From Pseudomonas resinovorans NBRC 106553 (GTDB lineage Bacteria > Pseudomonadota > Gammaproteobacteria > Pseudomonadales > Pseudomonadaceae): a stretch of DNA of 64,000 nt. Below are positions 1 to 64,000 of the stretch, one piece after another (positions within the stretch are counted from its first letter, which is position 1; each line of letters begins with the position of its first letter). Under the pieces are notes generated by a model. That model was not told the origin of the DNA. It was given only the letters and a program-made list of their open reading frames with translations, and searched no databases. The translations under genes and the position numbers were made by a program. Where the stretch lies: the NCBI RefSeq assembly GCF_000412695.1, contig NC_021499.1, positions 1,550,001-1,614,000 of the forward strand, read 5' to 3'.

Positions 1-64
1 ACTCGCGTATCACCGGGGTGAGTTCGCGGATGGCGGCGACGCGGACATCGAGCAGGGCGCTCAT
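1..64 (-). CDS. dmmB: PDR/VanB-type oxidoreductase, N-terminal fragment (probable DmmB)
   Basis: Only the first 21 codons are inside the window, reading MSALLDVRVAAIRELTPVIR on the minus strand. The opening resembles the N-terminus of phthalate dioxygenase reductase / VanB-type flavin-ferredoxin reductases. The ATG overlaps the stop of the upstream dmmA-type gene in an ATGA arrangement, so the two are translationally coupled. In known dmm clusters the gene after dmmA encodes the reductase that supplies electrons to the haem-containing dimethylamine monooxygenase. The identification rests on position plus this short match; the catalytic part is outside the window. Confidence 0.5.
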   Translation of the reverse strand, partial: MSALLDVRVAAIRELTPVIRE

Positions 65-588
65 GGCTGGATCTCCTGATAGGGCTGGTCGGCATCGGCG
101 CAGACCCCGAGGTAGGCCCCCAGGCGCTGGGAGAAGTGGCGGCGCACCTCCAGCACCACGCCGCAGTGGGCGCAGGTCAGGTGCGCAGAGGCGCCCGCCG
201 GCTGGCAATTGGCGCAGTGCACGCAGAACACCCGGCGGCTGCCGGAGGCGTCGCAGTGCAGGAGGATCTCGTCGGCCTGCAGGCCGGCCTGGCGGGCCAG
301 GGCGTGCAGTGGCCAGATGAAGGCTTCGTCGCCGTGCAATTCCAGGCGCAGGCCGGCGGGGGCGGCGTCCAGCCTGGCCCGCAGGGCGGCTTGCAGCGCG
401 GCCTGGTGGGGGAAGTCCGGCAGGGCCAGATGGCTGACCGGCACGGCGCCGAGTTGCGCGGCCAGGGTGCCGCGCAGGGCGGCTTCCGTGCCCTGGGTCA
501 CCAGCAGGTGTTCGGGAGCCTCCGGGCAGGGCTGGCCACTGGGGTAACGCGGAACGCTGAAGGGATGGTCGGTGGGGGCGCTGCTCAT
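61..588 (-). CDS. dmmA: Dimethylamine monooxygenase subunit DmmA family protein
   Basis: A 175-residue protein whose C-terminal half carries a zinc-ribbon-like cysteine set: C122-x2-C125-x2-C128, then C139-x2-C142. The N-terminal part has no signal peptide or membrane segment, so it is cytoplasmic. This layout is typical of the DmmA family, an accessory subunit of the enzyme that oxidatively N-demethylates dimethylamine to methylamine. The downstream overlapping gene starts like the DmmB reductase, which supports the call. The promoter region carries a perfect 16-bp palindrome and faces a divergent LuxR-PAS regulator, the likely controller. The exact substrate in this strain is inferred, since related dmm-like sets may act on other amines. 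Confidence 0.7.
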   Translation of the reverse strand: MSSAPTDHPFSVPRYPSGQPCPEAPEHLLVTQGTEAALRGTLAAQLGAVPVSHLALPDFPHQAALQAALRARLDAAPAGLRLELHGDEAFIWPLHALARQAGLQADEILLHCDASGSRRVFCVHCANCQPAGASAHLTCAHCGVVLEVRRHFSQRLGAYLGVCADADQPYQEIQP

Positions 589-596
589 GCTGTCCT

Positions 597-650
597 CGCG
601 GATTCGCCTGTTTCCTCGTGGAGAAAATATTTTCTCGAAGGGAATCCGCG
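597..650. promoter_or_regulatory. Perfect 16-bp palindrome and flanking inverted repeat between dmmA and the divergent regulator
   Basis: Positions 621-636 read GAGAAAATATTTTCTC, a perfect palindrome 33 bp upstream of the dmmA start. A separate 9-bp inverted repeat, CGCGGATTC at 597-605 and GAATCCGCG at 642-650, brackets it but has a different centre (623.5 against 628.5). The block lies between divergent genes, so an operator for the LuxR-PAS protein is the simplest reading. Which protein binds is not shown by the sequence. Confidence 0.5.
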
Positions 651-755
651 CTCAATCCGCAGGAGGAGATACGCCTAAAGGGGTAGTGGTGGAGGGAAGG
701 CATGGAAGTTGCTGCGACAGGATACCCGCCAACCCCGCGCCGGAGGAGGAGAACG

Positions 756-1421
756 ATGCACAACGCCAGCTTGTCACTGACCGCCGTGCCAGTTGCCCCG
801 GCCTGGGATGAGCTGACCGAGCGCGAGGGCCAGACCCTCTCGCTCATCGGCGCGGGCCTCAGCAACAAGCAGATCGCCCGTGAACTGGGCATCAGCGACG
901 GCACGGTGAAAATCTACGTGCGCAACCTGCTGCGCAAGTTCCGCCTGCATTCGCGCCTGGAACTGGCCACGCGGGTCCATCGCAGCGGCGCTTCCTGGCG
1001 CACTACCGAGGAACCGCCGTTGCCCCCGGACAGTGCAGCCCCGGTCCCGGCCGCACCGATTCCGCCCGCCCGGGGGCTGCTCGACGACCTGCCGGGGCTG
1101 ATCTATCGCGGCGACAACGACCGCACCTGGTACATGGAGTACGTCAGCGCCGGCTGCCTCTCCCTCACCGGCTACACCGCCGAATACCTGACCCGCGACC
1201 CCGAGCACAGCTTCGGTTCGCTGATCCTCGACGAGTACGCCGACTACATCTGGTACTGCGTGCAGTGCGCGCTGCTGAAACGCGAGCCCTACCAGCTGAG
1301 CTACCGCATCCGCTGCGCCGACGGACGCATCAAGGACGTCTGGGAAACCGGCGTGGGCGTCTACTCCAGCAGCGGCGAGGTGCTGGGCATCGAGGGCGCC
1401 ATCTTCGAACGGCGGCCGTGA
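756..1421 (+). CDS. LuxR-type HTH regulator with C-terminal PAS domain
   Basis: A 221-residue regulator. Residues about 18-75 form a GerE/LuxR helix-turn-helix (LTEREGQTLSLI, then SNKQIARELGISDGTVKIY). After a proline/alanine-rich linker, residues about 108-218 form a PAS fold (LPGLIYRGDNDRTWYMEYVS and IEGAIFERRP, PAS_3-like). The order is DNA-binding domain first and sensor last, the reverse of the usual sensor-LuxR layout. The start at 756 is chosen because GGAGGAGGA at 742-750 is a strong ribosome binding site; the reading frame is open further upstream. It is divergent from dmmA and is the natural candidate regulator of the dmm operon. The PAS ligand is unknown. Confidence 0.75.
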   Translation: MHNASLSLTAVPVAPAWDELTEREGQTLSLIGAGLSNKQIARELGISDGTVKIYVRNLLRKFRLHSRLELATRVHRSGASWRTTEEPPLPPDSAAPVPAAPIPPARGLLDDLPGLIYRGDNDRTWYMEYVSAGCLSLTGYTAEYLTRDPEHSFGSLILDEYADYIWYCVQCALLKREPYQLSYRIRCADGRIKDVWETGVGVYSSSGEVLGIEGAIFERRP

Positions 1422-1427
1422 CATTCC

Positions 1428-1540
1428 CGGATTGCATCCGGGCTATGGCGCTTGTGTAGGGTGGAAATCGCTTTTTATTTCCACCATTCGGCGCTCGCCC
1501 TGGCGGCGATGGTGGATCGGTGAAGCGTGATCCACCTTAC
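1428..1540. repeat. Interspersed palindromic repeats behind the LuxR-PAS gene
   Basis: Two elements sit side by side. CCCGGATTGCATCCGGG at about 1428-1444 is one copy of a short palindrome also found near 6003, 11274 and 16414. Positions 1456-1540 form a hairpin-like repeat opening GTAGGGTGGA and closing TCCACCTTAC, a relative of the larger repeat family seen at many gene ends here. They fall at the end of the regulator gene and before the remnant gene on the opposite strand. Confidence 0.65.
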
Positions 1541-1582
1541 GGTGCCGGACAGGTCGATGGCGGAGCTCGCTCCTACAGTTCT

Positions 1583-1937
1583 CTAGATCCTGAAAGCTGG
1601 TGCGGAGTGGGCGTTCGTCCACAGCCCTGGCAGCACTTCCTGGTTGACCCAGCGCCGCAGCACGCGGTTCTCCGGGTGGTAGCAGTAGGTGCAGAGCAGG
1701 GCGTGCAGGCCGGATTCGCTCACCACGGTTTCCTCCTCGAACCAGCCATTGGCGGTGCAGGCTCACCTGCCGGCGCTGGTCGTCGCAGAGCTGGCCGAGC
1801 AGGCGCGGGTTGAGGTCGGCATTGAGCAGGCGGCGCAGGTCGCGGCTGGAAAACCAGGCTTCATGGCCGACGAGGAAGGCGCGCAACTGGCGGCGGTGGC
1901 GGAGGAAGGTGCGCGGGGTGATCTCGGTAAGGTGCAT
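1583..1937 (-). pseudogene. BRO-N domain protein (phage antirepressor-like), frameshifted
   Basis: From ATG 1937 the frame reads MHLTEITPRTFLRHRRQLRA through SSRDLRRLLNADLNPRLLGQ to DDQRRQ, a BRO-N type N-terminal domain. Near 1755-1766 the similarity jumps frame: the continuation EEETVVSESGLHALLC and HPENRVLRRWVNQEVLPGLW, ending at a TAG at 1583-1585, lies one frame over. Joined, the two parts give a protein of roughly 115 residues typical of small BRO-N proteins in Pseudomonas. As written it is broken by a single frameshift, which could be decay or a sequencing error. The ~200 bp upstream contains elaborate inverted repeats. The BRO-N domain is known as a DNA-binding module of phage and viral antirepressors; a role here is not known. 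Confidence 0.65.
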
Positions 1938-1989
1938 GACGGGACTCCATCCATAGGGTAGGGAGCCGCCACCGCAATCCATCAAAGGG

Positions 1990-2134
1990 TGGCGGACCGT
2001 GCGAGTGTGGAAGTACCGGGATCGTTCACCAGAACCGGTCGGGCTCGAGGCCCGCTCGCACGGTCCGCCATAGACTGCCGACGCACGAGGCGTCGCTATG
2101 GCGAGGTGAACGATCAATGTACGGGCTTCCACAC
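1990..2134. other. Dense interlocking inverted-repeat element upstream of the BRO-N gene
   Basis: Perfect inverted repeats seen: 16 bp at 1990-2005 with 2055-2070 (TGGCGGACCGTGCGAG and its complement); 11 bp at 2020-2030 with 2105-2115 (GATCGTTCACC); 9 bp at 2005-2013 with 2126-2134 (GTGTGGAAG); a hairpin 2079-2084/2090-2095 closed by 2068-2073/2096-2101; and a small hairpin 2040-2044/2050-2054. The 16-bp pair interleaves with the 11- and 9-bp pairs, so the folds are either mutually exclusive or form a pseudoknot-like RNA. It lies 50-200 bp upstream of the BRO-N start. It could be an RNA leader, an operator array or the end of a small mobile cassette; the sequence alone does not decide. Confidence 0.6.
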
Positions 2135-2270
2135 CCGGTTGCGCCCAGAGGGGCACAACGCCGCAGACCCTATCCAAGCGCCTTGTAGGCCGGCAATGCG
2201 GTTGCCGTGTAGGCGGTTTCTCAAGACGGTCCTGTAGGTCGCGTCGGGCCGCGTACCGCGAGCGCAGTTC

Positions 2271-2343
2271 GTAGGATGGGTTGAGCTTGCGATACCCATG
2301 CGGTCGGGTTTGATGGGTATCGCTTCGCTCAACCACATCCTAC
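2271..2343. repeat. GTAGGATGGGTTGAGC-family inverted repeat (R1)
   Basis: The element begins GTAGGATGGGTTGAGC and ends with the near complement GCTCAACCACATCCTAC, with an inner pair ATACCCAT / ATGGGTAT. The same design recurs near 6368, 11336, 16442, 20487, 22471, 40424 and 52321. It directly follows the 3' end of the NCS1 permease gene and may act as a transcript-end hairpin. Confidence 0.75.
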
Positions 2344-2354
2344 GGTCCGCGGCT

Positions 2355-3707
2355 CTAGGCCGCGCACTGCCGCGCCAGGCTGCGGCGCATCGCCCCGTAG
2401 TAGGTGAGCGCCGGCACCACCAGCCCCACCACCCAGGCCAGGTCGATGCCGTCCAGGGCGCTGGCGATGGGGCCGACGTAGAGGCTGGTGTTAATGAAGG
2501 GCACCTGCAGCAGGATCGCCAGGACGAAGCTGCCGCAGGCGATGCCGTTCACCCGCCCGTAGCGGCCGTCGAGGTCGAAGATATCGGCCACGCAGTAGTC
2601 GCCTTTCCTCAGCCAGTAGAAGTCCACCAGGTTGATGGCGGTCCAGGGGATGAGGAAGTAGCTCATGAAGAAGATGAAGTTGAGGAAGAAGGCGATGAAG
2701 TTGTCCTGCCCCAGGGTGCAGAGCAGGGTCGCCAGCACGCTGATGGCGGCCATGAACAGCCCGCGTACCCGTGGCGTCACGCGGAGCCTCGCGAAGGGTT
2801 CGATCACCGTGACCGTGGACATGAAGGCGCCGTAGAGGTTGAACACGTTGATGGCCACCTGGCCGTAGACGATGAACACGAACAACAGCACCGCTCCCGC
2901 GCCGAACAGCCCGGCCAGGTGGCCGCCGACATTGGCCGAGAAGTCAGGGATGCCCACGGCGAGGATGGCGCCGAGGATCATCATCCAGGCGCCGCCGGTG
3001 ACCGTGCCCAGGTAGCTGGACCAGAACACCCGCGCCGCCGGGGTGGTGCTGGGCAGGTAGCGCGAGTAGTCGGCCACGTAGGGCGCGTAGGACAGCTGCC
3101 AGGTCACGGCGATGCCGAGGGCGGCGAGGAATTTCGGCAGGGAGAAGTCCACCGGCGCCCATTGGCCTTCGGCGATCGGCAGGCCGAGGGCGAGCAGGGT
3201 GGCGATGCTGAACACCAGGATCGACAGCAGCGAGAGGAGCTTCTGCAGGCGGTGGATCAGCCGGTAGCCGTACAGCGCCACCACGAAGCACAGGGCGCTG
3301 ATCAGGTAGATGTTGCCGCCGGCCGGCAGCGGGCTCACCGACTCGATGGCCTGGGCCGCCAGCAAGGTGTTGCTGACGAAGAAGCCGAGGTAAATGAGCA
3401 TGACGAACAGCAGCGGCAGCACGGCGCCGATGACGCCGAACTGGGCGCGGCTCTGGATCATCTGCGGAATGCCCAGCTTCGGCCCCTGGGCCGAGTGGGA
3501 GGCCATGAAGATGGCGCCGATCAGCGAGCCGAGGATGATCGCCAGGGCGCTCCAGAACAGGTTGAGGCCGATCACCACCGGCAGTACGCCGGAGGCGATG
3601 GTGGTGATGTTCATGTTGGCGCCGAACCAGATGTAGAACAGCGAGGCCGGCTTGCCGTGGCGCTCGTTCTCGGGGATGAAATCGATGCTTCTTTTCTCGA
3701 CGTGCAT
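2355..3707 (-). CDS. NCS1 family nucleobase/N-heterocycle permease
   Basis: A 450-residue polytopic membrane protein of the nucleobase:cation symporter-1 (cytosine/purine/allantoin/hydantoin) family, with about 12 hydrophobic segments. Visible family signatures are FIPENERHGKPASLFYIWF at the N-terminus, GPKLGIPQMIQSRAQFG around segment 3, WQLSYAPYVADYSRYLP in the middle and PWTAINLVDFYWLRKGDY near the C-terminus. The frame stays open far upstream through the next gene; ATG 3707 is taken because the family N-terminus begins there and it leaves a 5-bp gap after the hydrolase stop. It is the last gene of a minus-strand unit LLM monooxygenase - hydrolase - permease, so it probably imports the heterocycle they degrade. 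The substrate is unknown. Confidence 0.85.
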   Translation of the reverse strand: MHVEKRSIDFIPENERHGKPASLFYIWFGANMNITTIASGVLPVVIGLNLFWSALAIILGSLIGAIFMASHSAQGPKLGIPQMIQSRAQFGVIGAVLPLLFVMLIYLGFFVSNTLLAAQAIESVSPLPAGGNIYLISALCFVVALYGYRLIHRLQKLLSLLSILVFSIATLLALGLPIAEGQWAPVDFSLPKFLAALGIAVTWQLSYAPYVADYSRYLPSTTPAARVFWSSYLGTVTGGAWMMILGAILAVGIPDFSANVGGHLAGLFGAGAVLLFVFIVYGQVAINVFNLYGAFMSTVTVIEPFARLRVTPRVRGLFMAAISVLATLLCTLGQDNFIAFFLNFIFFMSYFLIPWTAINLVDFYWLRKGDYCVADIFDLDGRYGRVNGIACGSFVLAILLQVPFINTSLYVGPIASALDGIDLAWVVGLVVPALTYYGAMRRSLARQCAA

Positions 3708-3712
3708 GGCGA

Positions 3713-4399
3713 TCACTCCTGTTCGCGCCCGGGCAGTCCCAGGGCGTCTTGAAGGCGGCTGATGGTGGCGACGAACTGCTCGGGGCGATGGGCGAAGGCG
3801 TCCGGCTCGCTGCAGGGCACGGAGCGCCAGGGCTGCCCGGCGAGGCGGCGCAGGTACTGCTCGGTGGCGAACAGCTCCAGGCAGTACACCCAGTTCGCCA
3901 GGATCAGCAGGGCTGCCTGGTGCGCGGCCTCGGTGGTGGTGGTGCAGGCGTCGGCGATCAGCTCCACGCGGTAGCCGAGGGCGAAGGCGTCCTGCACCGT
4001 CGCCAGCACGCAGGCATCGGTGAGCACCCCGGTGACCACCAGGGTGCGGATGCCCCGTTGGCGCAGCCGCAGGTCCAGGTCGGTGCGGTGGAAGGCGCTG
4101 TAGCGCGGCTTGTCGATCACCGCATCGCCTGGTCGCGGCGCCAGGGCTTCGAGGATTTCCACCTGGCGGGTGCCGGCGCGGTAGCTCTGCGGCCTGCCTT
4201 CGGCGTCGCGCGGCTCGCCCAGGGGCAGGTCGGCGCCGTCCGCGTCGTTGACGTGACGGGTATAGAGGATGGGGATGCCGGCCTGGCGCAGGGCGTCCAG
4301 CAGGCGGGCGTTGTTGTGGATGACCCGGTCGAAGCCATGCAAGGGGAAACCATCCTCCTGCTGCATGTCGATGACCAGGCAGGCTTTGTCTGCGTTCAT
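3713..4399 (-). CDS. Isochorismatase-fold cysteine hydrolase (RutB-like amidohydrolase)
   Basis: A 228-residue cytoplasmic hydrolase. The cysteine-hydrolase triad is visible: D11 in LVIDMQQ, K97 in DKPRYSAF and C130 in VTGVLTDACV with the usual non-proline cis bond preceding the cysteine. Family members cleave C-N bonds in ureidoacrylate, N-carbamoyl compounds, nicotinamide or isochorismate. The setting next to a luciferase-like monooxygenase, a flavin reductase and NCS1 permeases recalls RutA/RutB/RutF of pyrimidine ring opening, so an acyl-urea or amide hydrolysis after oxidative ring cleavage is inferred. The start at 4399 gives a canonical N-terminus; an A-rich stretch just upstream looks like a Crc/Hfq target. 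Confidence 0.8.
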   Translation of the reverse strand: MNADKACLVIDMQQEDGFPLHGFDRVIHNNARLLDALRQAGIPILYTRHVNDADGADLPLGEPRDAEGRPQSYRAGTRQVEILEALAPRPGDAVIDKPRYSAFHRTDLDLRLRQRGIRTLVVTGVLTDACVLATVQDAFALGYRVELIADACTTTTEAAHQAALLILANWVYCLELFATEQYLRRLAGQPWRSVPCSEPDAFAHRPEQFVATISRLQDALGLPGREQE

Positions 4400-4408
4400 G
4401 AGCAACTC

Positions 4409-4419
4409 TTGTTTTTGTT
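4409..4419 (-). promoter_or_regulatory. A-rich Crc/Hfq-type catabolite activity motif before the hydrolase
   Basis: On the minus strand the leader reads AACAAAAACAA, ending 10 bp before the ATG. It contains two overlapping copies of AANAANAA, the known Hfq/Crc target motif in Pseudomonas mRNAs. It would place the cluster under catabolite repression. Confidence 0.45.
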
Positions 4420-4519
4420 GGACCACGGGTACGCATCGACACGCCGTCGGGGCCGGGCGCACGGAGGCGCCAGGCGCACGATGTGTCGGACGCGGGCGGT
4501 GTTCAGCGGGGGGAGTCGT

Positions 4520-4660
4520 TCAGCGGACTATCTGCCAGAAGCCGTTCTGCTTGGCGGAGACGCAGGCGCGCAGGCGCTTGAGGAGGACGCGGCCACGCAG
4601 GTAGGCCAGGGCGGCTCCCTGTTGCGGGCGCGGGGGGAAGGCGAGGTCGTTGGCTGTCAT
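4520..4660 (-). CDS. Small hypothetical protein (46 aa) between LLM monooxygenase and hydrolase
   Basis: An open frame starting MTANDLAFPPRPQQGAALAY and ending NGFWQIVR. It fills part of the 340-bp space between the monooxygenase and the hydrolase and runs in the same direction. It is basic at its C-terminus, has no clear membrane segment, and lacks a strong ribosome binding site. No family was recognised. It could be a genuine small gene or chance; codon use alone cannot settle this at such a length. Confidence 0.3.
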   Translation of the reverse strand: MTANDLAFPPRPQQGAALAYLRGRVLLKRLRACVSAKQNGFWQIVR

Positions 4661-4742
4661 TGTTATCGACCGTCTGTGGGGTTGGAGAGGCCCCTTCGGG
4701 GCTGCCCATGGGACGCGCCGGGCGCGCCCCATGGGGTGAAGC

Positions 4743-5786
4743 TTATTTGAACGCCGGCACCACGTGTTCGATGAAGAGTTCCAGGGACTTCTTCTTCTCG
4801 GCATGGGACAGGCTGTTGTCGGCCCAGAAGCTGAACTCGTCCACGCCCAGTTCCTGGTAGTGGCGGATGCGCGCGATGACTTCTTCCGGGGTGCCGATCA
4901 TGGTGTTCTTGCGGATGTTCTCCAGCTCGAACTCCGGGCGGTCCTTGAACTTTTCTTCCGGGCTCGGCGGCAGCAGGCCGTTGACCGGGGTCTGCTTGTT
5001 GCCGAACCAGGCGTCGAAGGTGCGGTAGAACTTGGAGATGGCCGCGGCGCCCACCTTCCAGCCGTCGGCGTCGTCCGGGCTGTACACGTGGGTGTGGCGC
5101 AGCACCATCAGTTGCGGGCGCGGCACGCCGGGGTTGTTGGCCAGGGCGGCCTCGAACTTGTTCTTCAGGTCCACCACTTCCTCGTCACCCTTCATCAGCG
5201 GGGTGACCATCACGTTGCAGCCGTTGGCCACGGCGAAGTTGTGGGAGTCCGGGTCGCGGGCGGCGATCCAGATCGGCGGGGCGGGCTGCTGGATCGGGCG
5301 CGGCGAGGAGGTGGAGGTGGGGAACTTCCAGATCTCGCCTTCGTGGGCGACATCGCCCTGCCACAGGGCCTTGACCACCGGGACCATCTCGCGCAGGGCC
5401 TGGCCGCCGGAGGTGGCGGGCATGCCACCCGCCATGCGGTCGAACTCGTACTGGTAGGCGCCACGGGCCAGGCCCACTTCCATGCGGCCGTTGCTGATCA
5501 CGTCCAGCAGGGCGCATTCACCGGCCACGCGGATGGGGTGCCAGAAGGGCGCGATGATGGTGCCGGCGCCCAGGCGGATGGTGCTGGTGCGGGCCGCCAG
5601 GTAGGCCAGCAGGGGCATGGGGCTGGGGGAGATGGTGTATTCCATGGCGTGGTGCTCGCCGATCCACACGGTGCTGAAGCCACCGGCCTCGGCCAGCAGC
5701 GTCAGCTCGGTGAGGTCTTCGAACAGCTGGCGATGGCTGATCTGCTCGTCATACCGCTCCATATGCACGAACAACGAAAATTTCAT
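4743..5786 (-). CDS. Luciferase-like (LLM) flavin-dependent monooxygenase
   Basis: A 347-residue TIM-barrel monooxygenase of the bacterial luciferase superfamily, using reduced FMN supplied by a separate reductase. Visible features are MKFSLFVHMERYD, the WIGEHHAMEY segment after strand 2, RLGAGTIIAPFWHPIRVAGE and DVISNGRMEVGLARGAYQYE. Length is typical. The gene leads a minus-strand unit with the isochorismatase-fold hydrolase and NCS1 permease; a flavin reductase lies 770 bp upstream on the same strand. This combination parallels RutA-RutB-RutF, suggesting oxidative opening of an N-heterocycle. A palindrome TGGTATACCA sits ~135 bp upstream. The substrate is not identifiable. Confidence 0.85.
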   Translation of the reverse strand: MKFSLFVHMERYDEQISHRQLFEDLTELTLLAEAGGFSTVWIGEHHAMEYTISPSPMPLLAYLAARTSTIRLGAGTIIAPFWHPIRVAGECALLDVISNGRMEVGLARGAYQYEFDRMAGGMPATSGGQALREMVPVVKALWQGDVAHEGEIWKFPTSTSSPRPIQQPAPPIWIAARDPDSHNFAVANGCNVMVTPLMKGDEEVVDLKNKFEAALANNPGVPRPQLMVLRHTHVYSPDDADGWKVGAAAISKFYRTFDAWFGNKQTPVNGLLPPSPEEKFKDRPEFELENIRKNTMIGTPEEVIARIRHYQELGVDEFSFWADNSLSHAEKKKSLELFIEHVVPAFK

Positions 5787-5921
5787 GATGCGTTCCTCAA
5801 ACCTGTGTCTGTTCGGCCCTGGGCTGGCCGGTTCGGCGAAGCGTGCACTGCGCCTCGATATCTCTCGGATTCCGCTGCGTCGGCAGACGCGTCTCGCAAG
5901 GCGGGGCGGATCGTTGGATAT

Positions 5922-5939
5922 TGGTATACCATATTATGG
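5922..5939 (-). promoter_or_regulatory. Shared operator, site 1 (upstream of LLM monooxygenase)
   Basis: The plus strand reads TGGTATACCATATTATGG: a 10-bp palindrome TGGTATACCA (5922-5931) running into CCATATTATGG. On the minus strand this is CCATAATATGGTATACCA, which matches the sites before the flavin reductase (GGTATACC, 7093) and the second permease (ACCATAATATGGT, 7284). Three related sites in one cluster suggest one regulator, perhaps GntR-type, encoded elsewhere. Confidence 0.55.
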
Positions 5940-6002
5940 GATGTCTGCAAGTCTTTCCGATGGGTGCCTTGGCTGAACAGGGAGTGGGGATCAGTAGTTC
6001 GT

Positions 6003-6439
6003 AGCCCGGATGGAATCCGGGAGAGTCGGCTGTGAGTCTGGGGTTCGGCTCATTGCCTCGTGGGCTGTGGGTTTTGTTTCGCCCTCCCGGGCGACTCCCT
6101 TTGGCAGTCGTCGGAATGCCGCACCACCCAAAGGAAGCAAAACGCTTGCCCCTGCATCCGGGTTTGGCTTCGCCAAACTCCCCTCATTCCATCGTTGTTC
6201 CAGGGGCACGGCGCGAGGGGCCATCCATGGCCCCGCGCGCCTCTCGCGGCATCCATGCCGCTCGTCCCCTTCCACAGCGATTCCATTCGGCCTCCTGAAG
6301 GGGCGCTTTGCGCGGCGTCATCTTTTCTGCTTCGTTTCAGGTCGGTGTGGGCATCGATTCGCAACTCGTAGGATGGGTTGAGCGAAGCGATACCCATGCG
6401 GACAAGGCTGATGGGTATCGCAAGCTCAACCCATCCTAC
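6003..6439 (+). repeat. Composite interspersed repeat, copy 1 (forward)
   Basis: At 6003-6024 lies a CCCGGATGGAATCCGGG palindrome. From about 6069 to 6367 runs a ~300-bp repeat that recurs in inverted orientation at 11397-11700, with landmarks TTTGGCAGTCGTCGGAATGC and GGCATCCATGCCGCTCGTCC. It ends directly in an R1 repeat at 6368-6439 (GTAGGATGGGTTGAGC to CCATCCTAC). Short open frames inside look coding only because the repeat is G+C-rich; both copies share nucleotide similarity in all frames. No gene is supported in 5787-6552 apart from this repeat, the promoter-proximal palindrome and the terminator. Confidence 0.75.
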
Positions 6440-6499
6440 GTCGATGGATTTCGGCCCGCTCGGCAATGAGCCAGACACGAACGTCAGCTAGCTGGAACC

Positions 6500-6526
6500 A
6501 AAAAAAAGCCCCCAATAAAGGGGGCT
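6500..6526 (-). terminator. Rho-independent terminator of the flavin reductase gene
   Basis: A 7-bp perfect stem, AGCCCCC at 6507-6513 with GGGGGCT at 6520-6526 and a 6-base loop. Read on the minus strand it is followed by eight T residues. It stands 26 bp after the reductase stop codon. Confidence 0.85.
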
Positions 6527-6552
6527 GTAAAACAAAGCACGGTTGCATGGAT

Positions 6553-7038
6553 TCAGGCGAAGGCCTGCAGGGCCCCCATCTTGCCCCGGCAGTAGATCAT
6601 CGGGACCACTTCCTGCTCGGGAACGATCAGGTTCTTCACGGCGCCCACCAGGATGGCGTGGTCGCCGCCTTCGTATTCGCGCCACAGCTCGCATTCGATG
6701 ATGGCGGTGGCGTTGGCCAGGATCGGGTTGCCCAGCTCGCTCAGGCTCCAGTCGATGCCCTGGGCCTTGTCCTTGCCCTTCCTGGCGAAGGCGTAGGCCT
6801 CGCCCTGTTGCTCGCCGGACAGCAGGTGAATGGCGAAGCGCTTGCTCTTGATCAGCACCGGGTAGGAGTCGGAGCTGTAGTTGGGGCAGAACAACACCAG
6901 GGCCGGGTCCATGGACAGGGAGCTGAAGGCACTGGCGGTCAGCCCGACCATCTGGCCGTCGTCGTCCAGGGTGGTGATCACGGTGACGCCGGAGGGGAAG
7001 GAGCCCATGACGTGTTTGTAGACAGTGGTGTCGATCAT
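6553..7038 (-). CDS. Flavin reductase family protein (RutF/HpaC-like)
   Basis: A 161-residue flavin-reductase-domain protein. The FMN-binding fold is shown by MGSFPSGVTVITT, VGLTASAFSSLSMDPALVLF and FAIHLLSGEQ, with GGDHAILVGAV near the end. It would use NAD(P)H to make the FMNH2 consumed by the luciferase-like monooxygenase of the same cluster. It has its own promoter region with a GGTATACC palindrome 55 bp upstream and ends in a clear terminator, so it is a separate transcription unit. It is divergent from the second NCS1 permease. Related reductases serve HpaB- or NTA-monooxygenase-type partners, so pairing is inferred from context. Confidence 0.85.
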   Translation of the reverse strand: MIDTTVYKHVMGSFPSGVTVITTLDDDGQMVGLTASAFSSLSMDPALVLFCPNYSSDSYPVLIKSKRFAIHLLSGEQQGEAYAFARKGKDKAQGIDWSLSELGNPILANATAIIECELWREYEGGDHAILVGAVKNLIVPEQEVVPMIYCRGKMGALQAFA

Positions 7039-7092
7039 TTTGGGTACCTGTCAGTGCAAGCGGCTGCGACCGGCAGCTCGTTTGTGTCTGAT

Positions 7093-7100
7093 GGTATACC
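7093..7100 (-). promoter_or_regulatory. Shared operator, site 2 (upstream of flavin reductase)
   Basis: GGTATACC, a perfect 8-bp palindrome inside ATGGTATACCGTAATAC, lies 55 bp before the reductase start. It matches the centre of site 1 at 5922 and is in the divergent region shared with the second permease. Confidence 0.5.
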
Positions 7101-7283
7101 GTAATACTTTCATTGCAAGTGGTATTTTTCCGGGACTGGCGTCGTCCCGACGAACGTTCTGAAGCGTCTTGAAAGCCAACAACCACGGGGGATTGCTGGA
7201 ATGTGCTTGATCGTTTCAGCGGCTCGAATGGCCCTTTTCAGTACAGTTTGGCAGCCAAAAAGGCCTTGTCTGAGTCTTGGAAT

Positions 7284-7296
7284 ACCATAATATGGT
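7284..7296 (+). promoter_or_regulatory. Shared operator, site 3 (upstream of second NCS1 permease)
   Basis: ACCATA-A-TATGGT is a perfect 13-bp odd-centred palindrome. The 11-mer CCATAATATGG is identical to the minus strand of site 1. It lies 90 bp before the permease ATG. The shared core across three promoters supports common control of the whole gene set. Confidence 0.55.
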
Positions 7297-7385
7297 GTTC
7301 GCAAGCCGAGGCCGACTGCATCGTCGGTCCCCGAAGCCGCACGCCCTTGGGGCGCCTCTACAAAGACAATAAGCAAGGCAAGACG

Positions 7386-8783
7386 ATGTCCGAGAATTCC
7401 CAGCAGACGCTGATCGAGAACCATACCGTCGACTATGTGCCGCCTGCCGAACGCCATGGCAAGGCCCGCGACCTGTTCACGCTGTGGTTCAGCACCAACA
7501 TTGCACCGCTGCCGATCGTGACCGGGGCCATGGTGGTCCAGGTGTTTCACCTCGACCTGCTCTGGGGCCTGCTGGCCATCGTGCTCGGGCATATGATCGG
7601 CGGGGTCTTCATTGCCCTGGCGTCCGCCCAGGGCCCGCAGATGGGCATCCCGCAGATGGTCCAGAGCCGGGGCCAGTTCGGCCGCTACGGCGCGCTGCTG
7701 ATCGTGTTGTTCGCCGCGGTCATCTATGTGGGCTTCTTCATTTCCAACATCGTCCTGGCGGGCGAGTCGATCCACGGTATCGCGCCCGCCGTGCCGCTGC
7801 CGGCCGCGATCATCATCGGCGCCCTCAGCGCCACCGCCATCGGCGTGATCGGTTACCGCTTCATCCACACCCTGAACCGCATCGGCACCTGGGTGATGGG
7901 CGGCGCGCTGCTGGCCGGCTTCATCGCCATCTTCGGCGGCGAGCTGCCGGCGGACTTCTTCAGCCGGGGTGGCTACAACCTGTCGGGCTTCCTCGCCACC
8001 ATCTGCCTGGGGATCATCTGGCAGCTGAGCTTCTCGCCCTACGTGTCGGACTACTCGCGCTACCTGCCGGCCTCCATCGGCATCGGCAAACCGTTCTGGG
8101 CCACTTATTTCGGCGCCTGCCTGGGCACCATCCTGTCCTTCAGCTTCGGCGCGGTGGCGGTGCTGGCGACTCCCGAGGGCACCGAGGCCATGGCGGCGGT
8201 GAAGCAGGCCACCGGCGTGCTCGGCCCGGTGCTGATGGTGCTGTTCCTGCTGAACATCATCAGCCACAACGCCCTCAACCTGTACGGCGCGGTACTGTCC
8301 ATCGTCACCTCGATCCAGACCTTCGCCGGCAGCTGGACGCCGAGCATCCGTGTGCGGGTGGCGCTGTCGGCCGTGGTGCTGGCCGGCTGCTGCCTGATGG
8401 CCCTGGGGGCCTCGGCCAACTTCATCTCCCATTTCATCGGGCTGATCCTGGCGCTGCTCCTGGTGCTGGTGCCCTGGGCCACCATCAACCTGGTGGACTT
8501 CTACCTGATCAAGCGCGGCCGCTACGACATCGCCTCGATCTTCGCGGCCGACGGTGGCATCTACGGGCGCTTCAACCCCCATGCCATCACCGCCTACTTC
8601 CTCGGCATCCTGGTGCAGTTGCCGTTCGCCAACACTGCGCTCTTCGTCGGCCCCTACGCCAACTGGATCGAGGGCGTGGACCTGTCCTGGCTGGCCGGCC
8701 TGCTGGTCACTGCACCGCTGTACTACTGCCTGGCCACCCGTGGCCGCACGGAGTCGGCGGGCGAGTTGAGCCTGGCGGAATAA
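7386..8783 (+). CDS. Second NCS1 family permease
   Basis: A 465-residue polytopic transporter with about 12 membrane segments. Family signatures match those of the first permease: PPAERHGKARDLFTLWFS, GPQMGIPQMVQSRGQFGRYG, WQLSFSPYVSDYSRYLP and PWATINLVDFYLIKRGRYDI. ATG 7386 is used; the frame is open upstream but without the family N-terminus. It is divergent from the flavin reductase and shares its operator type, so two NCS1 carriers serve one putative pathway. They may transport two related substrates, or a substrate and a product. The C-terminus is hydrophilic and short. Confidence 0.87.
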   Translation: MSENSQQTLIENHTVDYVPPAERHGKARDLFTLWFSTNIAPLPIVTGAMVVQVFHLDLLWGLLAIVLGHMIGGVFIALASAQGPQMGIPQMVQSRGQFGRYGALLIVLFAAVIYVGFFISNIVLAGESIHGIAPAVPLPAAIIIGALSATAIGVIGYRFIHTLNRIGTWVMGGALLAGFIAIFGGELPADFFSRGGYNLSGFLATICLGIIWQLSFSPYVSDYSRYLPASIGIGKPFWATYFGACLGTILSFSFGAVAVLATPEGTEAMAAVKQATGVLGPVLMVLFLLNIISHNALNLYGAVLSIVTSIQTFAGSWTPSIRVRVALSAVVLAGCCLMALGASANFISHFIGLILALLLVLVPWATINLVDFYLIKRGRYDIASIFAADGGIYGRFNPHAITAYFLGILVQLPFANTALFVGPYANWIEGVDLSWLAGLLVTAPLYYCLATRGRTESAGELSLAE

Positions 8784-8917
8784 GCCGTCGTCCCGTCCCC
8801 ACGACGCCCCGGTCCGCTCCCGCAGGCCGGGGCGTCGTGCGTTTGCGCGTGCTCCCATGCAAGGTGGCGGCAGTCAGCTAGCTTGTAATGATCGAATTCC
8901 ACACACAGGAGCCGATC

Positions 8918-9742
8918 ATGGCAAAGGGCAAGAAGAAAGCGGACGGCGGCGCAGCGGCAGAGCGTGAAGCGCTGGGGCGCAAGGAGTACGAGAAGGAACT
9001 CAAGAAGCTGCATGTGGAGCTGGTGAAGTTGCAGCTGTGGGTGCAGGAGAAGGGGCTCAAGGTCTGCATTGTCTTCGAGGGCCGCGATGGCGCCGGCAAG
9101 GGCGGGACCATCAAGGCCATCACAGAGCGGGTCAGCCCACGGGTGTTCCGTGTCGTGGCCTTGCCGGCCCCTACCGAGCGGGAAAAGAGCCAGATGTATG
9201 GCCAGCGCTACATGAAGCACATGCCGGCGGCCGGCGAAGTGGTGATCTTCGACCGCAGCTGGTACAACCGCGCCGGCGTCGAGCGGGTCATGGGGTTCTG
9301 CACCGAAGAGCAGGCGCGCAAGTTCCTCATGGTGACCCCGGCGTTCGAGAAGCTGATGATCGATTCCGGGATCATCATCATCAAGTACTGGCTGGAAGTG
9401 AGCGCCGAGGAACAGACCCGCCGCCTCAAGGACCGCATCGACGACGGGCGCAAGATCTGGAAACTCTCGCCCATGGACCTCAAGTCCTACACCCGCTGGG
9501 ATGAGTACACCCGCGCCCGCGACGAGATGTTCGCCGCCACCGACTCCACCTGGGCGCCCTGGTACATGGCCCATTCCGAGGACAAGCGGCGTGTGCGGCT
9601 GAACATCATCAGCCACCTGCTCAAGCAGATTCCCTACAAGGACCTGAGCAACCAGTTCAAGGTGGAACTGCCCAAGCGCGGCAAGCTCGGCAAGTACAAG
9701 TCGGTCCCCTATCCATTCAAGGTGGTCAAGGAGATCTTCTGA
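8918..9742 (+). CDS. ppk2: Polyphosphate kinase 2
   Basis: A 274-residue single-domain PPK2 enzyme, which uses polyphosphate to phosphorylate nucleoside di- or monophosphates. The P-loop GRDGAGKGG is at about 55-63, and the Walker B segment VIFDRSWYNRAG with D112 is at about 109-120, followed by the lid region RVMGFCTEEQARKF. The start at 8918 is preferred over an in-frame ATG at 8888 because AGGAG lies at 8907-8911 and the family begins near MAKGKKK. The N-terminal lysine-rich stretch is common in the short class. It stands alone between the permease and a transglycosylase gene, 32 bp before the latter. Confidence 0.92.
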   Translation: MAKGKKKADGGAAAEREALGRKEYEKELKKLHVELVKLQLWVQEKGLKVCIVFEGRDGAGKGGTIKAITERVSPRVFRVVALPAPTEREKSQMYGQRYMKHMPAAGEVVIFDRSWYNRAGVERVMGFCTEEQARKFLMVTPAFEKLMIDSGIIIIKYWLEVSAEEQTRRLKDRIDDGRKIWKLSPMDLKSYTRWDEYTRARDEMFAATDSTWAPWYMAHSEDKRRVRLNIISHLLKQIPYKDLSNQFKVELPKRGKLGKYKSVPYPFKVVKEIF

Positions 9743-9773
9743 CAGCGCCGCTATCGGCGGCGGAGGTGGTTCC

Positions 9774-11264
9774 ATGAAATCCCTGAAAACCCTGGCCTGG
9801 CTGCTGTCGTTGACGCTGCTGGTGGGTCGTTGCGTCTGGGCGGAGGACCTGCCCAGCGTCGAGCTGAGCGCCTCGGAGGAAGCCGAGGTCGAGTCCATGG
9901 TGCTGCCAGTGCCCGCCGCCTGGAAGGGCGACTTCGAGGGTATGCGCGAGCGTCGCCTGGTGCGCATCCTGGTGCCCTACAGCAAGACCTTCTATGCCGT
10001 CGACCGCGGACGCCAGCGAGGCATCGCCTACGAGATCGGCAGGGCGCTGGAAGGCTGGCTGAACAAGAACCACCCGTACAAGAACAAGTCGTTGCAGTGG
10101 CGCGTGGCGTTCTTCCCGGTCGACCGCGGCGAACTGCTCGACAAGCTGGTGGCGGGGGAGGGGGACATCGCCGCCGGTGGCCTGGCGATCACCGACAAGC
10201 GCCAGCAATCGGTGGACTTCTCCACGCCCTTTGCCAGTGGCGTGCGTGAAGTGGTGGTGACCGGGCCGAAGAGCGACAAGATCGAGAAGCTGGACGACCT
10301 GGCCGGCAAGGAGGTGATGGTGCGGCCTTCCAGCAGCTATTACGAACACCTCATCGAGCTCAACGCCAGCTTCCGTGAGCGGGGGCTCGAGCCCATCGTG
10401 ATCAAACCGGCCGACGAGAACCTGGAGTCCGAGGACCTGCTGGAGATGGTCAACGCCGGCCTGGTCAACGCCATAGTGGTCGACCGCTATATCGCCGACT
10501 CCTGGAACTCGATGCTCAAGAACCTGGTGATCCACGTGGACATGCCGGTGCGCGACGATGTCCAGCTGGCCTGGGCCGTGCGCAAGGACAGCCCGCAGTT
10601 GCTCAAGGCGCTGGATGGTTTCGTCAAGACCCACAAGCTGGGCACCACCTTCGGCAACAGCCTGCGCAACAAGTACGTGAAGAACAGCAAGGCACTCTAC
10701 GACGCCACCGATGAGGAGGAGCTCAAGCGCTTCGCCGAGCTGGTGGGGCTGTTCGAGAAGCACGCCGGTACCTACGACTTCGACTACCTGATGCTGATGG
10801 CCCAGGGCTTCCAGGAATCCCAGCTGGACCAGAAGGCCCGCAGCCATCGCGGCGCGGTGGGTGTGATGCAACTGATGCCCAGCACCGCCGCCGACCCCAG
10901 CGTGGGCATCGCCGAGATCGACAAGAGCGCCGACCGCAATATCGAGGCGGGCAGCAAGTACATGCGGCTGTTGGCCGACAAGTACCTGAACGACCCCGGC
11001 CTGACGCCGATGAACCGCACCCTGATGACCTTCGCCGCCTACAACGCCGGGCCCGGCAACCTGCGCAAGTTCCGCCGCCTGGCGGAGAAGTCGGGGCTGG
11101 ACAAGAACGTCTGGTTCGGCAACGTCGAGCATGCCGCCGCACGGGTGGTGGGGCGCGAGACGGTGGACTACGTGGGCAACATCTACAAGTACTACGTGGC
11201 CTACAAGCTGTCTCGCGACAAGGAGATGGCGAAGGCCCGCAATGTCAACGCGGTGACTCCGTAG
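9774..11264 (+). CDS. MltF-like membrane-bound lytic murein transglycosylase
   Basis: A 496-residue exported protein. Residues 1-23 form a signal peptide (WLLSLTLLVGRCVWAED). Residues about 60-300 are a bacterial SBP_3 ligand-binding domain (VRILVPYSKTFYAVDRG, GLAITDKRQQSVDFSTPFAS). Residues about 330-470 form an SLT lytic transglycosylase domain, with the likely catalytic glutamate E348 in AQGFQESQLDQKARS and later GAVGVMQLMPSTA and FAAYNAGPGN. It would cleave peptidoglycan glycan strands with formation of 1,6-anhydroMurNAc. The domain order matches MltF; the cysteine at position 20 does not sit in a good lipobox. It follows ppk2 by 32 bp and may be cotranscribed. Confidence 0.88.
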   Translation: MKSLKTLAWLLSLTLLVGRCVWAEDLPSVELSASEEAEVESMVLPVPAAWKGDFEGMRERRLVRILVPYSKTFYAVDRGRQRGIAYEIGRALEGWLNKNHPYKNKSLQWRVAFFPVDRGELLDKLVAGEGDIAAGGLAITDKRQQSVDFSTPFASGVREVVVTGPKSDKIEKLDDLAGKEVMVRPSSSYYEHLIELNASFRERGLEPIVIKPADENLESEDLLEMVNAGLVNAIVVDRYIADSWNSMLKNLVIHVDMPVRDDVQLAWAVRKDSPQLLKALDGFVKTHKLGTTFGNSLRNKYVKNSKALYDATDEEELKRFAELVGLFEKHAGTYDFDYLMLMAQGFQESQLDQKARSHRGAVGVMQLMPSTAADPSVGIAEIDKSADRNIEAGSKYMRLLADKYLNDPGLTPMNRTLMTFAAYNAGPGNLRKFRRLAEKSGLDKNVWFGNVEHAAARVVGRETVDYVGNIYKYYVAYKLSRDKEMAKARNVNAVTP

Positions 11265-11273
11265 CGGGTAGCG

Positions 11274-11328
11274 CGGATGCAATCCGGGAAGAACCCACCG
11301 CCTCCCCGGATTTCATCCGGGCTACGAC
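11274..11328. repeat. Paired CCCGGAT-type short palindromes
   Basis: GCGGATGCAATCCGGG at about 11274-11289 is followed after ~20 bp by CCCCGGATTTCATCCGGG near 11304-11321, another member of the short-palindrome family seen at 1428, 6003 and 16414. It lies at the 3' end of the transglycosylase gene. Confidence 0.6.
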
Positions 11329-11335
11329 TCCGAGT

Positions 11336-11700
11336 GCAGCGATACCCATCCTCTCCCACGAACAGCATGGGTATCGCTCCGCTCAACCCATCCTACGAGT
11401 TACGAGCACAAACTGATGCCCAAACCGACCTGATATCGGGCAGAGAGTTGAAGCCGCGCCAAACACCCCTTCAGGAGGCCGAGCGGAATCGTTGTGGAGG
11501 GGGACGAGCGGCATGGATGCCGCGAGAGGCGCGCAGGGCCATGGATGGCCCTTCGCGCCGTGCCCCCGGAGCGACGATGCAGCGAGGGGAGTTTGGCGCA
11601 GCCAAACCCGGATGTCGGGGCGAGCCCTTTGCTTCCTTTGGGTGGTGCGGCATTCCGACGACTGCCAAAGGAAGTCGCCCGGGAAGGCGAAACGGAAACC
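11336..11700 (-). repeat. Composite interspersed repeat, copy 2 (reverse)
   Basis: This is the reverse-complement counterpart of the element at 6069-6439. The R1 part is at 11336-11396 (ATACCCAT / ATGGGTAT and CAACCCATCCTAC), and the ~300-bp part is at 11397-11700. Short frames such as one starting MEGDERHGCRERRAG are present in both copies and reflect the repeat, not a gene. The stretch 11265-11813 holds no supported gene. Confidence 0.75.
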
Positions 11701-11763
11701 CGAAGCACGCTCGGAAATCAGCTGAGCAACAGAATGCCAATCCAGCGTGAACATCCTCCGCGA

Positions 11764-11804
11764 AGAAAAAAAGCGGGCACCCCTCCCGGGATGCCCGCCT
11801 TTTT
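11764..11804. terminator. Bidirectional terminator downstream of ohr
   Basis: GCGGGCA at 11773-11779 pairs with TGCCCGC at 11792-11798, with additional G-C pairing in the loop. It is flanked by an A-run on the left and a T-run on the right, so it can end transcripts from both directions. It is 10 bp past the ohr stop codon. Confidence 0.8.
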
Positions 11805-11813
11805 CGTCGCGAC

Positions 11814-12239
11814 TCAGACCAGGGTCAGGGTCACGTCGATGTTGCCGCGGGTGGCGTTGGAGTAGGGGCACACGATGTGGGCCTTGTCGACGATGGCGCG
11901 GGCTTCCTCGCGGTCCAGGCCGGGGAGGTCGATGCGAAGTTCCACCTCGATGCCGAAGCCGGTGGGGATGGCGCCGATGCCTACGATGCCTTCGATGGAG
12001 GTGTCGGCCGGCAGCTTGTGCTTGTCGCGGGCGGCGACGAACTTCAGGGCGCCGAGGAAGCAGGCCGAATATCCGGCCGCGAACAGTTGCTCGGGGTTGG
12101 TGCCTTCGCCGCCGGCACCGCCCAGTTCGCGGGGGGTGGTCAGGCTGATGTCGAGTACGCCGTCGGAGGAGATGGCGCGGCCGTCACGGCCGCCGGTGGC
12201 TTCTGCGGAGGCGCGGTAGAGAACGTTTTCGATGCTCAT
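11814..12239 (-). CDS. ohr: Organic hydroperoxide resistance protein Ohr
   Basis: A 141-residue OsmC/Ohr-family thiol peroxidase that reduces organic and fatty-acid hydroperoxides. The two redox cysteines are visible: C60 in [12 protein letters not shown] and C124 in [13 protein letters not shown]; the N-terminal arginine R21 in GRDGRA matches the family. Length is standard. It has its own terminator. No ohrR gene is adjacent, so a MarR-type regulator would have to be elsewhere. A small exported-peptide gene lies just upstream on the same strand. Confidence 0.92.
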
Positions 12240-12297
12240 GATGGTGTCCTTTTCGGTAGGGGATGCGTGGTGTGCTTGGGTGATTGGGTGGAACGGA

Positions 12298-12429
12298 TCA
12301 GCCGTCGTGGTTGATCAGCCATTCCGGGTACAGCGCGCCTTTGCCACTGCGGCTGTTTTCCGGCGGGGCGTCAGCGAAGCTGGCGGAGGAAAACGCGAGG
12401 ACGGCGGTGAAGGTGATCAGGGCTTTCAT
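12298..12429 (-). CDS. Small exported peptide (43 aa)
   Basis: The frame reads [20 protein letters not shown] followed by about 23 residues ending PEWLINHDG and a TGA. The first 19 residues form a clear Sec signal peptide ending SFA, so the mature product would be a periplasmic peptide of ~24 residues. GGAGA at 7-8 bp before the ATG is a good ribosome binding site. It is upstream of ohr in the same direction (58-bp gap) and may share its promoter. No family was recognised. The leader and ribosome binding site make chance unlikely. Confidence 0.6.
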
Positions 12430-12651
12430 GGCGAGTCTCCAGGGTTGGTTTGTTCGTTAATGTTTTGTGCGCTAAGTAACTTGGTGAGGCAGAAATTACC
12501 GCTGAGTTATTTTGCGCGCAATATATTTATTAGAGCATTTAGTGCTAACGGCTTTGCTAAATGGGCATAAGGCTCTGGAATGCACCTTGGCTGGCCACGA
12601 AGCCCGTGCCGCGGTGGTCTATAGGAACGGGCGCGGGCTGTGGCGCCTTTG

Positions 12652-12666
12652 TTGTTGTAATAACAA
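12652..12666 (+). promoter_or_regulatory. HexR-type operator upstream of edd
   Basis: The sequence TTGTTGTAATAACAA is an inverted repeat TTGTT-N5-AACAA, which fits the known Pseudomonas HexR site TTGT-N7-ACAA. It lies 95 bp before edd. HexR releases DNA on binding 2-keto-3-deoxy-6-phosphogluconate, so edd would be induced by its own product; a second site lies before zwf. Confidence 0.7.
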
Positions 12667-12760
12667 AAGTTTTTGCCTTGCCCGGGTGGGTTCGGCCGGC
12701 CGATGGAAGTATTGTGGTTTCCATGAGCGACACATCCTCCCGCTATCTGGAGTCGAGTCC

Positions 12761-14587
12761 ATGCATCCCCGCGTACTTGAGGTAACCGAGCGACTGGTGG
12801 CGCGCAGCCGCGCAACCCGCGAGCGCTATCTGGCAATGATCCACAAGGCGGCCAGCGACGGGCCCCTGCGCGGCAAGCTGCAGTGCGCCAACTTCGCCCA
12901 CGGCGTGGCCGGTTGCGGCGGCGACGACAAGCAGCGCCTGCGCCTGATGGAGTCGGCCAACGTGGCGATAGTCACCGCCTACAACGACATGCTCTCGGCC
13001 CACCAGCCCTACGAGGACTACCCCCGGAAGATCCGCCAGGCCCTGCGCGACATCGGTTCGGTGGGGCAGGTGGCCGGTGGCGTGCCGGCCATGTGCGATG
13101 GCGTCACCCAGGGCGAGCCGGGCATGGAGCTGGGCATCGCCAGCCGCGAGGTGATCGCCATGTCCACCGCCGTGGCGTTGTCCCACAACATGTTCGATGC
13201 GGCGCTGTTCCTCGGCATCTGCGACAAGATCGTCCCCGGCCTGATGATGGGGGCGCTGCGCTTCGGCCACCTGCCGTCGATCTTCGTGCCCGCCGGGCCC
13301 ATGCCCTCCGGCCTGTCCAACAAGGAAAAGGCCGAAGTGCGCCAGCGCTACGCCGAGGGCAAGGCCAGCCGCGACGAGCTGCTGGAGTCGGAGATGAAGG
13401 CCTACCACAGCCCCGGCACCTGCACCTTCTATGGCACCGCCAACACCAACCAGATGCTCATGGAGGTGATGGGCCTGCACCTGCCGGGTGCTTCGTTCGT
13501 CAATCCGGATACGCCCCTGCGCGAGGCGCTGACCGTGGAAACCGCGCGCCAGGTCACCCGCCTGACCCGCCAGGGCGGGCAGTTCCTGCCCATCGGCGAG
13601 ATCGTCGACGAGCGCGTGCTGATCAATGCGGTGGTGGCCCTGCACGCCACCGGCGGCTCCACCAACCACACCCTGCACCTGCCGGCCATCGCCCAGGCGG
13701 CGGGGGTCCAGCTCACCTGGCAGGACATGGCCGACCTCTCGGAAGTGGTGCCGACCCTGGCCCACGTCTATCCCAACGGCAAGGCCGACATCAATCACTT
13801 CCAGGCCGCCGGCGGCGTGGCCTTCCTGGTGCGCGAGCTGCTCGACGCCGGTCTGCTCCATGAGGACGTCAACACCGTGATGGGGCGTGGCCTGCGCCAC
13901 TACACCCGCGAGCCGTTCCTTGAGGACGGCGCGCTGGTCTGGCGCGAAGGCCCGGCGACCAGCCTCGACGAGAGCATCCTGCGGCCGGCCGCGCGACCCT
14001 TCTCGCCGGAGGGTGGCCTGCGGGTGATGACGGGCAACCTCGGTCGCGGCGTGATGAAGGTGTCCGCCGTCGCCCCGGAACACCAGGTGGTGGAGGCGCC
14101 GGCGCGGATCTTCCACGACCAGCAGGCCCTGGCCGATGCCTTCCAGGCCGGCGAGCTGGATCGCGACCTGGTGGCGGTGCTGCGCTTCCAGGGCCCGCGC
14201 AGCAACGGCATGCCCGAGCTGCACAAGCTGACCCCTTTCCTGGGTGTGTTGCAGGATCGCGGCTTCAAGGTGGCGCTGGTCACCGACGGGCGCATGTCCG
14301 GCGCCTCGGGCAAGATTCCGGCGGCCATCCATGTCTGCCCGGAAGCCTTCGACGGCGGCCCGTTGGCGCGGCTGCGCGACGGCGACCTGATTCGCGTGGA
14401 CGGCGTCACCGGCACCCTGGAAGTACGGCTGGACGCCGCCGAGTTCGCCGCCCGCGAACCGGCCCGCTGGGACCTGCAACCCAACGTCGGCACCGGCCGG
14501 GAACTCTTCGCCTTCATGCGCGAGTCGTTCAGTTCGGCGGAAGAGGGCGCCAGCGCCTTCACCCGCAACCTGGCAAGCCTGACGTGA
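12761..14587 (+). CDS. edd: 6-phosphogluconate dehydratase
   Basis: A 608-residue IlvD/Edd-family dehydratase that converts 6-phosphogluconate to 2-keto-3-deoxy-6-phosphogluconate in the Entner-Doudoroff pathway. Visible family segments include [37 protein letters not shown], the cysteine-bearing [14 protein letters not shown], and [14 protein letters not shown] with [14 protein letters not shown]; together these hold the iron-sulfur ligands. The start at 12761 is chosen over the longer open frame because GGAG lies at 12749-12752 and length then equals the family norm. A HexR-type operator lies upstream. Immediately after the stop is what looks like the stub of a glucokinase gene. Confidence 0.95.
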
Positions 14588-14619
14588 AGCTGGCGCTGGT
14601 CGGCGACCTCGGCCGCTAG
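14584..14619 (+). pseudogene. Possible remnant of glucokinase (glk) N-terminus
   Basis: Overlapping the edd stop (GTGA), a GTG opens the frame [11 protein letters not shown] and then hits TAG. ALVGD-hG is the ATP-binding start of bacterial glucokinase, and in other Pseudomonas edd is followed directly by an overlapping glk. Nothing downstream to 14803 resembles the rest of glucokinase. This suggests glk was deleted after its first codons. Eleven codons are thin evidence, but phase, position and sequence agree. Confidence 0.4.
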
Positions 14620-14803
14620 CTCGCCGACCTCGGCCTGGCAGTGGGCAGCCTAGGCGGTGCCCCCCGGCACCTGTGGCTGTCCGCAGGTGAGTTTCACAAT
14701 CTTCGGTAGGAGGTTTCCGGTGTTTTTTCCCGGGTGTCGTCGGCGGACTACACTCCGGGCACCGGGCTGGCGTAGCCCAAGTACGACAAGGTTAAGGATA
14801 TCC

Positions 14804-16390
14804 ATGAGAAAATTCGCGGTAACCACCGGACATCTCCTGCTGTTGATCGTTGCCGTCGCTCTACTGACCTTCTGGGGGGTACGTGCCTACACGGCATGGC
14901 GTTCACCACCACCGCAGCTCTGGCACACCTTCGTGCCCAAGGAGCTGACAGTGGAAGAAATGGACCGCTCCAACTGGACCCAGTACCTGGACCGCGAAGC
15001 GCAGCTCTTCGCCGATGTGCGCAGCCAGGTGAGCGACAAGCTCCCGGACGAGGCGAAGACCCCGAGTAATCGCTACTACCCGGGCGCGCGGGTCTACCCG
15101 CCGAGCCTCGCCAATGACTGGAACCGTTCCTACGTGATGGAGCCCCGGGGTCCCGTGCGCGGCGCCGTGGTGCTGCTCCATGGCCTGACCGACACGCCCT
15201 TCAGCCTGCGCCATGTCGCCCAGCTCTACGCCGAGCAGGGCTTCGTCGCCATCGGCCTGCGCATTCCGGCCCACGGCACGGTGCCGGCGGCGCTCACCAG
15301 CGTCACCTGGGAAGACTGGATGGCCGGCACCCGACTTGCGGTGCGCGAGGCCAAGCGGCGCATCCAGCCGGACATGCCGCTGCACCTGGTGGGCTTCTCC
15401 AACGGCGGCGCGCTGGCCTTGAAGTACGCCATGGACAGCCTGGAGGACCCGGCCCTGGCTCGCGCCGACCGGCTGATCCTGCTCTCGCCGATGATCGGCA
15501 TCACCCGTTTCGCCCGCTTCGCCGGCCTGGCTTCGGTACCGGCCTTCTTCCCGCCATTCGCCAAGTCCGCCTGGCTCGGCATCGTGCCGGAGTTCAACCC
15601 CTTCAAGTACAACTCCTTCCCGGTCAACGGCGCGCGCCAGACCCACCGCCTGACTACCACCCTGCAGCAGCAGGTGACGCGCCTGGCCCGCCTGGAGGTG
15701 TTCAACGAGTTGCCACCGATACTGACCTTCCAGTCGGTGATGGATTACACCGTGAGTACCTCGGCCATTCTCTACGCGCTCTATGAGCACCTGCCGCAGA
15801 ACGGCAGCGAGCTGGTGCTCTACGACGTCAACCGTGCCTCGGTATTCGGCCCGCTGATGCGCTCGGCTTCCGAGGTGGCCCTGTCGCGCATCCTGCCGCC
15901 GTTGCCGCACAAGTACGGCATCACGGTAGTGGGCAACGCCGCGCCCAACTCCACCGACACGGTGGCCCGCACCACGGTGGCGGGTGGACGGGAGGAGCAA
16001 GTGGAGGACCTGCACATCGAGTACCCGAAGGACATCTTCTCGCTGTCCCACGTCGCGGTGCCTTTCCCGATGGACGATCCCTTGTACGGCATGCGCCCGG
16101 CCCCCGGCTCCGATGCCGAGTACGGGGTCAACCTGGGAACCCTGGCGGCGAGGGGCGAGCGGGGCGCGCTGATCGTCCAGCTGGATTCACTGTTCCGCAC
16201 CACCTCCAACCCCTTCTTCCCCTACCAGATGCAGCGCATCGATGGGGCGATCCGCGATCCGAAGCCCCAGCATGCCGGCCTGGCGCCACGCAGCACGGTG
16301 CCGGAGCCGACCCCGCCGGCGACCTACGAGGCCGATATCGAGAAGTTCCTCAACGAGTCGACCGAGGACTACGACAGCCAGCCGTTCTGA
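14804..16390 (+). CDS. Membrane-anchored alpha/beta hydrolase
   Basis: A 528-residue protein with an N-terminal membrane anchor or uncleaved signal at about 8-25 (HLLLLIVAVALLTFWGV). The alpha/beta hydrolase core starts near 110: the oxyanion segment VVLLHGLTDTPFSLRH and the nucleophile elbow LVGFSNGGALAL with S199. The region beyond 330 is long for the fold and ends in an acidic tail. It is likely a serine esterase or lipase-like enzyme facing the periplasm, with unknown substrate. ATG 14804 follows AAGGATA. It stands between edd and hexR on its own, and no metabolic link to sugar catabolism is evident. Confidence 0.75.
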   Translation: MRKFAVTTGHLLLLIVAVALLTFWGVRAYTAWRSPPPQLWHTFVPKELTVEEMDRSNWTQYLDREAQLFADVRSQVSDKLPDEAKTPSNRYYPGARVYPPSLANDWNRSYVMEPRGPVRGAVVLLHGLTDTPFSLRHVAQLYAEQGFVAIGLRIPAHGTVPAALTSVTWEDWMAGTRLAVREAKRRIQPDMPLHLVGFSNGGALALKYAMDSLEDPALARADRLILLSPMIGITRFARFAGLASVPAFFPPFAKSAWLGIVPEFNPFKYNSFPVNGARQTHRLTTTLQQQVTRLARLEVFNELPPILTFQSVMDYTVSTSAILYALYEHLPQNGSELVLYDVNRASVFGPLMRSASEVALSRILPPLPHKYGITVVGNAAPNSTDTVARTTVAGGREEQVEDLHIEYPKDIFSLSHVAVPFPMDDPLYGMRPAPGSDAEYGVNLGTLAARGERGALIVQLDSLFRTTSNPFFPYQMQRIDGAIRDPKPQHAGLAPRSTVPEPTPPATYEADIEKFLNESTEDYDSQPF

Positions 16391-16413
16391 CGTCCCAACC
16401 TGCAACAGCCCGC

Positions 16414-16527
16414 TGGCCCGGATGGAATCCGGGCCAGTTCCGTAGGATGGGTTGAGCGGAGCGATACCCATCACACCGACCGATGGCTATCGCTCAGCTC
16501 AACGGAACGCCGCCCGACCCATCCTAC
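16414..16527. repeat. Short palindrome plus R1 repeat between the hydrolase and hexR
   Basis: CCCGGATGGAATCCGGG near 16418-16434 is followed by an R1 element at 16442-16527 that opens GTAGGATGGGTTGAGC and closes GACCCATCCTAC. It lies between convergent genes and may serve as a transcript end for both. Confidence 0.7.
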
Positions 16528-16555
16528 GACTCTGTAGAGAACTCGAACCCGCGCC

Positions 16556-17425
16556 CTAGCTCGGTTCTTCGTCGTTGGGGTAGCGACTGGCGTTCAGGCT
16601 TTCCTTGATCTTGCGCAGGTGCGGCTGGAAGTCCACGCCGCGGCGCAGGGTCATGCCGGTGGCGAGCACATCGAGCACGGTGAGCTGGATGATCCGCGAG
16701 GTCATCGGCATGTAGATGTCGGTGTCCTCCGGCAGGGGAATGTCCAGGCTCAGGGTGCTGGCCCTGGCCAGCGGCGAGCCGGCGGCGGTGAGGCCGAGCA
16801 CCGAGGCACCGTTCTGCCGTGCCAGGCGCGCCACCTCCACCAGTTCGCGGGTGCGCCCGGTGTAGGAAATGATCACGAACAGATCCCCCGTGTGGGCCAC
16901 CGACGCCAGCATGCGCTGCATCAGCACGTCGGAGTGGGCGGACACCGCGAGGTTGAAGCGGAAGAACTTGTGCTGGGCGTCCAGGGCCACCGAGGCCGAG
17001 GCGCCGAGGCCGAAGAAGTGGATCTGCCGGGCCTGGATCATCAGGTCCACGGCGCGGCTGATCACCTGCGGGTCGAGGCTCTGGCAGGCGCTGTCGAGGG
17101 AGGCGATGGCACTGCCGAAGATCTTCCGCGTGTAGGCCTCGGGGCCGTCGTCGGCTTCCACCGCGCGGCTCACGTAGGCGGCGCCGCTGGCCAGGCTCTG
17201 GGCCAGCTGCATCTTCAGTTCCGGGTAGCCGTTGACGCTGAAGGAGCGGCAGAAGCGGTTCACCGTCGGCTCGCTGACCTGCGCCGCCTGGGCCAGGGCG
17301 GCGATGCTGAAGCGGGTGGCCTGCTGCGGGTCGCGCAGGATGACTTCGGCCACCTTGCGCTCGGCCTTGTTCAGTTCGCCGAGGCGGTTCTGGATCTGTT
17401 CCAGCAGGTTGTGCACGCGGTCCAT
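16556..17425 (-). CDS. hexR: HexR, RpiR-type repressor of glucose catabolism
   Basis: A 289-residue RpiR-family regulator. Residues 1-77 form the HTH_6 DNA-binding domain ([36 protein letters not shown]). Residues about 125-255 form a SIS sugar-phosphate domain ([40 protein letters not shown]). It is divergent from zwf, exactly as in other Pseudomonas, with a strong TGTAGT-N6-ACTACA palindrome between them. In the family the repressor releases DNA on binding KDPG and controls zwf-pgl-eda, edd and gap genes. It should also autoregulate. The assignment is firm from sequence and context. Confidence 0.95.
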
Positions 17426-17513
17426 CTGGATTCCTGGAAAGGGGCCGGCAATCGGTGGCTTATCCTACTGAGCGCACCCAGGCGCAGCCACCGCAATCTA
17501 GCGTCAGGGTAAA

Positions 17514-17531
17514 TGTAGTTTTATTACTACA
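17514..17531. promoter_or_regulatory. HexR operator in the hexR-zwf divergent region
   Basis: TGTAGTTTTATTACTACA is a perfect 6-6-6 inverted repeat (TGTAGT / ACTACA). It lies 89 bp before hexR and 68 bp before zwf and matches the known HexR operator type. Confidence 0.85.
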
Positions 17532-17585
17532 TTTTGTCTTGCTGCGAGCCTGGGGCGGGTGTATTCATAGGGCCGTGTTTGCTAG

Positions 17586-17593
17586 AAGAACAA
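17586..17593 (+). promoter_or_regulatory. Crc/Hfq-type motif before zwf
   Basis: AAGAACAA fits AANAANAA and lies 5 bp before the zwf ATG, over the ribosome-binding region. No better Shine-Dalgarno sequence is visible there. It implies translational catabolite repression of the operon. Confidence 0.5.
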
Positions 17594-17598
17594 ATATC

Positions 17599-19071
17599 AT
17601 GGCCTCACATCCTGTCGAACCCTGCACCCTGGCGCTGTTCGGCGGCCTCGGCGACCTGGCGCTGCGCAAGCTGTTTCCCGCGCTCTATCAGCTGGACCGC
17701 GCCGGCCTGCTGCCCTCCGATACGCGCATCCTGGCCCTGGGCCGCGAGACGGGCGACGCCGCCGGACGCGTCGCCGCCATCGGTGCGCACCTGCGCCGCC
17801 ATGTGCCGGCCGGTGAGCTGGAGGAGGGCGCCGTGCAGCGCTTCCTGGCGCGGCTCGACTACCTGGCCATGGACTTCCTCGAGCCCGAGGCCTACCCGGC
17901 CCTGGCCGACAAGCTCGGCCCCCTGATGCGGCTGATCGCCTACTTCGCCACGCCCGCTTCCGTATATGGCGCCATCTGCGCGGGCCTGGCCGCCAACGGC
18001 CTGGCCGACGAACGCACCCGGGTGGTGCTGGAAAAACCCATAGGCGCCGACCTGGAGTCCTCCCACGCGGTGAACGACGCGGTCGCCGCGCACTTCCCGG
18101 AGAACCGCACCTACCGGATCGACCACTACCTGGGCAAGGAAACGGTGCAGAACCTGATCGCCCTGCGCTTCGCCAACAGCCTGTTCGAGACCCAGTGGAA
18201 CCAGCACCACATCTCCCACGTGGAGATCACCGTGGCCGAGCAGGTGGGCATCGAGGGGCGCTGGGGCTACTTCGACCAGGCCGGCCAGCTGCGCGACATG
18301 ATCCAGAACCACCTGCTGCAGCTGCTCTGCCTGATCGCCATGGACCCTCCCAGCGACCTCTCCGCCGACAGCATCCGCGACGAGAAGGTGAAGGTCCTCA
18401 AGGCCCTGGCGCCGATCGCCCCGGAGCAGCTCGGCCAGCAGGTGGTACGCGGCCAGTACGTGGCGGGCAGCATCCTCGGCCAGCCGGTGCCCGGCTACCT
18501 GGAAGAGGACAACGCCAATACCCACAGCGACACCGAGACCTTCGTCGCCCTGCGCGCGGAAATCCGCAACTGGCGCTGGTCCGGCGTGCCCTTCTACCTG
18601 CGTACCGGCAAGCGCATGCCGCAGAAGCTTTCGCAGATCGTCTTACACTTCAAGGAACCGCCGCACCATATCTTCGCTCCCGAGCAGCGGCCGCTGATCA
18701 ACAACCGGCTGGTGATCCGCCTGCAGCCGGACGAGGGTATTTCCCTGCAGGTGATGACCAAGGAGCAGGGCCTGGACAAGGGTATGCAGCTGCGCAGCGA
18801 CCCGTTGCAGCTGAGCTTCTCCAATACCTACCGCAGCGCGCGGATTCCGGATGCCTACGAGCGTCTGCTGCTGGAAGTGATGAGGGGCAAGCAGAACCTC
18901 TTCGTGCGCAAGGACGAAATCGAGCACGCCTGGAAGTGGTGCGACCAGTTGATCGCCGGCTGGCGGCAGCAGGGCGACGCGCCCAGGCCATATGCGGCGG
19001 GAACCTGGGGGCCGACGGCCTCCATTGCATTGATCACCCGTGATGGCAGGAGCTGGTATGGCGATCTGTAA
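17599..19071 (+). CDS. zwf: Glucose-6-phosphate 1-dehydrogenase
   Basis: A 490-residue enzyme oxidising glucose-6-phosphate to 6-phosphogluconolactone with NAD(P)+. The nucleotide-binding start [19 protein letters not shown] and the active-site signature RIDHYLGKE at about 173-181 are clear, as is the [11 protein letters not shown] substrate segment. ATG 17599 gives the normal length; the upstream open frame crosses the HexR operator and is not coding. The stop overlaps the pgl start by 14 bp, and eda follows, so zwf-pgl-eda is one operon under HexR. An A-rich Crc-type motif overlaps the ribosome-binding region. Confidence 0.96.
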
Positions 19072-19771
19072 TCTCGACCTGCCGACGCAGGTCACCGGGC
19101 TCAGCCTCGGCAGCCCCGAACAATTGGCCGGTGAACTGGCCATCACCGTGGCCAACGCCCTGCGCGACGCCATCGACAGCCATGGTTCGGCCGTGCTGGT
19201 GGTGTCCGGCGGGCGCAGCCCGGTGGCCTTCTTCGAGCGCCTGCGTGGCCAGGAACTGGATTGGTCGAAGGTCACCGTCAGCCTGGCCGACGAACGCTTC
19301 GTGCCGGTCGGCCACCCCGATAGCAATGAAGGACTGGTGCGCCGCCACCTGTTGCAGGGGCCGGCCGCCAAGGCGCGGCTGCTGGGCCTCTACCACGCCG
19401 CGCCGAGCCTGGAGGAAGCCGCTCGCCTGGCCGACGCGGCCCTGGCCGAACTGGGGCGCATCGACGTGCTGGTGCTGGGCATGGGGGAAGATGGCCATAC
19501 CGCCTCGCTGTTCCCCGCCAGCCCGAACCTGGAGCTGGCGCTGAGCCCCGGCTGCCGGCAGCGCTGCCTGCCCATGCAGGCACCCGGCGTGCCGCGCCAG
19601 CGCCTGTCCCTGACCCTGCCGCTGCTGGCCAGCGCGCACCTGACGCTGCTGGCGCTGCAGGGCCAGGCCAAGTTGGCCACCCTGGAAGACGCCCTGGCGG
19701 GGGATGACGTGGCGGCCATGCCGATCCGCGCCTTCCTGCGCCGTCCACTGGAAATCCACTGGTGCCCTTGA
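19058..19771 (+). CDS. pgl: 6-phosphogluconolactonase
   Basis: A 237-residue lactonase hydrolysing 6-phosphogluconolactone to 6-phosphogluconate. Family motifs are [15 protein letters not shown] near the N-terminus, [10 protein letters not shown], and [15 protein letters not shown] with the catalytic acidic residue and histidine. ATG 19058 is chosen because GGCAGGAG lies just upstream at 19045-19052; the gene then overlaps the end of zwf, indicating translational coupling. It is the middle gene of zwf-pgl-eda. Confidence 0.95.
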
Positions 19772-19787
19772 GCCCGAAGGAACGCCC

Positions 19788-20477
19788 ATGACCAGTCTCC
19801 CCACCCATCGGGCCAATAGTCGCGAAGCCGTGCCGAGCATGGCGGACAAGGCTGCCCTGATCGACGTCCTCTGCGGCGCGGCGCGCATCCTTCCGGTGAT
19901 CACCATCGAGCGCGAGCAGGATGTCCTGCCCCTGGCCGACGCCCTGGCCGCCGGGGGCCTGCATACCCTGGAAATCACCCTGCGCTCGGAGCATGGGCTG
20001 TCCGCCATCCGCACCCTGCGCGAAGAGCGTCCGGAGCTCTGTGTCGGCGCCGGCACCGTGCTGGACGAGTGGATGCTGGCCGAGGCCGAGGCCGCCGGCT
20101 CGCAGTTCATCGTCACCCCCGGCTGCACCGCCGAGTTGCTGCGTGCCGGCGTCTACAGCCCGCTGCCGCTGCTGCCCGGCATCGCCAGCGCGTCTGAAAT
20201 CATGCTCGGCCACGCCCTGGGCTACCGGCGCTTCAAGCTGTTCCCGGCGGAGCTCTGCGGCGGCGTCAGGGCCATCCAGGCCTTCGCCGGGCCCTTCCCG
20301 GGCATCCGCTTCTGCCCCACCGGCGGCGTCAAACCCGACAACCTCCGCGACTACATGGCCCAGCCCAACGTGATGTGCGTGGGCGGCAGCTGGATGATGG
20401 ACAAGGACTGGGTCCGGCGCGGCGATTGGCAGCGCATCCAGGATGTCACCGCCGAGGCGCTGGCGCTGCTGGTCTGA
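19788..20477 (+). CDS. eda: KDPG aldolase (2-keto-3-deoxy-6-phosphogluconate aldolase)
   Basis: A 229-residue class I aldolase that splits KDPG into pyruvate and glyceraldehyde-3-phosphate. The conserved glutamate E62 in LHTLEITLRS and the Schiff-base lysine K150 in RRFKLFPAE are present, as is FCPTGGVKPDN. The first ~18 residues are poorly conserved, and an internal ATG (MADKAALI) is a possible alternative start; ATG 19788 has AAGGAA nearby. It is the last gene of the HexR-controlled operon. Confidence 0.95.
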   Translation: MTSLPTHRANSREAVPSMADKAALIDVLCGAARILPVITIEREQDVLPLADALAAGGLHTLEITLRSEHGLSAIRTLREERPELCVGAGTVLDEWMLAEAEAAGSQFIVTPGCTAELLRAGVYSPLPLLPGIASASEIMLGHALGYRRFKLFPAELCGGVRAIQAFAGPFPGIRFCPTGGVKPDNLRDYMAQPNVMCVGGSWMMDKDWVRRGDWQRIQDVTAEALALLV

Positions 20478-20486
20478 GGGCTGCTC

Positions 20487-20698
20487 GTAGGATGGGTCGG
20501 GCGGCGTTCCGTTGAGCCTGCGATACCCATCGGCCGATGTGATGGGTATCGCTTCGCTCGACCCATCCTACGGTGCTGGGGCTTCGCGCGGCGAATTGCC
20601 GTTGTAGGAGCGAATTCATTCGCGATCGGGCAGCGCAGCTGCCCTCAGCATGTGATGGGCAGGCCTTCGACCTGCTTCGCGAATGAATTCGCTCCTAC
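20487..20698. repeat. R1 and R2 repeats downstream of eda
   Basis: An R1 element lies at 20487-20571 (GTAGGATGGGTCGGGC to GACCCATCCTAC). An R2 element lies at 20604-20698, opening GTAGGAGCGAATTCATTCGC and closing with the complement GAATGAATTCGCTCCTAC, with inner GCAGCGCAGCTGC. They occupy the 350-bp gap between eda and gapN and probably mark the operon end. Confidence 0.75.
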
Positions 20699-20743
20699 GG
20701 TTCCCTTCCCCTGATCTGTGCCTTCCCCTGTGAGGGATTCCGC

Positions 20744-20754
20744 CAAACGGTTTG
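20744..20754. promoter_or_regulatory. Candidate operator upstream of gapN
   Basis: CAAACGGTTTG is an 11-bp odd-centred palindrome, followed by the half-like GAAACGATTTAC. The style resembles LacI-family sites such as those of GntR/PtxS in Pseudomonas. It lies 73 bp before the gapN ATG. The binding protein is not identified. Confidence 0.4.
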
Positions 20755-20826
20755 CTGAAACGATTTACCTAATGGAAAAACCGCGTTAAAACCGACTCCA
20801 GTGGTTTCGATCCAGAGGAAAGCGCA

Positions 20827-22452
20827 ATGACCGACAACAACAACCTCGACGCCCTGTTCCCCACTGCCGAGCAGATCCCCGAACGCTACCGCCCCGGTGC
20901 CGCCATCGAGCAGCGCGAATACCTGGTGGGCGGTGAGCTGCTGCGCTGGGACGGCCCCCTGGCGGCGGTGCGCAGCCCGATTTTCCTGGCCAGCGAGCAG
21001 GGCGACCAGCAGGTGGTGCTGGGCAGTACGCCGCTGCTGGATGCCGAGGCCGCCCTCGCCGCGCTGGACGCGGCCGTTGCCGCCTACGACCACGGCCAGG
21101 GTCTCTGGCCGAACCTGCGGGTCGCCGAGCGCATCAGTCATGTGGAGAAGTTCCTCACCCGCATGCGCGAGCAGCGCGAGGCGGTGGTGCGCTTGCTGAT
21201 GTGGGAGATCGGCAAGAACCTCAAGGATTCCGAGAAGGAGTTCGACCGCACCTGCGACTACATCGTCGACACCATCGAGGCGCTCAAGGAGCTGGACCGC
21301 CGCTCCAGCCGCTTCGAGCTGGAGCAGGGCACCCTCGGCCAGATCCGCCGCGTGCCCCTGGGCGTGGCCCTGTGCATGGGGCCCTACAACTACCCGCTGA
21401 ACGAGACCTTCACCACCCTGATCCCGGCGCTGATCATGGGCAACACCGTGGTGTTCAAGCCGGCCAAGTTCGGCGTGCTGCTGATCCGTCCGCTGCTGGA
21501 GGCCTTCCGCGACAGCTTCCCGCCGGGCGTCATCAACATCATCTACGGCCGAGGCCGGGAAACCGTCAGCGCCATCATGGCCAGCGGCAAGGTGGACGTG
21601 TTCGCCTTCATCGGCACCCACTCCGGCGCCGCCGACCTGAAGAAGCTGCACCCACGGCCCCACCGCCTGCGCGCGGCCCTCGGCCTGGACGCGAAGAACC
21701 CCGGCATCGTCCTGCCCCAGGTGGACCTGGACAACGCGGTGAGCGAGGCCATCACCGGCGCGCTGTCGTTCAACGGCCAGCGTTGCACCGCGCTGAAGAT
21801 CCTCTTCGTCCACCAGGACGTGCTCGAGCCCTTCCTCGACAGGTTCTGCGCGAAGCTGGCCGCCCTCAAGCCGGGCATGCCCTGGCTTGAGGGCGTAGCC
21901 CTGACCCCGCTGCCCGAGCCGGGCAAGGTGGCCTACCTCAGCGGACTGCTGGAGGACGCCGTGGCCAAGGGCGCCAGGGTGGTCAACCCAGGCGGCGGCT
22001 GCCACCGCCGGAGCTTCTTCTACCCGGCGGTGCTGAGCCCGGTGACCCCGGACATGCGCCTCTACCAGGAGGAACAGTTCGGCCCGCTGATCCCGGTGGT
22101 GCCCTACCGCGAGCTGGAGGAGGTGATCGACTACGTGCTGCACTCGGACTACGGCCAGCAGCTCAGCCTGTTCGGGAATGATCCGGCGCAAGTGGGTCGC
22201 CTGGTGGATGCCTTCGCCAACCAGGTGGGGCGCATCAACATCAACGCCCAGTGCCAGCGCGGCCCGGACACCTTCCCCTTCAATGGGCGCAAGAACTCCG
22301 CTGAGGGGACCCTCTCGGTGCATGACGCGCTGCGGGTGTTCTCGATCCGGACGCTGGTGGCCACGAAGTTCGATGAGCGAAACAAGGCGCTGGTGAGCGA
22401 GATCATCCGCGCCCGCGCATCGAATTTCCTGACTACGGATTACATTTTCTGA
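20827..22452 (+). CDS. gapN: NADP-dependent glyceraldehyde-3-phosphate dehydrogenase, GapN-like
   Basis: A 541-residue aldehyde dehydrogenase of the non-phosphorylating GapN type. The nucleophile C320 is in SFNGQRCTALK, and the oxyanion asparagine N189 is in MGPYNYPLNETF. Where most ALDHs carry the general-base glutamate (LELGGKNP), this protein reads LGLDAKNP, with glycine at the glutamate position and an aspartate two residues later. It would oxidise glyceraldehyde-3-phosphate to 3-phosphoglycerate with NADPH production, downstream of eda. An AACAACAA Crc-type motif is in codons 4-6, and a candidate palindromic operator lies upstream. The family assignment is good; the precise substrate is inferred from proximity to the Entner-Doudoroff genes. 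Confidence 0.8.
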   Translation: MTDNNNLDALFPTAEQIPERYRPGAAIEQREYLVGGELLRWDGPLAAVRSPIFLASEQGDQQVVLGSTPLLDAEAALAALDAAVAAYDHGQGLWPNLRVAERISHVEKFLTRMREQREAVVRLLMWEIGKNLKDSEKEFDRTCDYIVDTIEALKELDRRSSRFELEQGTLGQIRRVPLGVALCMGPYNYPLNETFTTLIPALIMGNTVVFKPAKFGVLLIRPLLEAFRDSFPPGVINIIYGRGRETVSAIMASGKVDVFAFIGTHSGAADLKKLHPRPHRLRAALGLDAKNPGIVLPQVDLDNAVSEAITGALSFNGQRCTALKILFVHQDVLEPFLDRFCAKLAALKPGMPWLEGVALTPLPEPGKVAYLSGLLEDAVAKGARVVNPGGGCHRRSFFYPAVLSPVTPDMRLYQEEQFGPLIPVVPYRELEEVIDYVLHSDYGQQLSLFGNDPAQVGRLVDAFANQVGRININAQCQRGPDTFPFNGRKNSAEGTLSVHDALRVFSIRTLVATKFDERNKALVSEIIRARASNFLTTDYIF

Positions 22453-22470
22453 GGGGGATCTGGCGCGTCT

Positions 22471-22551
22471 GTAGGATGGGTAGAGCCTGCGAAACCCATC
22501 AACCGCGGTGCTCGGCCATCGATGGGTTTCGCTCCGCTCTACCCATCCTAC
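22471..22551. repeat. R1-type repeat between gapN and the MarR gene
   Basis: The element opens GTAGGATGGGTAGAGC and closes CTCTACCCATCCTAC with inner AAACCCATC / GATGGGTTT. It lies between convergent genes. Confidence 0.75.
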
Positions 22552-22582
22552 AAATGGCTTTTGTGCAGGACCTGCCGGGCGA

Positions 22583-23059
22583 TCAGTCTTCCGGCAGGTT
22601 GGCGTAGATCTTTTCCAGGGTGCCGTTGAGCTTGGCGATCTGTGCCTCGCTGAGGCCCTGGAAGCTGTTGGTGAAGATGTGCGCGGTGTTCACCTGGATC
22701 TCTTCCACCATGTGCCGGCCCTTGTCGGTGATGGTCACCTGGGTGACGCGGCCGTCGTTGGCGCAGGGGGCGGTGTCCACCAGGCCGTCGTCCTTCATGC
22801 GGTAGACGATCTTGGTGACGGTGGAAAGCTTGGCGATGGCGTGCTCGGAGATCTCCGAGATGCTCGACTGGCCGTTCTCCTTGAGGATGAACAGGATTCG
22901 CCAGCGCGGGATGTCCAGGTCGATCTTCTTCAGGGTCTTTTCCATGGCCATGTTGTAGCGGCCATAGACGCGGGCGATCCAGTAGAAGGGGAATTCCTCC
23001 TTCTTGAAGTCGTCGCTGGCGGGGTTGTAGCGGTTGAGGCGCTTTTTCGGGGTGCTCAT
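22583..23059 (-). CDS. iacR: MarR family regulator, probable IacR
   Basis: A 158-residue winged-helix regulator. The HTH lies about 45-110 (LDIPRWRILFILKENGQSS, SEISEHAIAKLSTVTKIVYR) and the wing is DDGLVDTAPCANDGRVTQVT. Known IAA gene clusters include a MarR-type repressor, IacR, that is relieved by indole-3-acetate or an early product. This is the only MarR gene in the window and lies at the end of the minus-strand set that is divergent from the iac operon, so IacR is the best call. It is 7 kb from iacH, farther than in some known clusters, which lowers certainty. A C-rich loop cysteine in the wing is present. Confidence 0.65.
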   Translation of the reverse strand: MSTPKKRLNRYNPASDDFKKEEFPFYWIARVYGRYNMAMEKTLKKIDLDIPRWRILFILKENGQSSISEISEHAIAKLSTVTKIVYRMKDDGLVDTAPCANDGRVTQVTITDKGRHMVEEIQVNTAHIFTNSFQGLSEAQIAKLNGTLEKIYANLPED

Positions 23060-23191
23060 GCGAGTGGGGCAAGGTTCATGCTGACAGGGGGAGAGTTATA
23101 GGGGGTTGCGCGGACGCTGTCGACAGCCATCTGGGCCCGTCTTGATCCGGGTCAGCATTCACCGGCCACCCCATGGGGCAACCGGTGTCGC

Positions 23192-24733
23192 TCAGCCGTG
23201 CAGGAAGCGCTGGGCCAGGTCCAGCTGGGAGTGCGCCAGCTGGTGCAACTCCTGGCCGATCTGGGTACTGCGCTGGGCCTGGCCGGCGCTCTGTTCGGCG
23301 AGGCCGGCGATGCGTTCGATCTGCCGGCTGATCTCCTCGGCCACCTGGCCCTGTTCTTCGATGGCGGTGGCCATCTGCAGGCTCATGCCGCTGACCTGGC
23401 CCACTTCGCCGCTGATGCGCCGCAGGGCCTCGCGTACCTGCTCGACATCCGCGCTCGATTGCCGCGCGGCCTGCTCGCCGCGCTGGGCGGTGGCCAGGGC
23501 CTGGGCGCTGCCGTTGCGCAGGCGTTCGATGGACTGCTGGATCTGCCCGGTGGAATCGCGGGTACGCGAGGCCAGGGTGCGCACCTCGTCGGCCACCACC
23601 GCGAAGCCCCGGCCGGACTCGCCGGCGCGCGCCGCTTCGATGGCCGCGTTCAGCGCCAGCAGGTTGGTCTGCTCGGCGATGCTCTGGATCACCTCGGCGA
23701 TGCCGCTGATGGACTCGATGGACTCGGCGAGCTGGCCGACCGCCGCGCCTATGTCCTCCACCGAGCCGCGCAGGGTCTGCATCGAGGCCTGGCTCTGGCC
23801 GGCGAGGCGATCGCCGTCCCGCGCCAACTGGTCCACCGCCTGGGTGGCCTGGGCGCTGTCCTGCAGGTTGCGCGACAACTCCTGGATGGTGCAGCTCATC
23901 TGCTGCACGGCCGCCGCCGACTGCTCGGTTTCCTCCAGCTGGCGTTCCAGCTGGCCGGCCTCGCTGGCCACCAGCGCGGAGGATTCCCCGGCGCGGTGAC
24001 GCAGGATGTCGCCGTTGATATGGATGCGCGCCATCACCGTGCGCAGGCGCAATTGCAGGTTGCCCATGGCCATGTCCAGCAGGGCGTCGGCACCACCCCG
24101 CCGGCTGTAGGCCGGCGCCAGCAAGGGGTCGCTGTACACCTGTGGATAACTCGCCAGGCCGGCGCTCACGCCGCGTCGCCGTGCGTGGACGGCCTGCAGG
24201 CCGATGGCGCCCAGGCCGCCGAGCAGGGCCAGGCCAAGGCTGGCATCCAGTTGCCCGGCCAGGGTGGCGCCGGCCAGCAGCAGGGCGGCGAGGGCGGCGA
24301 GGCTGTACTCGCCGGACAGGCGCAGTGCGCGCGCCGCCAGTGACTCGGCGGGCTTGCCCTGGCGCAGGCGTGCGTAGAGGGCCTCGGCGCGCAGGCAGGC
24401 CTCGCGCCCCATGGGGTGGTAGACGGTGCCCAGGGCCACCAGTTGGCCGTTGTCGAACAGCGGCACCACGTAGAGGTCGCTCCAGAACACGCCGCCTTCG
24501 ACGTGGCGGCCCATCAGCGGGCCGTTCCAGGGCACGCCGGCACGCAGGGTCTGCCACATGCGCTCGATCACCCGCGCCGGCATGCCGGGGTGGTTGATCT
24601 GCTGGAATGGTTGGTTCAACAGCGCCTCGCGCGGGTAGCCGCACAGCTCCAGGTAGGCGTCGTTGCAATGCAGTACCCGGCCTTCCGGGTCGAGGCGGGA
24701 AATCGGTGGCTCAGCGAAGGCCTGTGCGTTCAT
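23192..24733 (-). CDS. PAS-domain methyl-accepting chemotaxis protein (Aer-like)
   Basis: A 513-residue chemoreceptor with no periplasmic domain. Residues about 10-115 are a PAS domain ([40 protein letters not shown]). Residues about 140-185 hold two membrane segments ([30 protein letters not shown]). The remainder is a HAMP-like and MCP signalling coiled coil, with the hairpin tip [20 protein letters not shown]. Start 24733 is chosen over 24745 because GGAGGA lies upstream. It is 46 bp after the ABC ATPase gene in the IAA-linked set, so it may direct taxis toward IAA or sense the redox effect of its metabolism. Confidence 0.85.
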
Positions 24734-24779
24734 GGGGTCCTCCATGGATGGGGCCCGGCCTCGCGGCCGGGCCGAGGGC

Positions 24780-25571
24780 TCAGCCGGCGAGCATCTCCTG
24801 GTGCTTGCTGGCCAGGCCCAGGTAGGCCTCGATCACGCGCGGGTCGTCGGCCAGCTGGGCGGCGGGGCCCTGCATGGCGATCTGGCCGGTCTCCAGCACG
24901 TAGGCGTAGTCGGCCACGCGCAGGGCGGCGCGGGCGTTCTGCTCCACCAGCAGGATGGACACCCCCTGCTGGCGCAGGGTGCTGATGATGCGGAAGATCT
25001 CCCGGGTGATCAGCGGCGCCAGGCCCAGGCTCGGTTCGTCGAGCATCAGCAGCTTGGGCTTGGCCATCAGCGCGCGGCCCACGGCGAGCATCTGCCGCTC
25101 GCCGCCGGAGAGGGTGGCGGCCAACTGGTCGCGGCGTTCCCACAGGCGCGGGAACAGCTCATAGACCTCCTTGAGGGTGGCGGCGTGGTCGCGCTTGCCG
25201 CTGCGATGGCGCTGGAAGGCGCCCAGCAGCAGGTTGTCGGCGACCGTCATGCTGCCGAACAGCTCGCGCTTCTCCGGCACCAGGCCCAGGCCGCGGGACA
25301 CCATCACCTCCACTTCGGGCACCGCTTCCAGGCTGCCGTCGAAGGCCACCCGGCCACGGGAGCCGAGCACCCCCATGATGGCCGAGAGCAGGGTGGTCTT
25401 GCCGGCGCCGTTGGGCCCGATCACGGTGACGATCTGCCCCTGGCCTACCCGCAGGTTGGCGCTGGAGAGGGCTTCCACCTTTCCGTAGGCGACGGATAGG
25501 TCGCTGACCTCCAGCACCGGGTTGGCGACGAGGTTTTCGGGTTGCTTCAGGTCTTGAATCGGCATGTTCAT
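24780..25571 (-). CDS. ABC transporter ATP-binding protein, LivF type (system 1)
   Basis: A 263-residue ATPase of the hydrophobic amino-acid/aromatic-acid uptake (HAAT) family. Walker A is GPNGAGKTT, the signature is LSGGERQM and Walker B is [11 protein letters not shown]; the C-terminal [10 protein letters not shown] is typical of LivF. The ATG overlaps the stop of the fused permease/ATPase gene by one base. With that gene, LivH and the binding protein it makes up a complete importer, divergent from the iac operon. The cargo is inferred to be indole-3-acetate or a related aromatic acid. Confidence 0.9.
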
Positions 25572-27370
25572 CACTCGGCTCCTCCGAGATAGGCTTCCAG
25601 CACCGCCGGGTCCTTCTGCACCTCGGCCGGCAGCCCGTGGGCGATGCGCTGGCCGAATTCCATCACCACCACGCGGTCCACCAGGCCCATGACGAAGTCC
25701 ATGTCGTGCTCCACCAGGAGGATCGCCATGCCTTCGCTGCGCAGGCGGCTGAGGAGGAGCCCCAAGGCTTCCTTCTCCTTGTGGCGCAGGCCGGCGGCGG
25801 GCTCGTCGAGCAGCAGCAGGCAGGGGTTGGCGCACAGGGCGCGGGCGATCTCGAGGATGCGCTGCTGACCCAGGGCCAGGCTGCCGGCTTCGGCATCGAG
25901 GTAGTCACCCAGGCCCACGCGTTCCAGCTGGTAGCGCGCTTCGGCGAGCAGCTCGGCTTCCTCGGCGCGGTCCAGGCGCAGGGCGGCGGACAGCACGCCC
26001 TTGTTGCCGCGCAGGTGGGCGCCGATGGCGACGTTCTCCAGCACGCTCATCTCCGCCAGCAGCTTCACATGCTGGAAGGTGCGGCTCATGCCCATGCGGG
26101 CGATCTCGCGGGAGGGCATGCCGTTGATCCGCTGGCCACGGAACAGCACGTCGCCCGAGGTGGGGGTGTCCACGCCCGAGAGCTGGTTGAACAGGGTGCT
26201 CTTGCCGGCGCCATTGGGGCCGATCAGCGCGAGGATCTCGCCGGCGCGCACTTCCAGGTTCATGTCGTTGTTGGCCACCAGGCCGCCGAAACGACGGGTG
26301 ACATTACGCGCTTCCAGCAGCACCTCGCCGGCGGTCGGCAGTTCGCGGCGCGGCAGTTCGGTGGCGCTCGCCAGCGCCTTGGCGGCCTTGCGCGGCTTCC
26401 AGGCGTCCGGCACCAGGCGCAGCAGCAGGGGCCAGAGGCCGCCCGGTGCGCGTTGCATGAGCAGGATGATGATCAGGCCGAAGACGATCACCTCGTAGTT
26501 GCCGGTGGTGCCGAAGAGTTGCGGCAGGAGGTCCTGCAGCCACTGCTTGAGCATGGTCAGCATGCCGGCGCCCAGCAGTGCGCCCCAGACGCTGGCCACG
26601 CCGCCGATCAGCGCCATGAACAGGTAGTCGATGCCCATGTGCAGGCCGAAGGGCGTGGGGTTCACGAAGCGCTGGGTGTGGGCGTAGAGCCAACCGGAAA
26701 CGGCGGCGAACAGGGCGGAGATGAGGAAGATCACCAGCTTGGAGCGGAAAGTGTTCACCCCCATGGATTCGGCCATCAGCTGGCCGCCCTTGAGTGCGCG
26801 GATGGCCCGGCCTTCGCGGGAGTCCAGGAGGTTCTGGGTGATCAGCATGGCGCACAGCAGCACGGCCCAGATCAGGTAGTAGATCTCCTCGCCCTTGTTC
26901 ATCTCCCAGCCGAGCAGCGAGATGGAGGGCAGGCCGCTGACGCCGGTATGGCCGCCGAGGGATTCCAGGGTACCGAACAGGTAGTACAGCGACAGGCCCC
27001 AGGCGATGGTCCCCAGTGGCAGGTAGTGGCCGGAGAGCTTGAGGGTCATGGCCCCCAGCAGCAGGGCCACCGCGCCGGTGAGCACCAGCCCCACCAGCAG
27101 GGTCAGCCAGGGCGAGGCGCTGGCCCAGGCCAGCCAGCCCGGCAGGTCCTGCACCGTGGTGAGGTAGGCGCTGGTGTAGGCGCCCAGGCCAACGAACGCC
27201 GCCTGGCCGAAGCTGGTCATGCCGCCGACCCCGGTGAGCAGCACCAGGCCGAGGACCACCAGGGTGTAGAGCCCGATGTAGTTCAGGAGGGTGACGTAGT
27301 AGGGCGGCAGCACCATGGGCGCGATGCCGAGCACGGCCACCAGGGAGAGGATCAGGTAGCGCGGTTTCAT
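25571..27370 (-). CDS. Fused ABC permease and ATP-binding protein (LivM-LivG, system 1)
   Basis: A 599-residue fusion. Residues 1-320 are a LivM-type permease with about 8-10 membrane segments ([39 protein letters not shown]). After a linker, residues about 350-599 are a LivG-type ATPase with Walker [32 protein letters not shown] and [11 protein letters not shown]. Such natural fusions occur in HAAT systems. The ATG overlaps the livH-type stop (ATGA). It supplies the second ATPase of the importer next to the iac operon. Confidence 0.92.
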
Positions 27371-28404
27371 TCATCGTCCTCCACGTGACGGCTGGTGAGG
27401 GAGCGCCAGAGCAGGAAGGGGATGATCAGGGTGAAGACGATGATCTCCTTGTAGGTACTGGCCCAGAACATCGAGAAGGCCTCGATCAGGCCAACGCCCA
27501 GGGCGCCCAGGGCGGCCACCGGGTAGCTCACCAGGCCGCCGATGATGGCGCCGACGAAGCCCTTGAGGCTGATGACGAAGCCCGAGTCGAAGTACAGGGT
27601 GGTGATGGGGGCGATGAGGATGCCCGACAGCGCACCGATGAAGGTGGCCAGGGCGAAGGTGGCCTTGCCCGCCAGGGTCGGCGAGATGCCCATCAGCCGC
27701 GCGCCCAGGCGGTTCACCGCGGTGGCGCGCAGGGCCTTGCCGTAGAGGCTGCGTTCGAAGAACAGGAACAGGCCGACGATCAGCGCCAGGGACACGGCTA
27801 TCACCCACAGGGTCTGGGCGTTGAAGGTCACCGGGCCCAAGGTCAGGCCGGCCTCGGAGAAGGGCGCGGTGCGGGCACCTTCCGGTCCGAACATCAAGAG
27901 GCCGATGCCCACCATGGCCACGTGCACGGCGATGGAGACGATCAGCAGCACCAGCGAACTGGCCGAGGCCAGGGGCTGGAACACCAGGCGGTAGAGCTGC
28001 GGGCCCAGCGGCACCACCAGGGCCAGGGTGAGCAGCGCTTGCACGGCCATGGGCAATTCGGCCAGGGGCAGGCTGCGCAGCAGGCCGAGCAGGAGCAGGG
28101 CGTAGGCGAGCTTGGGGACTATCCGTTTCTGGAAACGGAAGCCACGGCTGGAGCGGGTGGCGTCGTACAGGTCCATGGCGCAGTCGGCCAGGGTCAGGCC
28201 GAGCAGCAACCAGACCAGCGCGGTGGGCTGGCCGGCCTGCAGGCTGGCCATTGTCAGCGCGCCGTAGGTGACGAACTCGCCCTGGGGGATCAGCAGGATC
28301 CGCGTGACGGTGAAGACCAGCAGGAGCGAAAGCGCCAGCAGCGCGTAGATCGCGCCGTTGGTGATGCCGTCCTGGCCGAGCAGCAGGGCTATCTGGAGAT
28401 TCAT
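27367..28404 (-). CDS. ABC transporter permease, LivH type (system 1)
   Basis: A 345-residue inner-membrane permease. The family start GITNGAIYALLALSLLLVF and the coupling-helix region FVGAIIGGLVSYPVAALGAL are visible, with RATAVNRLGARLMGISP. It is a little longer than the usual ~290-300 residues owing to an extra central region with a hydrophilic loop (DLYDATRSSRGFRFQKR). Genes on both sides belong to the same importer; the next gene overlaps by 4 bp. Cargo is inferred from the adjacent iac genes. Confidence 0.9.
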   Translation of the reverse strand: MNLQIALLLGQDGITNGAIYALLALSLLLVFTVTRILLIPQGEFVTYGALTMASLQAGQPTALVWLLLGLTLADCAMDLYDATRSSRGFRFQKRIVPKLAYALLLLGLLRSLPLAELPMAVQALLTLALVVPLGPQLYRLVFQPLASASSLVLLIVSIAVHVAMVGIGLLMFGPEGARTAPFSEAGLTLGPVTFNAQTLWVIAVSLALIVGLFLFFERSLYGKALRATAVNRLGARLMGISPTLAGKATFALATFIGALSGILIAPITTLYFDSGFVISLKGFVGAIIGGLVSYPVAALGALGVGLIEAFSMFWASTYKEIIVFTLIIPFLLWRSLTSRHVEDDE

Positions 28405-28443
28405 GGTGGGAACTCTTTATTGCAGTAGGGAGGTGCCGCACGC

Positions 28444-28528
28444 GTAGGGTGGATGACGCTTTACCCATCCACCTTTGGTGCCTGACCGGGGCGCCGCAAG
28501 GTGGACGAAGAGAGCGTCGTCCACCCTA
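28444..28528. repeat. R1-like repeat between the binding-protein and permease genes
   Basis: GTAGGGTGGATGACGC at the left and GCGTCGTCCACCCTAC at the right form a long inverted repeat inside the importer operon, between its first and second genes. It may act as an mRNA-stabilising hairpin, giving more binding protein than permease. Confidence 0.65.
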
Positions 28529-28544
28529 CAAACAGCCCCTGCGA

Positions 28545-29696
28545 TCAATTGCTGCCCAGCAGGGTCCAGGTGCCGTTCTTCACCTGGATCAGCTCGCGGC
28601 CGCGCTCGTCGAAGCCGCTGTGGTCGTCCGGGGTCATGTTGTAGACGCCCTGGGTGGCGGGCACTTCATGGCTCGCTTCCAGCGCGTCGCGCAGGGCTGC
28701 GCGGAACTCCGGAGTCCCCGGCGCGGCCTTGGCGGCGGCCAGCGGGATGGCTTTCTGCAGCAGCAGGCCGGCGTCGAAGGTGTTGGCACCGAAGGTGGCC
28801 GGCTTGCTGCCGTTGAGCTTCTCGTAGGCGGCCACGTACTCGCCGGCGAGTTGCTTGGAGGGATGGCTGTCGGGCATCTGGTCGAGCACCAGCATCAGGC
28901 TGGCGGCGAGGATGGTGCCTTCCACCTTCTTGCCGCCGAGCTTGAGGAAGTCCGGCAGGGCGGCGCCGTGGGTCTGGTACATCTGGCCGCGATAGCCCTG
29001 GTCGAACAGGGTGGTCTGCGGCAGCACCGCGGCGCTGCCGGGTGCCGCCACCAGCACGGCGTCGGGGCGTACGGAGAGCACTTTCAGGCTCTGCCCGGTC
29101 ACCGAGGTGTCCTGGCGCTGGAAGCGCTCGTTGGCCACCAGCTTGATGCCGTGCTCGGCGGCCATGGCGCCGATCACCTTGGACCAGTTCTCGCCATAGG
29201 GATCGGCGGTGCCGATGAAGCCCAGGGTCTTCACGCCGCGCGCGGTCATGTCACCCACCAGGGCCTTGGCGATCAGGTCGTCGTTCTGGGTGGTCTTGAA
29301 CACCCACTTCTTCTGCTCGTTCATCGGCAGCACCACGGCGGCGGTGCCCACCGGCGCCAGCAGCGGCACGCCGGCCTCGGCGACGAACTGGATCACGCCC
29401 ATGGCGTTGGGCGAACCGCTCGGGCCGATGATGGCGTCGACGTTCTCCTCGCTGATCAGCTTCTTCAGCGCTTTCACGGTGGCGGTGGGGTCGCTGCCGT
29501 CATCCAGGGGAATGTAGGTCACCTTCTGGTCGCCGGCCTGGGTGGGCAGCAGGGGGGTGGAGTTTTTCTGGGGCAGCCCGACCAGGGCCAGGGGGCCGGT
29601 GGACGAGGTGATGACGCCGACCTTCACGTCCGCCTGGGCGGAGGACAGGCAGATGGCGCTGAGCAGCAGGGTGGACACGGCTTGTTTGAAGTGCAT
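28545..29696 (-). CDS. ABC transporter substrate-binding protein (system 1)
   Basis: A 383-residue periplasmic binding protein with a 22-residue signal peptide (LLLSAICLSSAQAD). The type I fold is typical of HAAT receptors: VKVGVITSSTGPLALVG, DAIIGPSGSPNAMGVIQF and GTADPYGENWSKVIG. The frame is open upstream, but ATG 29696 begins the signal peptide. It is divergent from iacH across ~730 bp containing the AT-rich promoter region. Together with LivH, the LivMG fusion and LivF it probably imports indole-3-acetate or another aromatic carboxylate; this is inferred from position. Confidence 0.88.
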   Translation of the reverse strand: MHFKQAVSTLLLSAICLSSAQADVKVGVITSSTGPLALVGLPQKNSTPLLPTQAGDQKVTYIPLDDGSDPTATVKALKKLISEENVDAIIGPSGSPNAMGVIQFVAEAGVPLLAPVGTAAVVLPMNEQKKWVFKTTQNDDLIAKALVGDMTARGVKTLGFIGTADPYGENWSKVIGAMAAEHGIKLVANERFQRQDTSVTGQSLKVLSVRPDAVLVAAPGSAAVLPQTTLFDQGYRGQMYQTHGAALPDFLKLGGKKVEGTILAASLMLVLDQMPDSHPSKQLAGEYVAAYEKLNGSKPATFGANTFDAGLLLQKAIPLAAAKAAPGTPEFRAALRDALEASHEVPATQGVYNMTPDDHSGFDERGRELIQVKNGTWTLLGSN

Positions 29697-30029
29697 GACG
29701 TACTCCGGGGTTGCAAGGCTACTGGAGAGGCAATGATCCGCAGGGCGCGCCGGGCTCCAGGGGAGACCTGCGCGCGGATGGCTTGCCGCCTTTTTGTTGT
29801 TCTGGCGCCTTGAGGCGCTACCGGCGGGTATCCCGCTCGGCGGGGAGCGAAATTGCAGCTCCCGTGCCAGAAAAACCTGCTCCATGCCGGTGCGGTGCCG
29901 CAGGGGCCCCGTTCGTCTGAACCTTTCCAGCCTCCCCGCGGCAGCTGCCGACGCCCCCGGCGAGCCCTTGCGCAAATACCTTTCATCCCAGCGCTGATCG
30001 GCCTCCCAGGGTTTTGCCGGAGCTGATAT

Positions 30030-30425
30030 TCAGTCAGAAAAGTCATGATTTTTGCGATAAAAAAGCCCTGTTTTTGCGTCTAAAAAATCGCAATAAATTG
30101 CAAATATTGCGTTCGATAAACGCACAGCTGGAAAGCTGTGAATTTGCCGGTGTTTCCGCTCGGTCAAATGAAAACAATTCTTATCGGAATTGTAGCTTAC
30201 TGAAAAATAACAACTTTATAGCTTGTTTTGGAAGCCGTTGTGATTTTGTGGCTGTTACCGTTCTGCACGTTACTGGTGCTGAATTACGTGAAAGTGCACC
30301 GAATCTACACACTATTTTTCCAGTGATAATTCAATTGACATTTCACGTAATTCTTCCGATTCTGGATTTACGCATTCGACACCCCGGCAAGGGCTGTCGA
30401 GCACCAACAAGAACGCCAATGGGTA
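30030..30425 (+). promoter_or_regulatory. AT-rich iac promoter region with a 13-bp inverted repeat and a hairpin
   Basis: This stretch is markedly AT-rich against its neighbours. GAATTACGTGAAA at 30281-30293 recurs as its exact complement TTTCACGTAATTC at 30341-30353, a 13-bp inverted repeat with 47-bp spacing. A hairpin CACAGCT-GGAA-AGCTGTG lies at 30123-30140. AACAAGAA at 30406-30413 is a Crc/Hfq-type motif close to the iacH start. The region separates the importer operon from the iac operon and likely holds both promoters. A large open frame through it has no coding character. Confidence 0.6.
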
Positions 30426-31544
30426 ATGCAGATGACGATAGTGGTCGAGAAGCTCGAGCTGGGTGGCTCAGGCAGGACGGTGATGGTGAAGGACACCATC
30501 GATATCGCCGGCCATCCCACCCGGGCTTCCAGCCGTGCGCTGATCGATGCGCCCGACGCCTCGCGCCATGCCGACGTGGTCCAGGCCCTGCTGGACGCCG
30601 GCTGCCGTATCACCGGCAAGACCAGCCTGCATGAGCTGGCCTTCGGCACCACCGGCCTCAATGCCTGGACCGGCACCGCGGAAAACCCGCGCTACCCCGG
30701 CCGCGTACCTGGTGGTTCCTCCAGTGGCTCGGCCGCCGCCGTGGCCGCCGACCTCTGCGACTTTGCCCTGGGCACCGACACCGGTGGCTCGGTTCGGGTC
30801 CCCGCCTGCTGCTGCGGCGTGTTCGGCATGAAGCCCACTTTCGGCCGCGTCAGCCGTGCCGGCGTGATGCCCGCCGAAACTTCCCTGGATTGCGTAGGCC
30901 CCTTCGCCGCCAGCGTCGACCTGCTGATCGAAGCCATGGCCGCCATCGACCCGTCCTTCGATACGCTGCCCACCGTCAGCGGCGTGCGCATCGGCGTCGT
31001 GCCGGTGCAGGCCAACCCGGAAGTGCTCGCCACCCTGGAAGCCGTACTGGAAGCCTCCGACTTCGAGCTGCAGGACGCGCCGCTGCCCGGCATGCAGGCC
31101 GCCTACGATGCCGGCCTCTCCGTGATCAACAGGGAAACCTGGAATGCCTGCGGCCACCTGGTGGCTACCGGCCTGCTGGGTGCGGATATCGCTTCCCGCC
31201 TGCAGGCCGCCGGCAACACCACCGACGCCGCCCTGCGCGATGCCGAAACCATCCGCGCCGCCTTCACCGCCGAAGTGGATGCCGCCCTGGCGCGCTGCCC
31301 GATCCTCGCCCTGCCGACCATGCCGGATTACCCGGCCCTGGTGGCGGACGCCGCCGATACCCGCGCGGCCATCGGCATGACCGCCTTCGTGCGGCCGTTC
31401 AACCTCACTGGTCACCCTGCGCTGAGCATTCCTTTCGAGGGTGCCTCGAAGCTGCCGGTGGGCCTGCAACTCGTTGCCGCCAAGGGCGCGGACGAACTGC
31501 TGCTGGCAGTCGCCCGTGAGCTCGTGCGACGCCTCGAACAATAA
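30426..31544 (+). CDS. iacH: Amidase-signature family protein IacH
   Basis: A 372-residue amidase-signature hydrolase. The catalytic lysine K22 (VMVKDTIDI), the cis-serine in PGGSSSGSAAAVAA near 99-100 and the nucleophile S122 in GTDTGGSVRVPA are present. The protein is shorter at the N-terminus than GatA-type enzymes, beginning just before the lysine strand. Known iac clusters carry this gene; IacH is thought to act as an amidohydrolase but its exact step is unsettled. It leads the nine-gene operon iacHABICDEFG. Two in-frame ATGs (30426, 30432) are possible starts, and an A-rich Crc-type motif precedes them. Confidence 0.85.
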   Translation: MQMTIVVEKLELGGSGRTVMVKDTIDIAGHPTRASSRALIDAPDASRHADVVQALLDAGCRITGKTSLHELAFGTTGLNAWTGTAENPRYPGRVPGGSSSGSAAAVAADLCDFALGTDTGGSVRVPACCCGVFGMKPTFGRVSRAGVMPAETSLDCVGPFAASVDLLIEAMAAIDPSFDTLPTVSGVRIGVVPVQANPEVLATLEAVLEASDFELQDAPLPGMQAAYDAGLSVINRETWNACGHLVATGLLGADIASRLQAAGNTTDAALRDAETIRAAFTAEVDAALARCPILALPTMPDYPALVADAADTRAAIGMTAFVRPFNLTGHPALSIPFEGASKLPVGLQLVAAKGADELLLAVARELVRRLEQ

Positions 31545-31552
31545 ACAAGAAG
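31545..31552 (+). promoter_or_regulatory. Crc/Hfq-type motif before iacA
   Basis: AACAAGAA overlaps the end of iacH and lies 17 bp before the iacA ATG, next to its AGGAGAG ribosome binding site. It fits AANAANAA and would let Crc/Hfq block translation of the first catabolic enzyme. Confidence 0.45.
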
Positions 31553-31569
31553 CCCACCAGGAGAGCCTT

Positions 31570-32742
31570 ATGTCTTCGCTAAGCGAACTGGATTACCAGA
31601 GCCCCGCCCCGATTACCGCGAGTGAAGGATTCCAGGCGTTGCTCGCCGACATCCGCGAGCGTGCCCGGAGCGAGGAATTCGACCGGCAGAAATACATTTC
31701 CCAGGACGTGATCGAGCGCTTCAAGGAGCTCGGCGTCTACCGTGCCCTGGTGCCTACTCGCTTCGGCGGCGACCAGCGTTCGCCCATGGAGTTCTGCCAG
31801 ATGGTGGAGGACATCTCCGCCGCCGACGGTTCGGCCGGCTGGGTCGCCAGCTTCGGCATGAACCCGGTGTACCTGGCGGCGCTGCCCCTGGAGACCCTGA
31901 AGAAGGTCTACGCCAACGGCCCGGACGTGGTCTTCGCCGGCGGCATCTTCCCGCCGCAACCGGCCGCCTTCGTCGACGGCGGCCTGGAAGTGAACGGCCG
32001 CTGGAAGTTCTCCAGCGGCTGCATGGGCGCCAACCTGATCGGCGTCGGCATCAGCCCGAAGAATGGCGACACCGTGGGCCTGCCGCGTCTGGCGGTGATG
32101 CCGCGCGAAAAGGTGAAGATCGAGGAGACCTGGGATGTGGTCGGCCTGATCGGCACCGGCAGCCATGACGTGGTGATCGAAGGCGTGGTGGTGCCCGAGG
32201 AGTGGACCTTCGTCCGTGGCGGTCCGTCCAACCTCGACGAGCCGATGTTCCGCTACCCCTCGCTGTCTTTCGCCACCCAGGTGCTCTCGGTGGTTGGCCT
32301 GGGCGTTGCCCGCGCCGCCCTGGACTACCTCTGCGGCATGGCCACCGGCCGCTTCTCGGTCACCGGCGCTCCGGCACTGTCCGACCGCCCGCTGGCGCAG
32401 ATGCAGATGGCCAAGGCCGAAGCCGAACTGCGCGCCGCCCGCGCCTGGTTCTACGAAGCCATGGAAAGCGCCTGGGCCAGCGTGGTCGCCGGCAACCCGG
32501 TGAGCGTCGAGCAGACCAACCTGCTGCGCCTGTCCTCCACCCACGCCACCCGCGTGTCCGCCGAAGTGGCGCGCAGTGCGCAGATGCTCTCGGGCATGAC
32601 CGGCGTGTACCGGGACAACCCGCTGTCGCGCTTCGTCAACGACACCCTGGTGATCACCCAGCACGCCTTCATGGGCGACATGACCTACCAGAACGCCGGC
32701 GCGATCTTCTTCGGCAACAAGCCGCTGCCCGGCTACCTGTGA
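31570..32742 (+). CDS. iacA: Indole-3-acetate monooxygenase IacA (acyl-CoA dehydrogenase fold)
   Basis: A 390-residue protein of the acyl-CoA dehydrogenase-fold flavin monooxygenases (group D, like HpaB/HsaA). Visible are GVYRALVPTRFGGDQRSPME, ISAADGSAGWVASFGMNP and VVGLIGTGSHDVVIEG of the flavin and substrate regions. In characterised iac clusters IacA hydroxylates indole-3-acetate at the indole ring using flavin reduced by IacG. AGGAGAG at 31559-31565 sets the start. Order and neighbours match the iacHABICDEFG arrangement. Confidence 0.92.
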   Translation: MSSLSELDYQSPAPITASEGFQALLADIRERARSEEFDRQKYISQDVIERFKELGVYRALVPTRFGGDQRSPMEFCQMVEDISAADGSAGWVASFGMNPVYLAALPLETLKKVYANGPDVVFAGGIFPPQPAAFVDGGLEVNGRWKFSSGCMGANLIGVGISPKNGDTVGLPRLAVMPREKVKIEETWDVVGLIGTGSHDVVIEGVVVPEEWTFVRGGPSNLDEPMFRYPSLSFATQVLSVVGLGVARAALDYLCGMATGRFSVTGAPALSDRPLAQMQMAKAEAELRAARAWFYEAMESAWASVVAGNPVSVEQTNLLRLSSTHATRVSAEVARSAQMLSGMTGVYRDNPLSRFVNDTLVITQHAFMGDMTYQNAGAIFFGNKPLPGYL

Positions 32743-32770
32743 ATTTTCGACTGACTGATCGGTGACTGTT

Positions 32771-33133
32771 ATGAGTGAGAAAAAAGCCCTGCGCGTCCTC
32801 TTCTGCATGGGGATCAACCAGAACTTCTTCGACGCCCCGCGCGAAGAGCAACTGCAGGTCTGGGCCGCCTTCAGCGCCATGTGGAACGGCATCCACGACC
32901 TGCCCGGCGTGGAAGTGTTCGGCAATATGGACGACGACCAGAGCATGGTCGGCCCATCTACCGGCTACCCCTGGACCACCTACCTGCTGGCCGACGTGCC
33001 GGACATCGAGACCGTCCACGCCGCCTGCAACCTGTTCCGCACCACCCCGGTGGGCGAGGGCACCTACAAGCTGTGGCGCTACTGCAAGGTCGAGGCCCGT
33101 ACCGGCCGCGAACTGATCATCCAGCGCGCGTGA
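32771..33133 (+). CDS. iacB: IacB, small conserved IAA-cluster protein
   Basis: A 120-residue protein beginning MSEKKALRVLFCMGINQNFF, with GVEVFGNMDDDQSMVG in the middle. It resembles a dimeric alpha/beta-barrel type small protein by size and pattern. IacB is conserved between iacA and iacI in known clusters and has been linked to the second hydroxylation step, but its chemistry is not clear. The start at 32771 is an ATG downstream of a GTG in the same frame; the iacI start follows the stop by 5 bp. Confidence 0.8.
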   Translation: MSEKKALRVLFCMGINQNFFDAPREEQLQVWAAFSAMWNGIHDLPGVEVFGNMDDDQSMVGPSTGYPWTTYLLADVPDIETVHAACNLFRTTPVGEGTYKLWRYCKVEARTGRELIIQRA

Positions 33134-33138
33134 CCGCC

Positions 33139-33657
33139 ATGTCGACCCAAGCCCTCGAAGCGCGCCTGCGCCAACTGGAAAGCGAACACGCGGTGCGTGC
33201 CTGCATGAACCGCTACATGGAGCTGTGCGACGCCCTCGACGCGCGCACCCCGCTCGATGAGCTGGCTGGCCTGTTCACCAACGACGCCGTCTGGGAAGGC
33301 AAGGGCGCCAAGTACGCCAAGAGCTTCGGCGGCTACCAGGGTCGCGACGCCATCCGCGCGATGTTCGCCACCTACATGGTGGAGCCGGCGCACTTCGCCC
33401 TGAACGTGCACTTCCTCTGCTCGGAGCTGATCCGCGTCGAAGGTGCGCAGGCTTCCGGCAGCTGGGTGATGTTGCAGACCTCCACCTTCGCCAGCGGCGC
33501 CTCGCACCTCAACGCGGCGCGCCTGACGGTGAAGTTCCGTGAGGAGGAGGGCGCCTGGCGCATGGCGCATTTCCAGACCGAGAACCTGTTCAGCCGCCCG
33601 GTGGATGCCTGGAACGATTCCGCGCACCTGCCGGTGCCGGGCAAGAGCGGCGAATGA
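33139..33657 (+). CDS. iacI: IacI, SnoaL-like protein
   Basis: A 172-residue protein with a SnoaL/NTF2-like cone fold: HAVRACMNRYMELCDALDAR at the N-terminus, then LFTNDAVWEGKGAKYAKSFG and GAWRMAHFQTENLFSRP near the end. This fold occurs in cyclases, isomerases and small dehydratases. In known clusters iacI sits between iacB and iacC, as here, and has an auxiliary role in converting IAA intermediates. It starts 5 bp after iacB. Confidence 0.8.
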   Translation: MSTQALEARLRQLESEHAVRACMNRYMELCDALDARTPLDELAGLFTNDAVWEGKGAKYAKSFGGYQGRDAIRAMFATYMVEPAHFALNVHFLCSELIRVEGAQASGSWVMLQTSTFASGASHLNAARLTVKFREEEGAWRMAHFQTENLFSRPVDAWNDSAHLPVPGKSGE

Positions 33658-33700
33658 CCTATTTCTGTGAGTCGGCGTATTGCGTCGACGAGGAGTGACC

Positions 33701-34975
33701 GTGACCAACCTGATCGAAACCGTGAACCTGGCCAGCTCGCCGGCCGACCTGGTGCTGCACGACCGCGTGCACACCTCCCTCTACACCGACGCCCGCCTCT
33801 TCGACGAAGAGCTGGAAAAGGTCTTCTACAGCACCTGGATCTGGGTGGCCCACGCCAGCGAGATTCCCGATAACGGCAGCTACAAGAGCACCTACATCGG
33901 CAAGCAGCCGGTGATCGTCGTACGCGACCGCAAGAAGGACGTGCACGTGCTGCTCAACCGCTGCCGCCACCGTGGCGCCACCGTCTGCGAGCACAAGAAG
34001 GGCAAGACTAACAGCTTCGTCTGCCCCTACCACGGCTGGAGCTACGCCCTGGACGGCAGCCTGCGCGGCGTGCCGCACCCGGAAAGCTACGCCGACTGCC
34101 TGGACAAGGGCGAACTGCCCCTGGTGAGCCTGCGTGTCGAGCAGTACAACGGCATGATCTTCGCCACCTTCAAGGACGACATCGAGCCCCTGGTGGACTT
34201 CCTCGGCCCGGCCAAGAAGTGGATCGACCTGTTCATGAAGCAGGGCGCCGGCTACGGCGTGAAGGTTTCCGGCGAGCACCGCTTCCGCTTCCCCGGCAAC
34301 TGGAAGATCCAGCTGGAAAACACCACCGACGCCTACCACTTCCCGCTGGTGCACAAGTCCTTCCTGTCCTCGGTGGACGAGCAGACCCTGGAACTCTTCG
34401 ACTTCGTGAAGGGCCCGGGCTACGTCGAGGATCTGGGCAACGGCCACAGCGTGATGGTGATGATCCCCGACCTGGTGGACCTGGAAGCCAATCTCGACCT
34501 GCCGATCCCCGAGCGCTTCGAGGCCCTGGCCGATGAGCTGCGCGCCGAAGGCATCGAGGAAGAGCAGGTGCGCCGCATCGTCCGCGCCGTCGGCGGCTCG
34601 GGCTTCAACCTCAACCTGTTCCCCAACGTCGCTTGCTCCATGGCCTTCTTCCGCGTGCTGCAGCCGGTCTCGGTGAACGAGACCGAGATCCACCACGCCG
34701 TGATCACCATGGACGGCGGCCCGGCCGTGGCCAACCGCTACCGCCTGCGTCTGCACGAACACTTCCAGGGCCCCATGGGCTTCGGCACCCCGGACGATTC
34801 CGAGGCCTGGGAGCGCGTACAGAAGGGCGCCCAGGCGGGCACCGACCTCTGGATCATGCTCAACCGTGGCCTGCCCGGTGAGAAAGAGAGCGAGGACGGG
34901 CTGATCAGCGACGTGAGCGCCGAGACCGGCATGCGCGCGGCCTATCAGCAGTGGAAAAAGATGATGTCGGCCTGA
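33701..34975 (+). CDS. iacC: Rieske ring-hydroxylating dioxygenase alpha subunit IacC
   Basis: A 424-residue oxygenase large subunit. The Rieske 2Fe-2S ligands are C88-x-H90 in NRCRHRGATVC and C108-x2-H111 in VCPYHGW. The mononuclear iron region shows D210, H213 and H218 in ENTTDAYHFPLVHKS. The start is the GTG at 33701, since AGGAG lies at 33691-33695; upstream in-frame codons have no such site. With IacD it forms the terminal dioxygenase that yields catechol in the iac pathway, with electrons from IacF. Confidence 0.92.
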   Translation: MTNLIETVNLASSPADLVLHDRVHTSLYTDARLFDEELEKVFYSTWIWVAHASEIPDNGSYKSTYIGKQPVIVVRDRKKDVHVLLNRCRHRGATVCEHKKGKTNSFVCPYHGWSYALDGSLRGVPHPESYADCLDKGELPLVSLRVEQYNGMIFATFKDDIEPLVDFLGPAKKWIDLFMKQGAGYGVKVSGEHRFRFPGNWKIQLENTTDAYHFPLVHKSFLSSVDEQTLELFDFVKGPGYVEDLGNGHSVMVMIPDLVDLEANLDLPIPERFEALADELRAEGIEEEQVRRIVRAVGGSGFNLNLFPNVACSMAFFRVLQPVSVNETEIHHAVITMDGGPAVANRYRLRLHEHFQGPMGFGTPDDSEAWERVQKGAQAGTDLWIMLNRGLPGEKESEDGLISDVSAETGMRAAYQQWKKMMSA

Positions 34976-35058
34976 GCCCGATCCGGCGCCGCGCGCGCCC
35001 TTTCCCCAACGGCAAGGGCGACGCGGCCACGCTAAGCAGAATCTGAAAGAGACCAGCC

Positions 35059-35535
35059 ATGAACCTTGAATTGCTCAACCACGTCAGCGCCTTCATCTGG
35101 CAGGAAGCGGACATGCTCGACCACGGCGACTTCGACGCCTGGCTCGCCCTCTGGGCCGAGAAGGGGACCTACATCATCCCCATCGACCCCAACGAGACCG
35201 ATTTCGAGAACACCCTGAACTACGCCTACGACGACCACCACATGCGCAAGCTGCGGGTGCAGCGCCTGATCGGCGGCGAGTCCATCTCCACCAGCCCGCG
35301 TGCCCGCACCGTGCGCGCCCTGTCGCGCTTCCGCGTGCTGGGCGAGGAAGACGGCGTGGTGACCGTGCGCTGCGCGCAGAACCTGCGGGAATTCCGCAAG
35401 GACGTGCTCAAGCACTACACCGCCGACATCACCTTCCAGCTCAAGCGCGAAGGCGAGTGCTTCAAGATCCAGCGCAAGCTGATCCAGCTCATCAACTCCA
35501 CCGATACCCTCGCCGGTATCGGCTACATCCTGTAA
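35059..35535 (+). CDS. iacD: Ring-hydroxylating dioxygenase beta subunit IacD
   Basis: A 158-residue small subunit of the aromatic-ring-dioxygenase beta family (SnoaL-like cone). It begins MNLELLNHVSAFIWQEADML and carries FDAWLALWAEKGTYIIPID and KIQRKLIQLINSTDTLAGIG. It supports the structure of the alpha subunit and has no redox centre. It follows iacC after 83 bp with GAAAGAGA as the likely ribosome binding site and precedes iacE by 10 bp. Confidence 0.9.
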   Translation: MNLELLNHVSAFIWQEADMLDHGDFDAWLALWAEKGTYIIPIDPNETDFENTLNYAYDDHHMRKLRVQRLIGGESISTSPRARTVRALSRFRVLGEEDGVVTVRCAQNLREFRKDVLKHYTADITFQLKREGECFKIQRKLIQLINSTDTLAGIGYIL

Positions 35536-35545
35536 GGGGCGCGCC

Positions 35546-36286
35546 ATGAGCCAAGTTGCACTGGTTACCGGCGCAGCCCAGGGGCTGGGCCTGGCCATCG
35601 CCAGCCGGTTGTTCGCCGCCGGCTACGCCGTGGCCATCACCGACCTTTCGCTGGAACGTGCCCAGGCCGCCGCCGACCGGCTCGACCCGAGTGGCCAGCG
35701 CAGCCTGGCGCTGAAACTGGACGTGGACAGCAAGGCCGACTTCGAGGCCGCGCTGGCCGCCGTGGTGGAACGCTTCGGCGCCCTGCACGTGGCGGTGAAC
35801 AACGCCGCCATGACCATGACCACGCCGGTCATGCAGATCAGCCCGGAAGAGTTCGACCGCGTCCTCAGTCTCAACACCCGCAGCGTCTTCGTCGGCTGCC
35901 AGGTGTTCGGCGCGCACATGGCGGCGGCCGGCTACGGGCGCATCGTCAACATGGCGTCGCTCGCCGGGCAGAACGGCGGCACCGCCACCGGCGCGCACTA
36001 TGCCGCGTCCAAGGGCGCCATCGTCACCCTGACCAAGATATTCGCCAAGGAGCTGGCATCTGGCGGCGTCACCGTCAACGCCATCGCCCCGGGGCCCATC
36101 GAATCCCCGGCGGTACGCGCGGCGGTTCCGCCGGAGCGCATGGAAGGCCTGCTCGCCAACATCCCGGTCAAGCGCCTGGGTGACGCCGATTTCCTCGGCG
36201 ACCTGGTGGTGCAGCTGGCGCGCCCGGAAGCCTACTTCACCACCGGGGCGACCTGGGATGTGAACGGTGGGCTGTTCATGCGCTGA
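35546..36286 (+). CDS. iacE: Short-chain dehydrogenase/reductase IacE
   Basis: A 246-residue classical SDR. The dinucleotide motif is VTGAAQGLGLAIAS at about 7-20, the catalytic residues are S138, Y152 and K156 (VNMASLAGQ, HYAASKGA), and NNAA is at about 85-88. In characterised clusters IacE takes part in the conversion of hydroxylated IAA to dioxindole-3-acetate. It follows iacD closely. A 223-bp gap then separates it from iacF, unusual within this otherwise tight operon. Confidence 0.9.
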   Translation: MSQVALVTGAAQGLGLAIASRLFAAGYAVAITDLSLERAQAAADRLDPSGQRSLALKLDVDSKADFEAALAAVVERFGALHVAVNNAAMTMTTPVMQISPEEFDRVLSLNTRSVFVGCQVFGAHMAAAGYGRIVNMASLAGQNGGTATGAHYAASKGAIVTLTKIFAKELASGGVTVNAIAPGPIESPAVRAAVPPERMEGLLANIPVKRLGDADFLGDLVVQLARPEAYFTTGATWDVNGGLFMR

Positions 36287-36509
36287 TCGTCTGTCCAGGG
36301 TCAGCTGCGCGTCGGGGAAGCAGCGTTGAAAGTGCCTTCGAAATGCTCATTTACAGTCGTAAATTCCGCTTTCTCAGACCCTTTCGCCACGCTTCGACCT
36401 AGCTCGCTAGCCCCTGAATCAGACGATTCCAAATGATGTCGTGCGTGCAGTGCGGCAAGTAACAACGATCGAGAACAATCAGCACCCATGAGGGTGCGGG
36501 AAGGCCGGT
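36287..36509 (+). other. Gap between iacE and iacF with hairpin near the iacF start
   Basis: No gene is supported here. A hairpin GCACCC-ATGA-GGGTGC at 36482-36497 stands 13 bp before the iacF ATG, just ahead of the ribosome-binding region GGAAGG (36499-36504). It could adjust iacF translation or mark an mRNA processing point. Otherwise nothing distinctive was seen. Confidence 0.35.
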
Positions 36510-37469
36510 ATGAGTGAGCAAGTATTGAATCTGGTGGTCCGCAAGCGGGTGGAGCAGGGCGAGGGCGTGGTGATCCTCGACCTCGCCGACCCTTCGGGCA
36601 AGAACCTGCCGGCCTTCGAAGCCGGTGCCCATGTGGACATCCACCTGAAAACCGGCCTGGTGCGCCAGTACTCCCTCTGTGGTGACCCGGCCAACGCCGC
36701 CGTCTACCGCCTCGGCGTGCTGCGCGACCCGGAATCCCGTGGCGGCTCGGTGGCTGTCCACGAACTGCTCCAGGAAGGCAGCGAGGTGGCCATCGGCGCA
36801 CCGCGCAACCTCTTCCCCCTGGCCGCGGACGCGAGCCGCTCGATCCTCATCGGCGGCGGCATCGGCATCACCCCGATGATCGCCATGGCCCACCAGCTGA
36901 CGGCCCAGGACAGCGCCTTCGAGCTGCACTACTGCGGCCGTTCCCGCAGCCGCACGGCCTTCCTCGACGAACTGGCGAACGCCCCGTTCGCCAGCTGCGT
37001 GCGCACCCACTTCGACGACGAAGACGCCGCGCAGAAGCTCGACCTGCCCGCCGTACTGGGGCAGCCGGAAGACGGCGTGCACGTCTACGTCTGCGGCCCG
37101 GCCGGCTTCATGGACTGGGTGATCAGCGAAGCGCGCAAGGCCGGCTATGCCGAGGAGCGCATCCACCGCGAGTACTTCCAGGTGGAAGTGGACGCCAGCG
37201 GCGAGAGCTTCGAAGTGGTGGCCGAGCGCAGCGGCAAGACCGTGCAGGTGGCCGAGGGCCAGAGCATCGTCGACGCCCTGGCCGGGGTGGGCATCAAGAT
37301 CGAGATTTCCTGCGAGCAGGGCGTCTGCGGTACCTGCCTGTGCGACGTGCTGGAAGGCGAGCCGGATCACCGCGACGTCTACCTGACCGATGAAGAGAAG
37401 GCCGCCAACGACCAGATCCTGGTCTGCTGCTCGCGGGCCAAGTCGAAAAAACTGGTGCTGGACATCTGA
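36510..37469 (+). CDS. iacF: Ferredoxin-NAD(P)H reductase IacF (PDR/VanB type)
   Basis: A 319-residue three-module reductase: an FMN-binding barrel (RQYSLCGDP), an NAD(P)H domain (LIGGGIGITPMIAMAHQL, VYVCGPAGFMDWV) and a C-terminal plant-type 2Fe-2S domain with C-x4-C-x2-C in CEQGVCGTC and a fourth cysteine in ILVCCSRAKS. It would pass electrons from NAD(P)H to the IacCD dioxygenase. The order FMN-NAD-2Fe2S is that of phthalate dioxygenase reductase. It precedes iacG by 18 bp. Confidence 0.92.
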   Translation: MSEQVLNLVVRKRVEQGEGVVILDLADPSGKNLPAFEAGAHVDIHLKTGLVRQYSLCGDPANAAVYRLGVLRDPESRGGSVAVHELLQEGSEVAIGAPRNLFPLAADASRSILIGGGIGITPMIAMAHQLTAQDSAFELHYCGRSRSRTAFLDELANAPFASCVRTHFDDEDAAQKLDLPAVLGQPEDGVHVYVCGPAGFMDWVISEARKAGYAEERIHREYFQVEVDASGESFEVVAERSGKTVQVAEGQSIVDALAGVGIKIEISCEQGVCGTCLCDVLEGEPDHRDVYLTDEEKAANDQILVCCSRAKSKKLVLDI

Positions 37470-37487
37470 CAGCTGAGGGGCAAGACC

Positions 37488-37988
37488 ATGGTCGATACCA
37501 CTGGATTCCGTAATGCCATGGCGCTGCTGGGCGGCGCCGTTTCGGTCATCACCACCGATGGCGCCGCCGGGCGCTTCGGTTTCACCGCCTCGGCGGTGTG
37601 CAGCGTCACCGACCAGCCGCCGACGCTGCTGGTGTGCATGAACCGCTCCTCCTTCGCCAACGGCCACTTCAAGCAGAACGGCGTGCTCAGCGTGAACGTG
37701 CTGACCGCCGAGCTGAAGGACATCTCCGCCGTTTTCGCCAACCGCGAGCTGAGTTCCGACGAGCGCTTCGCCCGCGCCAGCTGGAGCACCCTGGAGAGCG
37801 GTTCGCCGTTGCTTGAAGGCGCCCTGGTGAACTTCGACTGCCGCATCGCCCAGGCCCATGAAGTGGGTTCCCACACCATCTTCTACTGCGAAGTGCTGGG
37901 CATCCTCCACGGCAAGAGCCAGGAAGGCCTGGTGTACTTCAACCGCGCCTACCACCGCCTCGGCGACGCCTCCCGCTCGGCCTGCTGA
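37488..37988 (+). CDS. iacG: Flavin reductase IacG
   Basis: A 166-residue flavin-reductase-domain protein: LLGGAVSVITTDGAAGRFGF, FTASAVCSVTDQPPTLLVCM and LSVNVLTAELKDISAVFA. It makes the reduced flavin used by IacA. It is the last gene of the iac operon; after it lies an inverted repeat and then a separate porin gene. The group matches HpaC/HsaB-like partners of acyl-CoA dehydrogenase-fold monooxygenases. Confidence 0.9.
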   Translation: MVDTTGFRNAMALLGGAVSVITTDGAAGRFGFTASAVCSVTDQPPTLLVCMNRSSFANGHFKQNGVLSVNVLTAELKDISAVFANRELSSDERFARASWSTLESGSPLLEGALVNFDCRIAQAHEVGSHTIFYCEVLGILHGKSQEGLVYFNRAYHRLGDASRSAC

Positions 37989-38011
37989 GCCGGTGTCCTG
38001 GGGTGGCTTGC

Positions 38012-38090
38012 GTTGGGCTTCGCTACGCTCAGCCCAACCTACCGTACCGACCCTAACCCGTAGGTTGGGTAGAGCGAAGCGAAACCCAAC
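38012..38090. repeat. R1-like GTTGGG repeat after iacG
   Basis: GTTGGGCTTCGCTACGCTCA at the left is partly mirrored by GTAGGTTGGGTAGAGCGAAG and AAACCCAAC at the right. It is a variant of the R1 family also seen at 58071. Positions 38091-38345 hold no gene; a weak GCCCGT/ACGGGC hairpin lies at 38191-38214 and the porin promoter must lie beyond it. Confidence 0.55.
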
Positions 38091-38345
38091 GAGCGGTGTT
38101 GATCAAGAATTCCGGAACCAATCCGGAACATTGGCTGAAGTTGCTTATCGGCCAATTCAAAAGCTGTACCCATAACTAGAAATCGAGGGTGCCCGTAACT
38201 TCCGGGTAACGGGCCTTGCTACGCCTTTTTGCAGTAAGTGGTCATAAAAATAACAGTGTGGATTAACTGCCGAAGTTGGACTTCTTGCTAATTAATCTGC
38301 TTCCACTCGATGTGCCGTGCTTGCACATGTATTAAGGATAATTCC

Positions 38346-39623
38346 ATGTTTCAGAAAAGCTGGCTGGCCAGCGGCGTCGCTGCCGCAGGCCTGATGGGGA
38401 TGCTCGTGCCGTTCTCCGCCCAGGCGGACTTCGTGAAGGATCGGCAAATCAGCCTTGGCCTGCGAAACTTCTATATCGACCGTGACTTCAAACAGAACGA
38501 TGCGCCAAAGTCGCGTATCGGTAGTTGGACCCAGGGTTTCGATTTTCGCGCTATTTCCGGATATACCGAGGGTACTGTCCAGTTCGGTCTGGATGTATCC
38601 GGACAATATGCCTATCGCCTCGATGGCGGTGGCGGCCGTGGCCCGGACACCATCATTCCCTACGACGACAGCAGGGGTGAGCAGGTCCGCGATTACGGTC
38701 GTGCCGCGCTGACCGGCAAGATGCGCTACTCCAAGACCGAGCTGAAGGTGGGCGAGCACCGCCCGATGCTACCGGTGGCCTTCTATGACGATTCCCGGCA
38801 ACTGGTCACCACCTTCCACGGCTTCATGCTGGAGTCCCGCGAGGTGGACAAGCTGACCCTCACCGGCGGCCGCTTCACCGAGATCAGCAGTCGCGAATCG
38901 TCCAACCGCGAGAAGATGTACCTGTTCAACGGACCGGACATCAAACGCCGCAGCGATGGCCTGAACTTCGGCGGCGCCACCTACGCGTTCAGCCCGGCCT
39001 TCACCGCCAGCTACTTCTATGGCCAGCTGGAAGACATCTACCAGCAGCACTACCTGGGGGCGACCCACATCGCCGACCTCGGCAACGGCTTCGGCCTGAA
39101 GACCGACCTGCGCTACTTCGACAACAGCGAAGACGGCAAGGCGCTCTATGGCGAGATCGACAACCGCTCCTACGGCGCCATGACCACCCTGCGCAAGGGC
39201 CCCCACGCCATCGGCGTCGGCTACCAGCGCATGCTCGGCGAAAGCGCCTTCCCGACGCTCAACGGCTATGCGCCGCAGCCCTACCTGGTGAACTGGTCCA
39301 CCGTCGGCTTCGTCAAGCCCAACGAGAGCTCCTGGCAACTGCGCTACGACCTGGACTTCGCCGCCTACGGCGTGCCCGGCCTCAAGCTGATGACCCGCTA
39401 CCTGCGCGGCACCGGCATCGACCGTGGCAACAACGCCCTGGACGACAACGTCGAGAGCGAGCGCAACCTCTACCTCAGCTACGTGGTGCAGAGCGGCGCG
39501 TTCAAGGGTGTCGGCTTCGAGTGGCGCAACATCGACGTCAAAACCCGCTACGGCAACGGCGGCGCCTCGGGGCCGGACTACCAGGAGAACCGCCTGATCA
39601 CCACCTACACCTTCAAGTTCTGA
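38346..39623 (+). CDS. OprD-family outer-membrane porin (after iac operon)
   Basis: A 425-residue porin with a signal peptide of about 27 residues (AAGLMGMLVPFSAQAD). The mature part opens FVKDRQISLGLRNFYIDRDF, typical of OprD/OccK porins, includes [20 protein letters not shown], and ends in the beta-barrel terminus TYTFKF with a final phenylalanine. OprD members let small carboxylates through the outer membrane. Its place between the iac operon and cat genes suggests it admits IAA or another aromatic acid. Substrate choice is not visible in the sequence. Confidence 0.9.
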   Translation: MFQKSWLASGVAAAGLMGMLVPFSAQADFVKDRQISLGLRNFYIDRDFKQNDAPKSRIGSWTQGFDFRAISGYTEGTVQFGLDVSGQYAYRLDGGGGRGPDTIIPYDDSRGEQVRDYGRAALTGKMRYSKTELKVGEHRPMLPVAFYDDSRQLVTTFHGFMLESREVDKLTLTGGRFTEISSRESSNREKMYLFNGPDIKRRSDGLNFGGATYAFSPAFTASYFYGQLEDIYQQHYLGATHIADLGNGFGLKTDLRYFDNSEDGKALYGEIDNRSYGAMTTLRKGPHAIGVGYQRMLGESAFPTLNGYAPQPYLVNWSTVGFVKPNESSWQLRYDLDFAAYGVPGLKLMTRYLRGTGIDRGNNALDDNVESERNLYLSYVVQSGAFKGVGFEWRNIDVKTRYGNGGASGPDYQENRLITTYTFKF

Positions 39624-39685
39624 TCCACGAGCCACCCAGGGCCGGCCACGCCGGCCCTGTCCTCGACCCTGACCACGAGATAGCG

Positions 39686-40309
39686 ATGCGACTCTACGAA
39701 CTCATCACCTTCACCCTGCGGGTACGCACCCCGGCCGCCGCCCTGGCGCGCCTTGAGGGCACCCTGGCCGAAGCGGCGCCGGGCTGCACCCTGGTTGGCT
39801 GCTGGGCGTCGGAGATCGGCCCGCTGAACCAGATCGCGGTGCTGCGCGGCTTCAGCGACGAGCAGGCGCGACAGACCGAGCGCGAGCGCTTCCTGCTGGC
39901 GCGGGACGCCTTCGGCATCGAAGAATTCATGCTCGACATGAAGGTGGAGAACTACACGCTCTTCCCCTTCTTGGAACCCCTGGCGCCGGGCGCACACGGG
40001 CCTTTCTACGAACTGCGCGAGTACAACCTGATCCCTTCGGGCCTGACCCCCACCCTGGAAGGCTGGAAGAAGGCCGTGGGCCCGCGCACCGGGGAAGGTT
40101 ATTCACAGGTCTACGCCGCCTTCTACGCCACCGACGGGCGTACCCCGCGCTACCTGCACATCTGGCCCTACCGGAGCCTGGAACAACGCCTGGACGTGCG
40201 CACGCGAGCCGTCGAGGACGGCGTCTGGCCCCCGGAAAACTCCGGCCCGCAGCTGCGTGAAATGCATTCCACCGCCTACCTGCCGGCGAAGTTCTCGCCG
40301 CTGCGCTAG
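39686..40309 (+). CDS. NIPSNAP family protein
   Basis: A 207-residue protein with two NIPSNAP-like ferredoxin-fold repeats: MRLYELITFTLRVRTPAAAL to EIGPLNQIAVLRGFSDEQAR, then GPFYELREYNLIPSGLTPTL to RYLHIWPYRSLEQRLDVRTR. Bacterial members often accompany catabolic or monooxygenase genes and are of uncertain function. It follows the porin by 62 bp and ends in a strong terminator, so both may be cotranscribed. There is no signal peptide. The first gene downstream is on the opposite strand. Confidence 0.8.
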   Translation: MRLYELITFTLRVRTPAAALARLEGTLAEAAPGCTLVGCWASEIGPLNQIAVLRGFSDEQARQTERERFLLARDAFGIEEFMLDMKVENYTLFPFLEPLAPGAHGPFYELREYNLIPSGLTPTLEGWKKAVGPRTGEGYSQVYAAFYATDGRTPRYLHIWPYRSLEQRLDVRTRAVEDGVWPPENSGPQLREMHSTAYLPAKFSPLR

Positions 40310-40335
40310 GCCGGTAACCCTTTGGTCTTTTCCTC

Positions 40336-40366
40336 GGCCCGTGCCACTCCTTTGCGGGCCTTTTTT
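40336..40366 (+). terminator. Terminator after the NIPSNAP gene
   Basis: GGCCCG at 40336-40341 pairs with CGGGCC at 40355-40360, followed by six T residues. It ends the porin-NIPSNAP unit. Confidence 0.8.
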
Positions 40367-40392
40367 ATTGCGACATCGCGGCGGCATTTCAC

Positions 40393-40496
40393 CGTAGGGG
40401 CGAATTCATTCGCCAAGCCGTTCGTAGGATGGGTTGAGCGAAGCGATACCCATGCGGGCCACGGTTGATGGGTATCGCAAGCTCAACCCATCCTAC
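40393..40496. repeat. Half R2 and full R1 repeat before catR end
   Basis: GTAGGGGCGAATTCATTCGC near 40393-40412 is one arm of an R2 element without its partner. It is followed by a complete R1 element at 40424-40496 (GTAGGATGGGTTGAGC to CAACCCATCCTAC) that sits 12 bp from the catR stop. Confidence 0.7.
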
Positions 40497-40508
40497 AAGA
40501 GCAGATTG

Positions 40509-41390
40509 CTACAGCCGCCCCCGCGACAACTCCTCGATCAGCGCCAGGCAATGGGTCAGCGCCGGGGAAGCGTCACCGGTGCGGCGGCTGATGATGATGG
40601 GCGAGGTGGCCTGGGCCTCCTGCAGCTTGGCGTAGCCGATGTCGGCGCGGTGCAGCACCTGCACCGAGGCCGGCACCAGGGTGATGCCGATGCCGGCGGC
40701 CACCAGGCCGATGGCGGTCTGCAGTTCGTTGGTCCACTGCGCCACCTCGATCTGCAGGCCATAGGCGGCGAACAGCGCCAGCACGTGGTCGGCATAGCTC
40801 GGCCGGGGGTTGCCCGGGTAGAGCACGAAGCTCTCCTGGGCAAGGTCGGTGAGGCTCACCGGGCCCGGCAGCAGGGGATGCCCGGCGGGCAGGGCGGCCA
40901 CCAGCGGGTCGAGGGTCAGCACCTGCTGCTGGATCGCCGGGTCGTTGATGTGGATGCGGCCGAAGCCGACGTCGATGCGTCCGGCCTTGAGGGACTCCAC
41001 CTGTTGCAGGGTGGTCATTTCCGACAGGCCCAGCTCCAGGCCGGCGTCGCTGCGCAGGCGGCGTATCAGATCGGGCAGTACGCCGTAGAGGGTGGAGGGG
41101 GCGAAGCCGATGCCGAGCCAGGCTTTTTCCCCCGAACCAATACGCCGGGTATTGTCACAAACCTTGGTCAGCTGCTCGAGGAGGGTGCTGGAATGTTCGT
41201 GGAAAAAGCGTCCGGCTTCGGTAAGCCGCAGCGGTCGGCCACGTTCCAGCAGGGCCACCCCGAGTTCGTCCTCGAGCTGCTGGATCTGCCGGCTCAACGG
41301 GGGCTGCGCGATGTGCAGGCGTTCCGCGGCGCGGGTGAAATTGAGGGTCTCGGCGAGCGCCTGGAAGTAGCGCAGGTGGCGAAGCTCCAT
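40509..41390 (-). CDS. catR: CatR, LysR-type activator of catBCA
   Basis: A 293-residue LysR-type regulator. The N-terminal winged HTH is MELRHLRYFQALAETLNFTR with AAERLHIAQPPLSRQIQQLE; the effector domain follows (LGIGFAPSTLYGVLPDLIRR, PLVAALPAGHPLLPG). ATG 41390 with CGGAG upstream is preferred to the longer frame. It is divergent from catB over 124 bp containing an ATAC-N7-GTAT site. In Pseudomonas CatR binds cis,cis-muconate and activates catBC(A). Its place next to catB makes the assignment firm. Confidence 0.9.
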   Translation of the reverse strand: MELRHLRYFQALAETLNFTRAAERLHIAQPPLSRQIQQLEDELGVALLERGRPLRLTEAGRFFHEHSSTLLEQLTKVCDNTRRIGSGEKAWLGIGFAPSTLYGVLPDLIRRLRSDAGLELGLSEMTTLQQVESLKAGRIDVGFGRIHINDPAIQQQVLTLDPLVAALPAGHPLLPGPVSLTDLAQESFVLYPGNPRPSYADHVLALFAAYGLQIEVAQWTNELQTAIGLVAAGIGITLVPASVQVLHRADIGYAKLQEAQATSPIIISRRTGDASPALTHCLALIEELSRGRL

Positions 41391-41425
41391 GGTGACTCCG
41401 GGGTGGTGGTGTTCGGGGTTCATCG

Positions 41426-41440
41426 ATACCTTGCGGGTAT
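41426..41440. promoter_or_regulatory. CatR-type LysR operator
   Basis: ATAC-N7-GTAT (ATACCTTGCGGGTAT) matches the dyad of LysR-family recognition sites. It lies 36 bp before the catR start and 75 bp before catB. It should bind CatR without inducer and set muconate-dependent activation. Confidence 0.7.
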
Positions 41441-41514
41441 CGTGCTAGACAAACTCTATATTGGACCCCACGGTTTGTCGCGGCCACTATCCGATACCAG
41501 AACAAGCAAACCTG

Positions 41515-42648
41515 ATGGGTATTGAAGTGAGCCAAGTCCTGATCGAAAGCGTCGAGACGATCATCGTCGACCTGCCGACCATCCGCCCGCACAAGCTGGC
41601 CATGCACACCATGCAGCACCAGACGCTGGTGGTGATCCGCCTGCGCTGCTCCGATGGCATCGAAGGTCTCGGCGAGTCCACCACCATCGGTGGCCTGGCC
41701 TACGGCAACGAGAGCCCGGAAAGCATCAAGCAGAACATCGACAGCCACCTGGCTCCGCTGCTGATCGGCCAGGACGCCGCCAATATCAACGCCGCCATGC
41801 TGCGCCTGGACAAGGCCGCCAAGGGCAACACCTTCGCCAAGTCCGGCCTGGAAAGCGCCCTGCTCGACGCCCAGGGCAAGCGCCTTGGCCTGCCGGTCAG
41901 CGAGCTGCTCGGCGGCCGCGTCCGTGACGGCCTGGAAGTGGCCTGGACCCTGGCCAGCGGCGACACCGCCAAGGACATCGCCGAAGCCCAGCACATGCTG
42001 GAAATCCGCCGCCACCGCATCTTCAAGCTGAAGATCGGCGCCGGTGAAGTGGACCGCGACCTCAAGCACGTGATCGCCATCAAGCAGGCCCTGGGCGACA
42101 CCGCCAGCGTGCGCGTGGACGTCAACCAGGCCTGGGACGAATCCGTTGCCCTGCGCGCCTGCCGCATCCTCGGCGACAACGGCATCGACCTGATCGAGCA
42201 GCCCATCTCGCGCATCAACCGTTCCGGCCAGGTACGCCTGAACCAGCGCAGCCCGGCGCCGATCATGGCCGACGAATCCATCGAAAGCGTCGAAGATGCC
42301 TTCAGCCTGGCCGCCGACGGCGCCGCCAGCATCTTCGCCCTGAAAATCGCCAAGAACGGCGGCCCGCGTGCCGTGCTGCGCACCGCGCAGATCGCCGAGG
42401 CGGCCGGTATCGCCCTTTACGGCGGTACCATGCTGGAAGGTTCCATCGGCACCCTGGCCTCGGCCCACGCCTTCGTGACCCTCAAGCAACTGACCTGGCA
42501 CACCGAGCTGTTCGGCCCGCTGCTGCTGACCGAGGAAATCGTCACCGAAGCGCCGGTCTACCGCGACTTCCAGCTGCACGTGCCGCGTACCCCGGGCCTT
42601 GGCCTGGCCCTGGACGAAGAGCGCCTGGCGTTCTTCCGCCGCAAGTAA
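41515..42648 (+). CDS. catB: Muconate cycloisomerase
   Basis: A 377-residue enolase-superfamily enzyme that converts cis,cis-muconate to muconolactone. Catalytic parts are the KxK lysines in RIFKLKIGAG, the metal ligands in VRVDVNQAW, LIEQP and MADES, and a C-terminal GGTMLEGSIG. ATG 41515 gives the usual length; a GTG 12 bp on is another possible start. It leads the catBCA operon under CatR. Confidence 0.95.
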   Translation: MGIEVSQVLIESVETIIVDLPTIRPHKLAMHTMQHQTLVVIRLRCSDGIEGLGESTTIGGLAYGNESPESIKQNIDSHLAPLLIGQDAANINAAMLRLDKAAKGNTFAKSGLESALLDAQGKRLGLPVSELLGGRVRDGLEVAWTLASGDTAKDIAEAQHMLEIRRHRIFKLKIGAGEVDRDLKHVIAIKQALGDTASVRVDVNQAWDESVALRACRILGDNGIDLIEQPISRINRSGQVRLNQRSPAPIMADESIESVEDAFSLAADGAASIFALKIAKNGGPRAVLRTAQIAEAAGIALYGGTMLEGSIGTLASAHAFVTLKQLTWHTELFGPLLLTEEIVTEAPVYRDFQLHVPRTPGLGLALDEERLAFFRRK

Positions 42649-42664
42649 ACAGGAGATCGATCCC

Positions 42665-42955
42665 ATGCTGTTCCACGTGAAGATGACCGTAAGACTTCCG
42701 GTCGACATGGACCCGGCCAAAGCCGCCAAGCTCAAGGCCGACGAGAAGGAACTGGCCCAGCGCCTGCAGCGCGAGGGCAAGTGGCGCCACCTGTGGCGCA
42801 TCGCCGGTCACTACGCCAACTACAGCGTGTTCGACCTCGAAAGCGTCGAGGCACTGCACGACACCCTGATGCAGCTGCCGCTGTTCCCCTACATGGAGAT
42901 CGAGGTGGACGGTCTGTGCCGCCACCCGTCGTCGATTCACGAAGACGATCGTTGA
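42665..42955 (+). CDS. catC: Muconolactone delta-isomerase
   Basis: A 96-residue ferredoxin-fold enzyme converting muconolactone to 3-oxoadipate enol-lactone. It begins MLFHVKMTVRLPVDMDPAKA and contains REGKWRHLWRIAGHYANYSV and the LPLFPYMEIEVDGLCRHPSS end, all typical of CatC decamers. It follows catB by 16 bp with AGGAGA as ribosome binding site. Confidence 0.96.
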   Translation: MLFHVKMTVRLPVDMDPAKAAKLKADEKELAQRLQREGKWRHLWRIAGHYANYSVFDLESVEALHDTLMQLPLFPYMEIEVDGLCRHPSSIHEDDR

Positions 42956-42971
42956 TCGTTTCGCAACCGAT

Positions 42972-42979
42972 AAAAACAA
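42972..42979 (+). promoter_or_regulatory. Crc/Hfq-type motif before catA
   Basis: AAAAACAA fits AANAANAA and lies about 15 bp before the catA ATG, beside its AGGAAA ribosome-binding stretch. Confidence 0.45.
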
Positions 42980-42994
42980 GATGAGGAAATAGCC

Positions 42995-43924
42995 ATGACT
43001 ATCAAACTGTCCAGCACCGAAAGCGTTCAAAAGTTCTTCCAGGAAGCCAGCGGCTTCAACAACGACCAGGGCAGCCAGCGCATGAAGAAGCTGGTCAACC
43101 GCATCCTGCTCGACACCGTGAAGATCATCGAAGACCTGGAAGTCACCACCGAAGAATTCTGGAAGGCGGTCGATTACCTCAACCGCATGGGTGCCCGTGG
43201 CGAAGCCGGCCTGCTGGTAGCGGGCCTGGGCCTGGAGCACTACCTCGACCTGCTGCTGGATGCCCAGGACGAGGCGGTCGGCCTGTCCGGCGGCACCCCA
43301 CGCACCATCGAAGGCCCGCTGTACGTGGCCGGCGCCCCGCTGTCCGAAGGCGAGACCCGCATGGACGACGGCACTGACGCCGGCACCGTGATGTTCCTTG
43401 AAGGCCAGGTGGTCGATGCAGACGGCAAGCCGATCGCCGGCGCTACCGTCGACCTGTGGCACGCCAACACCAAGGGCACCTACTCCTACTTCGACACCAC
43501 CCAGTCGGACTACAACCTGCGCCGCCGCATCCTCACCGATGCCAACGGCCGCTACCGCGCCCGCAGCATCGTGCCGTCCGGCTACGGCTGCCCGCCGGAT
43601 GGCACCACCCAGGAAGTGCTGAATCTGCTCGGTCGCCACGGCAACCGTCCGGCCCACATCCACTTCTTCATCTCCGCGCCGGGCTACCGTCACCTGACCA
43701 CCCAGATCAACCTGTCGGGCGACGAGTACCTGTGGGACGACTTCGCCTACGCCACCCGCGATGGCCTGGTCGGTGAAGTGCGCTTCACCGAAGACGCCGC
43801 CGCCGCCAAGGCCCGTGGTGTGGACGGCAGCCGCTTCGCCGAGATCGAGTTCGGTTTCCAGCTGCAGAAGGCCCCGACCGCCGAGCAGGAAGCCATTCGC
43901 GACCGCGTACGCGCAGAAGCCTGA
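42995..43924 (+). CDS. catA: Catechol 1,2-dioxygenase
   Basis: A 309-residue intradiol dioxygenase that cleaves catechol to cis,cis-muconate. Iron ligands are visible: a tyrosine in TKGTYSYFD (about 163), Y197 in IVPSGYGCPPDG, and H221 and H223 in PAHIHFF. The N-terminal helical dimer domain is intact. It is third in the operon, 39 bp after catC, and is followed by a strong terminator. It would receive catechol from both the IAA and the anthranilate branches. Confidence 0.97.
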   Translation: MTIKLSSTESVQKFFQEASGFNNDQGSQRMKKLVNRILLDTVKIIEDLEVTTEEFWKAVDYLNRMGARGEAGLLVAGLGLEHYLDLLLDAQDEAVGLSGGTPRTIEGPLYVAGAPLSEGETRMDDGTDAGTVMFLEGQVVDADGKPIAGATVDLWHANTKGTYSYFDTTQSDYNLRRRILTDANGRYRARSIVPSGYGCPPDGTTQEVLNLLGRHGNRPAHIHFFISAPGYRHLTTQINLSGDEYLWDDFAYATRDGLVGEVRFTEDAAAAKARGVDGSRFAEIEFGFQLQKAPTAEQEAIRDRVRAEA

Positions 43925-43965
43925 GTTGTGATTGTGGCGGGGGAGGCTGGTTCTCCCGCCATTTG

Positions 43966-43990
43966 AGCCGGCCGTTTGGCCGGCTTTTTT
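43966..43990 (+). terminator. Terminator of catBCA
   Basis: AGCCGGCC at 43966-43973 pairs with GGCCGGCT at 43978-43985 around a 4-base loop and is followed by T residues to 43990. Confidence 0.9.
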
Positions 43991-44019
43991 ATGGGCGGGG
44001 TATGGGGGAGGACACTCCT

Positions 44020-44114
44020 GTAGGGGCGAATTCATTCGCCAAGGGCAACGCAGTTGCCCCTGAGGTTTCCCCGGGCAGACCTTCGGCCTGCTTGGCGAAT
44101 GAATTCGCCCCCAC
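44020..44114. repeat. R2 repeat between catA and the formamidase-like gene
   Basis: It opens GTAGGGGCGAATTCATTCGC, has inner GCAACGCAGTTGC and GCAGACCTTCGGCCTGC pairs, and closes GAATGAATTCGCCCCCAC. Relatives lie at 20604, 45092, 46110 and 57950. Confidence 0.75.
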
Positions 44115-44225
44115 AAGTAGCCTGCCAGCGTTGCCCCAACTCCCCGGATAGCCATCCCCGACTATCCGGATTTCCCCGCGCCACCCTTTGCCGCCTAATC
44201 CACGGACGACCAACCGGAGGTGCCC

Positions 44226-45095
44226 ATGACCCGTCCCAACGAACCGGCCGAACTGGCCGCCTACTACGACGTCCAGTACAACGCCCGCGAGAGCGTCGAG
44301 GACTTCGACCAGTACCCGCGGCAGTACCGCGCGCTGAGCGATGACGCCCATGCCCGGCTGCGCTGCATCAAGGACGTGGCCTACGGGCCGGGCGCGGGCG
44401 AGCGCCTGGATATCTTCCCCGCCGAGCGACCCGACGCGCCGGTGCTGCTGTTCATCCATGGCGGCTACTGGCGGGCGCTGTCCAAGGCCGACTCGGCCTT
44501 CATGGCGCCGGCGCTGACCGCTGCCGGTGCCTGCGTGGTTGTGCTGGACTACGACCTGGCCCCGGCGGTGACCCTCGACCATATCGTCGACCAGACCCGC
44601 CGCGCGCTGGCCTGGCTGCATCGGCACATCGCCGAGTTCGGCGGCGATCCGCAGCGCCTCTACGCCAGCGGCAGCTCGGCGGGCGGCCACCTGACCGGCA
44701 TGCTGCTGGCCGGCGGCTGGCACGCCGACTACGGGGTGCCCGACAACGTGCTGCGCGGGGCATTGCCCATCAGCGGCCTGTTCGACCTGCGCCCGCTGCT
44801 GGAGACCCATATCAACGGCTGGATGGGCATGGACGACGCGGCGGCCCGGCGCAACAGCCCGAGCTTCCAGCTGCCGACCCGGGGCGCGGAACTGGTGATC
44901 AGCTATGGCGCGCTGGAGACGGCGGAGTTCGCCCGCCAGTCCCACGAGTTCCTCGAGGCCTGGACCGCCCGTGGGCTGCCAGGTCGCTTCGTCGCGGCGC
45001 CGGGCAGGAACCACTTCGACGTGGTGCTGGAGCTGGGGCAGCCGGGGACGCCGCTGTACCAGGCGATGATCGAGTTGATGGGGTTGAACCTGTAG
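44226..45095 (+). CDS. Alpha/beta hydrolase, kynurenine-formamidase-like
   Basis: A 289-residue alpha/beta hydrolase. The oxyanion segment HGGYWRALSK at 78-82 is the form found in arylformamidases of the esterase/lipase group. The nucleophile is S151 in ASGSSAGGHLTG, and the histidine is in PGRNHFDVV near 262. The start at 44226 follows CGGAGG at 44215-44220. It stands alone between cat and ant genes. An N-formylanthranilate or formylkynurenine hydrolase role would feed anthranilate to AntABC, but ester hydrolysis is equally open. Confidence 0.65.
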   Translation: MTRPNEPAELAAYYDVQYNARESVEDFDQYPRQYRALSDDAHARLRCIKDVAYGPGAGERLDIFPAERPDAPVLLFIHGGYWRALSKADSAFMAPALTAAGACVVVLDYDLAPAVTLDHIVDQTRRALAWLHRHIAEFGGDPQRLYASGSSAGGHLTGMLLAGGWHADYGVPDNVLRGALPISGLFDLRPLLETHINGWMGMDDAAARRNSPSFQLPTRGAELVISYGALETAEFARQSHEFLEAWTARGLPGRFVAAPGRNHFDVVLELGQPGTPLYQAMIELMGLNL

Positions 45096-45186
45096 GGGCG
45101 AATTCATTCGCCAAGGGCAGCGGAGCTGCCCCTGCGGACTCCTCGGGCAGACCTGCGGTCTGCTTGGCGAATGAATTCGCCCCTAC
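45092..45186. repeat. R2 repeat at the end of the hydrolase gene
   Basis: It begins with GTAGGGGCGAATTCATTCGC overlapping the stop codon of the hydrolase and ends GAATGAATTCGCCCCTAC. The inner pairs are GCAGCGGAGCTGC and GCAGACCTGCGGTCTGC. Confidence 0.8.
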
Positions 45187-45213
45187 GGGAAAACCCGCCC
45201 CCAGGGCCGCACT

Positions 45214-46077
45214 TCACCCCAGCAGTTGACGCAGGCTTCCCGCCAGCCGCTGCTTCTCGTCGAGGCGCTGCATGATCCGCTGGACGATCTCGTAGCGGGC
45301 GGTGGCCACGAATTTCATCTGGGCCAGGGCCTCGAGGGCGACGTCGGATTTTTCCAGGCCGGTGCGGGTGGAGCCGTCCACCTGGCCGAGGCCGCTGCGG
45401 GCGTCGCTGGAGGCCTGTTGCAGGCCGCCGACTATCTGGCGGATCTGCTCGCTGGCTTCGTTGGCGCGGCGGGCGAGGTTGCGCACCTCGTCCGCGACCA
45501 CCGCGAAACCGCGCCCCTGCTCACCGGCGCGAGCCGCTTCGATGGCGGCGTTCAAGGCCAGCAGGTTGGTCTGCTTGGCGATCTCCTGGATGCTCCCGAC
45601 TATCGAACCGATGCGTTGCGACTGTTCGCTGAGGTCGTTGAACACCTCGGTGATATGGCCCATGTAGCTGGCCAGTTCGCTGATGGTGGCGCGCGAGTCC
45701 TGGATGCTGTGGGTCGACAGCTGCAGGCATTCCCCGGCGCGGCGCGCCAGGTTGTTGGCCTGCTGCATCTCGGCCTCGCTCTCGGCGATGGAGCGGCTGA
45801 GCAGTTCCAGGTGCTGGAACAGCTGCTCGAAGGGGACGGCCGGAGCGGGCGCCACGGTCTTTTCCACAGCGGCCTGGATAACCGCTGGCGGTGCCAGAGC
45901 CGGCACTTCGACCACTACTTCTATCGTCCGTGGCGGCGCGCAGTGGAAAAGCCAACCCGCGCCCAGGTTGCAGGCCAGCCCCAGGCCAAGCAGCCAGGGG
46001 CTGGCCAGTACGAAGGCGATCAGACAAACAAGGCCGCCACTGCCAAGCAGCAGGGCGGCCAGGGTTTTGCGGGACAT
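45214..46077 (-). CDS. Compact methyl-accepting chemotaxis protein without ligand domain
   Basis: A 287-residue protein with two adjacent membrane segments at about 5-45 ([34 protein letters not shown]) separated by a very short turn, then a cytoplasmic MCP signalling domain with the tip [20 protein letters not shown]. There is no periplasmic sensor, PAS or clear HAMP domain, and the signalling arm is short. It may partner another receptor or sense a membrane or cytoplasmic cue. It lies among genes for aromatic-acid uptake, which suggests a chemotaxis role but not its stimulus. Confidence 0.8.
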
Positions 46078-46109
46078 GGAACGACTCCTTGTTGGTGGCC
46101 AGGACGTTT

Positions 46110-46203
46110 GTGGGGGCGATTTCAATCGCCAAGGGCAGCGAAGCTGCCCCGGGGTTTCGAAGGGCAGACCTGCGGCCTGCTTGGCGAATGAATTCGCCCC
46201 TAC
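46110..46203. repeat. R2 repeat between the mini-MCP and OprD porin genes
   Basis: Opens TGGGGGCGATTTCAATCGCC and closes GAATGAATTCGCCCCTAC. The left arm has ATTTCAAT in place of ATTCATT, so the outer stem is imperfect. Confidence 0.7.
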
Positions 46204-46246
46204 AGGTAGAGCAGGCCGTGCCCAGGATGGGCAATGGCCCTCGGCC

Positions 46247-47500
46247 TTAGAACAGCGCCAGGGTGTAGTTGAGGATCAGGCGGTTCTCGTCGATGTCGGT
46301 GCGGTAGTTGGAGCGCGCGGTGACGTTGCGCACGCGGATGCCCAGGCCCTTGAGCGAGCCGCTCTGGATCACGTAGCCGATGTCCAGGTCGCGTTCCCAG
46401 TCCTTGCCTTCGAAACCCTTGCCGGTGTCGACGTTGTCACCGGTGATGTAGCGCACGGTGGTGGTCAGGCCGGGGATGCCGAGGGCGGCGAAGTCGTAGT
46501 CGTGGCGTACCTGCCAGGAGCGCTGGTCGGCCGAGGCGAACTCGTAGGTGGGCACCTCGTTGCCCAGTGGGCTGATGTTGGCGAACACGCGGGGGAAGCC
46601 CTGGTCGCCGAACATGGCCTGGTAACCGACGAAGAAGGTGTTGCCGCCGCGCTTGGCCGACAGCAGCGAGTAGAAGGCCTGGTTGTCGATCGAGCCGATC
46701 AGCGCCTTGCCGTCCTCGTTGGAATCGTAGAAGCCGAGGTTGGCGCCCAGCACCCAGTCGCCTACCGGCTCGGCGTGCTTGAGGCCGAGGTGGCGCTGGT
46801 CGTAGATGTCTTCCAGCTGGCCGTACCAGGCGCTCAGGGTGGTGCGGTTGGCGTTGAAGGCGTAGTCGCCGCCGGCGTAGTTGAAGGCGTCGCCGGAGGC
46901 CTGGCGCTGGGGCTGGTAGCCGACGATGGCCTGGATATCGCTGCGGCCGGACTCGTTGCGCAGGCTGGTGGTGTTCAGGTGGCCGCCCTGCAGGGTCAGG
47001 CCGGCGATCTCGCCGGAGGTGACGCTGACGCCCTGGTAGCTGGGCGGCAGCAGGCGGTTGTCGCTGAACACCAGCACCGGCACGTTGGGTTGCAGTTCGC
47101 CGACCTTCAGTTCGGTCTTGGAGTAGCGCATCTTCCCGGCCACCCCCAGGCGGCTGTAGTCGTCGGCGGCGCGGCCGTCCTCCTGCACCGGCAGCAGGCC
47201 GGTGTTGCTGCGGTCGGGGCTGCTGTCGAGCTTGATGCCGAGGGTGCCGATGGCGTCGATACCGAAGCCCAGCGGGCCCTGGGTGTAGCCGGACTTGAAG
47301 TTGAGGATGAAGCCCTGGGCCCATTCCTCGGCCTTGGACTGCTGGTTGGGCCCGACTATGTCGGAGAAGTCGCGGCTGAAGTAGTAGTTGCGCAGTTGCA
47401 GGGTGGCGGTGGAATCCTCGATGAAGCCGGACTCGGCGGCCTGGACGCAAAGGGGGAGGGCGCTCAGTAGGAGGGGTAACGCACGGGACTTGTAGATCAT
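46247..47500 (-). CDS. OprD-family outer-membrane porin (ant side)
   Basis: A 417-residue OprD/OccD porin with a signal peptide of about 21 residues ([15 protein letters not shown]). The family opening [20 protein letters not shown] and the segment [20 protein letters not shown] are clear, and the last strand ends [10 protein letters not shown]. It is the gene after the second importer operon on the minus strand, so it probably admits the same aromatic acid across the outer membrane. Two OprD porins thus bracket the cat genes. An AAGAAGAA motif precedes its start. Confidence 0.9.
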
Positions 47501-47510
47501 CGCAAGGCTC

Positions 47511-47518
47511 TTCTTCTT
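47511..47518 (-). promoter_or_regulatory. Crc/Hfq-type motif before the second OprD porin
   Basis: AAGAAGAA on the minus strand lies 10 bp before the ATG and overlaps the ribosome-binding region. It fits AANAANAA. Confidence 0.45.
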
Positions 47519-47627
47519 CTGGTTTTCAAGGCGCAGCCATTCGCCGCCGGCCCGCGAGGGGCCGAGGGTGATAGCTGCGTCGGGGTGTCCGGCTCGTCGT
47601 GACCCGAGCCGGGGATTCAGGCGCCGG

Positions 47628-48317
47628 TCAGACGCCGAGGTAGCGGTGCGACAGCTCCGGTGTCGCCGCCAACTGTTCCGGCGTGCCCTGCCAGACCTGT
47701 CGGCCCTTCTCGATGATGTGGTGGCGATCGACCACCCGCGCCATCTCCTTGAGGTTCTTGTCGATCACCAGGATGGTCTCGCCCTCGGCCTTGAGGGTGG
47801 CCAGGCAGTTCCAGATGGTCTCGCGGATCACCGGGGCCAGGCCCTCGGTGGCTTCGTCGAGGATCAGCAGCTGCGGGTTGGTCATCAGCGCGCGGGCCAC
47901 CACCAGCATCTGCTGCTCGCCGCCGGAGAGGGTCCTGGACAGTTGCTCCTGGCGCTCTTCCAGGCGCGGGAAGAGCTTGTAGATGCGCGCCAGGTCCCAC
48001 TTGCCGCCACGGGTCGCGGTGGCCAGGAGGTTTTCCTTCACGCTCAGGCTGCCGAAGGCGCGACGACCTTCCGGCACCAGGCCGAGGCCGGCCTGGGCGA
48101 TGCGGAAGGGCAGGGCGCCGCGCATCTCCTTGCCGTGGATGCGGATGCTGCCCGCGCTGGGCTTGAGCAGGCCCATGATGGATTTCACTGTGGTGGTCTT
48201 GCCCATGCCGTTGCGGCCGATCAGCGAGACCACCTCGCCCTGTTCGATCTTCAGGTGCATGTCGAACAGCACCTGGCTCAGGCCGTAGCCGGCCTGCAAT
48301 CCACTGACTTCAAGCAT
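47628..48317 (-). CDS. ABC transporter ATP-binding protein, LivF type (system 2)
   Basis: A 229-residue ATPase: Walker [17 protein letters not shown], signature [16 protein letters not shown] and Walker [14 protein letters not shown]. The GRNGMGKTT form (instead of GPNGAGKTT) is common in the LivF group for urea and aromatic-acid importers. Its start overlaps the end of the LivG-type gene by 8 bp. It is the last gene of the operon SBP-LivH-LivM-LivG-LivF next to antABC. Confidence 0.9.
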
Positions 48318-49059
48318 GTTCTTCCCCCAGGTAGGCCGCGCGGACCTGTGCGTTGCTGCGGACTTCGTCGACGCTGCCGGTGAGGATGGTCTGGCCGTAG
48401 ACCAGGACGGTGATGCGGTCGGCCAGGGCGAACACGGCGTCCATGTCGTGCTCCACCAGCAGGATGGCGTAGCGGCCCTTGAGCGACATCAGCAGCTCGG
48501 TCATGCGCGCGGACTCCTCCGCGCCCATGCCGGCCATGGGCTCGTCCAGCAGCAGCACCGAGGCTTCCTGGGCCAGCGCCAGGGCCAGCTCCAGTTGCCG
48601 GCGTTCGCCGTGGGACAGCTCGCTCACCAGGTGCTCGGCGCGCGGGCCGAGGCCGACCTGGTCGAGGTACTGGCGGGCCGGGTCGAGCAGGCGGCGGTCC
48701 CGGCCGAGCGGACTCCACATGCCGAAGGTGCGGCCTTCGCGGGCGGCGATGGCGACGGCGACGTTCTCCAGCAGGCTGAAGTCGGGGTAGAGCTGGCTGA
48801 CCTGGAACGAGCGGGCCAGGCCCAGGCGCGGCCGCTCATGGGCCGGCACCGCGGTGATGTCCTGGCCGGCGAAGAGAATCTGCCCCTTGTCCGGGCGGAT
48901 CTCCCCGGCGATCTGCGAGATCAGCGTCGACTTGCCCGCCCCGTTGGGGCCGATGATGGCGTGCAGCTCGCCGGCCGCCAGTTCCAGGTTGGCGCCGTTG
49001 GTGGCCTTCACCGCGCCGAAGGCTTTCTCCAGGTTGCGGATGGACAGTTGCGCGCTCAT
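48310..49059 (-). CDS. ABC transporter ATP-binding protein, LivG type (system 2)
   Basis: A 249-residue ATPase with Walker [17 protein letters not shown], signature LSHGERRQLELALAL, Walker B VLLLDEPMAGM, and the SFQVSQLYPDFSLLENVAVA segment characteristic of LivG. The C-terminus [11 protein letters not shown] is typical. The start is the ATG that overlaps the LivM stop (ATGA). Cargo is inferred as anthranilate or a related aromatic acid. Confidence 0.92.
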   Translation of the reverse strand: MSAQLSIRNLEKAFGAVKATNGANLELAAGELHAIIGPNGAGKSTLISQIAGEIRPDKGQILFAGQDITAVPAHERPRLGLARSFQVSQLYPDFSLLENVAVAIAAREGRTFGMWSPLGRDRRLLDPARQYLDQVGLGPRAEHLVSELSHGERRQLELALALAQEASVLLLDEPMAGMGAEESARMTELLMSLKGRYAILLVEHDMDAVFALADRITVLVYGQTILTGSVDEVRSNAQVRAAYLGEEHA

Positions 49060-50075
49060 GGGTGCACCTCCTGGGCGGTGGCGACCGGGGCCGGTTTGCT
49101 CGCCGGCTTGCGGGGTTTGCGGCGGGCCATGAGCAAGCCGTACACGCCCTGGCGGCCGAACAGCACCACCAGCAACAGCAAGGGGCCGAAGATCAGCAGC
49201 CAGTGTTCGGTCCACAGGCTCAGCAGTTGCTCCAGGCCGAGGTAGACGGCGGCGCCCAGTACCGGGCCGAGCAGGGTGCCGACACCGCCGAGGATGACCA
49301 TGGCCATCAGCTCGCCGGATTTCTGCCAGGCGCCCATGTCGGGGCTGACGAACAGCGCGTAGTTGGCCCAGAGCACTCCGGCCAGGCCCGCGCCGAGGCC
49401 GGCGATGACGAAGGTGGTGAGGCGGTAGCGCAGCGGCTTGAGGCCGAGGCTGATGGTGCGTCGCTCGCTCTGCTTGAGGCCGCGCAGGACGAAGCCGAAG
49501 CGCGAGCCCACCAGGCGCCGGCAGAACAGCAGCCAGGCCACCAGCAGGGCGACGCAGAGGTAATAGAACTGGTTGGCGTTGTTCAGGTCGAGGCCGGGCA
49601 GGCTGTTGCGCTCGTTCATCAGGATGCCGTCGTCGCCGCCGTAGAGGGACAGCGAGCCGAGGATGAAATAGAGCATCTGGCTGAAGGCCAGGGTGATCAT
49701 GATGAACTGCACGCCGCTGGTGCGCAGCGACAGGTAGCCCATCACCAGGCCCAGCAGGGCGCAGCAGAGCAGGGCCAGCGGCCAGACCACCAGCGCGCTG
49801 TTGCTGCCCTCCCAGCCCCACAGCGGCAGCATCTGCGAGCTGTGGAAGGCGATGATGCCGACCACGTAGCCGCCCAGGCCGAAGAACGCGGCGTGGCCGA
49901 AGCTGACCAGGGCGCCATAGCCGATCAGCAGGTCGAGGCTGGCGGCGGCCATGCCGTAGATCGCCAGGCGGGTGAACAGGCTGACCAGGAAGGGTTCGTC
50001 GAGCAGCGCGGCCAGTAGCGGCATCAGCGCGAAGGTGGCCAGGCAGGCCAGGTCGATGATGATTCGACGGGACAT
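49056..50075 (-). CDS. ABC transporter permease, LivM type (system 2)
   Basis: A 339-residue inner-membrane permease with about 9-10 hydrophobic segments. Family signatures are GYGALVSFGHAAFFGLGGYV and RGLKQSERRTISLGLKPLRY; GLGAGLAGVLWANYALFVSP follows. The tail is lysine/proline-rich. ATG 50075 is preferred to a longer frame because GGAGAA precedes it. It follows the LivH-type gene after 10 bp. Confidence 0.9.
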   Translation of the reverse strand: MSRRIIIDLACLATFALMPLLAALLDEPFLVSLFTRLAIYGMAAASLDLLIGYGALVSFGHAAFFGLGGYVVGIIAFHSSQMLPLWGWEGSNSALVVWPLALLCCALLGLVMGYLSLRTSGVQFIMITLAFSQMLYFILGSLSLYGGDDGILMNERNSLPGLDLNNANQFYYLCVALLVAWLLFCRRLVGSRFGFVLRGLKQSERRTISLGLKPLRYRLTTFVIAGLGAGLAGVLWANYALFVSPDMGAWQKSGELMAMVILGGVGTLLGPVLGAAVYLGLEQLLSLWTEHWLLIFGPLLLLVVLFGRQGVYGLLMARRKPRKPASKPAPVATAQEVHP

Positions 50076-50085
50076 GGGATTCTCC

Positions 50086-50997
50086 TCAGGCACGCGCCGG
50101 CAACAGGCCGCGCGGACGCACCAGCAGCACCAGGGCCATGACGATGTAGGCGCTGGCCGACAACAGCCCGGCGCTCAGGGTGCCGCTGACTTCGGCCGGC
50201 AGCAGTTGGTCCAGCAGCGGCGGGACATAGGCGCGGCCCAGGCTGTCGACCATGCCGATCAGCAGGGCGCCGACCAGGGCGCCGCGCACCGAGCCGACGC
50301 CGCCGACCACGATGACCACGAAGGTGGTGATCAGCACCTTCTCGCCCATGCCGATCTCCACCGAGAGCAGCGGCGCGGCCATGAAGCCGGCCAGGCCGCA
50401 GAGCACGCAGCCGAAGACGAACACCAGGGTGTAGAGGCGCGAGATGTTGACCCCCAACGCACCGACCATTTCGTGGTCGTCGGCGCCGGCGCGGATCAGC
50501 ATCCCCAGGCGGGTGTGGTTGATCAGCAGCCACATCCCCAGGGCCACCAGCAGGCCGACGGCGATGAACAGCAGGCGGCTGACCGGGTACATCAGGCCGG
50601 GCAGGACCTCGACGAAGGCGTTGTACCAGTCGGGCGTCGGCATGGCCGGCGGGCTGCGGCCGAACAGCAGGGTGATGAGTTCGTTGGTGAAGAACACCAC
50701 CGCCAGGGTCGCCAGCACCTGGTCCAGGTGGTCGCGGTTGTAGAGGCGGCGGATGATCCCGGTTTCGATCACCAGGCCGTAGAACGCGGAGCCGGCCAGG
50801 GCGGCCAGGCCACCCAGCCAGAAGGAACCGGTGGCGACGGCGGTGTAGGCGGCGCTGAAGGCGCCGACCATGTAGAAGGCGCCGTGGGCGAGGTTGATGA
50901 CACCCATGATGCCGAAGATCAGCGTCAGGCCGGAGGCGAGCAGGAACAGCAGGGCGCTGTACTGCAGGCCGTTGAGAAGTTGTTCGAGCAACAGCAT
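50086..50997 (-). CDS. ABC transporter permease, LivH type (system 2)
   Basis: A 303-residue permease: LLNGLQYSALLFLLASGLTL and GIMGVINLAHGAFYMVGAF at the N-terminus, RAGADDHEMVGALGVNISRL in the EAA-like loop, and VVVGGVGSVRGALVGALLIG near the end. It is the second gene of the importer operon. Length is normal for LivH. Confidence 0.92.
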   Translation of the reverse strand: MLLLEQLLNGLQYSALLFLLASGLTLIFGIMGVINLAHGAFYMVGAFSAAYTAVATGSFWLGGLAALAGSAFYGLVIETGIIRRLYNRDHLDQVLATLAVVFFTNELITLLFGRSPPAMPTPDWYNAFVEVLPGLMYPVSRLLFIAVGLLVALGMWLLINHTRLGMLIRAGADDHEMVGALGVNISRLYTLVFVFGCVLCGLAGFMAAPLLSVEIGMGEKVLITTFVVIVVGGVGSVRGALVGALLIGMVDSLGRAYVPPLLDQLLPAEVSGTLSAGLLSASAYIVMALVLLVRPRGLLPARA

Positions 50998-51062
50998 GGC
51001 AAGGGTCCTACGCGAAGCCTGCCGCCGGGGCCGGCGGCAGGCGGGGGGACGTCAGCGACGGG

Positions 51063-52226
51063 TCAAAGCGGGCACTTGGCGGCGTAGCTGTCCACCTGGG
51101 CCTTGGCGATGGTCTTCACCGGCACTTCGGTGAGCTTGCCGTCGGCGCCGGGCTGGACCTTGAGCAGGTGCCAGTCGATGACCGCGTGCTGGTTGCTGCC
51201 GAAGCGGAAGTCGCCGCGCACCGAGTCGAAGCGCGCTTCACGCAGGGCGTTGCGCAGGGCGTCGGGGTTCTTCAGGTCGCCGTTGGTGGCCTTGAGCGCC
51301 GAGCCGATCAGCCGCGCGGTGTCGTAGCCCTGGGCGGCGTACATGGTCGGGGCGCGGTTGTACTTCTCGGTGAAGGCCTTGACGAAGGCCTGGTTGGCCG
51401 GGTTGTCGGACTGCGGGTTCCAGCCGCTGACCACGTTCACACCCTCAGCCACATTGCCGGTGGCGGCGAGCATGCGTTCGTCCATGGAGAACACCGGGAC
51501 CACCATCGGGATCGTCTTGGACAGGCCCGCGCCGCCGTACTGCTTGGCGAAGTTGATGCCGGCCCCGCCTGGGTGGAACTGGAACACCGCGTCGGGGTTC
51601 AGCGAGCGGATGCGCGCCAGCTCCACGGAGAAGTCCAGCTGGTTGAGCTTGGTGTAGATCTCGGTGACCTCACCCTTGAAGGTGCGCTTGAAGCCCGCCA
51701 GGGCGTCGCGGCCGGCCTGGTAGTTGGGCGCCAGGATGACCATCTTCTTGTAGCCCAGGTCGTTGGCGGCGACGCCGGCCATCTCGTGGGGGACATCGTT
51801 CTGGTAGGAGGCGGCGAAGTAGTTCTGCTTGCACTGCTCGCCGGCCAGGTTGGACGGCGCGGCGTTGGTGCTGATGTAGAAGCTGTCGCCCTGGGTGGCG
51901 CCGTTGACCACGGCGGCCAGCACGTTGGAGAACATCACGCCGGTGTACAGCGAGATGCCGTCCAGGCTCATGCGGTCGATGATCTGCTTGCCCTTGGCCG
52001 GCTGCAGGCCGTCGTCCTCCACCACCAGCTCCACCGGCACGCCGCCGAGCTTGCCGCCTTCCTGGTCCATGGCCAGGCGGAAGGCATCGCGGGCGTCTTC
52101 GCCCAGGTAGCCGGCGGGAGTGGAGAGGGTAGTGATGAAGCCGATGCGCACAGGGTCCTGTGCCAGGGCGGGGAGGGAAGAGGCCAGTGCGGCCCCGAGC
52201 ATCGCAAGGTTAAGGGTCTGTTTCAT
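51063..52226 (-). CDS. ABC transporter substrate-binding protein (system 2)
   Basis: A 387-residue periplasmic binding protein with a 22-residue signal peptide (AMLGAALASSLPALAQD). The receptor fold is of the aromatic-acid branch: VRIGFITTLSTPAGYLGED, RDAFRLAMDQEGGKLGGV and YNRAPTMYAAQGYDTARLIG. It heads a five-gene importer next to antABC, so anthranilate, benzoate-like or phenylacetate-like acids are the likely cargo. A single cysteine pair is present (QCKQNYF and KCPL) and may form a disulphide. Confidence 0.88.
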   Translation of the reverse strand: MKQTLNLAMLGAALASSLPALAQDPVRIGFITTLSTPAGYLGEDARDAFRLAMDQEGGKLGGVPVELVVEDDGLQPAKGKQIIDRMSLDGISLYTGVMFSNVLAAVVNGATQGDSFYISTNAAPSNLAGEQCKQNYFAASYQNDVPHEMAGVAANDLGYKKMVILAPNYQAGRDALAGFKRTFKGEVTEIYTKLNQLDFSVELARIRSLNPDAVFQFHPGGAGINFAKQYGGAGLSKTIPMVVPVFSMDERMLAATGNVAEGVNVVSGWNPQSDNPANQAFVKAFTEKYNRAPTMYAAQGYDTARLIGSALKATNGDLKNPDALRNALREARFDSVRGDFRFGSNQHAVIDWHLLKVQPGADGKLTEVPVKTIAKAQVDSYAAKCPL

Positions 52227-52320
52227 GGTTACCGCCTTGGTTGCGCAGTGCCGCGTGACTCGGCCTGCTGATTGTTGTTTGGGCAGTTGGTGCAGCTGGG
52301 TTTCTAGTTATGTGTGGTTT

Positions 52321-52406
52321 GTAGGATGGGTTGAGCGCAGCGATACCCATCGATGGGGGGTGATGGGTATCGCTTCGCTCGCGGAACGCCGCCCGACCCA
52401 TCCTAC
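52321..52406. repeat. R1 repeat between antC and the importer operon
   Basis: Opens GTAGGATGGGTTGAGC and closes CCGACCCATCCTAC, with inner ATACCCAT / ATGGGTAT. It separates two same-strand units and may end antABC transcripts. Confidence 0.75.
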
Positions 52407-52426
52407 GAAGAGGGTCGAGTGGGCCT

Positions 52427-53452
52427 TCAGGTGTTGCTCTCGGTGAACTTCTCGAAATACAGGTGGCCGTTGTCGAGGGCGTTTTCCGTGAGCCAGGTCT
52501 TCACCGACTCGACCATCGGCGGCGGGCCGCAGAGGTACATGTCGAAGGGCGTTTCGCGCAGGGCGGCGGCGTCGAAGTGCTCGGGCACGTAGCCGCGCTT
52601 GCCGCCCCAGTCCTGGCCTTCGTCGCTGATCACCGGGGTGAAGCTGAAGCCCGGGATGCGTTCGGCGTAGTCCTGGATGCGTTCCAGCTCGCAGAGGTCG
52701 GCCACCTGGCGCACGCCGTAGTACAGGTGCACCGGCTGGCCGCAGCCGCCGCCCTCGGCGATCTCGTCGAGCATGCCGAGGAAGGCCGACAGGCCGGTGC
52801 CACCGGCCACCAGCAGCAGGGGCTTCTCGATGTGGCGCATGTAGAAGGCGCCCAGCGGGGCTTCGAAGCGGATCTCGTCACCCACCTTGCAGCGCTCGCG
52901 GATGTAGTTGCTCATCACCCCGTCGGGCAACAGGCGGATGAGGAACTGCAGCTGGTTCTCGGCATTCGGCCGGTTGGCGAAGGAGTAGGAGCGCCGGGAG
53001 TCGGTGCCCGGCACCTGCAGGCGGGCGTACTGGCCCGGCAGGAAGTCCAGCTTCTGGCCATCGACGCCGGCATCCAGGTGGAGGATGGCGGTGGTCGGCG
53101 AGACCTGCTCGACGCGGGTGACGATGCCGCGCTCCTGCACCGTCTTCGACCCGCCGCAGAGGGCGGAGTCGAAGTCGAAGTAGAAGGAGGCGTCGGACTG
53201 CACGCGGGTCTGGCAGGTGAGCATCTTGCGCTGTTCCAGGTCCTTGGCCGACAAGGCCTCCTCGTCCACGTAGTCCATTGCGTAACGGCCGGACTCGCAG
53301 CGGCCCATGCAGGTACCGCAGACGCCCTCGCGGCAGTCCAGCGGGATATTGATGCCGTTGCGCAGGGCGGCGTCGAGAAGGATCTCGTTGCCCTGCACGG
53401 GGAAGAACAGGGTTTTGCCATCGGCAAAACTGAAGGCGACCTTGTGGTTCAT
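52427..53452 (-). CDS. antC: Anthranilate dioxygenase reductase
   Basis: A 341-residue reductase with the BenC/AntC layout: an N-terminal plant-type 2Fe-2S ferredoxin (C-x4-C-x2-C in DCREGVCGTCMGRC, fourth cysteine in MLTCQTRV), then an FAD barrel (ARLQVPGTDSRRSYSFANRP) and an NADH domain (LLLVAGGTGLSAFLGMLDEI, YLCGPPPMVESVKTWL). It passes electrons from NADH to the AntAB oxygenase. It is the last gene of antABC, 8 bp after the antB stop. Confidence 0.93.
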   Translation of the reverse strand: MNHKVAFSFADGKTLFFPVQGNEILLDAALRNGINIPLDCREGVCGTCMGRCESGRYAMDYVDEEALSAKDLEQRKMLTCQTRVQSDASFYFDFDSALCGGSKTVQERGIVTRVEQVSPTTAILHLDAGVDGQKLDFLPGQYARLQVPGTDSRRSYSFANRPNAENQLQFLIRLLPDGVMSNYIRERCKVGDEIRFEAPLGAFYMRHIEKPLLLVAGGTGLSAFLGMLDEIAEGGGCGQPVHLYYGVRQVADLCELERIQDYAERIPGFSFTPVISDEGQDWGGKRGYVPEHFDAAALRETPFDMYLCGPPPMVESVKTWLTENALDNGHLYFEKFTESNT

Positions 53453-53470
53453 GGCGCGTACATCCGCAGA

Positions 53471-53962
53471 TCAGAGGTGGTAGAAATCGAGCACCGAGTT
53501 GATGGTGTCGTTGAGCAGCACCATGTGCTTGCGGGTGATCTTCCAGCTCTCGCCGTCGGGCTTGAGGCGGTAGGTGGCGTGGCCGAAGAAGTGCTCGGCC
53601 TGGCCCAGGCGGTAGTACAGGGTCTGCCAGCCGGCCTTCACCTCCAGCTGGCCGTCGTCGCGCTCCTCGATGCGTACGTTGCTGATCTGGTGCAGGGTGC
53701 GCGGCATCGGGATGGTCGAGGCGGCCTTACCGGTGCGGATACGGAACACCCGGTCTTCCAGGCCCGAGCGGTTGCTGTAGTAGATCAGCGACATGCCGCG
53801 CTTGGGGTCGGTGGTGTACTGGTGCTCCGACTCCCACTGCGGCAGGTGGTATTCGCACTGCTCGTCGAACAGGTCGAGGTAGGCGTCCCAGTCCTGGGCG
53901 TCGCACAGGGCGGACTTGCGGTAGAGGAACTGCTCGATCTGGTATTGCAGCTGCGGGTTCAT
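53471..53962 (-). CDS. antB: Anthranilate dioxygenase small (beta) subunit
   Basis: A 163-residue ring-hydroxylating dioxygenase beta subunit, from MNPQLQYQIEQFLYRKSALC to LNDTINSVLDFYHL. The pattern CDAQDWDAYLDLFDEQCEYH is typical of AntB/BenB. The ATG overlaps the antA stop (ATGA), showing coupled translation. It carries no redox centre. Start 53962 is chosen over the longer open frame, which would run into antA. Confidence 0.94.
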   Translation of the reverse strand: MNPQLQYQIEQFLYRKSALCDAQDWDAYLDLFDEQCEYHLPQWESEHQYTTDPKRGMSLIYYSNRSGLEDRVFRIRTGKAASTIPMPRTLHQISNVRIEERDDGQLEVKAGWQTLYYRLGQAEHFFGHATYRLKPDGESWKITRKHMVLLNDTINSVLDFYHL

Positions 53963-55353
53963 GCCTGCACCTCCTGCAGTTTCAGGGCTTTCTTGTCCAG
54001 GCCCTCGAGGAGGAACCGCTGCCAGTTGCCGTGCTGGTTCACGTACAGGCCTTCGTGGGTGAATTCGGCGCCGGTCATCACCGGGGCGATGCCCAGGGTC
54101 TGGCTGTTGGACGTGGCGCCGGTGACCCACTTGCCGTAGCCGCGGGAGATGTCGCTCCAGCGCTCCAGGCGGCCCTGGAAGCCGCGCTGCTGCTCGCGGA
54201 ATTCCACCAGGTCGTCGGGGGTGCCCATGCCGGAAACGTTGAAGAAGTCCTCGAACTGGCGGATGCGGCTTTCGCGGTCGGCGTCGGACTCGCCCTTCAC
54301 GCCGATGCACTGGCTGATGATCTCGGTCTTGTTCCAGGCCACCGGGCGCACGATGCGCAGCTGGGAGCTGATCTGGTCCATGAAGAACAGGCTGGGGTAG
54401 ATGTTCAGGTTGCGCAGGCGGTGCATCATCCACTCCGCCTTGCCCTGGCCGAACTCTTCCACCAGGCGCGGCATCACGGTGGCGTAGCCGGGGCGCACGG
54501 TGGGGTTGGGCATGTCGCTGAACAGCACGCTGTGGCCGTTGTTGAAGGAGAACCAGCCGTCGTCGGTCTCGGCATCGCCGGCGCCCAGCTTGCTGTAGTC
54601 GAGGGTGCCGCTGGCGGCGCCCTTCTCGGCGTTGACCTGCTGGCGGTGCTGCACGGTGGCCACGTAGTTGTAGTGCACGGTGCTGACGTGATAGCCGTCC
54701 AGGCCGTTCTCGTTCTGCAGCTTCCAGTTGCCGTCGAAGGTGTAGGTGGACTTGCCGGGCAGCACTTCCAGTTCACCGGTGGGCGACTGGGCGACCATCA
54801 TGTCGAAGAACACCTTGGCGTCGCCGAGGAAGTCTTCCAGGGAGTCGGTGCCGTTGGGGTCCAGGCTGATGAAGACGAAGCCCTTGTAGCTCTCGATGCG
54901 GGCCTTCTTCAGGCCACGGGTGGCCTTGTCGAAGCCTTCGGGGTATTCGCCCGGCGCCTTGACCTTCACCAGGCGGCCGTCGCTCTTGTAGCACCAGGCG
55001 TGGAAGGGGCAGGTGAAGGTGGACTGGTTGCCCTTGCCGACGCGGGTGAGGGTGGCGCCACGGTGCTGGCAGGCGTTGATCAGGGCGTGCAGCTGGTTAT
55101 TGCCGTCGCGGGTGATGATCATCGGCTGGCGGCCGGCGCGCATGGTCATGAAGTCGTTGGCGTTGGCGATCTCGCTTTCATGACAGGCGTAGATCCAGTT
55201 CTTCTCGAAGATCAGTTCCATCTCCAGGTCGAACAGTTCCGGCTCGGTGAACATGTCGCGGGCAATGCGATAGACGCCTTCTTCCGGACGGAAGTCCAGG
55301 CAACCGCTGACGTACTCCCTCCACTGGGCGATGTTCTTATTCGAAGTATTCAT
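53959..55353 (-). CDS. antA: Anthranilate 1,2-dioxygenase large (alpha) subunit
   Basis: A 464-residue Rieske oxygenase. The 2Fe-2S ligands are C95-x-H97 (INACQHRGA) and C115-x2-H118 (TCPFHAW). The mononuclear-iron region is QNENGLDGYHVSTVHYNY with D219, H222 and H227. AntABC deaminates and decarboxylates anthranilate to catechol, feeding catBCA. The upstream region holds repeated XylS/BenR-like boxes facing this gene, and AATAAGAA in codons 5-8 is a Crc/Hfq-type motif. Assignment to anthranilate rather than benzoate rests on overall resemblance to AntA, the divergent AraC regulator and absence of a benD gene. Confidence 0.92.
   Translation of the reverse strand: MNTSNKNIAQWREYVSGCLDFRPEEGVYRIARDMFTEPELFDLEMELIFEKNWIYACHESEIANANDFMTMRAGRQPMIITRDGNNQLHALINACQHRGATLTRVGKGNQSTFTCPFHAWCYKSDGRLVKVKAPGEYPEGFDKATRGLKKARIESYKGFVFISLDPNGTDSLEDFLGDAKVFFDMMVAQSPTGELEVLPGKSTYTFDGNWKLQNENGLDGYHVSTVHYNYVATVQHRQQVNAEKGAASGTLDYSKLGAGDAETDDGWFSFNNGHSVLFSDMPNPTVRPGYATVMPRLVEEFGQGKAEWMMHRLRNLNIYPSLFFMDQISSQLRIVRPVAWNKTEIISQCIGVKGESDADRESRIRQFEDFFNVSGMGTPDDLVEFREQQRGFQGRLERWSDISRGYGKWVTGATSNSQTLGIAPVMTGAEFTHEGLYVNQHGNWQRFLLEGLDKKALKLQEVQA
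55334..55341 (-). promoter_or_regulatory. Crc/Hfq-type motif in the start of antA
   Basis: AATAAGAA fits AANAANAA and lies 12 bp inside the antA coding start. Hfq/Crc binding here would block initiation of the operon's first gene. Confidence 0.45.
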
Positions 55354-55418
55354 GGGGTGGCACCTTCCACATCGGGCGATTCGTGGAATCCATTAGAAAG
55401 AGCGGGGAGATGTCCGGT

Positions 55419-55459
55419 CTATCCGCATAGTTGGCAAAGCAGCGCCGTAAATTTTGGCC
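55419..55459 (-). promoter_or_regulatory. AntR-type box pair A (antA-proximal)
   Basis: On the minus strand one half reads GCCAA-CTATGC-GGATAG (plus strand 55419-55435). A degenerate second half, GCCAA-AATTTA-CGGCGC, is placed 22-24 bp away at about 55442-55458. The half-site GCCAA-N6-GGATAG has the same architecture as the XylS/BenR box TGCA-N6-GGNTA. It is about 65 bp from the antA start and is the best candidate for activation by AntR. Confidence 0.6.
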
Positions 55460-55683
55460 AGTGAACGGCGGGCTGGAAGCTACGGATGGCGAGGGTTCCG
55501 GCGGTTTTTCAAGGCGCGGAAAAAGTGGATAGAGGTCGCTGAAAAAGCGGCTGGCGCGCTGCATTGCGAGCGGGGTTGAATCGCTGCTCCCACCGGGCCG
55601 GGAGCCCGGGGTAACGCTTTGCGCGCGCCCGGCGAGCGGCGGTAACGCTTCCTTGGGTCGCTATCACGGGAGGTGGGCGGGCG

Positions 55684-55722
55684 CTATCCGAAAAATTGGC
55701 CAAGGCTATCCGCTTGTTTGGC
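55684..55722 (-). promoter_or_regulatory. AntR-type box pair B
   Basis: Two good halves with 22-bp spacing: on the minus strand GCCAA-TTTTTC-GGATAG (55684-55700) and GCCAA-ACAAGC-GGATAG (55706-55722). The spacing is about two helical turns, as in AraC/XylS tandem sites. It lies ~330 bp from antA and ~340 bp from antR, mid-way in the 706-bp divergent region, which holds no supported gene. Confidence 0.6.
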
Positions 55723-55921
55723 TGGGGCCGGCTTCGGTGCGGTAGACGCCCCGGGCGGGTAACAACCTTGGGGCCCGCTGGCGATCAGCCTGCTGCGCGG
55801 GCATGCGCCGGGCCGTTTGCGACAGCCTTCCCCGGCCATGCGCCAGGTTGTGGCGACCGGGCCCCGGAATGGAGCGCAAGCCGCGCCACTGCTGGCCTGC
55901 GCCGTCCGTCCGGCGGGGCTC

Positions 55922-55959
55922 CTATCCGAAAAGTTGGGCAATGCTATCCTCCTGTTTCG
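55922..55959 (-). promoter_or_regulatory. AntR-type box pair C (antR-proximal)
   Basis: One good half CCCAA-CTTTTC-GGATAG (plus strand CTATCCG at 55922-55928) and a weaker repeat with CTATCC at 55944-55949, again 22 bp apart. It lies 100 bp before the antR start and could mediate autoregulation of antR or long-range activation of antA. Confidence 0.55.
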
Positions 55960-56059
55960 AATCGCGATGGAGCGCCTGGGCGTGGCATGGACCTTGCCTC
56001 TTTCAGCCTGACGCGCCGCAAGAGCGCGCATGTCCTTTTGCCGTGCTGGGTGCCGCGTG

Positions 56060-57073
56060 ATGAGTACGAAGAACAATCCGCATTTCCGTGACCTTTCCGC
56101 CGATCGCTACGATCTGGCCGGGGCTCGATCCTGGATGTCCAACATCTGCGGCCCGCACCACCTCAAGGCGTCCAGGCCCGAACGGATCCAGTTCCACCAC
56201 AGCGGCAACGTGCTGCCGTCCATGTCCACCACCCTGGGCTATGTCGAGTACGGCACCGACGTCACCATCGGTGTCGGCGACGAGATGAACCTCAACTGCT
56301 ACAGCCTGAGCCTGCCGCTCGCCGGCGAGCAGGAGCTGGCCAAGTCCGGCAGCCTGCTGCGCTCGGACCGCGACCGTGGGGTGATCGTCTCGCCCTTTGA
56401 GGAGCAGGAACTGACCATTGGCGGCGACTGCCACAAGCTGCAGGTGGCCATCCCTCGGGCCGCGATGCAGCAGATCCTGGAGGAGATGCTGCAGCGCCAG
56501 GTGGGCACGCCGCTGTGCTTCCACGCCGAGATGGATGCGGTGGAGGGCGCCACCGCTTCCTGGTGGCGCATGGCACGGCACCTGATCGACGAACTGGAGC
56601 GCAGCCGCGACCTCTACGGCCAGCTGTTCTTCACCCGTGACCTGGAGAGCGCGCTGATCAAGGGGCTGATCCTCGCCCAGCCGAACAACTACTCCGACGA
56701 GCTCCGGGGGCGCCTGGAGGTCAAGCTGCCCCACTACCTGGTGCGCGCCCGCGACTTCATCCAGGCCAACGCCCGCGAGGAGCTGTGCCTGGAAGATATC
56801 GAGCGGGCGGCGGGCGTCTCGCGCTTCAAGCTGTTCGAAGGCTTCAAGAAGTACTTCGGCCACTCACCGATGGCCTACCTGAAGAAGTTCCGCCTGACTG
56901 CCGTACGCCAGGAGATCCTGGAAGACCGCAGTGCGCGGAATATCTCGGTGATCGCCATGGGCTGGGGCTTCACCCACCTTGGGCGCTTCGCCAGCGAATA
57001 CCGCAAGCTCTTCGATGAAACCCCGAGCATGACCATCCAGCGGCTGGAAGCACGGCGCGGGCGCATGCTCTGA
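56060..57073 (+). CDS. antR: AntR, AraC/XylS-type activator of antABC
   Basis: A 337-residue AraC/XylS regulator. The C-terminal double HTH spans about 235-330: REELCLEDIERAAGVSRFKL with FEGFKKYFGHSPMAYLKKFR, then NISVIAMGWGFTHLGRFASE and YRKLFDETPSM. The N-terminal ~200 residues are the effector/dimer domain. It is divergent from antA, as in Pseudomonas where AntR responds to anthranilate. ATG 56060 is used, but a longer frame from 56030 exists and no strong ribosome binding site decides between them. AAGAACAA at 56069-56076 is a Crc/Hfq-type motif in the first codons. Confidence 0.87.
   Translation: MSTKNNPHFRDLSADRYDLAGARSWMSNICGPHHLKASRPERIQFHHSGNVLPSMSTTLGYVEYGTDVTIGVGDEMNLNCYSLSLPLAGEQELAKSGSLLRSDRDRGVIVSPFEEQELTIGGDCHKLQVAIPRAAMQQILEEMLQRQVGTPLCFHAEMDAVEGATASWWRMARHLIDELERSRDLYGQLFFTRDLESALIKGLILAQPNNYSDELRGRLEVKLPHYLVRARDFIQANAREELCLEDIERAAGVSRFKLFEGFKKYFGHSPMAYLKKFRLTAVRQEILEDRSARNISVIAMGWGFTHLGRFASEYRKLFDETPSMTIQRLEARRGRML
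56069..56076 (+). promoter_or_regulatory. Crc/Hfq-type motif in the start of antR
   Basis: AAGAACAA spans codons 4-6 of antR and fits AANAANAA, so the activator itself may be under catabolite repression. Confidence 0.45.
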
Positions 57074-57181
57074 GGCCGGACCGCTTGTCGAGATTCCTCC
57101 GGGCGCCTGTCGAATGCGTCCGGCCTGGGTCGACCATTGGGGGAGAGTGACTTTCCCAGGTCCGGTTCAGGAGGATGCGAC

Positions 57182-57919
57182 ATGAGTATCGACAAACACC
57201 CCGTGGTCTCCCGCGAACAATGGCTACAGGCCCGCGAGGAACTGCTGCGCAAGGAAAAGGCCTTCACCCGCGAGCGCGACCGCCTCAGCGCCGAGCGCCG
57301 GGCATTGCCCTGGGTACGCATCGATCAGGTCTACGCCTTCGAGGGGCCGGCGGGGTGGGAAACCCTGGCGGACCTCTTCGATGGGCGCAGCACGCTGGTC
57401 GTCTACCACTTCATGTTCGGCCCCGGCTGGCAGGAGGGCTGCCCCGGCTGCTCCTTCCTCGCCGACCATATCGACGGCGCCAACCAGCACCTCAAGCACC
57501 ATGACGTGACCCTGCTCTGCGTGTCGCGGGCACCGCTGGCGGAGTTCCAGGCGTTTCGCAAGCGCATGGGCTGGAAGTTCAAGTGGGTGTCGTCCCAGGG
57601 CGGCAGCTTCAACCAGGACTTCGGCGTGGCGGCCAGGCCCGAGGACATCGCCGCCGGCACCGCGCGCTACAACTACGGCACCAGCAAGGACCCGGGCGAG
57701 GACATGCCCGGCCTCAGCGTGTTCCATCGCAACGGGGCGGGGGAGATCTTCCACACCTATTCCACCTATGCCCGTGGCCTGGACATGCTGGTGGGTGCCT
57801 ACAACTTCCTCGACCTGCTGCCCAAGGGCCGGGACGAGCAGGAGATCATGGACTGGATGACCTACCACGATCGTTACGAGGACGAGCCGGCCAAGGTCCA
57901 TAGTTGCTGTGCGGAGTGA
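57182..57919 (+). CDS. DUF899 thioredoxin-like protein
   Basis: A 245-residue DUF899 family protein with a thioredoxin-like fold. It begins HPVVSREQWLQAREELLRKE and continues VYHFMFGPGWQEGCPGCSFL with a C-P-G-C pair in place of the usual active site, GVSRAP-like DVTLLCVSRAPLAEFQAF, and GLSVFHRNGAGEIFHTYSTY. Function is not known; family members are often annotated as putative dithiol-disulphide oxidoreductases. CAGGAGG at 57167-57173 sets the start at 57182. It follows antR by 108 bp on the same strand, and a terminal CC pair (HSCCAE) is notable. Confidence 0.85.
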   Translation: MSIDKHPVVSREQWLQAREELLRKEKAFTRERDRLSAERRALPWVRIDQVYAFEGPAGWETLADLFDGRSTLVVYHFMFGPGWQEGCPGCSFLADHIDGANQHLKHHDVTLLCVSRAPLAEFQAFRKRMGWKFKWVSSQGGSFNQDFGVAARPEDIAAGTARYNYGTSKDPGEDMPGLSVFHRNGAGEIFHTYSTYARGLDMLVGAYNFLDLLPKGRDEQEIMDWMTYHDRYEDEPAKVHSCCAE

Positions 57920-57949
57920 TGCCGACCAACCGGTGCGCACAGGTGCCTT

Positions 57950-58159
57950 GTGGGGGCGAATTCATTCGCCAAGGGCAACGCAGTTGCCCCTGATGTTTCC
58001 CAGGGCAGGCCAGCGGCCTGCATGGCGAATGAATTCGCCCCTACGAAAAGCAGGTGCGCAAGCGAAGATCGTAGGTTGGGTAGAGCGCAGCGAAACCCAA
58101 CGCATGGGTGTGCCGCGAGGCCCGGATGTTGGGCCGCGCTGCGCTTGGCGCCAACCTAC
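57950..58159. repeat. R2 and GTTGGG-type R1 repeats after the DUF899 gene
   Basis: An R2 element spans 57950-58044 (GGGGGCGAATTCATTCGCC to GAATGAATTCGCCCCTAC). A GTAGGTTGGGTAGAGC-type element spans 58071-58159 and ends GCGCCAACCTAC. They fill the gap between the DUF899 gene and the convergent RND operon; no gene is seen in 57920-58399. Confidence 0.75.
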
Positions 58160-58181
58160 GTCATTGCCGCTTGCTCGTGAG

Positions 58182-58459
58182 TGCCCTGTAGAAGCGATGT
58201 CAATCGCGAAGGGCAGCGCAGCTGCCCCCTGGTAAACCGCTATCGCGAATGAATTCGCTCCTACAACGCCGGCACGGCCTCCATCGCCGGCTGCTTGGCC
58301 CGCAACACCAGGGCTACGGGTGCCCTGTAGGAGCGATTTCAATCGCGAAGGGCAGCGCAGCTGCCCTCTGGGAAACCGCTATCGCGAATGAATTCGCTCC
58401 TACAACGCCGGTACAGCCTCCACCGCCGGCTGCTTGGCCCGTAACACCAGCGCGCACAG
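58182..58459. repeat. 139-bp tandem duplication covering an R2-type repeat and the 3' end of the RND gene
   Basis: Copy 1 is 58182-58320 and copy 2 begins 58321, each starting TGCCCTGTAG. Each has a repeat (left arm AAGCGATGTCAATCGCGA or GAGCGATTTCAATCGCGA, right arm GAATGAATTCGCTCCTAC) followed by the complement of the last codons of the RND gene. Read on the minus strand copy 1 gives LVLRAKQPAMEAVPAL-stop and copy 2 gives LVLRAKQPAVEAVPAL-stop, so copy 1 is a stranded second gene end. The RND stop codon lies in the last bases of the repeat arm. Confidence 0.8.
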
Positions 58460-61400
58460 CGCCGGCAGGAACAGCAGGGTGAGGAGGGTGCCCACCAGCA
58501 CGCCGCCGATCAGCACATAGGCCAGGGACGACCAGAACACCGAGAGGGTCAGCGGGATGAACGCCAGGGCGGCGGCCAGGGCGGTGAGCAGCACCGGGCG
58601 GGCGCGGCGTACCGTGGCTTCGATGATGGCCTGTTGCAGGGGGCGGCCGTGGGCGCGTTCCTGTTCGATCTGGTCGGTGAAGATCAGGGTGTTGCGCATG
58701 AGGATGCCGCCGATGCCGATCAGCGCCAGGATGGCGTTGAAGCCGAAGGGCTGGTTGAACAGCAGCAGCGCCGGCACGGCGCCGATCAGGCCCAGCGGGG
58801 CGGTGGCGAAGACCATGAACATCAGGCCGAAGGAGCGCACCTGGAACATGATCACCACCAGGGTCAGCAGGATCATCACCGGGAACAGCACGGCCAGTGC
58901 CTTGTTGGCCTTGGCGCTTTCTTCCACCGGGCCCGCGATGGTCACCTTGTAGCCGGGCGGCAGCTTGGCGATCAGCGGTTGCAGGTCGGCGTACACGGCC
59001 ATCTCCACATCCGGCGGCTGGGTGCCCTTGATGATGTCGGCGCGCACTTCGAAGGTCAGCTCGCGGTCACGGCGCTTGAGGATGGGGTCCTCCATCACCG
59101 GCTGGAAGCGGCCCACCTGTTCCAGCGGCACCGAGACGCCGGCGGCGTTGGTGATGGTCAGCCCCTCGATACCGCCTAGGTTCTCCCGCTGGGCGTTCTG
59201 CGCGCGCACCATCACGGCCACCGAGCGGGTGCCTTCGCGCACCTCGGTGATCGGGTTGCCGCTGAGCAGGGCGTTGAGCTGGCTCTTCACCTCGTTGGGG
59301 GTGAAGCCGAGCAGGCGCAGGCGGTCCTGGTCGAGCACCAGGCGATAGGCGCTGGTGCGCTCGCCCCAGTCGACGAAGGCGTCGCGGGTCATGGGGTTGG
59401 CGGCCACCACGGCGCGGACCTCTTCGCTGATCTGCCGCAGCTGTTCGAGGTTCGGCCCCGAGACGCGGAACACCACCGGGAAGGGCACCGGCGGGCCGAA
59501 CAGCAGCTGGGTGACGCGCACCCGCGCCGAGGGGAATTCGCCGGCGTCGATGCGTTCGTGCATGCGCGCCTTGAGGGCGTCGCGGGCGTGGGAGTCGGCG
59601 GTCTGCACGATGATCTTGGCGAAGGCCGGGTCCGGCAGTTCGGGGTTCAGGGACAGGAAGAAGCGCGGCGCGCCGCCGCCTACGTAGGAGTCCACCAGCT
59701 TGGTCTGGGGTTCTTCCAGCAGGGCTTTTTCCACTTGCGCCACCACCGCCTCGGTGGCCTTGAAGGCGCTACCCGGCGGCATGTAGACCTCCAGCAGCAG
59801 CTCGGAGCGGTCGGAGTTGGGGAAGAACTGCTTCTTCACCACGCCCATGCCCAGCACGCTGCCGAGGAAGGCCAGCAGCACCAGGGCGATGACCCACAGG
59901 CGGCGCTTCACGCACCAGCTCACCAGGGCGCGCAGGCGCTGGTAGTTGCGGGTGGCGTAGAGGGCTTCATGGCCGCCGGGCACCGGGGTGATCCTGGGCA
60001 GCAGCTTGACCCCCAGGTAGGGGGTGAAGAACACCGCCACCAGCCAGGAGGCGAGCAGGGCGAAGCCGACGATCCAGAAGATGTTGCCGGCGTATTCCCC
60101 GGCGCCGGACTTGGCGAAGCCCACCGGCAGGAAGCCGATCACCGTCACCAGGGTGCCGGCGAGCATGGGCGCGGCGGTGGAGGTCCAGGCGAAGGTGGCG
60201 GCCTGGATGCGGTCTAGGCCTTCCTCCAGTTTCACCACCATCATCTCGATGGCGATGATGGCGTCGTCCACCAGCAGGCCGAGGGAAAGGATCAAGGCGC
60301 CGAGGGTGATGCGGTCGAACTCGCGCCCGGTCATCAGCATCACCACGAAGACGATGGACAGGGTCAGGGGCACGGCGGCGGCCACCACCAGGCCTACGCG
60401 AAAACCCAGGGCGAGCAGGCTGATCAGCATGACCACGCCCAGGGCGACGAAGAACTTGAGCATGAACTCGTTCACCGCCAGGCGGATCTTCTCGGCCTGG
60501 TCGGAGACCTTGTCGAAGGTCACGCCCAGGGGCAGCCCGGCGTGGATGCGGTCTTCCTCGGCCGCGAGCGACTTGTCCAGCTCCAGGCCGTTGAAGTGCT
60601 GGTCCATGATCACGCCGAGCATCAGCGCCGGTTCGCCCTGATGGCGGATGCGGTAGCTCGGCGGGTCTTCATAGCCGCGCCGCACGGTGGCGACGTCGGC
60701 GATGCGCAGCAGGCGCCCGTTGGCGTTGATGGGGACGTTTTCGATCAGCTTCAGGCTGTCGAAGGCACCGTCGATGCGGATGTAGGCACGCGGGCCGGCT
60801 GTTTCGACGAAGCCGGCCGGGGCCACGCCGTTCTGCTTGGCCAGGGCTTCGAAGATCTGCTCGGGCTTCAGGCCCAGGGTGGCCAGGCGCTCGTAGGAGA
60901 ACTCGACGAAGATGCGCTGGGCCTGTTCGCCGAGGATGTTGACCTTCTTCACGCCGGGCAGGTTGAGCAGGCCCTGGCGCATGTCCTCGGCCATGCGCAC
61001 CAGCTGGCGGTGCGGCAGTTGCTCGGCCTCCAGGGCGTAGAGGGCGAAGTAGACGTCGGAATACTCGTCGTTGAAGAAGGGCCCGACCACGCCCTGGGGC
61101 AGGCGCTTGGCCTCGTCCGAAAGCTTCTTGCGGGTCTGGTAGAAGAGTTGCTGGATGTCCTGCGGGCGGGTGGAGTCGAGGAATTGCAGTTTCATCGACA
61201 CGAAGCCGGGTTGGGCGATGGTTTCCACCCGGTCGTAGAGGTCGAGTTCCTGCAGGCGCTTCTCCAGGCGGTCGGCGACCTGCTCCTGCATTTCCCGGGC
61301 GGTGGCGCCGGGCCAGGCGGCGGTGACGGTCATGGTCTTGACCGTGAAGGAGGGGTCTTCGGCGCGCCCCAGCTTGCCGAAGGCGATGGCCCCGGCCACC

Positions 61401-61474
61401 AGGGTGGCGATGATCAGGAACAGGGTGACGGCCCGGTTGCGTACCGCGAAGGCGGAAAGGTTGAAGCGGCTCAT
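58400..61474 (-). CDS. RND efflux transporter, inner-membrane pump
   Basis: A 1024-residue RND (AcrB/MdtB-like) antiporter with about 12 membrane segments and two large periplasmic loops. Visible are the start SRFNLSAFAVRNRAVTLFL, the proton-relay aspartates in LGLLVDDAIIAIEMMVVKL, the porter-domain start PSFTVKTMTVTAAWPGATAR, and the conserved NAILALIGIGGILMRNTLIF. ATG 61474 overlaps the membrane-fusion gene end by a few bases. No outer-membrane factor is adjacent, so TolC/OprM-type partners would come from elsewhere. The class is close to small-molecule pumps of the MexB/TriC-like group; the substrate is unknown. Its 3' end is duplicated in tandem downstream. Confidence 0.92.
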   Translation of the reverse strand: MSRFNLSAFAVRNRAVTLFLIIATLVAGAIAFGKLGRAEDPSFTVKTMTVTAAWPGATAREMQEQVADRLEKRLQELDLYDRVETIAQPGFVSMKLQFLDSTRPQDIQQLFYQTRKKLSDEAKRLPQGVVGPFFNDEYSDVYFALYALEAEQLPHRQLVRMAEDMRQGLLNLPGVKKVNILGEQAQRIFVEFSYERLATLGLKPEQIFEALAKQNGVAPAGFVETAGPRAYIRIDGAFDSLKLIENVPINANGRLLRIADVATVRRGYEDPPSYRIRHQGEPALMLGVIMDQHFNGLELDKSLAAEEDRIHAGLPLGVTFDKVSDQAEKIRLAVNEFMLKFFVALGVVMLISLLALGFRVGLVVAAAVPLTLSIVFVVMLMTGREFDRITLGALILSLGLLVDDAIIAIEMMVVKLEEGLDRIQAATFAWTSTAAPMLAGTLVTVIGFLPVGFAKSGAGEYAGNIFWIVGFALLASWLVAVFFTPYLGVKLLPRITPVPGGHEALYATRNYQRLRALVSWCVKRRLWVIALVLLAFLGSVLGMGVVKKQFFPNSDRSELLLEVYMPPGSAFKATEAVVAQVEKALLEEPQTKLVDSYVGGGAPRFFLSLNPELPDPAFAKIIVQTADSHARDALKARMHERIDAGEFPSARVRVTQLLFGPPVPFPVVFRVSGPNLEQLRQISEEVRAVVAANPMTRDAFVDWGERTSAYRLVLDQDRLRLLGFTPNEVKSQLNALLSGNPITEVREGTRSVAVMVRAQNAQRENLGGIEGLTITNAAGVSVPLEQVGRFQPVMEDPILKRRDRELTFEVRADIIKGTQPPDVEMAVYADLQPLIAKLPPGYKVTIAGPVEESAKANKALAVLFPVMILLTLVVIMFQVRSFGLMFMVFATAPLGLIGAVPALLLFNQPFGFNAILALIGIGGILMRNTLIFTDQIEQERAHGRPLQQAIIEATVRRARPVLLTALAAALAFIPLTLSVFWSSLAYVLIGGVLVGTLLTLLFLPALCALVLRAKQPAVEAVPAL

Positions 61475-61475
61475 C

Positions 61476-62573
61476 TCATTGCTCCAGGGCCAGCGACGGC
61501 GCCGGCAGTTCACGCACGCTGTCGCCGGCGTTGAGCAGGTGGGCGCCGAGGGCGACTACTCGCTCGCCCGGCTGCACGCCACCTTCCAGCACCGCTTCTT
61601 CCTGCTCCAGGCGCACCACCTGTACCGACCGCAGTTCGACTTTGTTGTCGGCATCGATGACCCAGACGCCGGTGCCCTGGCCCTTGTCGTGCAGGGCGCC
61701 CAGCGGCACGCGCAGCAGCTGCCGCTGGGACGAGCCGTCGAGGCGCAGGGTGACGGTGGAGCCTATGGCCAGGGCCGTGGAGTCGCCGCCCAGGGTGTAG
61801 CGGGCACGGAAGGTGCGGGTGGTGGCATCGGCCGCTGCGGAGAGTTCGCGCAAGCTGGCCGGCACCGCGTCGCCGGTGGCGCCATAGGGATAGGCGCGGG
61901 CCGGGTGGTTGGCCAGGGCACGCTGGGTTTCCGGGATATCGATCACCGCTTCGCGGGCACCGTCGTGGGCGAGGCTGGCGACCACCTGGCCTTCGGCGAC
62001 CACCTGGCCACGATCGACCCGTACGTCGGTGATCACGCCATCGGCGTCGGCCTTGAGAGTGGAGTAGGCGCGGCGGTTCTCCACCTGGGCGGCTTCGGAG
62101 GTGGCGGCGGCCTGTTCCGCCTGGGCCACCCGCAGGCGCGTGGCAGCCTGGTCGAAGACCTGCCGCGAGACGGCGCCGGTGCCAGCCAGGCGGCGGTAGC
62201 GGGCTTCGTCGTCGCGGGCCTGGCGCAATTCTGCCTCGGCGGCGGTGACGCGGTTGCGCGCGGTACGCAGGGCCAGTTCGAAGTCGGTGTTGTCCAGCAC
62301 CAGCAGCACGTCGCCACGCTTGACCCGGGTGCCCGGGTCGACCTTGCGGGCGATCACCTTGCCGCCGACGCGAAAGCCCAGGTCACTGGCGGTACGCGCC
62401 GCCACCACGCCGGTATAGAGGGCGTCCTGCTGGCTGGCGGCCTGCACCTCCGCCGCCAGTACCGCACGGGGCTGAGGGGTGGTGACGGTGACGTCGGCCT
62501 GGCTGTTGCAGCCGCTGAGGGCGAGCAGGGCGGCGGGGATCAGGGCGAGCAGGGCAAGGGGCGGGCGGTTCAT
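61476..62573 (-). CDS. RND membrane-fusion lipoprotein
   Basis: A 365-residue periplasmic adaptor. The lipobox LSGC puts the lipidated cysteine at position 22 after a hydrophobic signal. The lipoyl/barrel-sandwich halves flank a coiled-coil hairpin: GFRVGGKVIARKVDPGTRVK and LVLDNTDFELALRTARNRVT, then YSTLKADADGVITDVRVDRG. It connects the inner pump with an outer channel. The pump gene overlaps directly downstream. It is divergent from a small open frame and an MFS gene. Confidence 0.9.
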   Translation of the reverse strand: MNRPPLALLALIPAALLALSGCNSQADVTVTTPQPRAVLAAEVQAASQQDALYTGVVAARTASDLGFRVGGKVIARKVDPGTRVKRGDVLLVLDNTDFELALRTARNRVTAAEAELRQARDDEARYRRLAGTGAVSRQVFDQAATRLRVAQAEQAAATSEAAQVENRRAYSTLKADADGVITDVRVDRGQVVAEGQVVASLAHDGAREAVIDIPETQRALANHPARAYPYGATGDAVPASLRELSAAADATTRTFRARYTLGGDSTALAIGSTVTLRLDGSSQRQLLRVPLGALHDKGQGTGVWVIDADNKVELRSVQVVRLEQEEAVLEGGVQPGERVVALGAHLLNAGDSVRELPAPSLALEQ

Positions 62574-62626
62574 GGAGCGGTCCTCGACGTGGGCGGTGAC
62601 GGGGCGGGAATGCCGCAGGTCGAAAA

Positions 62627-62639
62627 TATGATAGTCATA
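62627..62639. promoter_or_regulatory. Candidate operator between RND operon and MFS unit
   Basis: TATGA-TAG-TCATA is an odd-centred palindrome in the AT-rich 145-bp gap between the two divergent efflux units. It may be the site of a TetR- or MarR-type repressor that is not in the window. Confidence 0.4.
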
Positions 62640-62717
62640 ATCTTATTTGGTGTATATATGTCGCTCGTAATCTAATTAATCGCCCCAAGGGCGAACCGAT
62701 AAGCGGAGGTGCCTGCA

Positions 62718-62852
62718 ATGAACGATCAACAGCAGAAGGTGGAACGGGTGTGTGCCGCACCCTCGGGTGTGGGCGCCGAGGACTGGCAGGCCCTGGAGTG
62801 GCAGTTGCTGGCCCTGGCGCTGGACGCCACTGAAGAAGGAGAGCCGGCATGA
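62718..62852 (+). CDS. Small protein (44 aa) translationally coupled to the MFS transporter
   Basis: The frame reads MNDQQQKVERVCAAPSGVGA and ends LDATEEGEPA with TGA overlapping the transporter ATG (ATGA). GCGGAGG at 62703-62709 is a strong ribosome binding site, better than any before the transporter itself. It is acidic and has no membrane segment. No family was recognised; it may be a coupling leader or a small partner protein. Confidence 0.55.
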   Translation: MNDQQQKVERVCAAPSGVGAEDWQALEWQLLALALDATEEGEPA

Positions 62853-64000
62853 ACCCGTCGCGCCTGCTGCTGGTCATCCTGATGGTGCTGACCGCCCTGG
62901 GGGAGATATCCACCCAACTGATCATTCCCGCCCTCGGCAGCATCGAGCAGGGCCTGGGCGCCGCCCATGGCGCCAGCCTGGCCGCGCTGTCGGCCTTCGT
63001 CGCCGCCTTCGGGGTCGGCCAGTTGCTGCTGGGCCCGTTGTCCGACCGGGTGGGCCGTCGCCCGGTGCTGATCGGCGGTCTCAGCCTGTACCTGGCAGCC
63101 ACTGCCTGGATGCTCCTGGCCGACGACATGGGCGGCTTCGTCATCGGTCGTGTGCTCCAGGGCCTGGGTGCTTGCGCCGCCCTGGTGCTGGCGCGGGCCA
63201 TCGTGCGTGACGTGTGGAGGGCGCAAGCCGCGCCGGCCCTGGCCCTGACGGTGATCGGCATGCTCAGCGCCATCGCCCTGGCGCCCATGGTGGGCGGCCT
63301 CCTGACCCAATGGGGCGGCTGGCATGCGCCGATCCTCGCCTCGCTGACGGTGGGCACCATCGCGCTGCTGGCGGTGCTGGCCTTCTATCGTGAGTCCAAC
63401 CCTAGCCTGGACCCCAAGGCCGGCCATCCGGCCACCCTGGCGCGGGACTATTTCGACCTGCTCAAGCAACCCACCAGTCGTGCCCTGGCCCTGACCCTGG
63501 CGGGCACCTACGGCGGGATGTTCGCGGTGGTCGCGGGCTCCTCGGCGGTCTACATCGGCCTGCTGGGGCTGAACTCCGCGCAGTACGGCCTGGCCTTCGG
63601 CGCCACCATCTCCGGGTTGATCGGCGGGGCGCTGTTCGCCCGGCGCAAGATCATGCAGCTGGGGCCGCAGCGCATCGTCGGTATCGGCGTCAGCCTGGTG
63701 GTCACCGGCGCTACGCTGACGGCGCTGGTGCACGCCGGCCTGGGCCTGTCGGTGCTCGGCCTCTCCCTGCCGCAGGTGCTGGTAACCCTGGGCGGCGGCA
63801 TGCTGATCCCGGCCTCGGTGGCCGGCGTGGTGATGCCCAACGCCCACCGCGCGGGCCTGGCCGCCGGCCTGATGGGCTTTGCCCAGATGCTCGGCGCCAC
63901 CCTTAGCGGCCTGTTGCTGGGCGCCCTGCAGGACGGCACTGCCTGGCCGATGATCGGTGTCCAGGGTCTGTTCGCCTTCGCCGCCATCAGTGCCTTCGTC
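62849..64000 (+). CDS. MFS transporter, Bcr/CflA type (truncated by window end)
   Basis: The first ~384 residues of a major-facilitator drug:proton antiporter. Segment 1 LVILMVLTALGEISTQLIIP, the loop 2-3 motif GPLSDRVGRRPVLIGG and the motif-C-like SAIALAPMVGGLLTQWGG of segment 5 are clear and match the Bcr/CflA group. Around 11 membrane segments are within the window, and the last one or two are missing. It is divergent from the RND operon, so this end holds two efflux systems. The start overlaps the small upstream gene. Confidence 0.88.
   Translation, partial: MNPSRLLLVILMVLTALGEISTQLIIPALGSIEQGLGAAHGASLAALSAFVAAFGVGQLLLGPLSDRVGRRPVLIGGLSLYLAATAWMLLADDMGGFVIGRVLQGLGACAALVLARAIVRDVWRAQAAPALALTVIGMLSAIALAPMVGGLLTQWGGWHAPILASLTVGTIALLAVLAFYRESNPSLDPKAGHPATLARDYFDLLKQPTSRALALTLAGTYGGMFAVVAGSSAVYIGLLGLNSAQYGLAFGATISGLIGGALFARRKIMQLGPQRIVGIGVSLVVTGATLTALVHAGLGLSVLGLSLPQVLVTLGGGMLIPASVAGVVMPNAHRAGLAAGLMGFAQMLGATLSGLLLGALQDGTAWPMIGVQGLFAFAAISAFV

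Follow-up and report, generated by a model that had tools for sequence, protein, structure and literature searches.

A probable self-contained locus for IAA acquisition and degradation in Pseudomonas resinovorans, with an importer gene linked to two IAA pathways and an Aer-derived chemoreceptor

The window, i.e., the whole 64,000-nucleotide stretch of P. resinovorans NBRC 106553 DNA analyzed here, probably carries a self-contained locus for the acquisition and degradation of IAA. The gene order proposed in an earlier note on this DNA was borne out when genes and domains were read directly: iacHABICDEFG diverges from an operon encoding a solute-binding protein (SBP), LivHMGF, a chemoreceptor and IacR, and has oprD and catRBCA downstream of it (Table 1). 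The gene content, the conserved linkage, the orthology, and the clade and residue changes of the receptor were established directly. A close grouping of iac genes with those for taxis and transport and with cat is already known from P. putida 1290; the link of the importer to two pathways and the receptor clade look new.

Table 1. Features of the locus, in positions of the window
Feature	Positions	Strand	Assignment and evidence
iacR	22583..23059	-	MarR-type repressor, last gene of importer operon; PF01047
chemoreceptor	23192..24745	-	cytosolic PAS, hydrophobic hairpin (by eye), MCP signalling domain; Pfam, Aer PAS alignment
livF type	24780..25565	-	ATPase; PF00005
livM-livG fusion	25571..27370	-	permease + ATPase; PF02653 + PF00005
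livH type	27367..28404	-	permease; PF02653, 64 bits (cut-off 26.8)
SBP	28545..29696	-	putative IAA binder; PF13458; PDB relatives include 7YLT IadK2, 272 bits
block before iacH	30248..30372	+	conserved candidate promoter/operator, TGCAC..GGTGC..GCACC..TCAATTGACAnTTCACGTAA; genus set + consensus
iacH	30426..31544	+	amidase; PF01425; 82% to LY1
iacA	31570..32742	+	flavin monooxygenase, acyl-CoA dehydrogenase fold; Pfam; 85% to LY1
iacB	32762..33133	+	no match in Pfam search; 93% to LY1
iacI	33139..33657	+	SnoaL-like; PF13577; 86% to LY1
iacC	33695..34975	+	Rieske oxygenase alpha; PF00355/PF00848; 97% to LY1
iacD	35059..35535	+	Rieske oxygenase beta; PF00866; 94% to LY1
iacE	35546..36286	+	short-chain dehydrogenase; PF13561; 91% to LY1
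iacF	36510..37469	+	ferredoxin reductase; PF00111/PF00175; 88% to LY1
iacG	37488..37988	+	flavin reductase; PF01613; 89% to LY1
oprD family	38310..39623	+	porin; PF03573; 88% to LY1
NIPSNAP gene	39686..40309	+	NIPSNAP-domain protein; PF07978; orf1 of LY1 by position
catR (by position)	40509..41423	-	LysR-type regulator; PF00126 + PF03466
catB	41515..42648	+	muconate cycloisomerase; TIGR02534, 523 bits (cut-off 335)
catC	42665..42955	+	muconolactone isomerase; PF02426, 128 bits (cut-off 26.7)
catA	42995..43924	+	catechol 1,2-dioxygenase; TIGR02439, 475.7 bits (cut-off 392)
further catechol-feeding module	46247..57073		OprD2, second Liv-type importer, antCBA (anthranilate dioxygenase), AraC-type regulator

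The nine iac genes span positions 30426-37988 (+), and every one of them has an orthologue in Pseudomonas sp. LY1 (locus L008) with 82-97% identity. NCBIfam has no model specific for iac genes and, therefore, their names rest on gene order and orthology. The full iacA-I set was found together with the MarR gene iacR, the product of which has P. putida IacR (7KUA, 213.5 bits) as its best solved relative. Judging by the LY1 orthology and the literature on P. putida 1290, the iac products would convert IAA to catechol. The catechol-cleavage genes indeed lie 3-5 kb off, as previously stated, with catB starting 3.5 kb and catA 5.0 kb past iacG. Missing from the earlier note were the NIPSNAP and LysR genes as well as the antCBA module beyond cat; the LysR-type gene was present in 15/15 genus regions and antA adjoined cat in 12 of the 15. 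The description of the locus as an island did not hold: iacA is genus-wide (16/18 genomes), no tRNA was found and GC content shows no shift (65.8% vs. 66.4%), hence a recent genomic island was rejected.

The best start of the SBP gene is ATG 29696, the TTG at 29975 from the ORF list making the frame too long; the frame 27371-28468 is not the livH gene. Besides iac, bacteria use another aerobic IAA pathway, iad. Among the best 80 of 218 SBP relatives, all at least 72% identical, the SBP locus was adjoined by iac in 59 cases, by iad in 18 and by neither in three, with livH and livMG both next to the SBP gene in 70 of the 80. Importer loci without iac thus adjoin iad or, for two of the remaining three, come from genomes with iacA elsewhere, which speaks for the dedicated IAA foraging suggested previously. 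L006 and L013, importer loci with no iac within 10 kb, were discarded as full counter-examples, their genomes carrying iacA, whereas the search for iacA in the genome of L069, a locus on a 6.5-kb contig, gave no match; L106 (genome G008) was counted as linked despite a broken contig. In the family sample of 198 genomes, scored for SBP, receptor and iacA on 9 or 13 first-look candidates per genome, iacA lay within 3 kb of the SBP gene in 20 of the 21 SBP-bearing genomes, so the linkage is not a matter of chance. Since one SBP adjoins two different IAA pathways, the importer cargo is probably IAA; the linkage to both iac and iad points to it. The earlier note had left the importer without a cargo, and had held that iac-less relatives keeping importer and receptor in other surroundings would speak against its view. 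Such an arrangement was mostly not found for close relatives, but distant SBP relatives (47-50% identity) do sit elsewhere, as seen in three annotated records of 117 matching; these 117 plasmid records match the SBP/iacH stretch, and four were examined, one of them carrying no annotation.

The true cargo of the importer might instead be an indole or aromatic acid akin to IAA (indole-3-pyruvate, indole-lactate or an IAA conjugate), IAA being derived from it or being one of several substrates. By sequence and fold the SBP belongs to the family of aromatic-acid SBPs: its best solved relatives on both counts are 3SG0 and 4DQD, the second of which is a structure with 3-phenylpyruvate, and its predicted model, of modest confidence and based on an alignment of close relatives only, ties in fold with aromatic-acid SBPs including those for p-coumarate and caffeate. 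SBPs at 47-48% identity have aromatic acid genes of the CoA type and a gene for an indolepyruvate oxidoreductase as neighbours. An ApbA-type reductase and a class II aldolase, enzymes outside iac, accompany the SBP in 36 of these best 80 loci (directly after livF in 33, by our own count) and also occur in Marinomonas. However, neither the window cluster nor the fetched stretch of any of the 18 iad loci contains this pair, while the SBP pocket is invariant, and the two pathways to which the SBP is linked have IAA as their common substrate. We consider a related acid as the cargo unlikely. Even more improbable, in our judgment, is that importer and receptor are mere passengers maintained through common regulation, while IAA gets in by diffusion or through other transporters. 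Genome G010 keeps iac, cat and ant and lacks importer, porin and receptor at that locus, showing that the importer is not indispensable; the SBP was likewise missing from G149 and from 24/25 genomes with divergent iacA (52-63%), and E. coli could do without IadK2 (PMC10374108). Against the passenger role stands the retention of the SBP beside both IAA pathways in Pseudomonas, Zoogloea, Azospirillum, Achromobacter and others.

The chemoreceptor could likewise be an ordinary Aer-type energy-taxis receptor that is only co-regulated, IAA taxis depending on metabolism. Its PAS domain, membrane hairpin (judged by eye) and MCP domain follow one another as in Aer (PMC9668731, 8DIK); E. coli Aer ranked second, after 3EWK, among the solved PAS domains matching it best, and on swim plates with IAA, energy taxis is described as the dominant behaviour of P. 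putida 1290 (PMC9543091). Nevertheless, the 28 linked receptors formed one clade apart from 35 Aer-like paralogues (branch support 100/100) in a midpoint-rooted tree without an outgroup, for which 63 of 84 receptor-like frames were kept after removal of duplicates and frames below 470 aa. The Aer FAD contacts R57, N85 and R115 were lost in 28/28 linked receptors (N, G and Y in the window receptor) and kept in 35/35 Aer-like paralogues, and the host genome has two Aer-like receptors besides (38% and 33%). On the strength of the clade and the residue losses, the ordinary-Aer reading was set aside as the less likely one, with a modest chance of being right. Because these contacts are lost, the receptor is probably not a redox sensor despite its Aer-like build; binding of flavin may still occur, as the Aer pocket residues W70 and M69 are kept in the linked receptors and H53 in half of them. 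Members of the receptor clade occurred in 14 of the 198 genomes, all SBP-bearing (14/21 SBP genomes and 0/177 others), and the receptor was absent from 6/16 iac genomes of the genus. The receptor, too, had been left without a ligand in the earlier note; its ligand may be intracellular, perhaps imported IAA. Our tentative suggestion, short of an even chance, is that the receptors represent an undescribed Aer-derived clade which gave up FAD redox sensing, became an intracellular sensor of auxin or an auxin catabolite, and is co-inherited with the auxin importer.

For the importer cargo, the operator and the receptor ligand, we infer the following route. IAA would cross the outer membrane through OprD and be bound by the SBP, whereupon LivHMGF would import it. 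Once in the cytosol, IAA would take IacR off the 729-bp region between the two divergent operons, both of which would then be switched on; IacA-I would convert IAA to catechol, to be cleaved by CatABC. The receptor would use its PAS pocket, which is no longer shaped for FAD, to read a ligand inside the cell (IAA or an early product), and taxis would therefore report delivery by the importer. The consensus of the candidate block before iacH (at least 75%) was derived from 33 hand-picked regions of the 59 available intergenic ones. The window also has a 13-nt perfect inverted repeat (30281-30293/30341-30353), the upstream arm of which is not conserved. No site passed a simple sigma-70 scan of the region before iacH, and a literature search on the IacR operator returned nothing on topic by title.

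The closest described system is that of Pseudomonas sp. LY1, an IAA degrader with an IAA-induced cluster, iad(iac)HABICDEFG-porin-orf1-R1-catBCA, of the same order as the window from iacH to catBCA (PMC8383072). The importer and the PAS receptor also follow the same order in LY1, which differs in having the reductase/aldolase pair between livF and the receptor gene and pca genes after cat. The cluster as delimited in the LY1 paper's own account includes neither importer nor receptor (PMC8383072). According to the proteomic data given there, the cluster porin PCLY2669 was up 216.75-fold on IAA and a chemoreceptor 16-fold; the latter is most likely the counterpart of the window receptor. These data support an induction by IAA for the porin and most likely also for the receptor. 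In P. putida 1290, the iac locus has an MCP gene, OprD, an ABC ATPase and catR-catBCA nearby in a different gene order, and was already read as a chemotaxis, transport and catechol locus (PMC6624763). Beyond the "possibly involved" MCP of that paper, the papers listed in the literature searches showed no recognised assignment of this importer or a PAS receptor to IAA. PAS chemoreceptors listed for P. putida 1290 include Aer2/Aer3 homologues and tandem-PAS types, and PcpI, its IAA receptor, is tabulated with a "small unknown" ligand-binding domain, in contrast to the N-terminal PAS of the window receptor, a distinction resting on that table description; the PcpI ligand-binding domain is reported there as not binding IAA directly (PMC9543091). 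Marinomonas NFXS50/MWYL1 carry an akin cluster, iacR-aldolase-reductase-Liv-type ABC-SBP-iacABICDEFG, with iacH at the other end, no receptor listed and the transport genes called of unknown function (PMC11373566). IadK2 of Variovorax (PMC10374108, 7YLT), for which, as for IacR, IAA binding is published, is of the same family as the window SBP; three of its six pocket residues are kept (equivalents of S104, R199 and F308), whereas F168, W172 and Y311 are replaced by T, Y and N. Against the proposed route, flagellar and chemotaxis genes are reported as down on IAA in another Pseudomonas, Root71 (PMC11630574).

Bacteria that degrade auxin influence root growth. Were the importer specific for IAA, a single SBP clade would mark the two aerobic degradation routes alike; it could serve to find degraders and to examine why high-affinity uptake has been retained. 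A receptor that reads cytosolic IAA would represent a second and quite different bacterial solution to auxin sensing, after PcpI, and the cell would navigate by the auxin already imported.

The genes and domains were read directly in the window, and the gene list of the earlier note proved correct (see the table below). The MarR protein has the P. putida IacR (7KUA) as its nearest solved relative. The iacH half of the intergenic region separating the two rows is AT-rich (GC 38% at 30030-30380), and the sequence preceding iacH contains a block, TGCAC..GGTGC..GCACC..TCAATTGACAnTTCACGTAA, conserved at 75% or more per base across 33 Pseudomonas-type regions of the 59 available. This block is a candidate for the promoter/operator; in the scan upstream of iacH, no sigma-70 site passed.

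Features of the iac cluster and of the adjoining catechol genes
Feature	Position	Strand	Remarks
Receptor gene (PAS + MCP)	23192-24745	-	
Gene of the solute-binding protein (SBP)	28545-29696	-	Liv-type importer
Importer row: SBP, livH, livMG, livF, receptor, iacR		-	operon-like; genes 5 to 140 bp apart, with two of them overlapping by 4 bp
Intergenic region between both rows	29697-30425		729 bp, common to both
Degradation row: iacHABICDEFG, OprD porin, NIPSNAP gene, catBCA		+	
NIPSNAP-domain gene	39686-40309		between oprD and catR; orf1 of LY1 by position
LysR-type gene			divergent from catBCA; catR by position
OprD2, second Liv-type importer (importer 2), antCBA, AraC-type regulator	46247-57073		right of cat

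The cargo of the importer was approached through the neighbors of its SBP. A scan of one genome per species (84,980 species) gave 218 encoded relatives, the best 80 of which (72-97% identity) were analyzed. Within 10 kb of the SBP, at least three iac genes were present in 58 of these 80 loci and two in one further, contig-truncated locus, and 18 loci carried instead a set of Rieske alpha/beta, CoA ligase, and thiolase genes (all four in 17, two in one truncated locus). In one such locus (L065), the Rieske alpha protein scored 653 bits across 434 residues against 7YLS/8H2T, a solved protein from Variovorax taken here as the IadD of PMC10374108; Achromobacter iad loci are already known from passages of PMC9613470. 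The iac and iad pathways, as far as the source passages describe them, end in catechol and anthranilate, respectively, with different enzymes and IAA as the common substrate. Therefore, the same SBP adjoins two pathways that share IAA. As for the remaining three loci, the genomes of two (L006 and L013) carry iacA elsewhere, and no iacA match was found anywhere in the genome of the third (L069, a 6.5-kb contig). In Aromatoleum evansii KB740 (L071), which has been cited as degrading IAA anaerobically, iad-type genes share a 21-kb stretch with the SBP. Divergent amidase and SBP genes, as in the window, were seen on NC_013856.1, a 724-kb replicon of Azospirillum sp. B510 in the plasmid collection.

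In the family sample of 198 genomes the SBP was found in 21, all with iacA (nearby in 20, on another contig in G038). The iacA gene itself occurred in 47, at 72% identity or more in 22; 26 lacked the SBP, and 24 of these had iacA at only 52-63%. Hence, this importer goes with a single branch of iac and not with the whole of it. A pair of ApbA-type reductase and class II aldolase genes was present in 36 of the best 80 of 218 SBP loci (e.g., L006:14858-16682, L003, and the LY1 locus L008), by our own count directly after livF in 33, and was found in Marinomonas too. The pair is absent from the window cluster, and the window's genome gave aldolase matches only, at no more than 48% over the 70 residues searched.

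The receptor consists of a PAS domain, a hydrophobic hairpin (discerned by eye), and an MCP signaling domain. Its ten matches at 60-100% in the genus sample all lie at the importer (G008 on a broken contig), the next ones reaching at most 38%. Among eight named genomes, one of which (that of L003) is apparently identical to G006, seven had the receptor, with the best match (44-74%) at the importer in all seven and further matches at 36% or less, except a 90-residue fragment at 37%. The 14 receptor-bearing genomes of the family sample all fall within the 21 with the SBP, 13 at distances up to about 12 kb and G008 on a contig edge.

In a maximum-likelihood tree, 28 linked receptors were split from 35 Aer-like paralogues (100/100). 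The FAD contacts of E. coli Aer, as given in passages of PMC9668731, served as the reference. R57, N85, and R115 are kept in all 35 paralogues; the linked receptors have N (26) or D or L (2) at the first position, G, A, or I at the second, and Y at the third in 28/28. All 28 keep W70 and 27 keep M69, and the position of H53 is divided between H (14) and F or Y (14). Judged by these residues, the FAD site has probably been dismantled in part, and an intracellular ligand would be a likelier stimulus than redox.

Pseudomonas sp. LY1 (LSSW01, the strain of the published work) has the layout of the window, and its receptor carries N, I, and Y at the three positions. Passages of PMC8383072 give the LY1 gene order and report that, on IAA, IadHABICDEFG (= Iac) rose at least 4-fold, the cluster porin PCLY2669 216.75-fold, and the chemoreceptor PCLY2651 16.1-fold. 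In the 150 kb to either side of the porin on contig 29, no MCP was found other than the importer-linked receptor, which lies about 17 kb away and is most likely PCLY2651; the tags are 18 apart with 16 genes counted between, so the match needs two further short annotated genes. In contrast, chemotaxis genes went down on IAA in Pseudomonas Root71, according to passages of PMC11630574. An iac cluster with chemotaxis, transport, and cat genes was already described in P. putida 1290 (PMC6624763), and the Marinomonas importer is listed with iac, its function called unknown, in passages of PMC11373566. Among the papers found in the literature searched, none names IAA as the cargo of the window's importer or reports the receptor clade.

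By SBP identity among the best 80 of 218, Pseudomonas sp. BN102 (97%) is the closest named relative, followed by P. resinovorans (96%); GTDB calls the group of the window's genome Metapseudomonas. The idea of an island was not borne out: iacA is present in 16/18 genomes of the genus sample, the window holds no tRNA, and GC is 65.8% within the cluster versus 66.4% outside. The SBP occurs in 15/18, never more than 3 kb away from iacA. Regions were fetched from 15 further iac genomes of the genus: catR, catB, catC, and catA follow iac in every case and oprD is present in 14; the NIPSNAP gene keeps its place in nine, lies elsewhere in two, and was not found in four.

To the right of cat, AntA scored 964.5 bits against TIGR03228 (cut-off 671.9), AntB 293 (213.5), and AntC 635 (402). 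As antA lies beyond cat in 12 of the 15 genus regions and importer 2 in 11, a single cat operon is fed by iac as well as by ant. G010 (L165, L180, L194) retains iacR, iac, cat, and ant, and neither importer, neither oprD, nor the receptor was found in its fetched region. This genome is a natural reduced version of the cluster and offers a natural test of whether the uptake genes matter.
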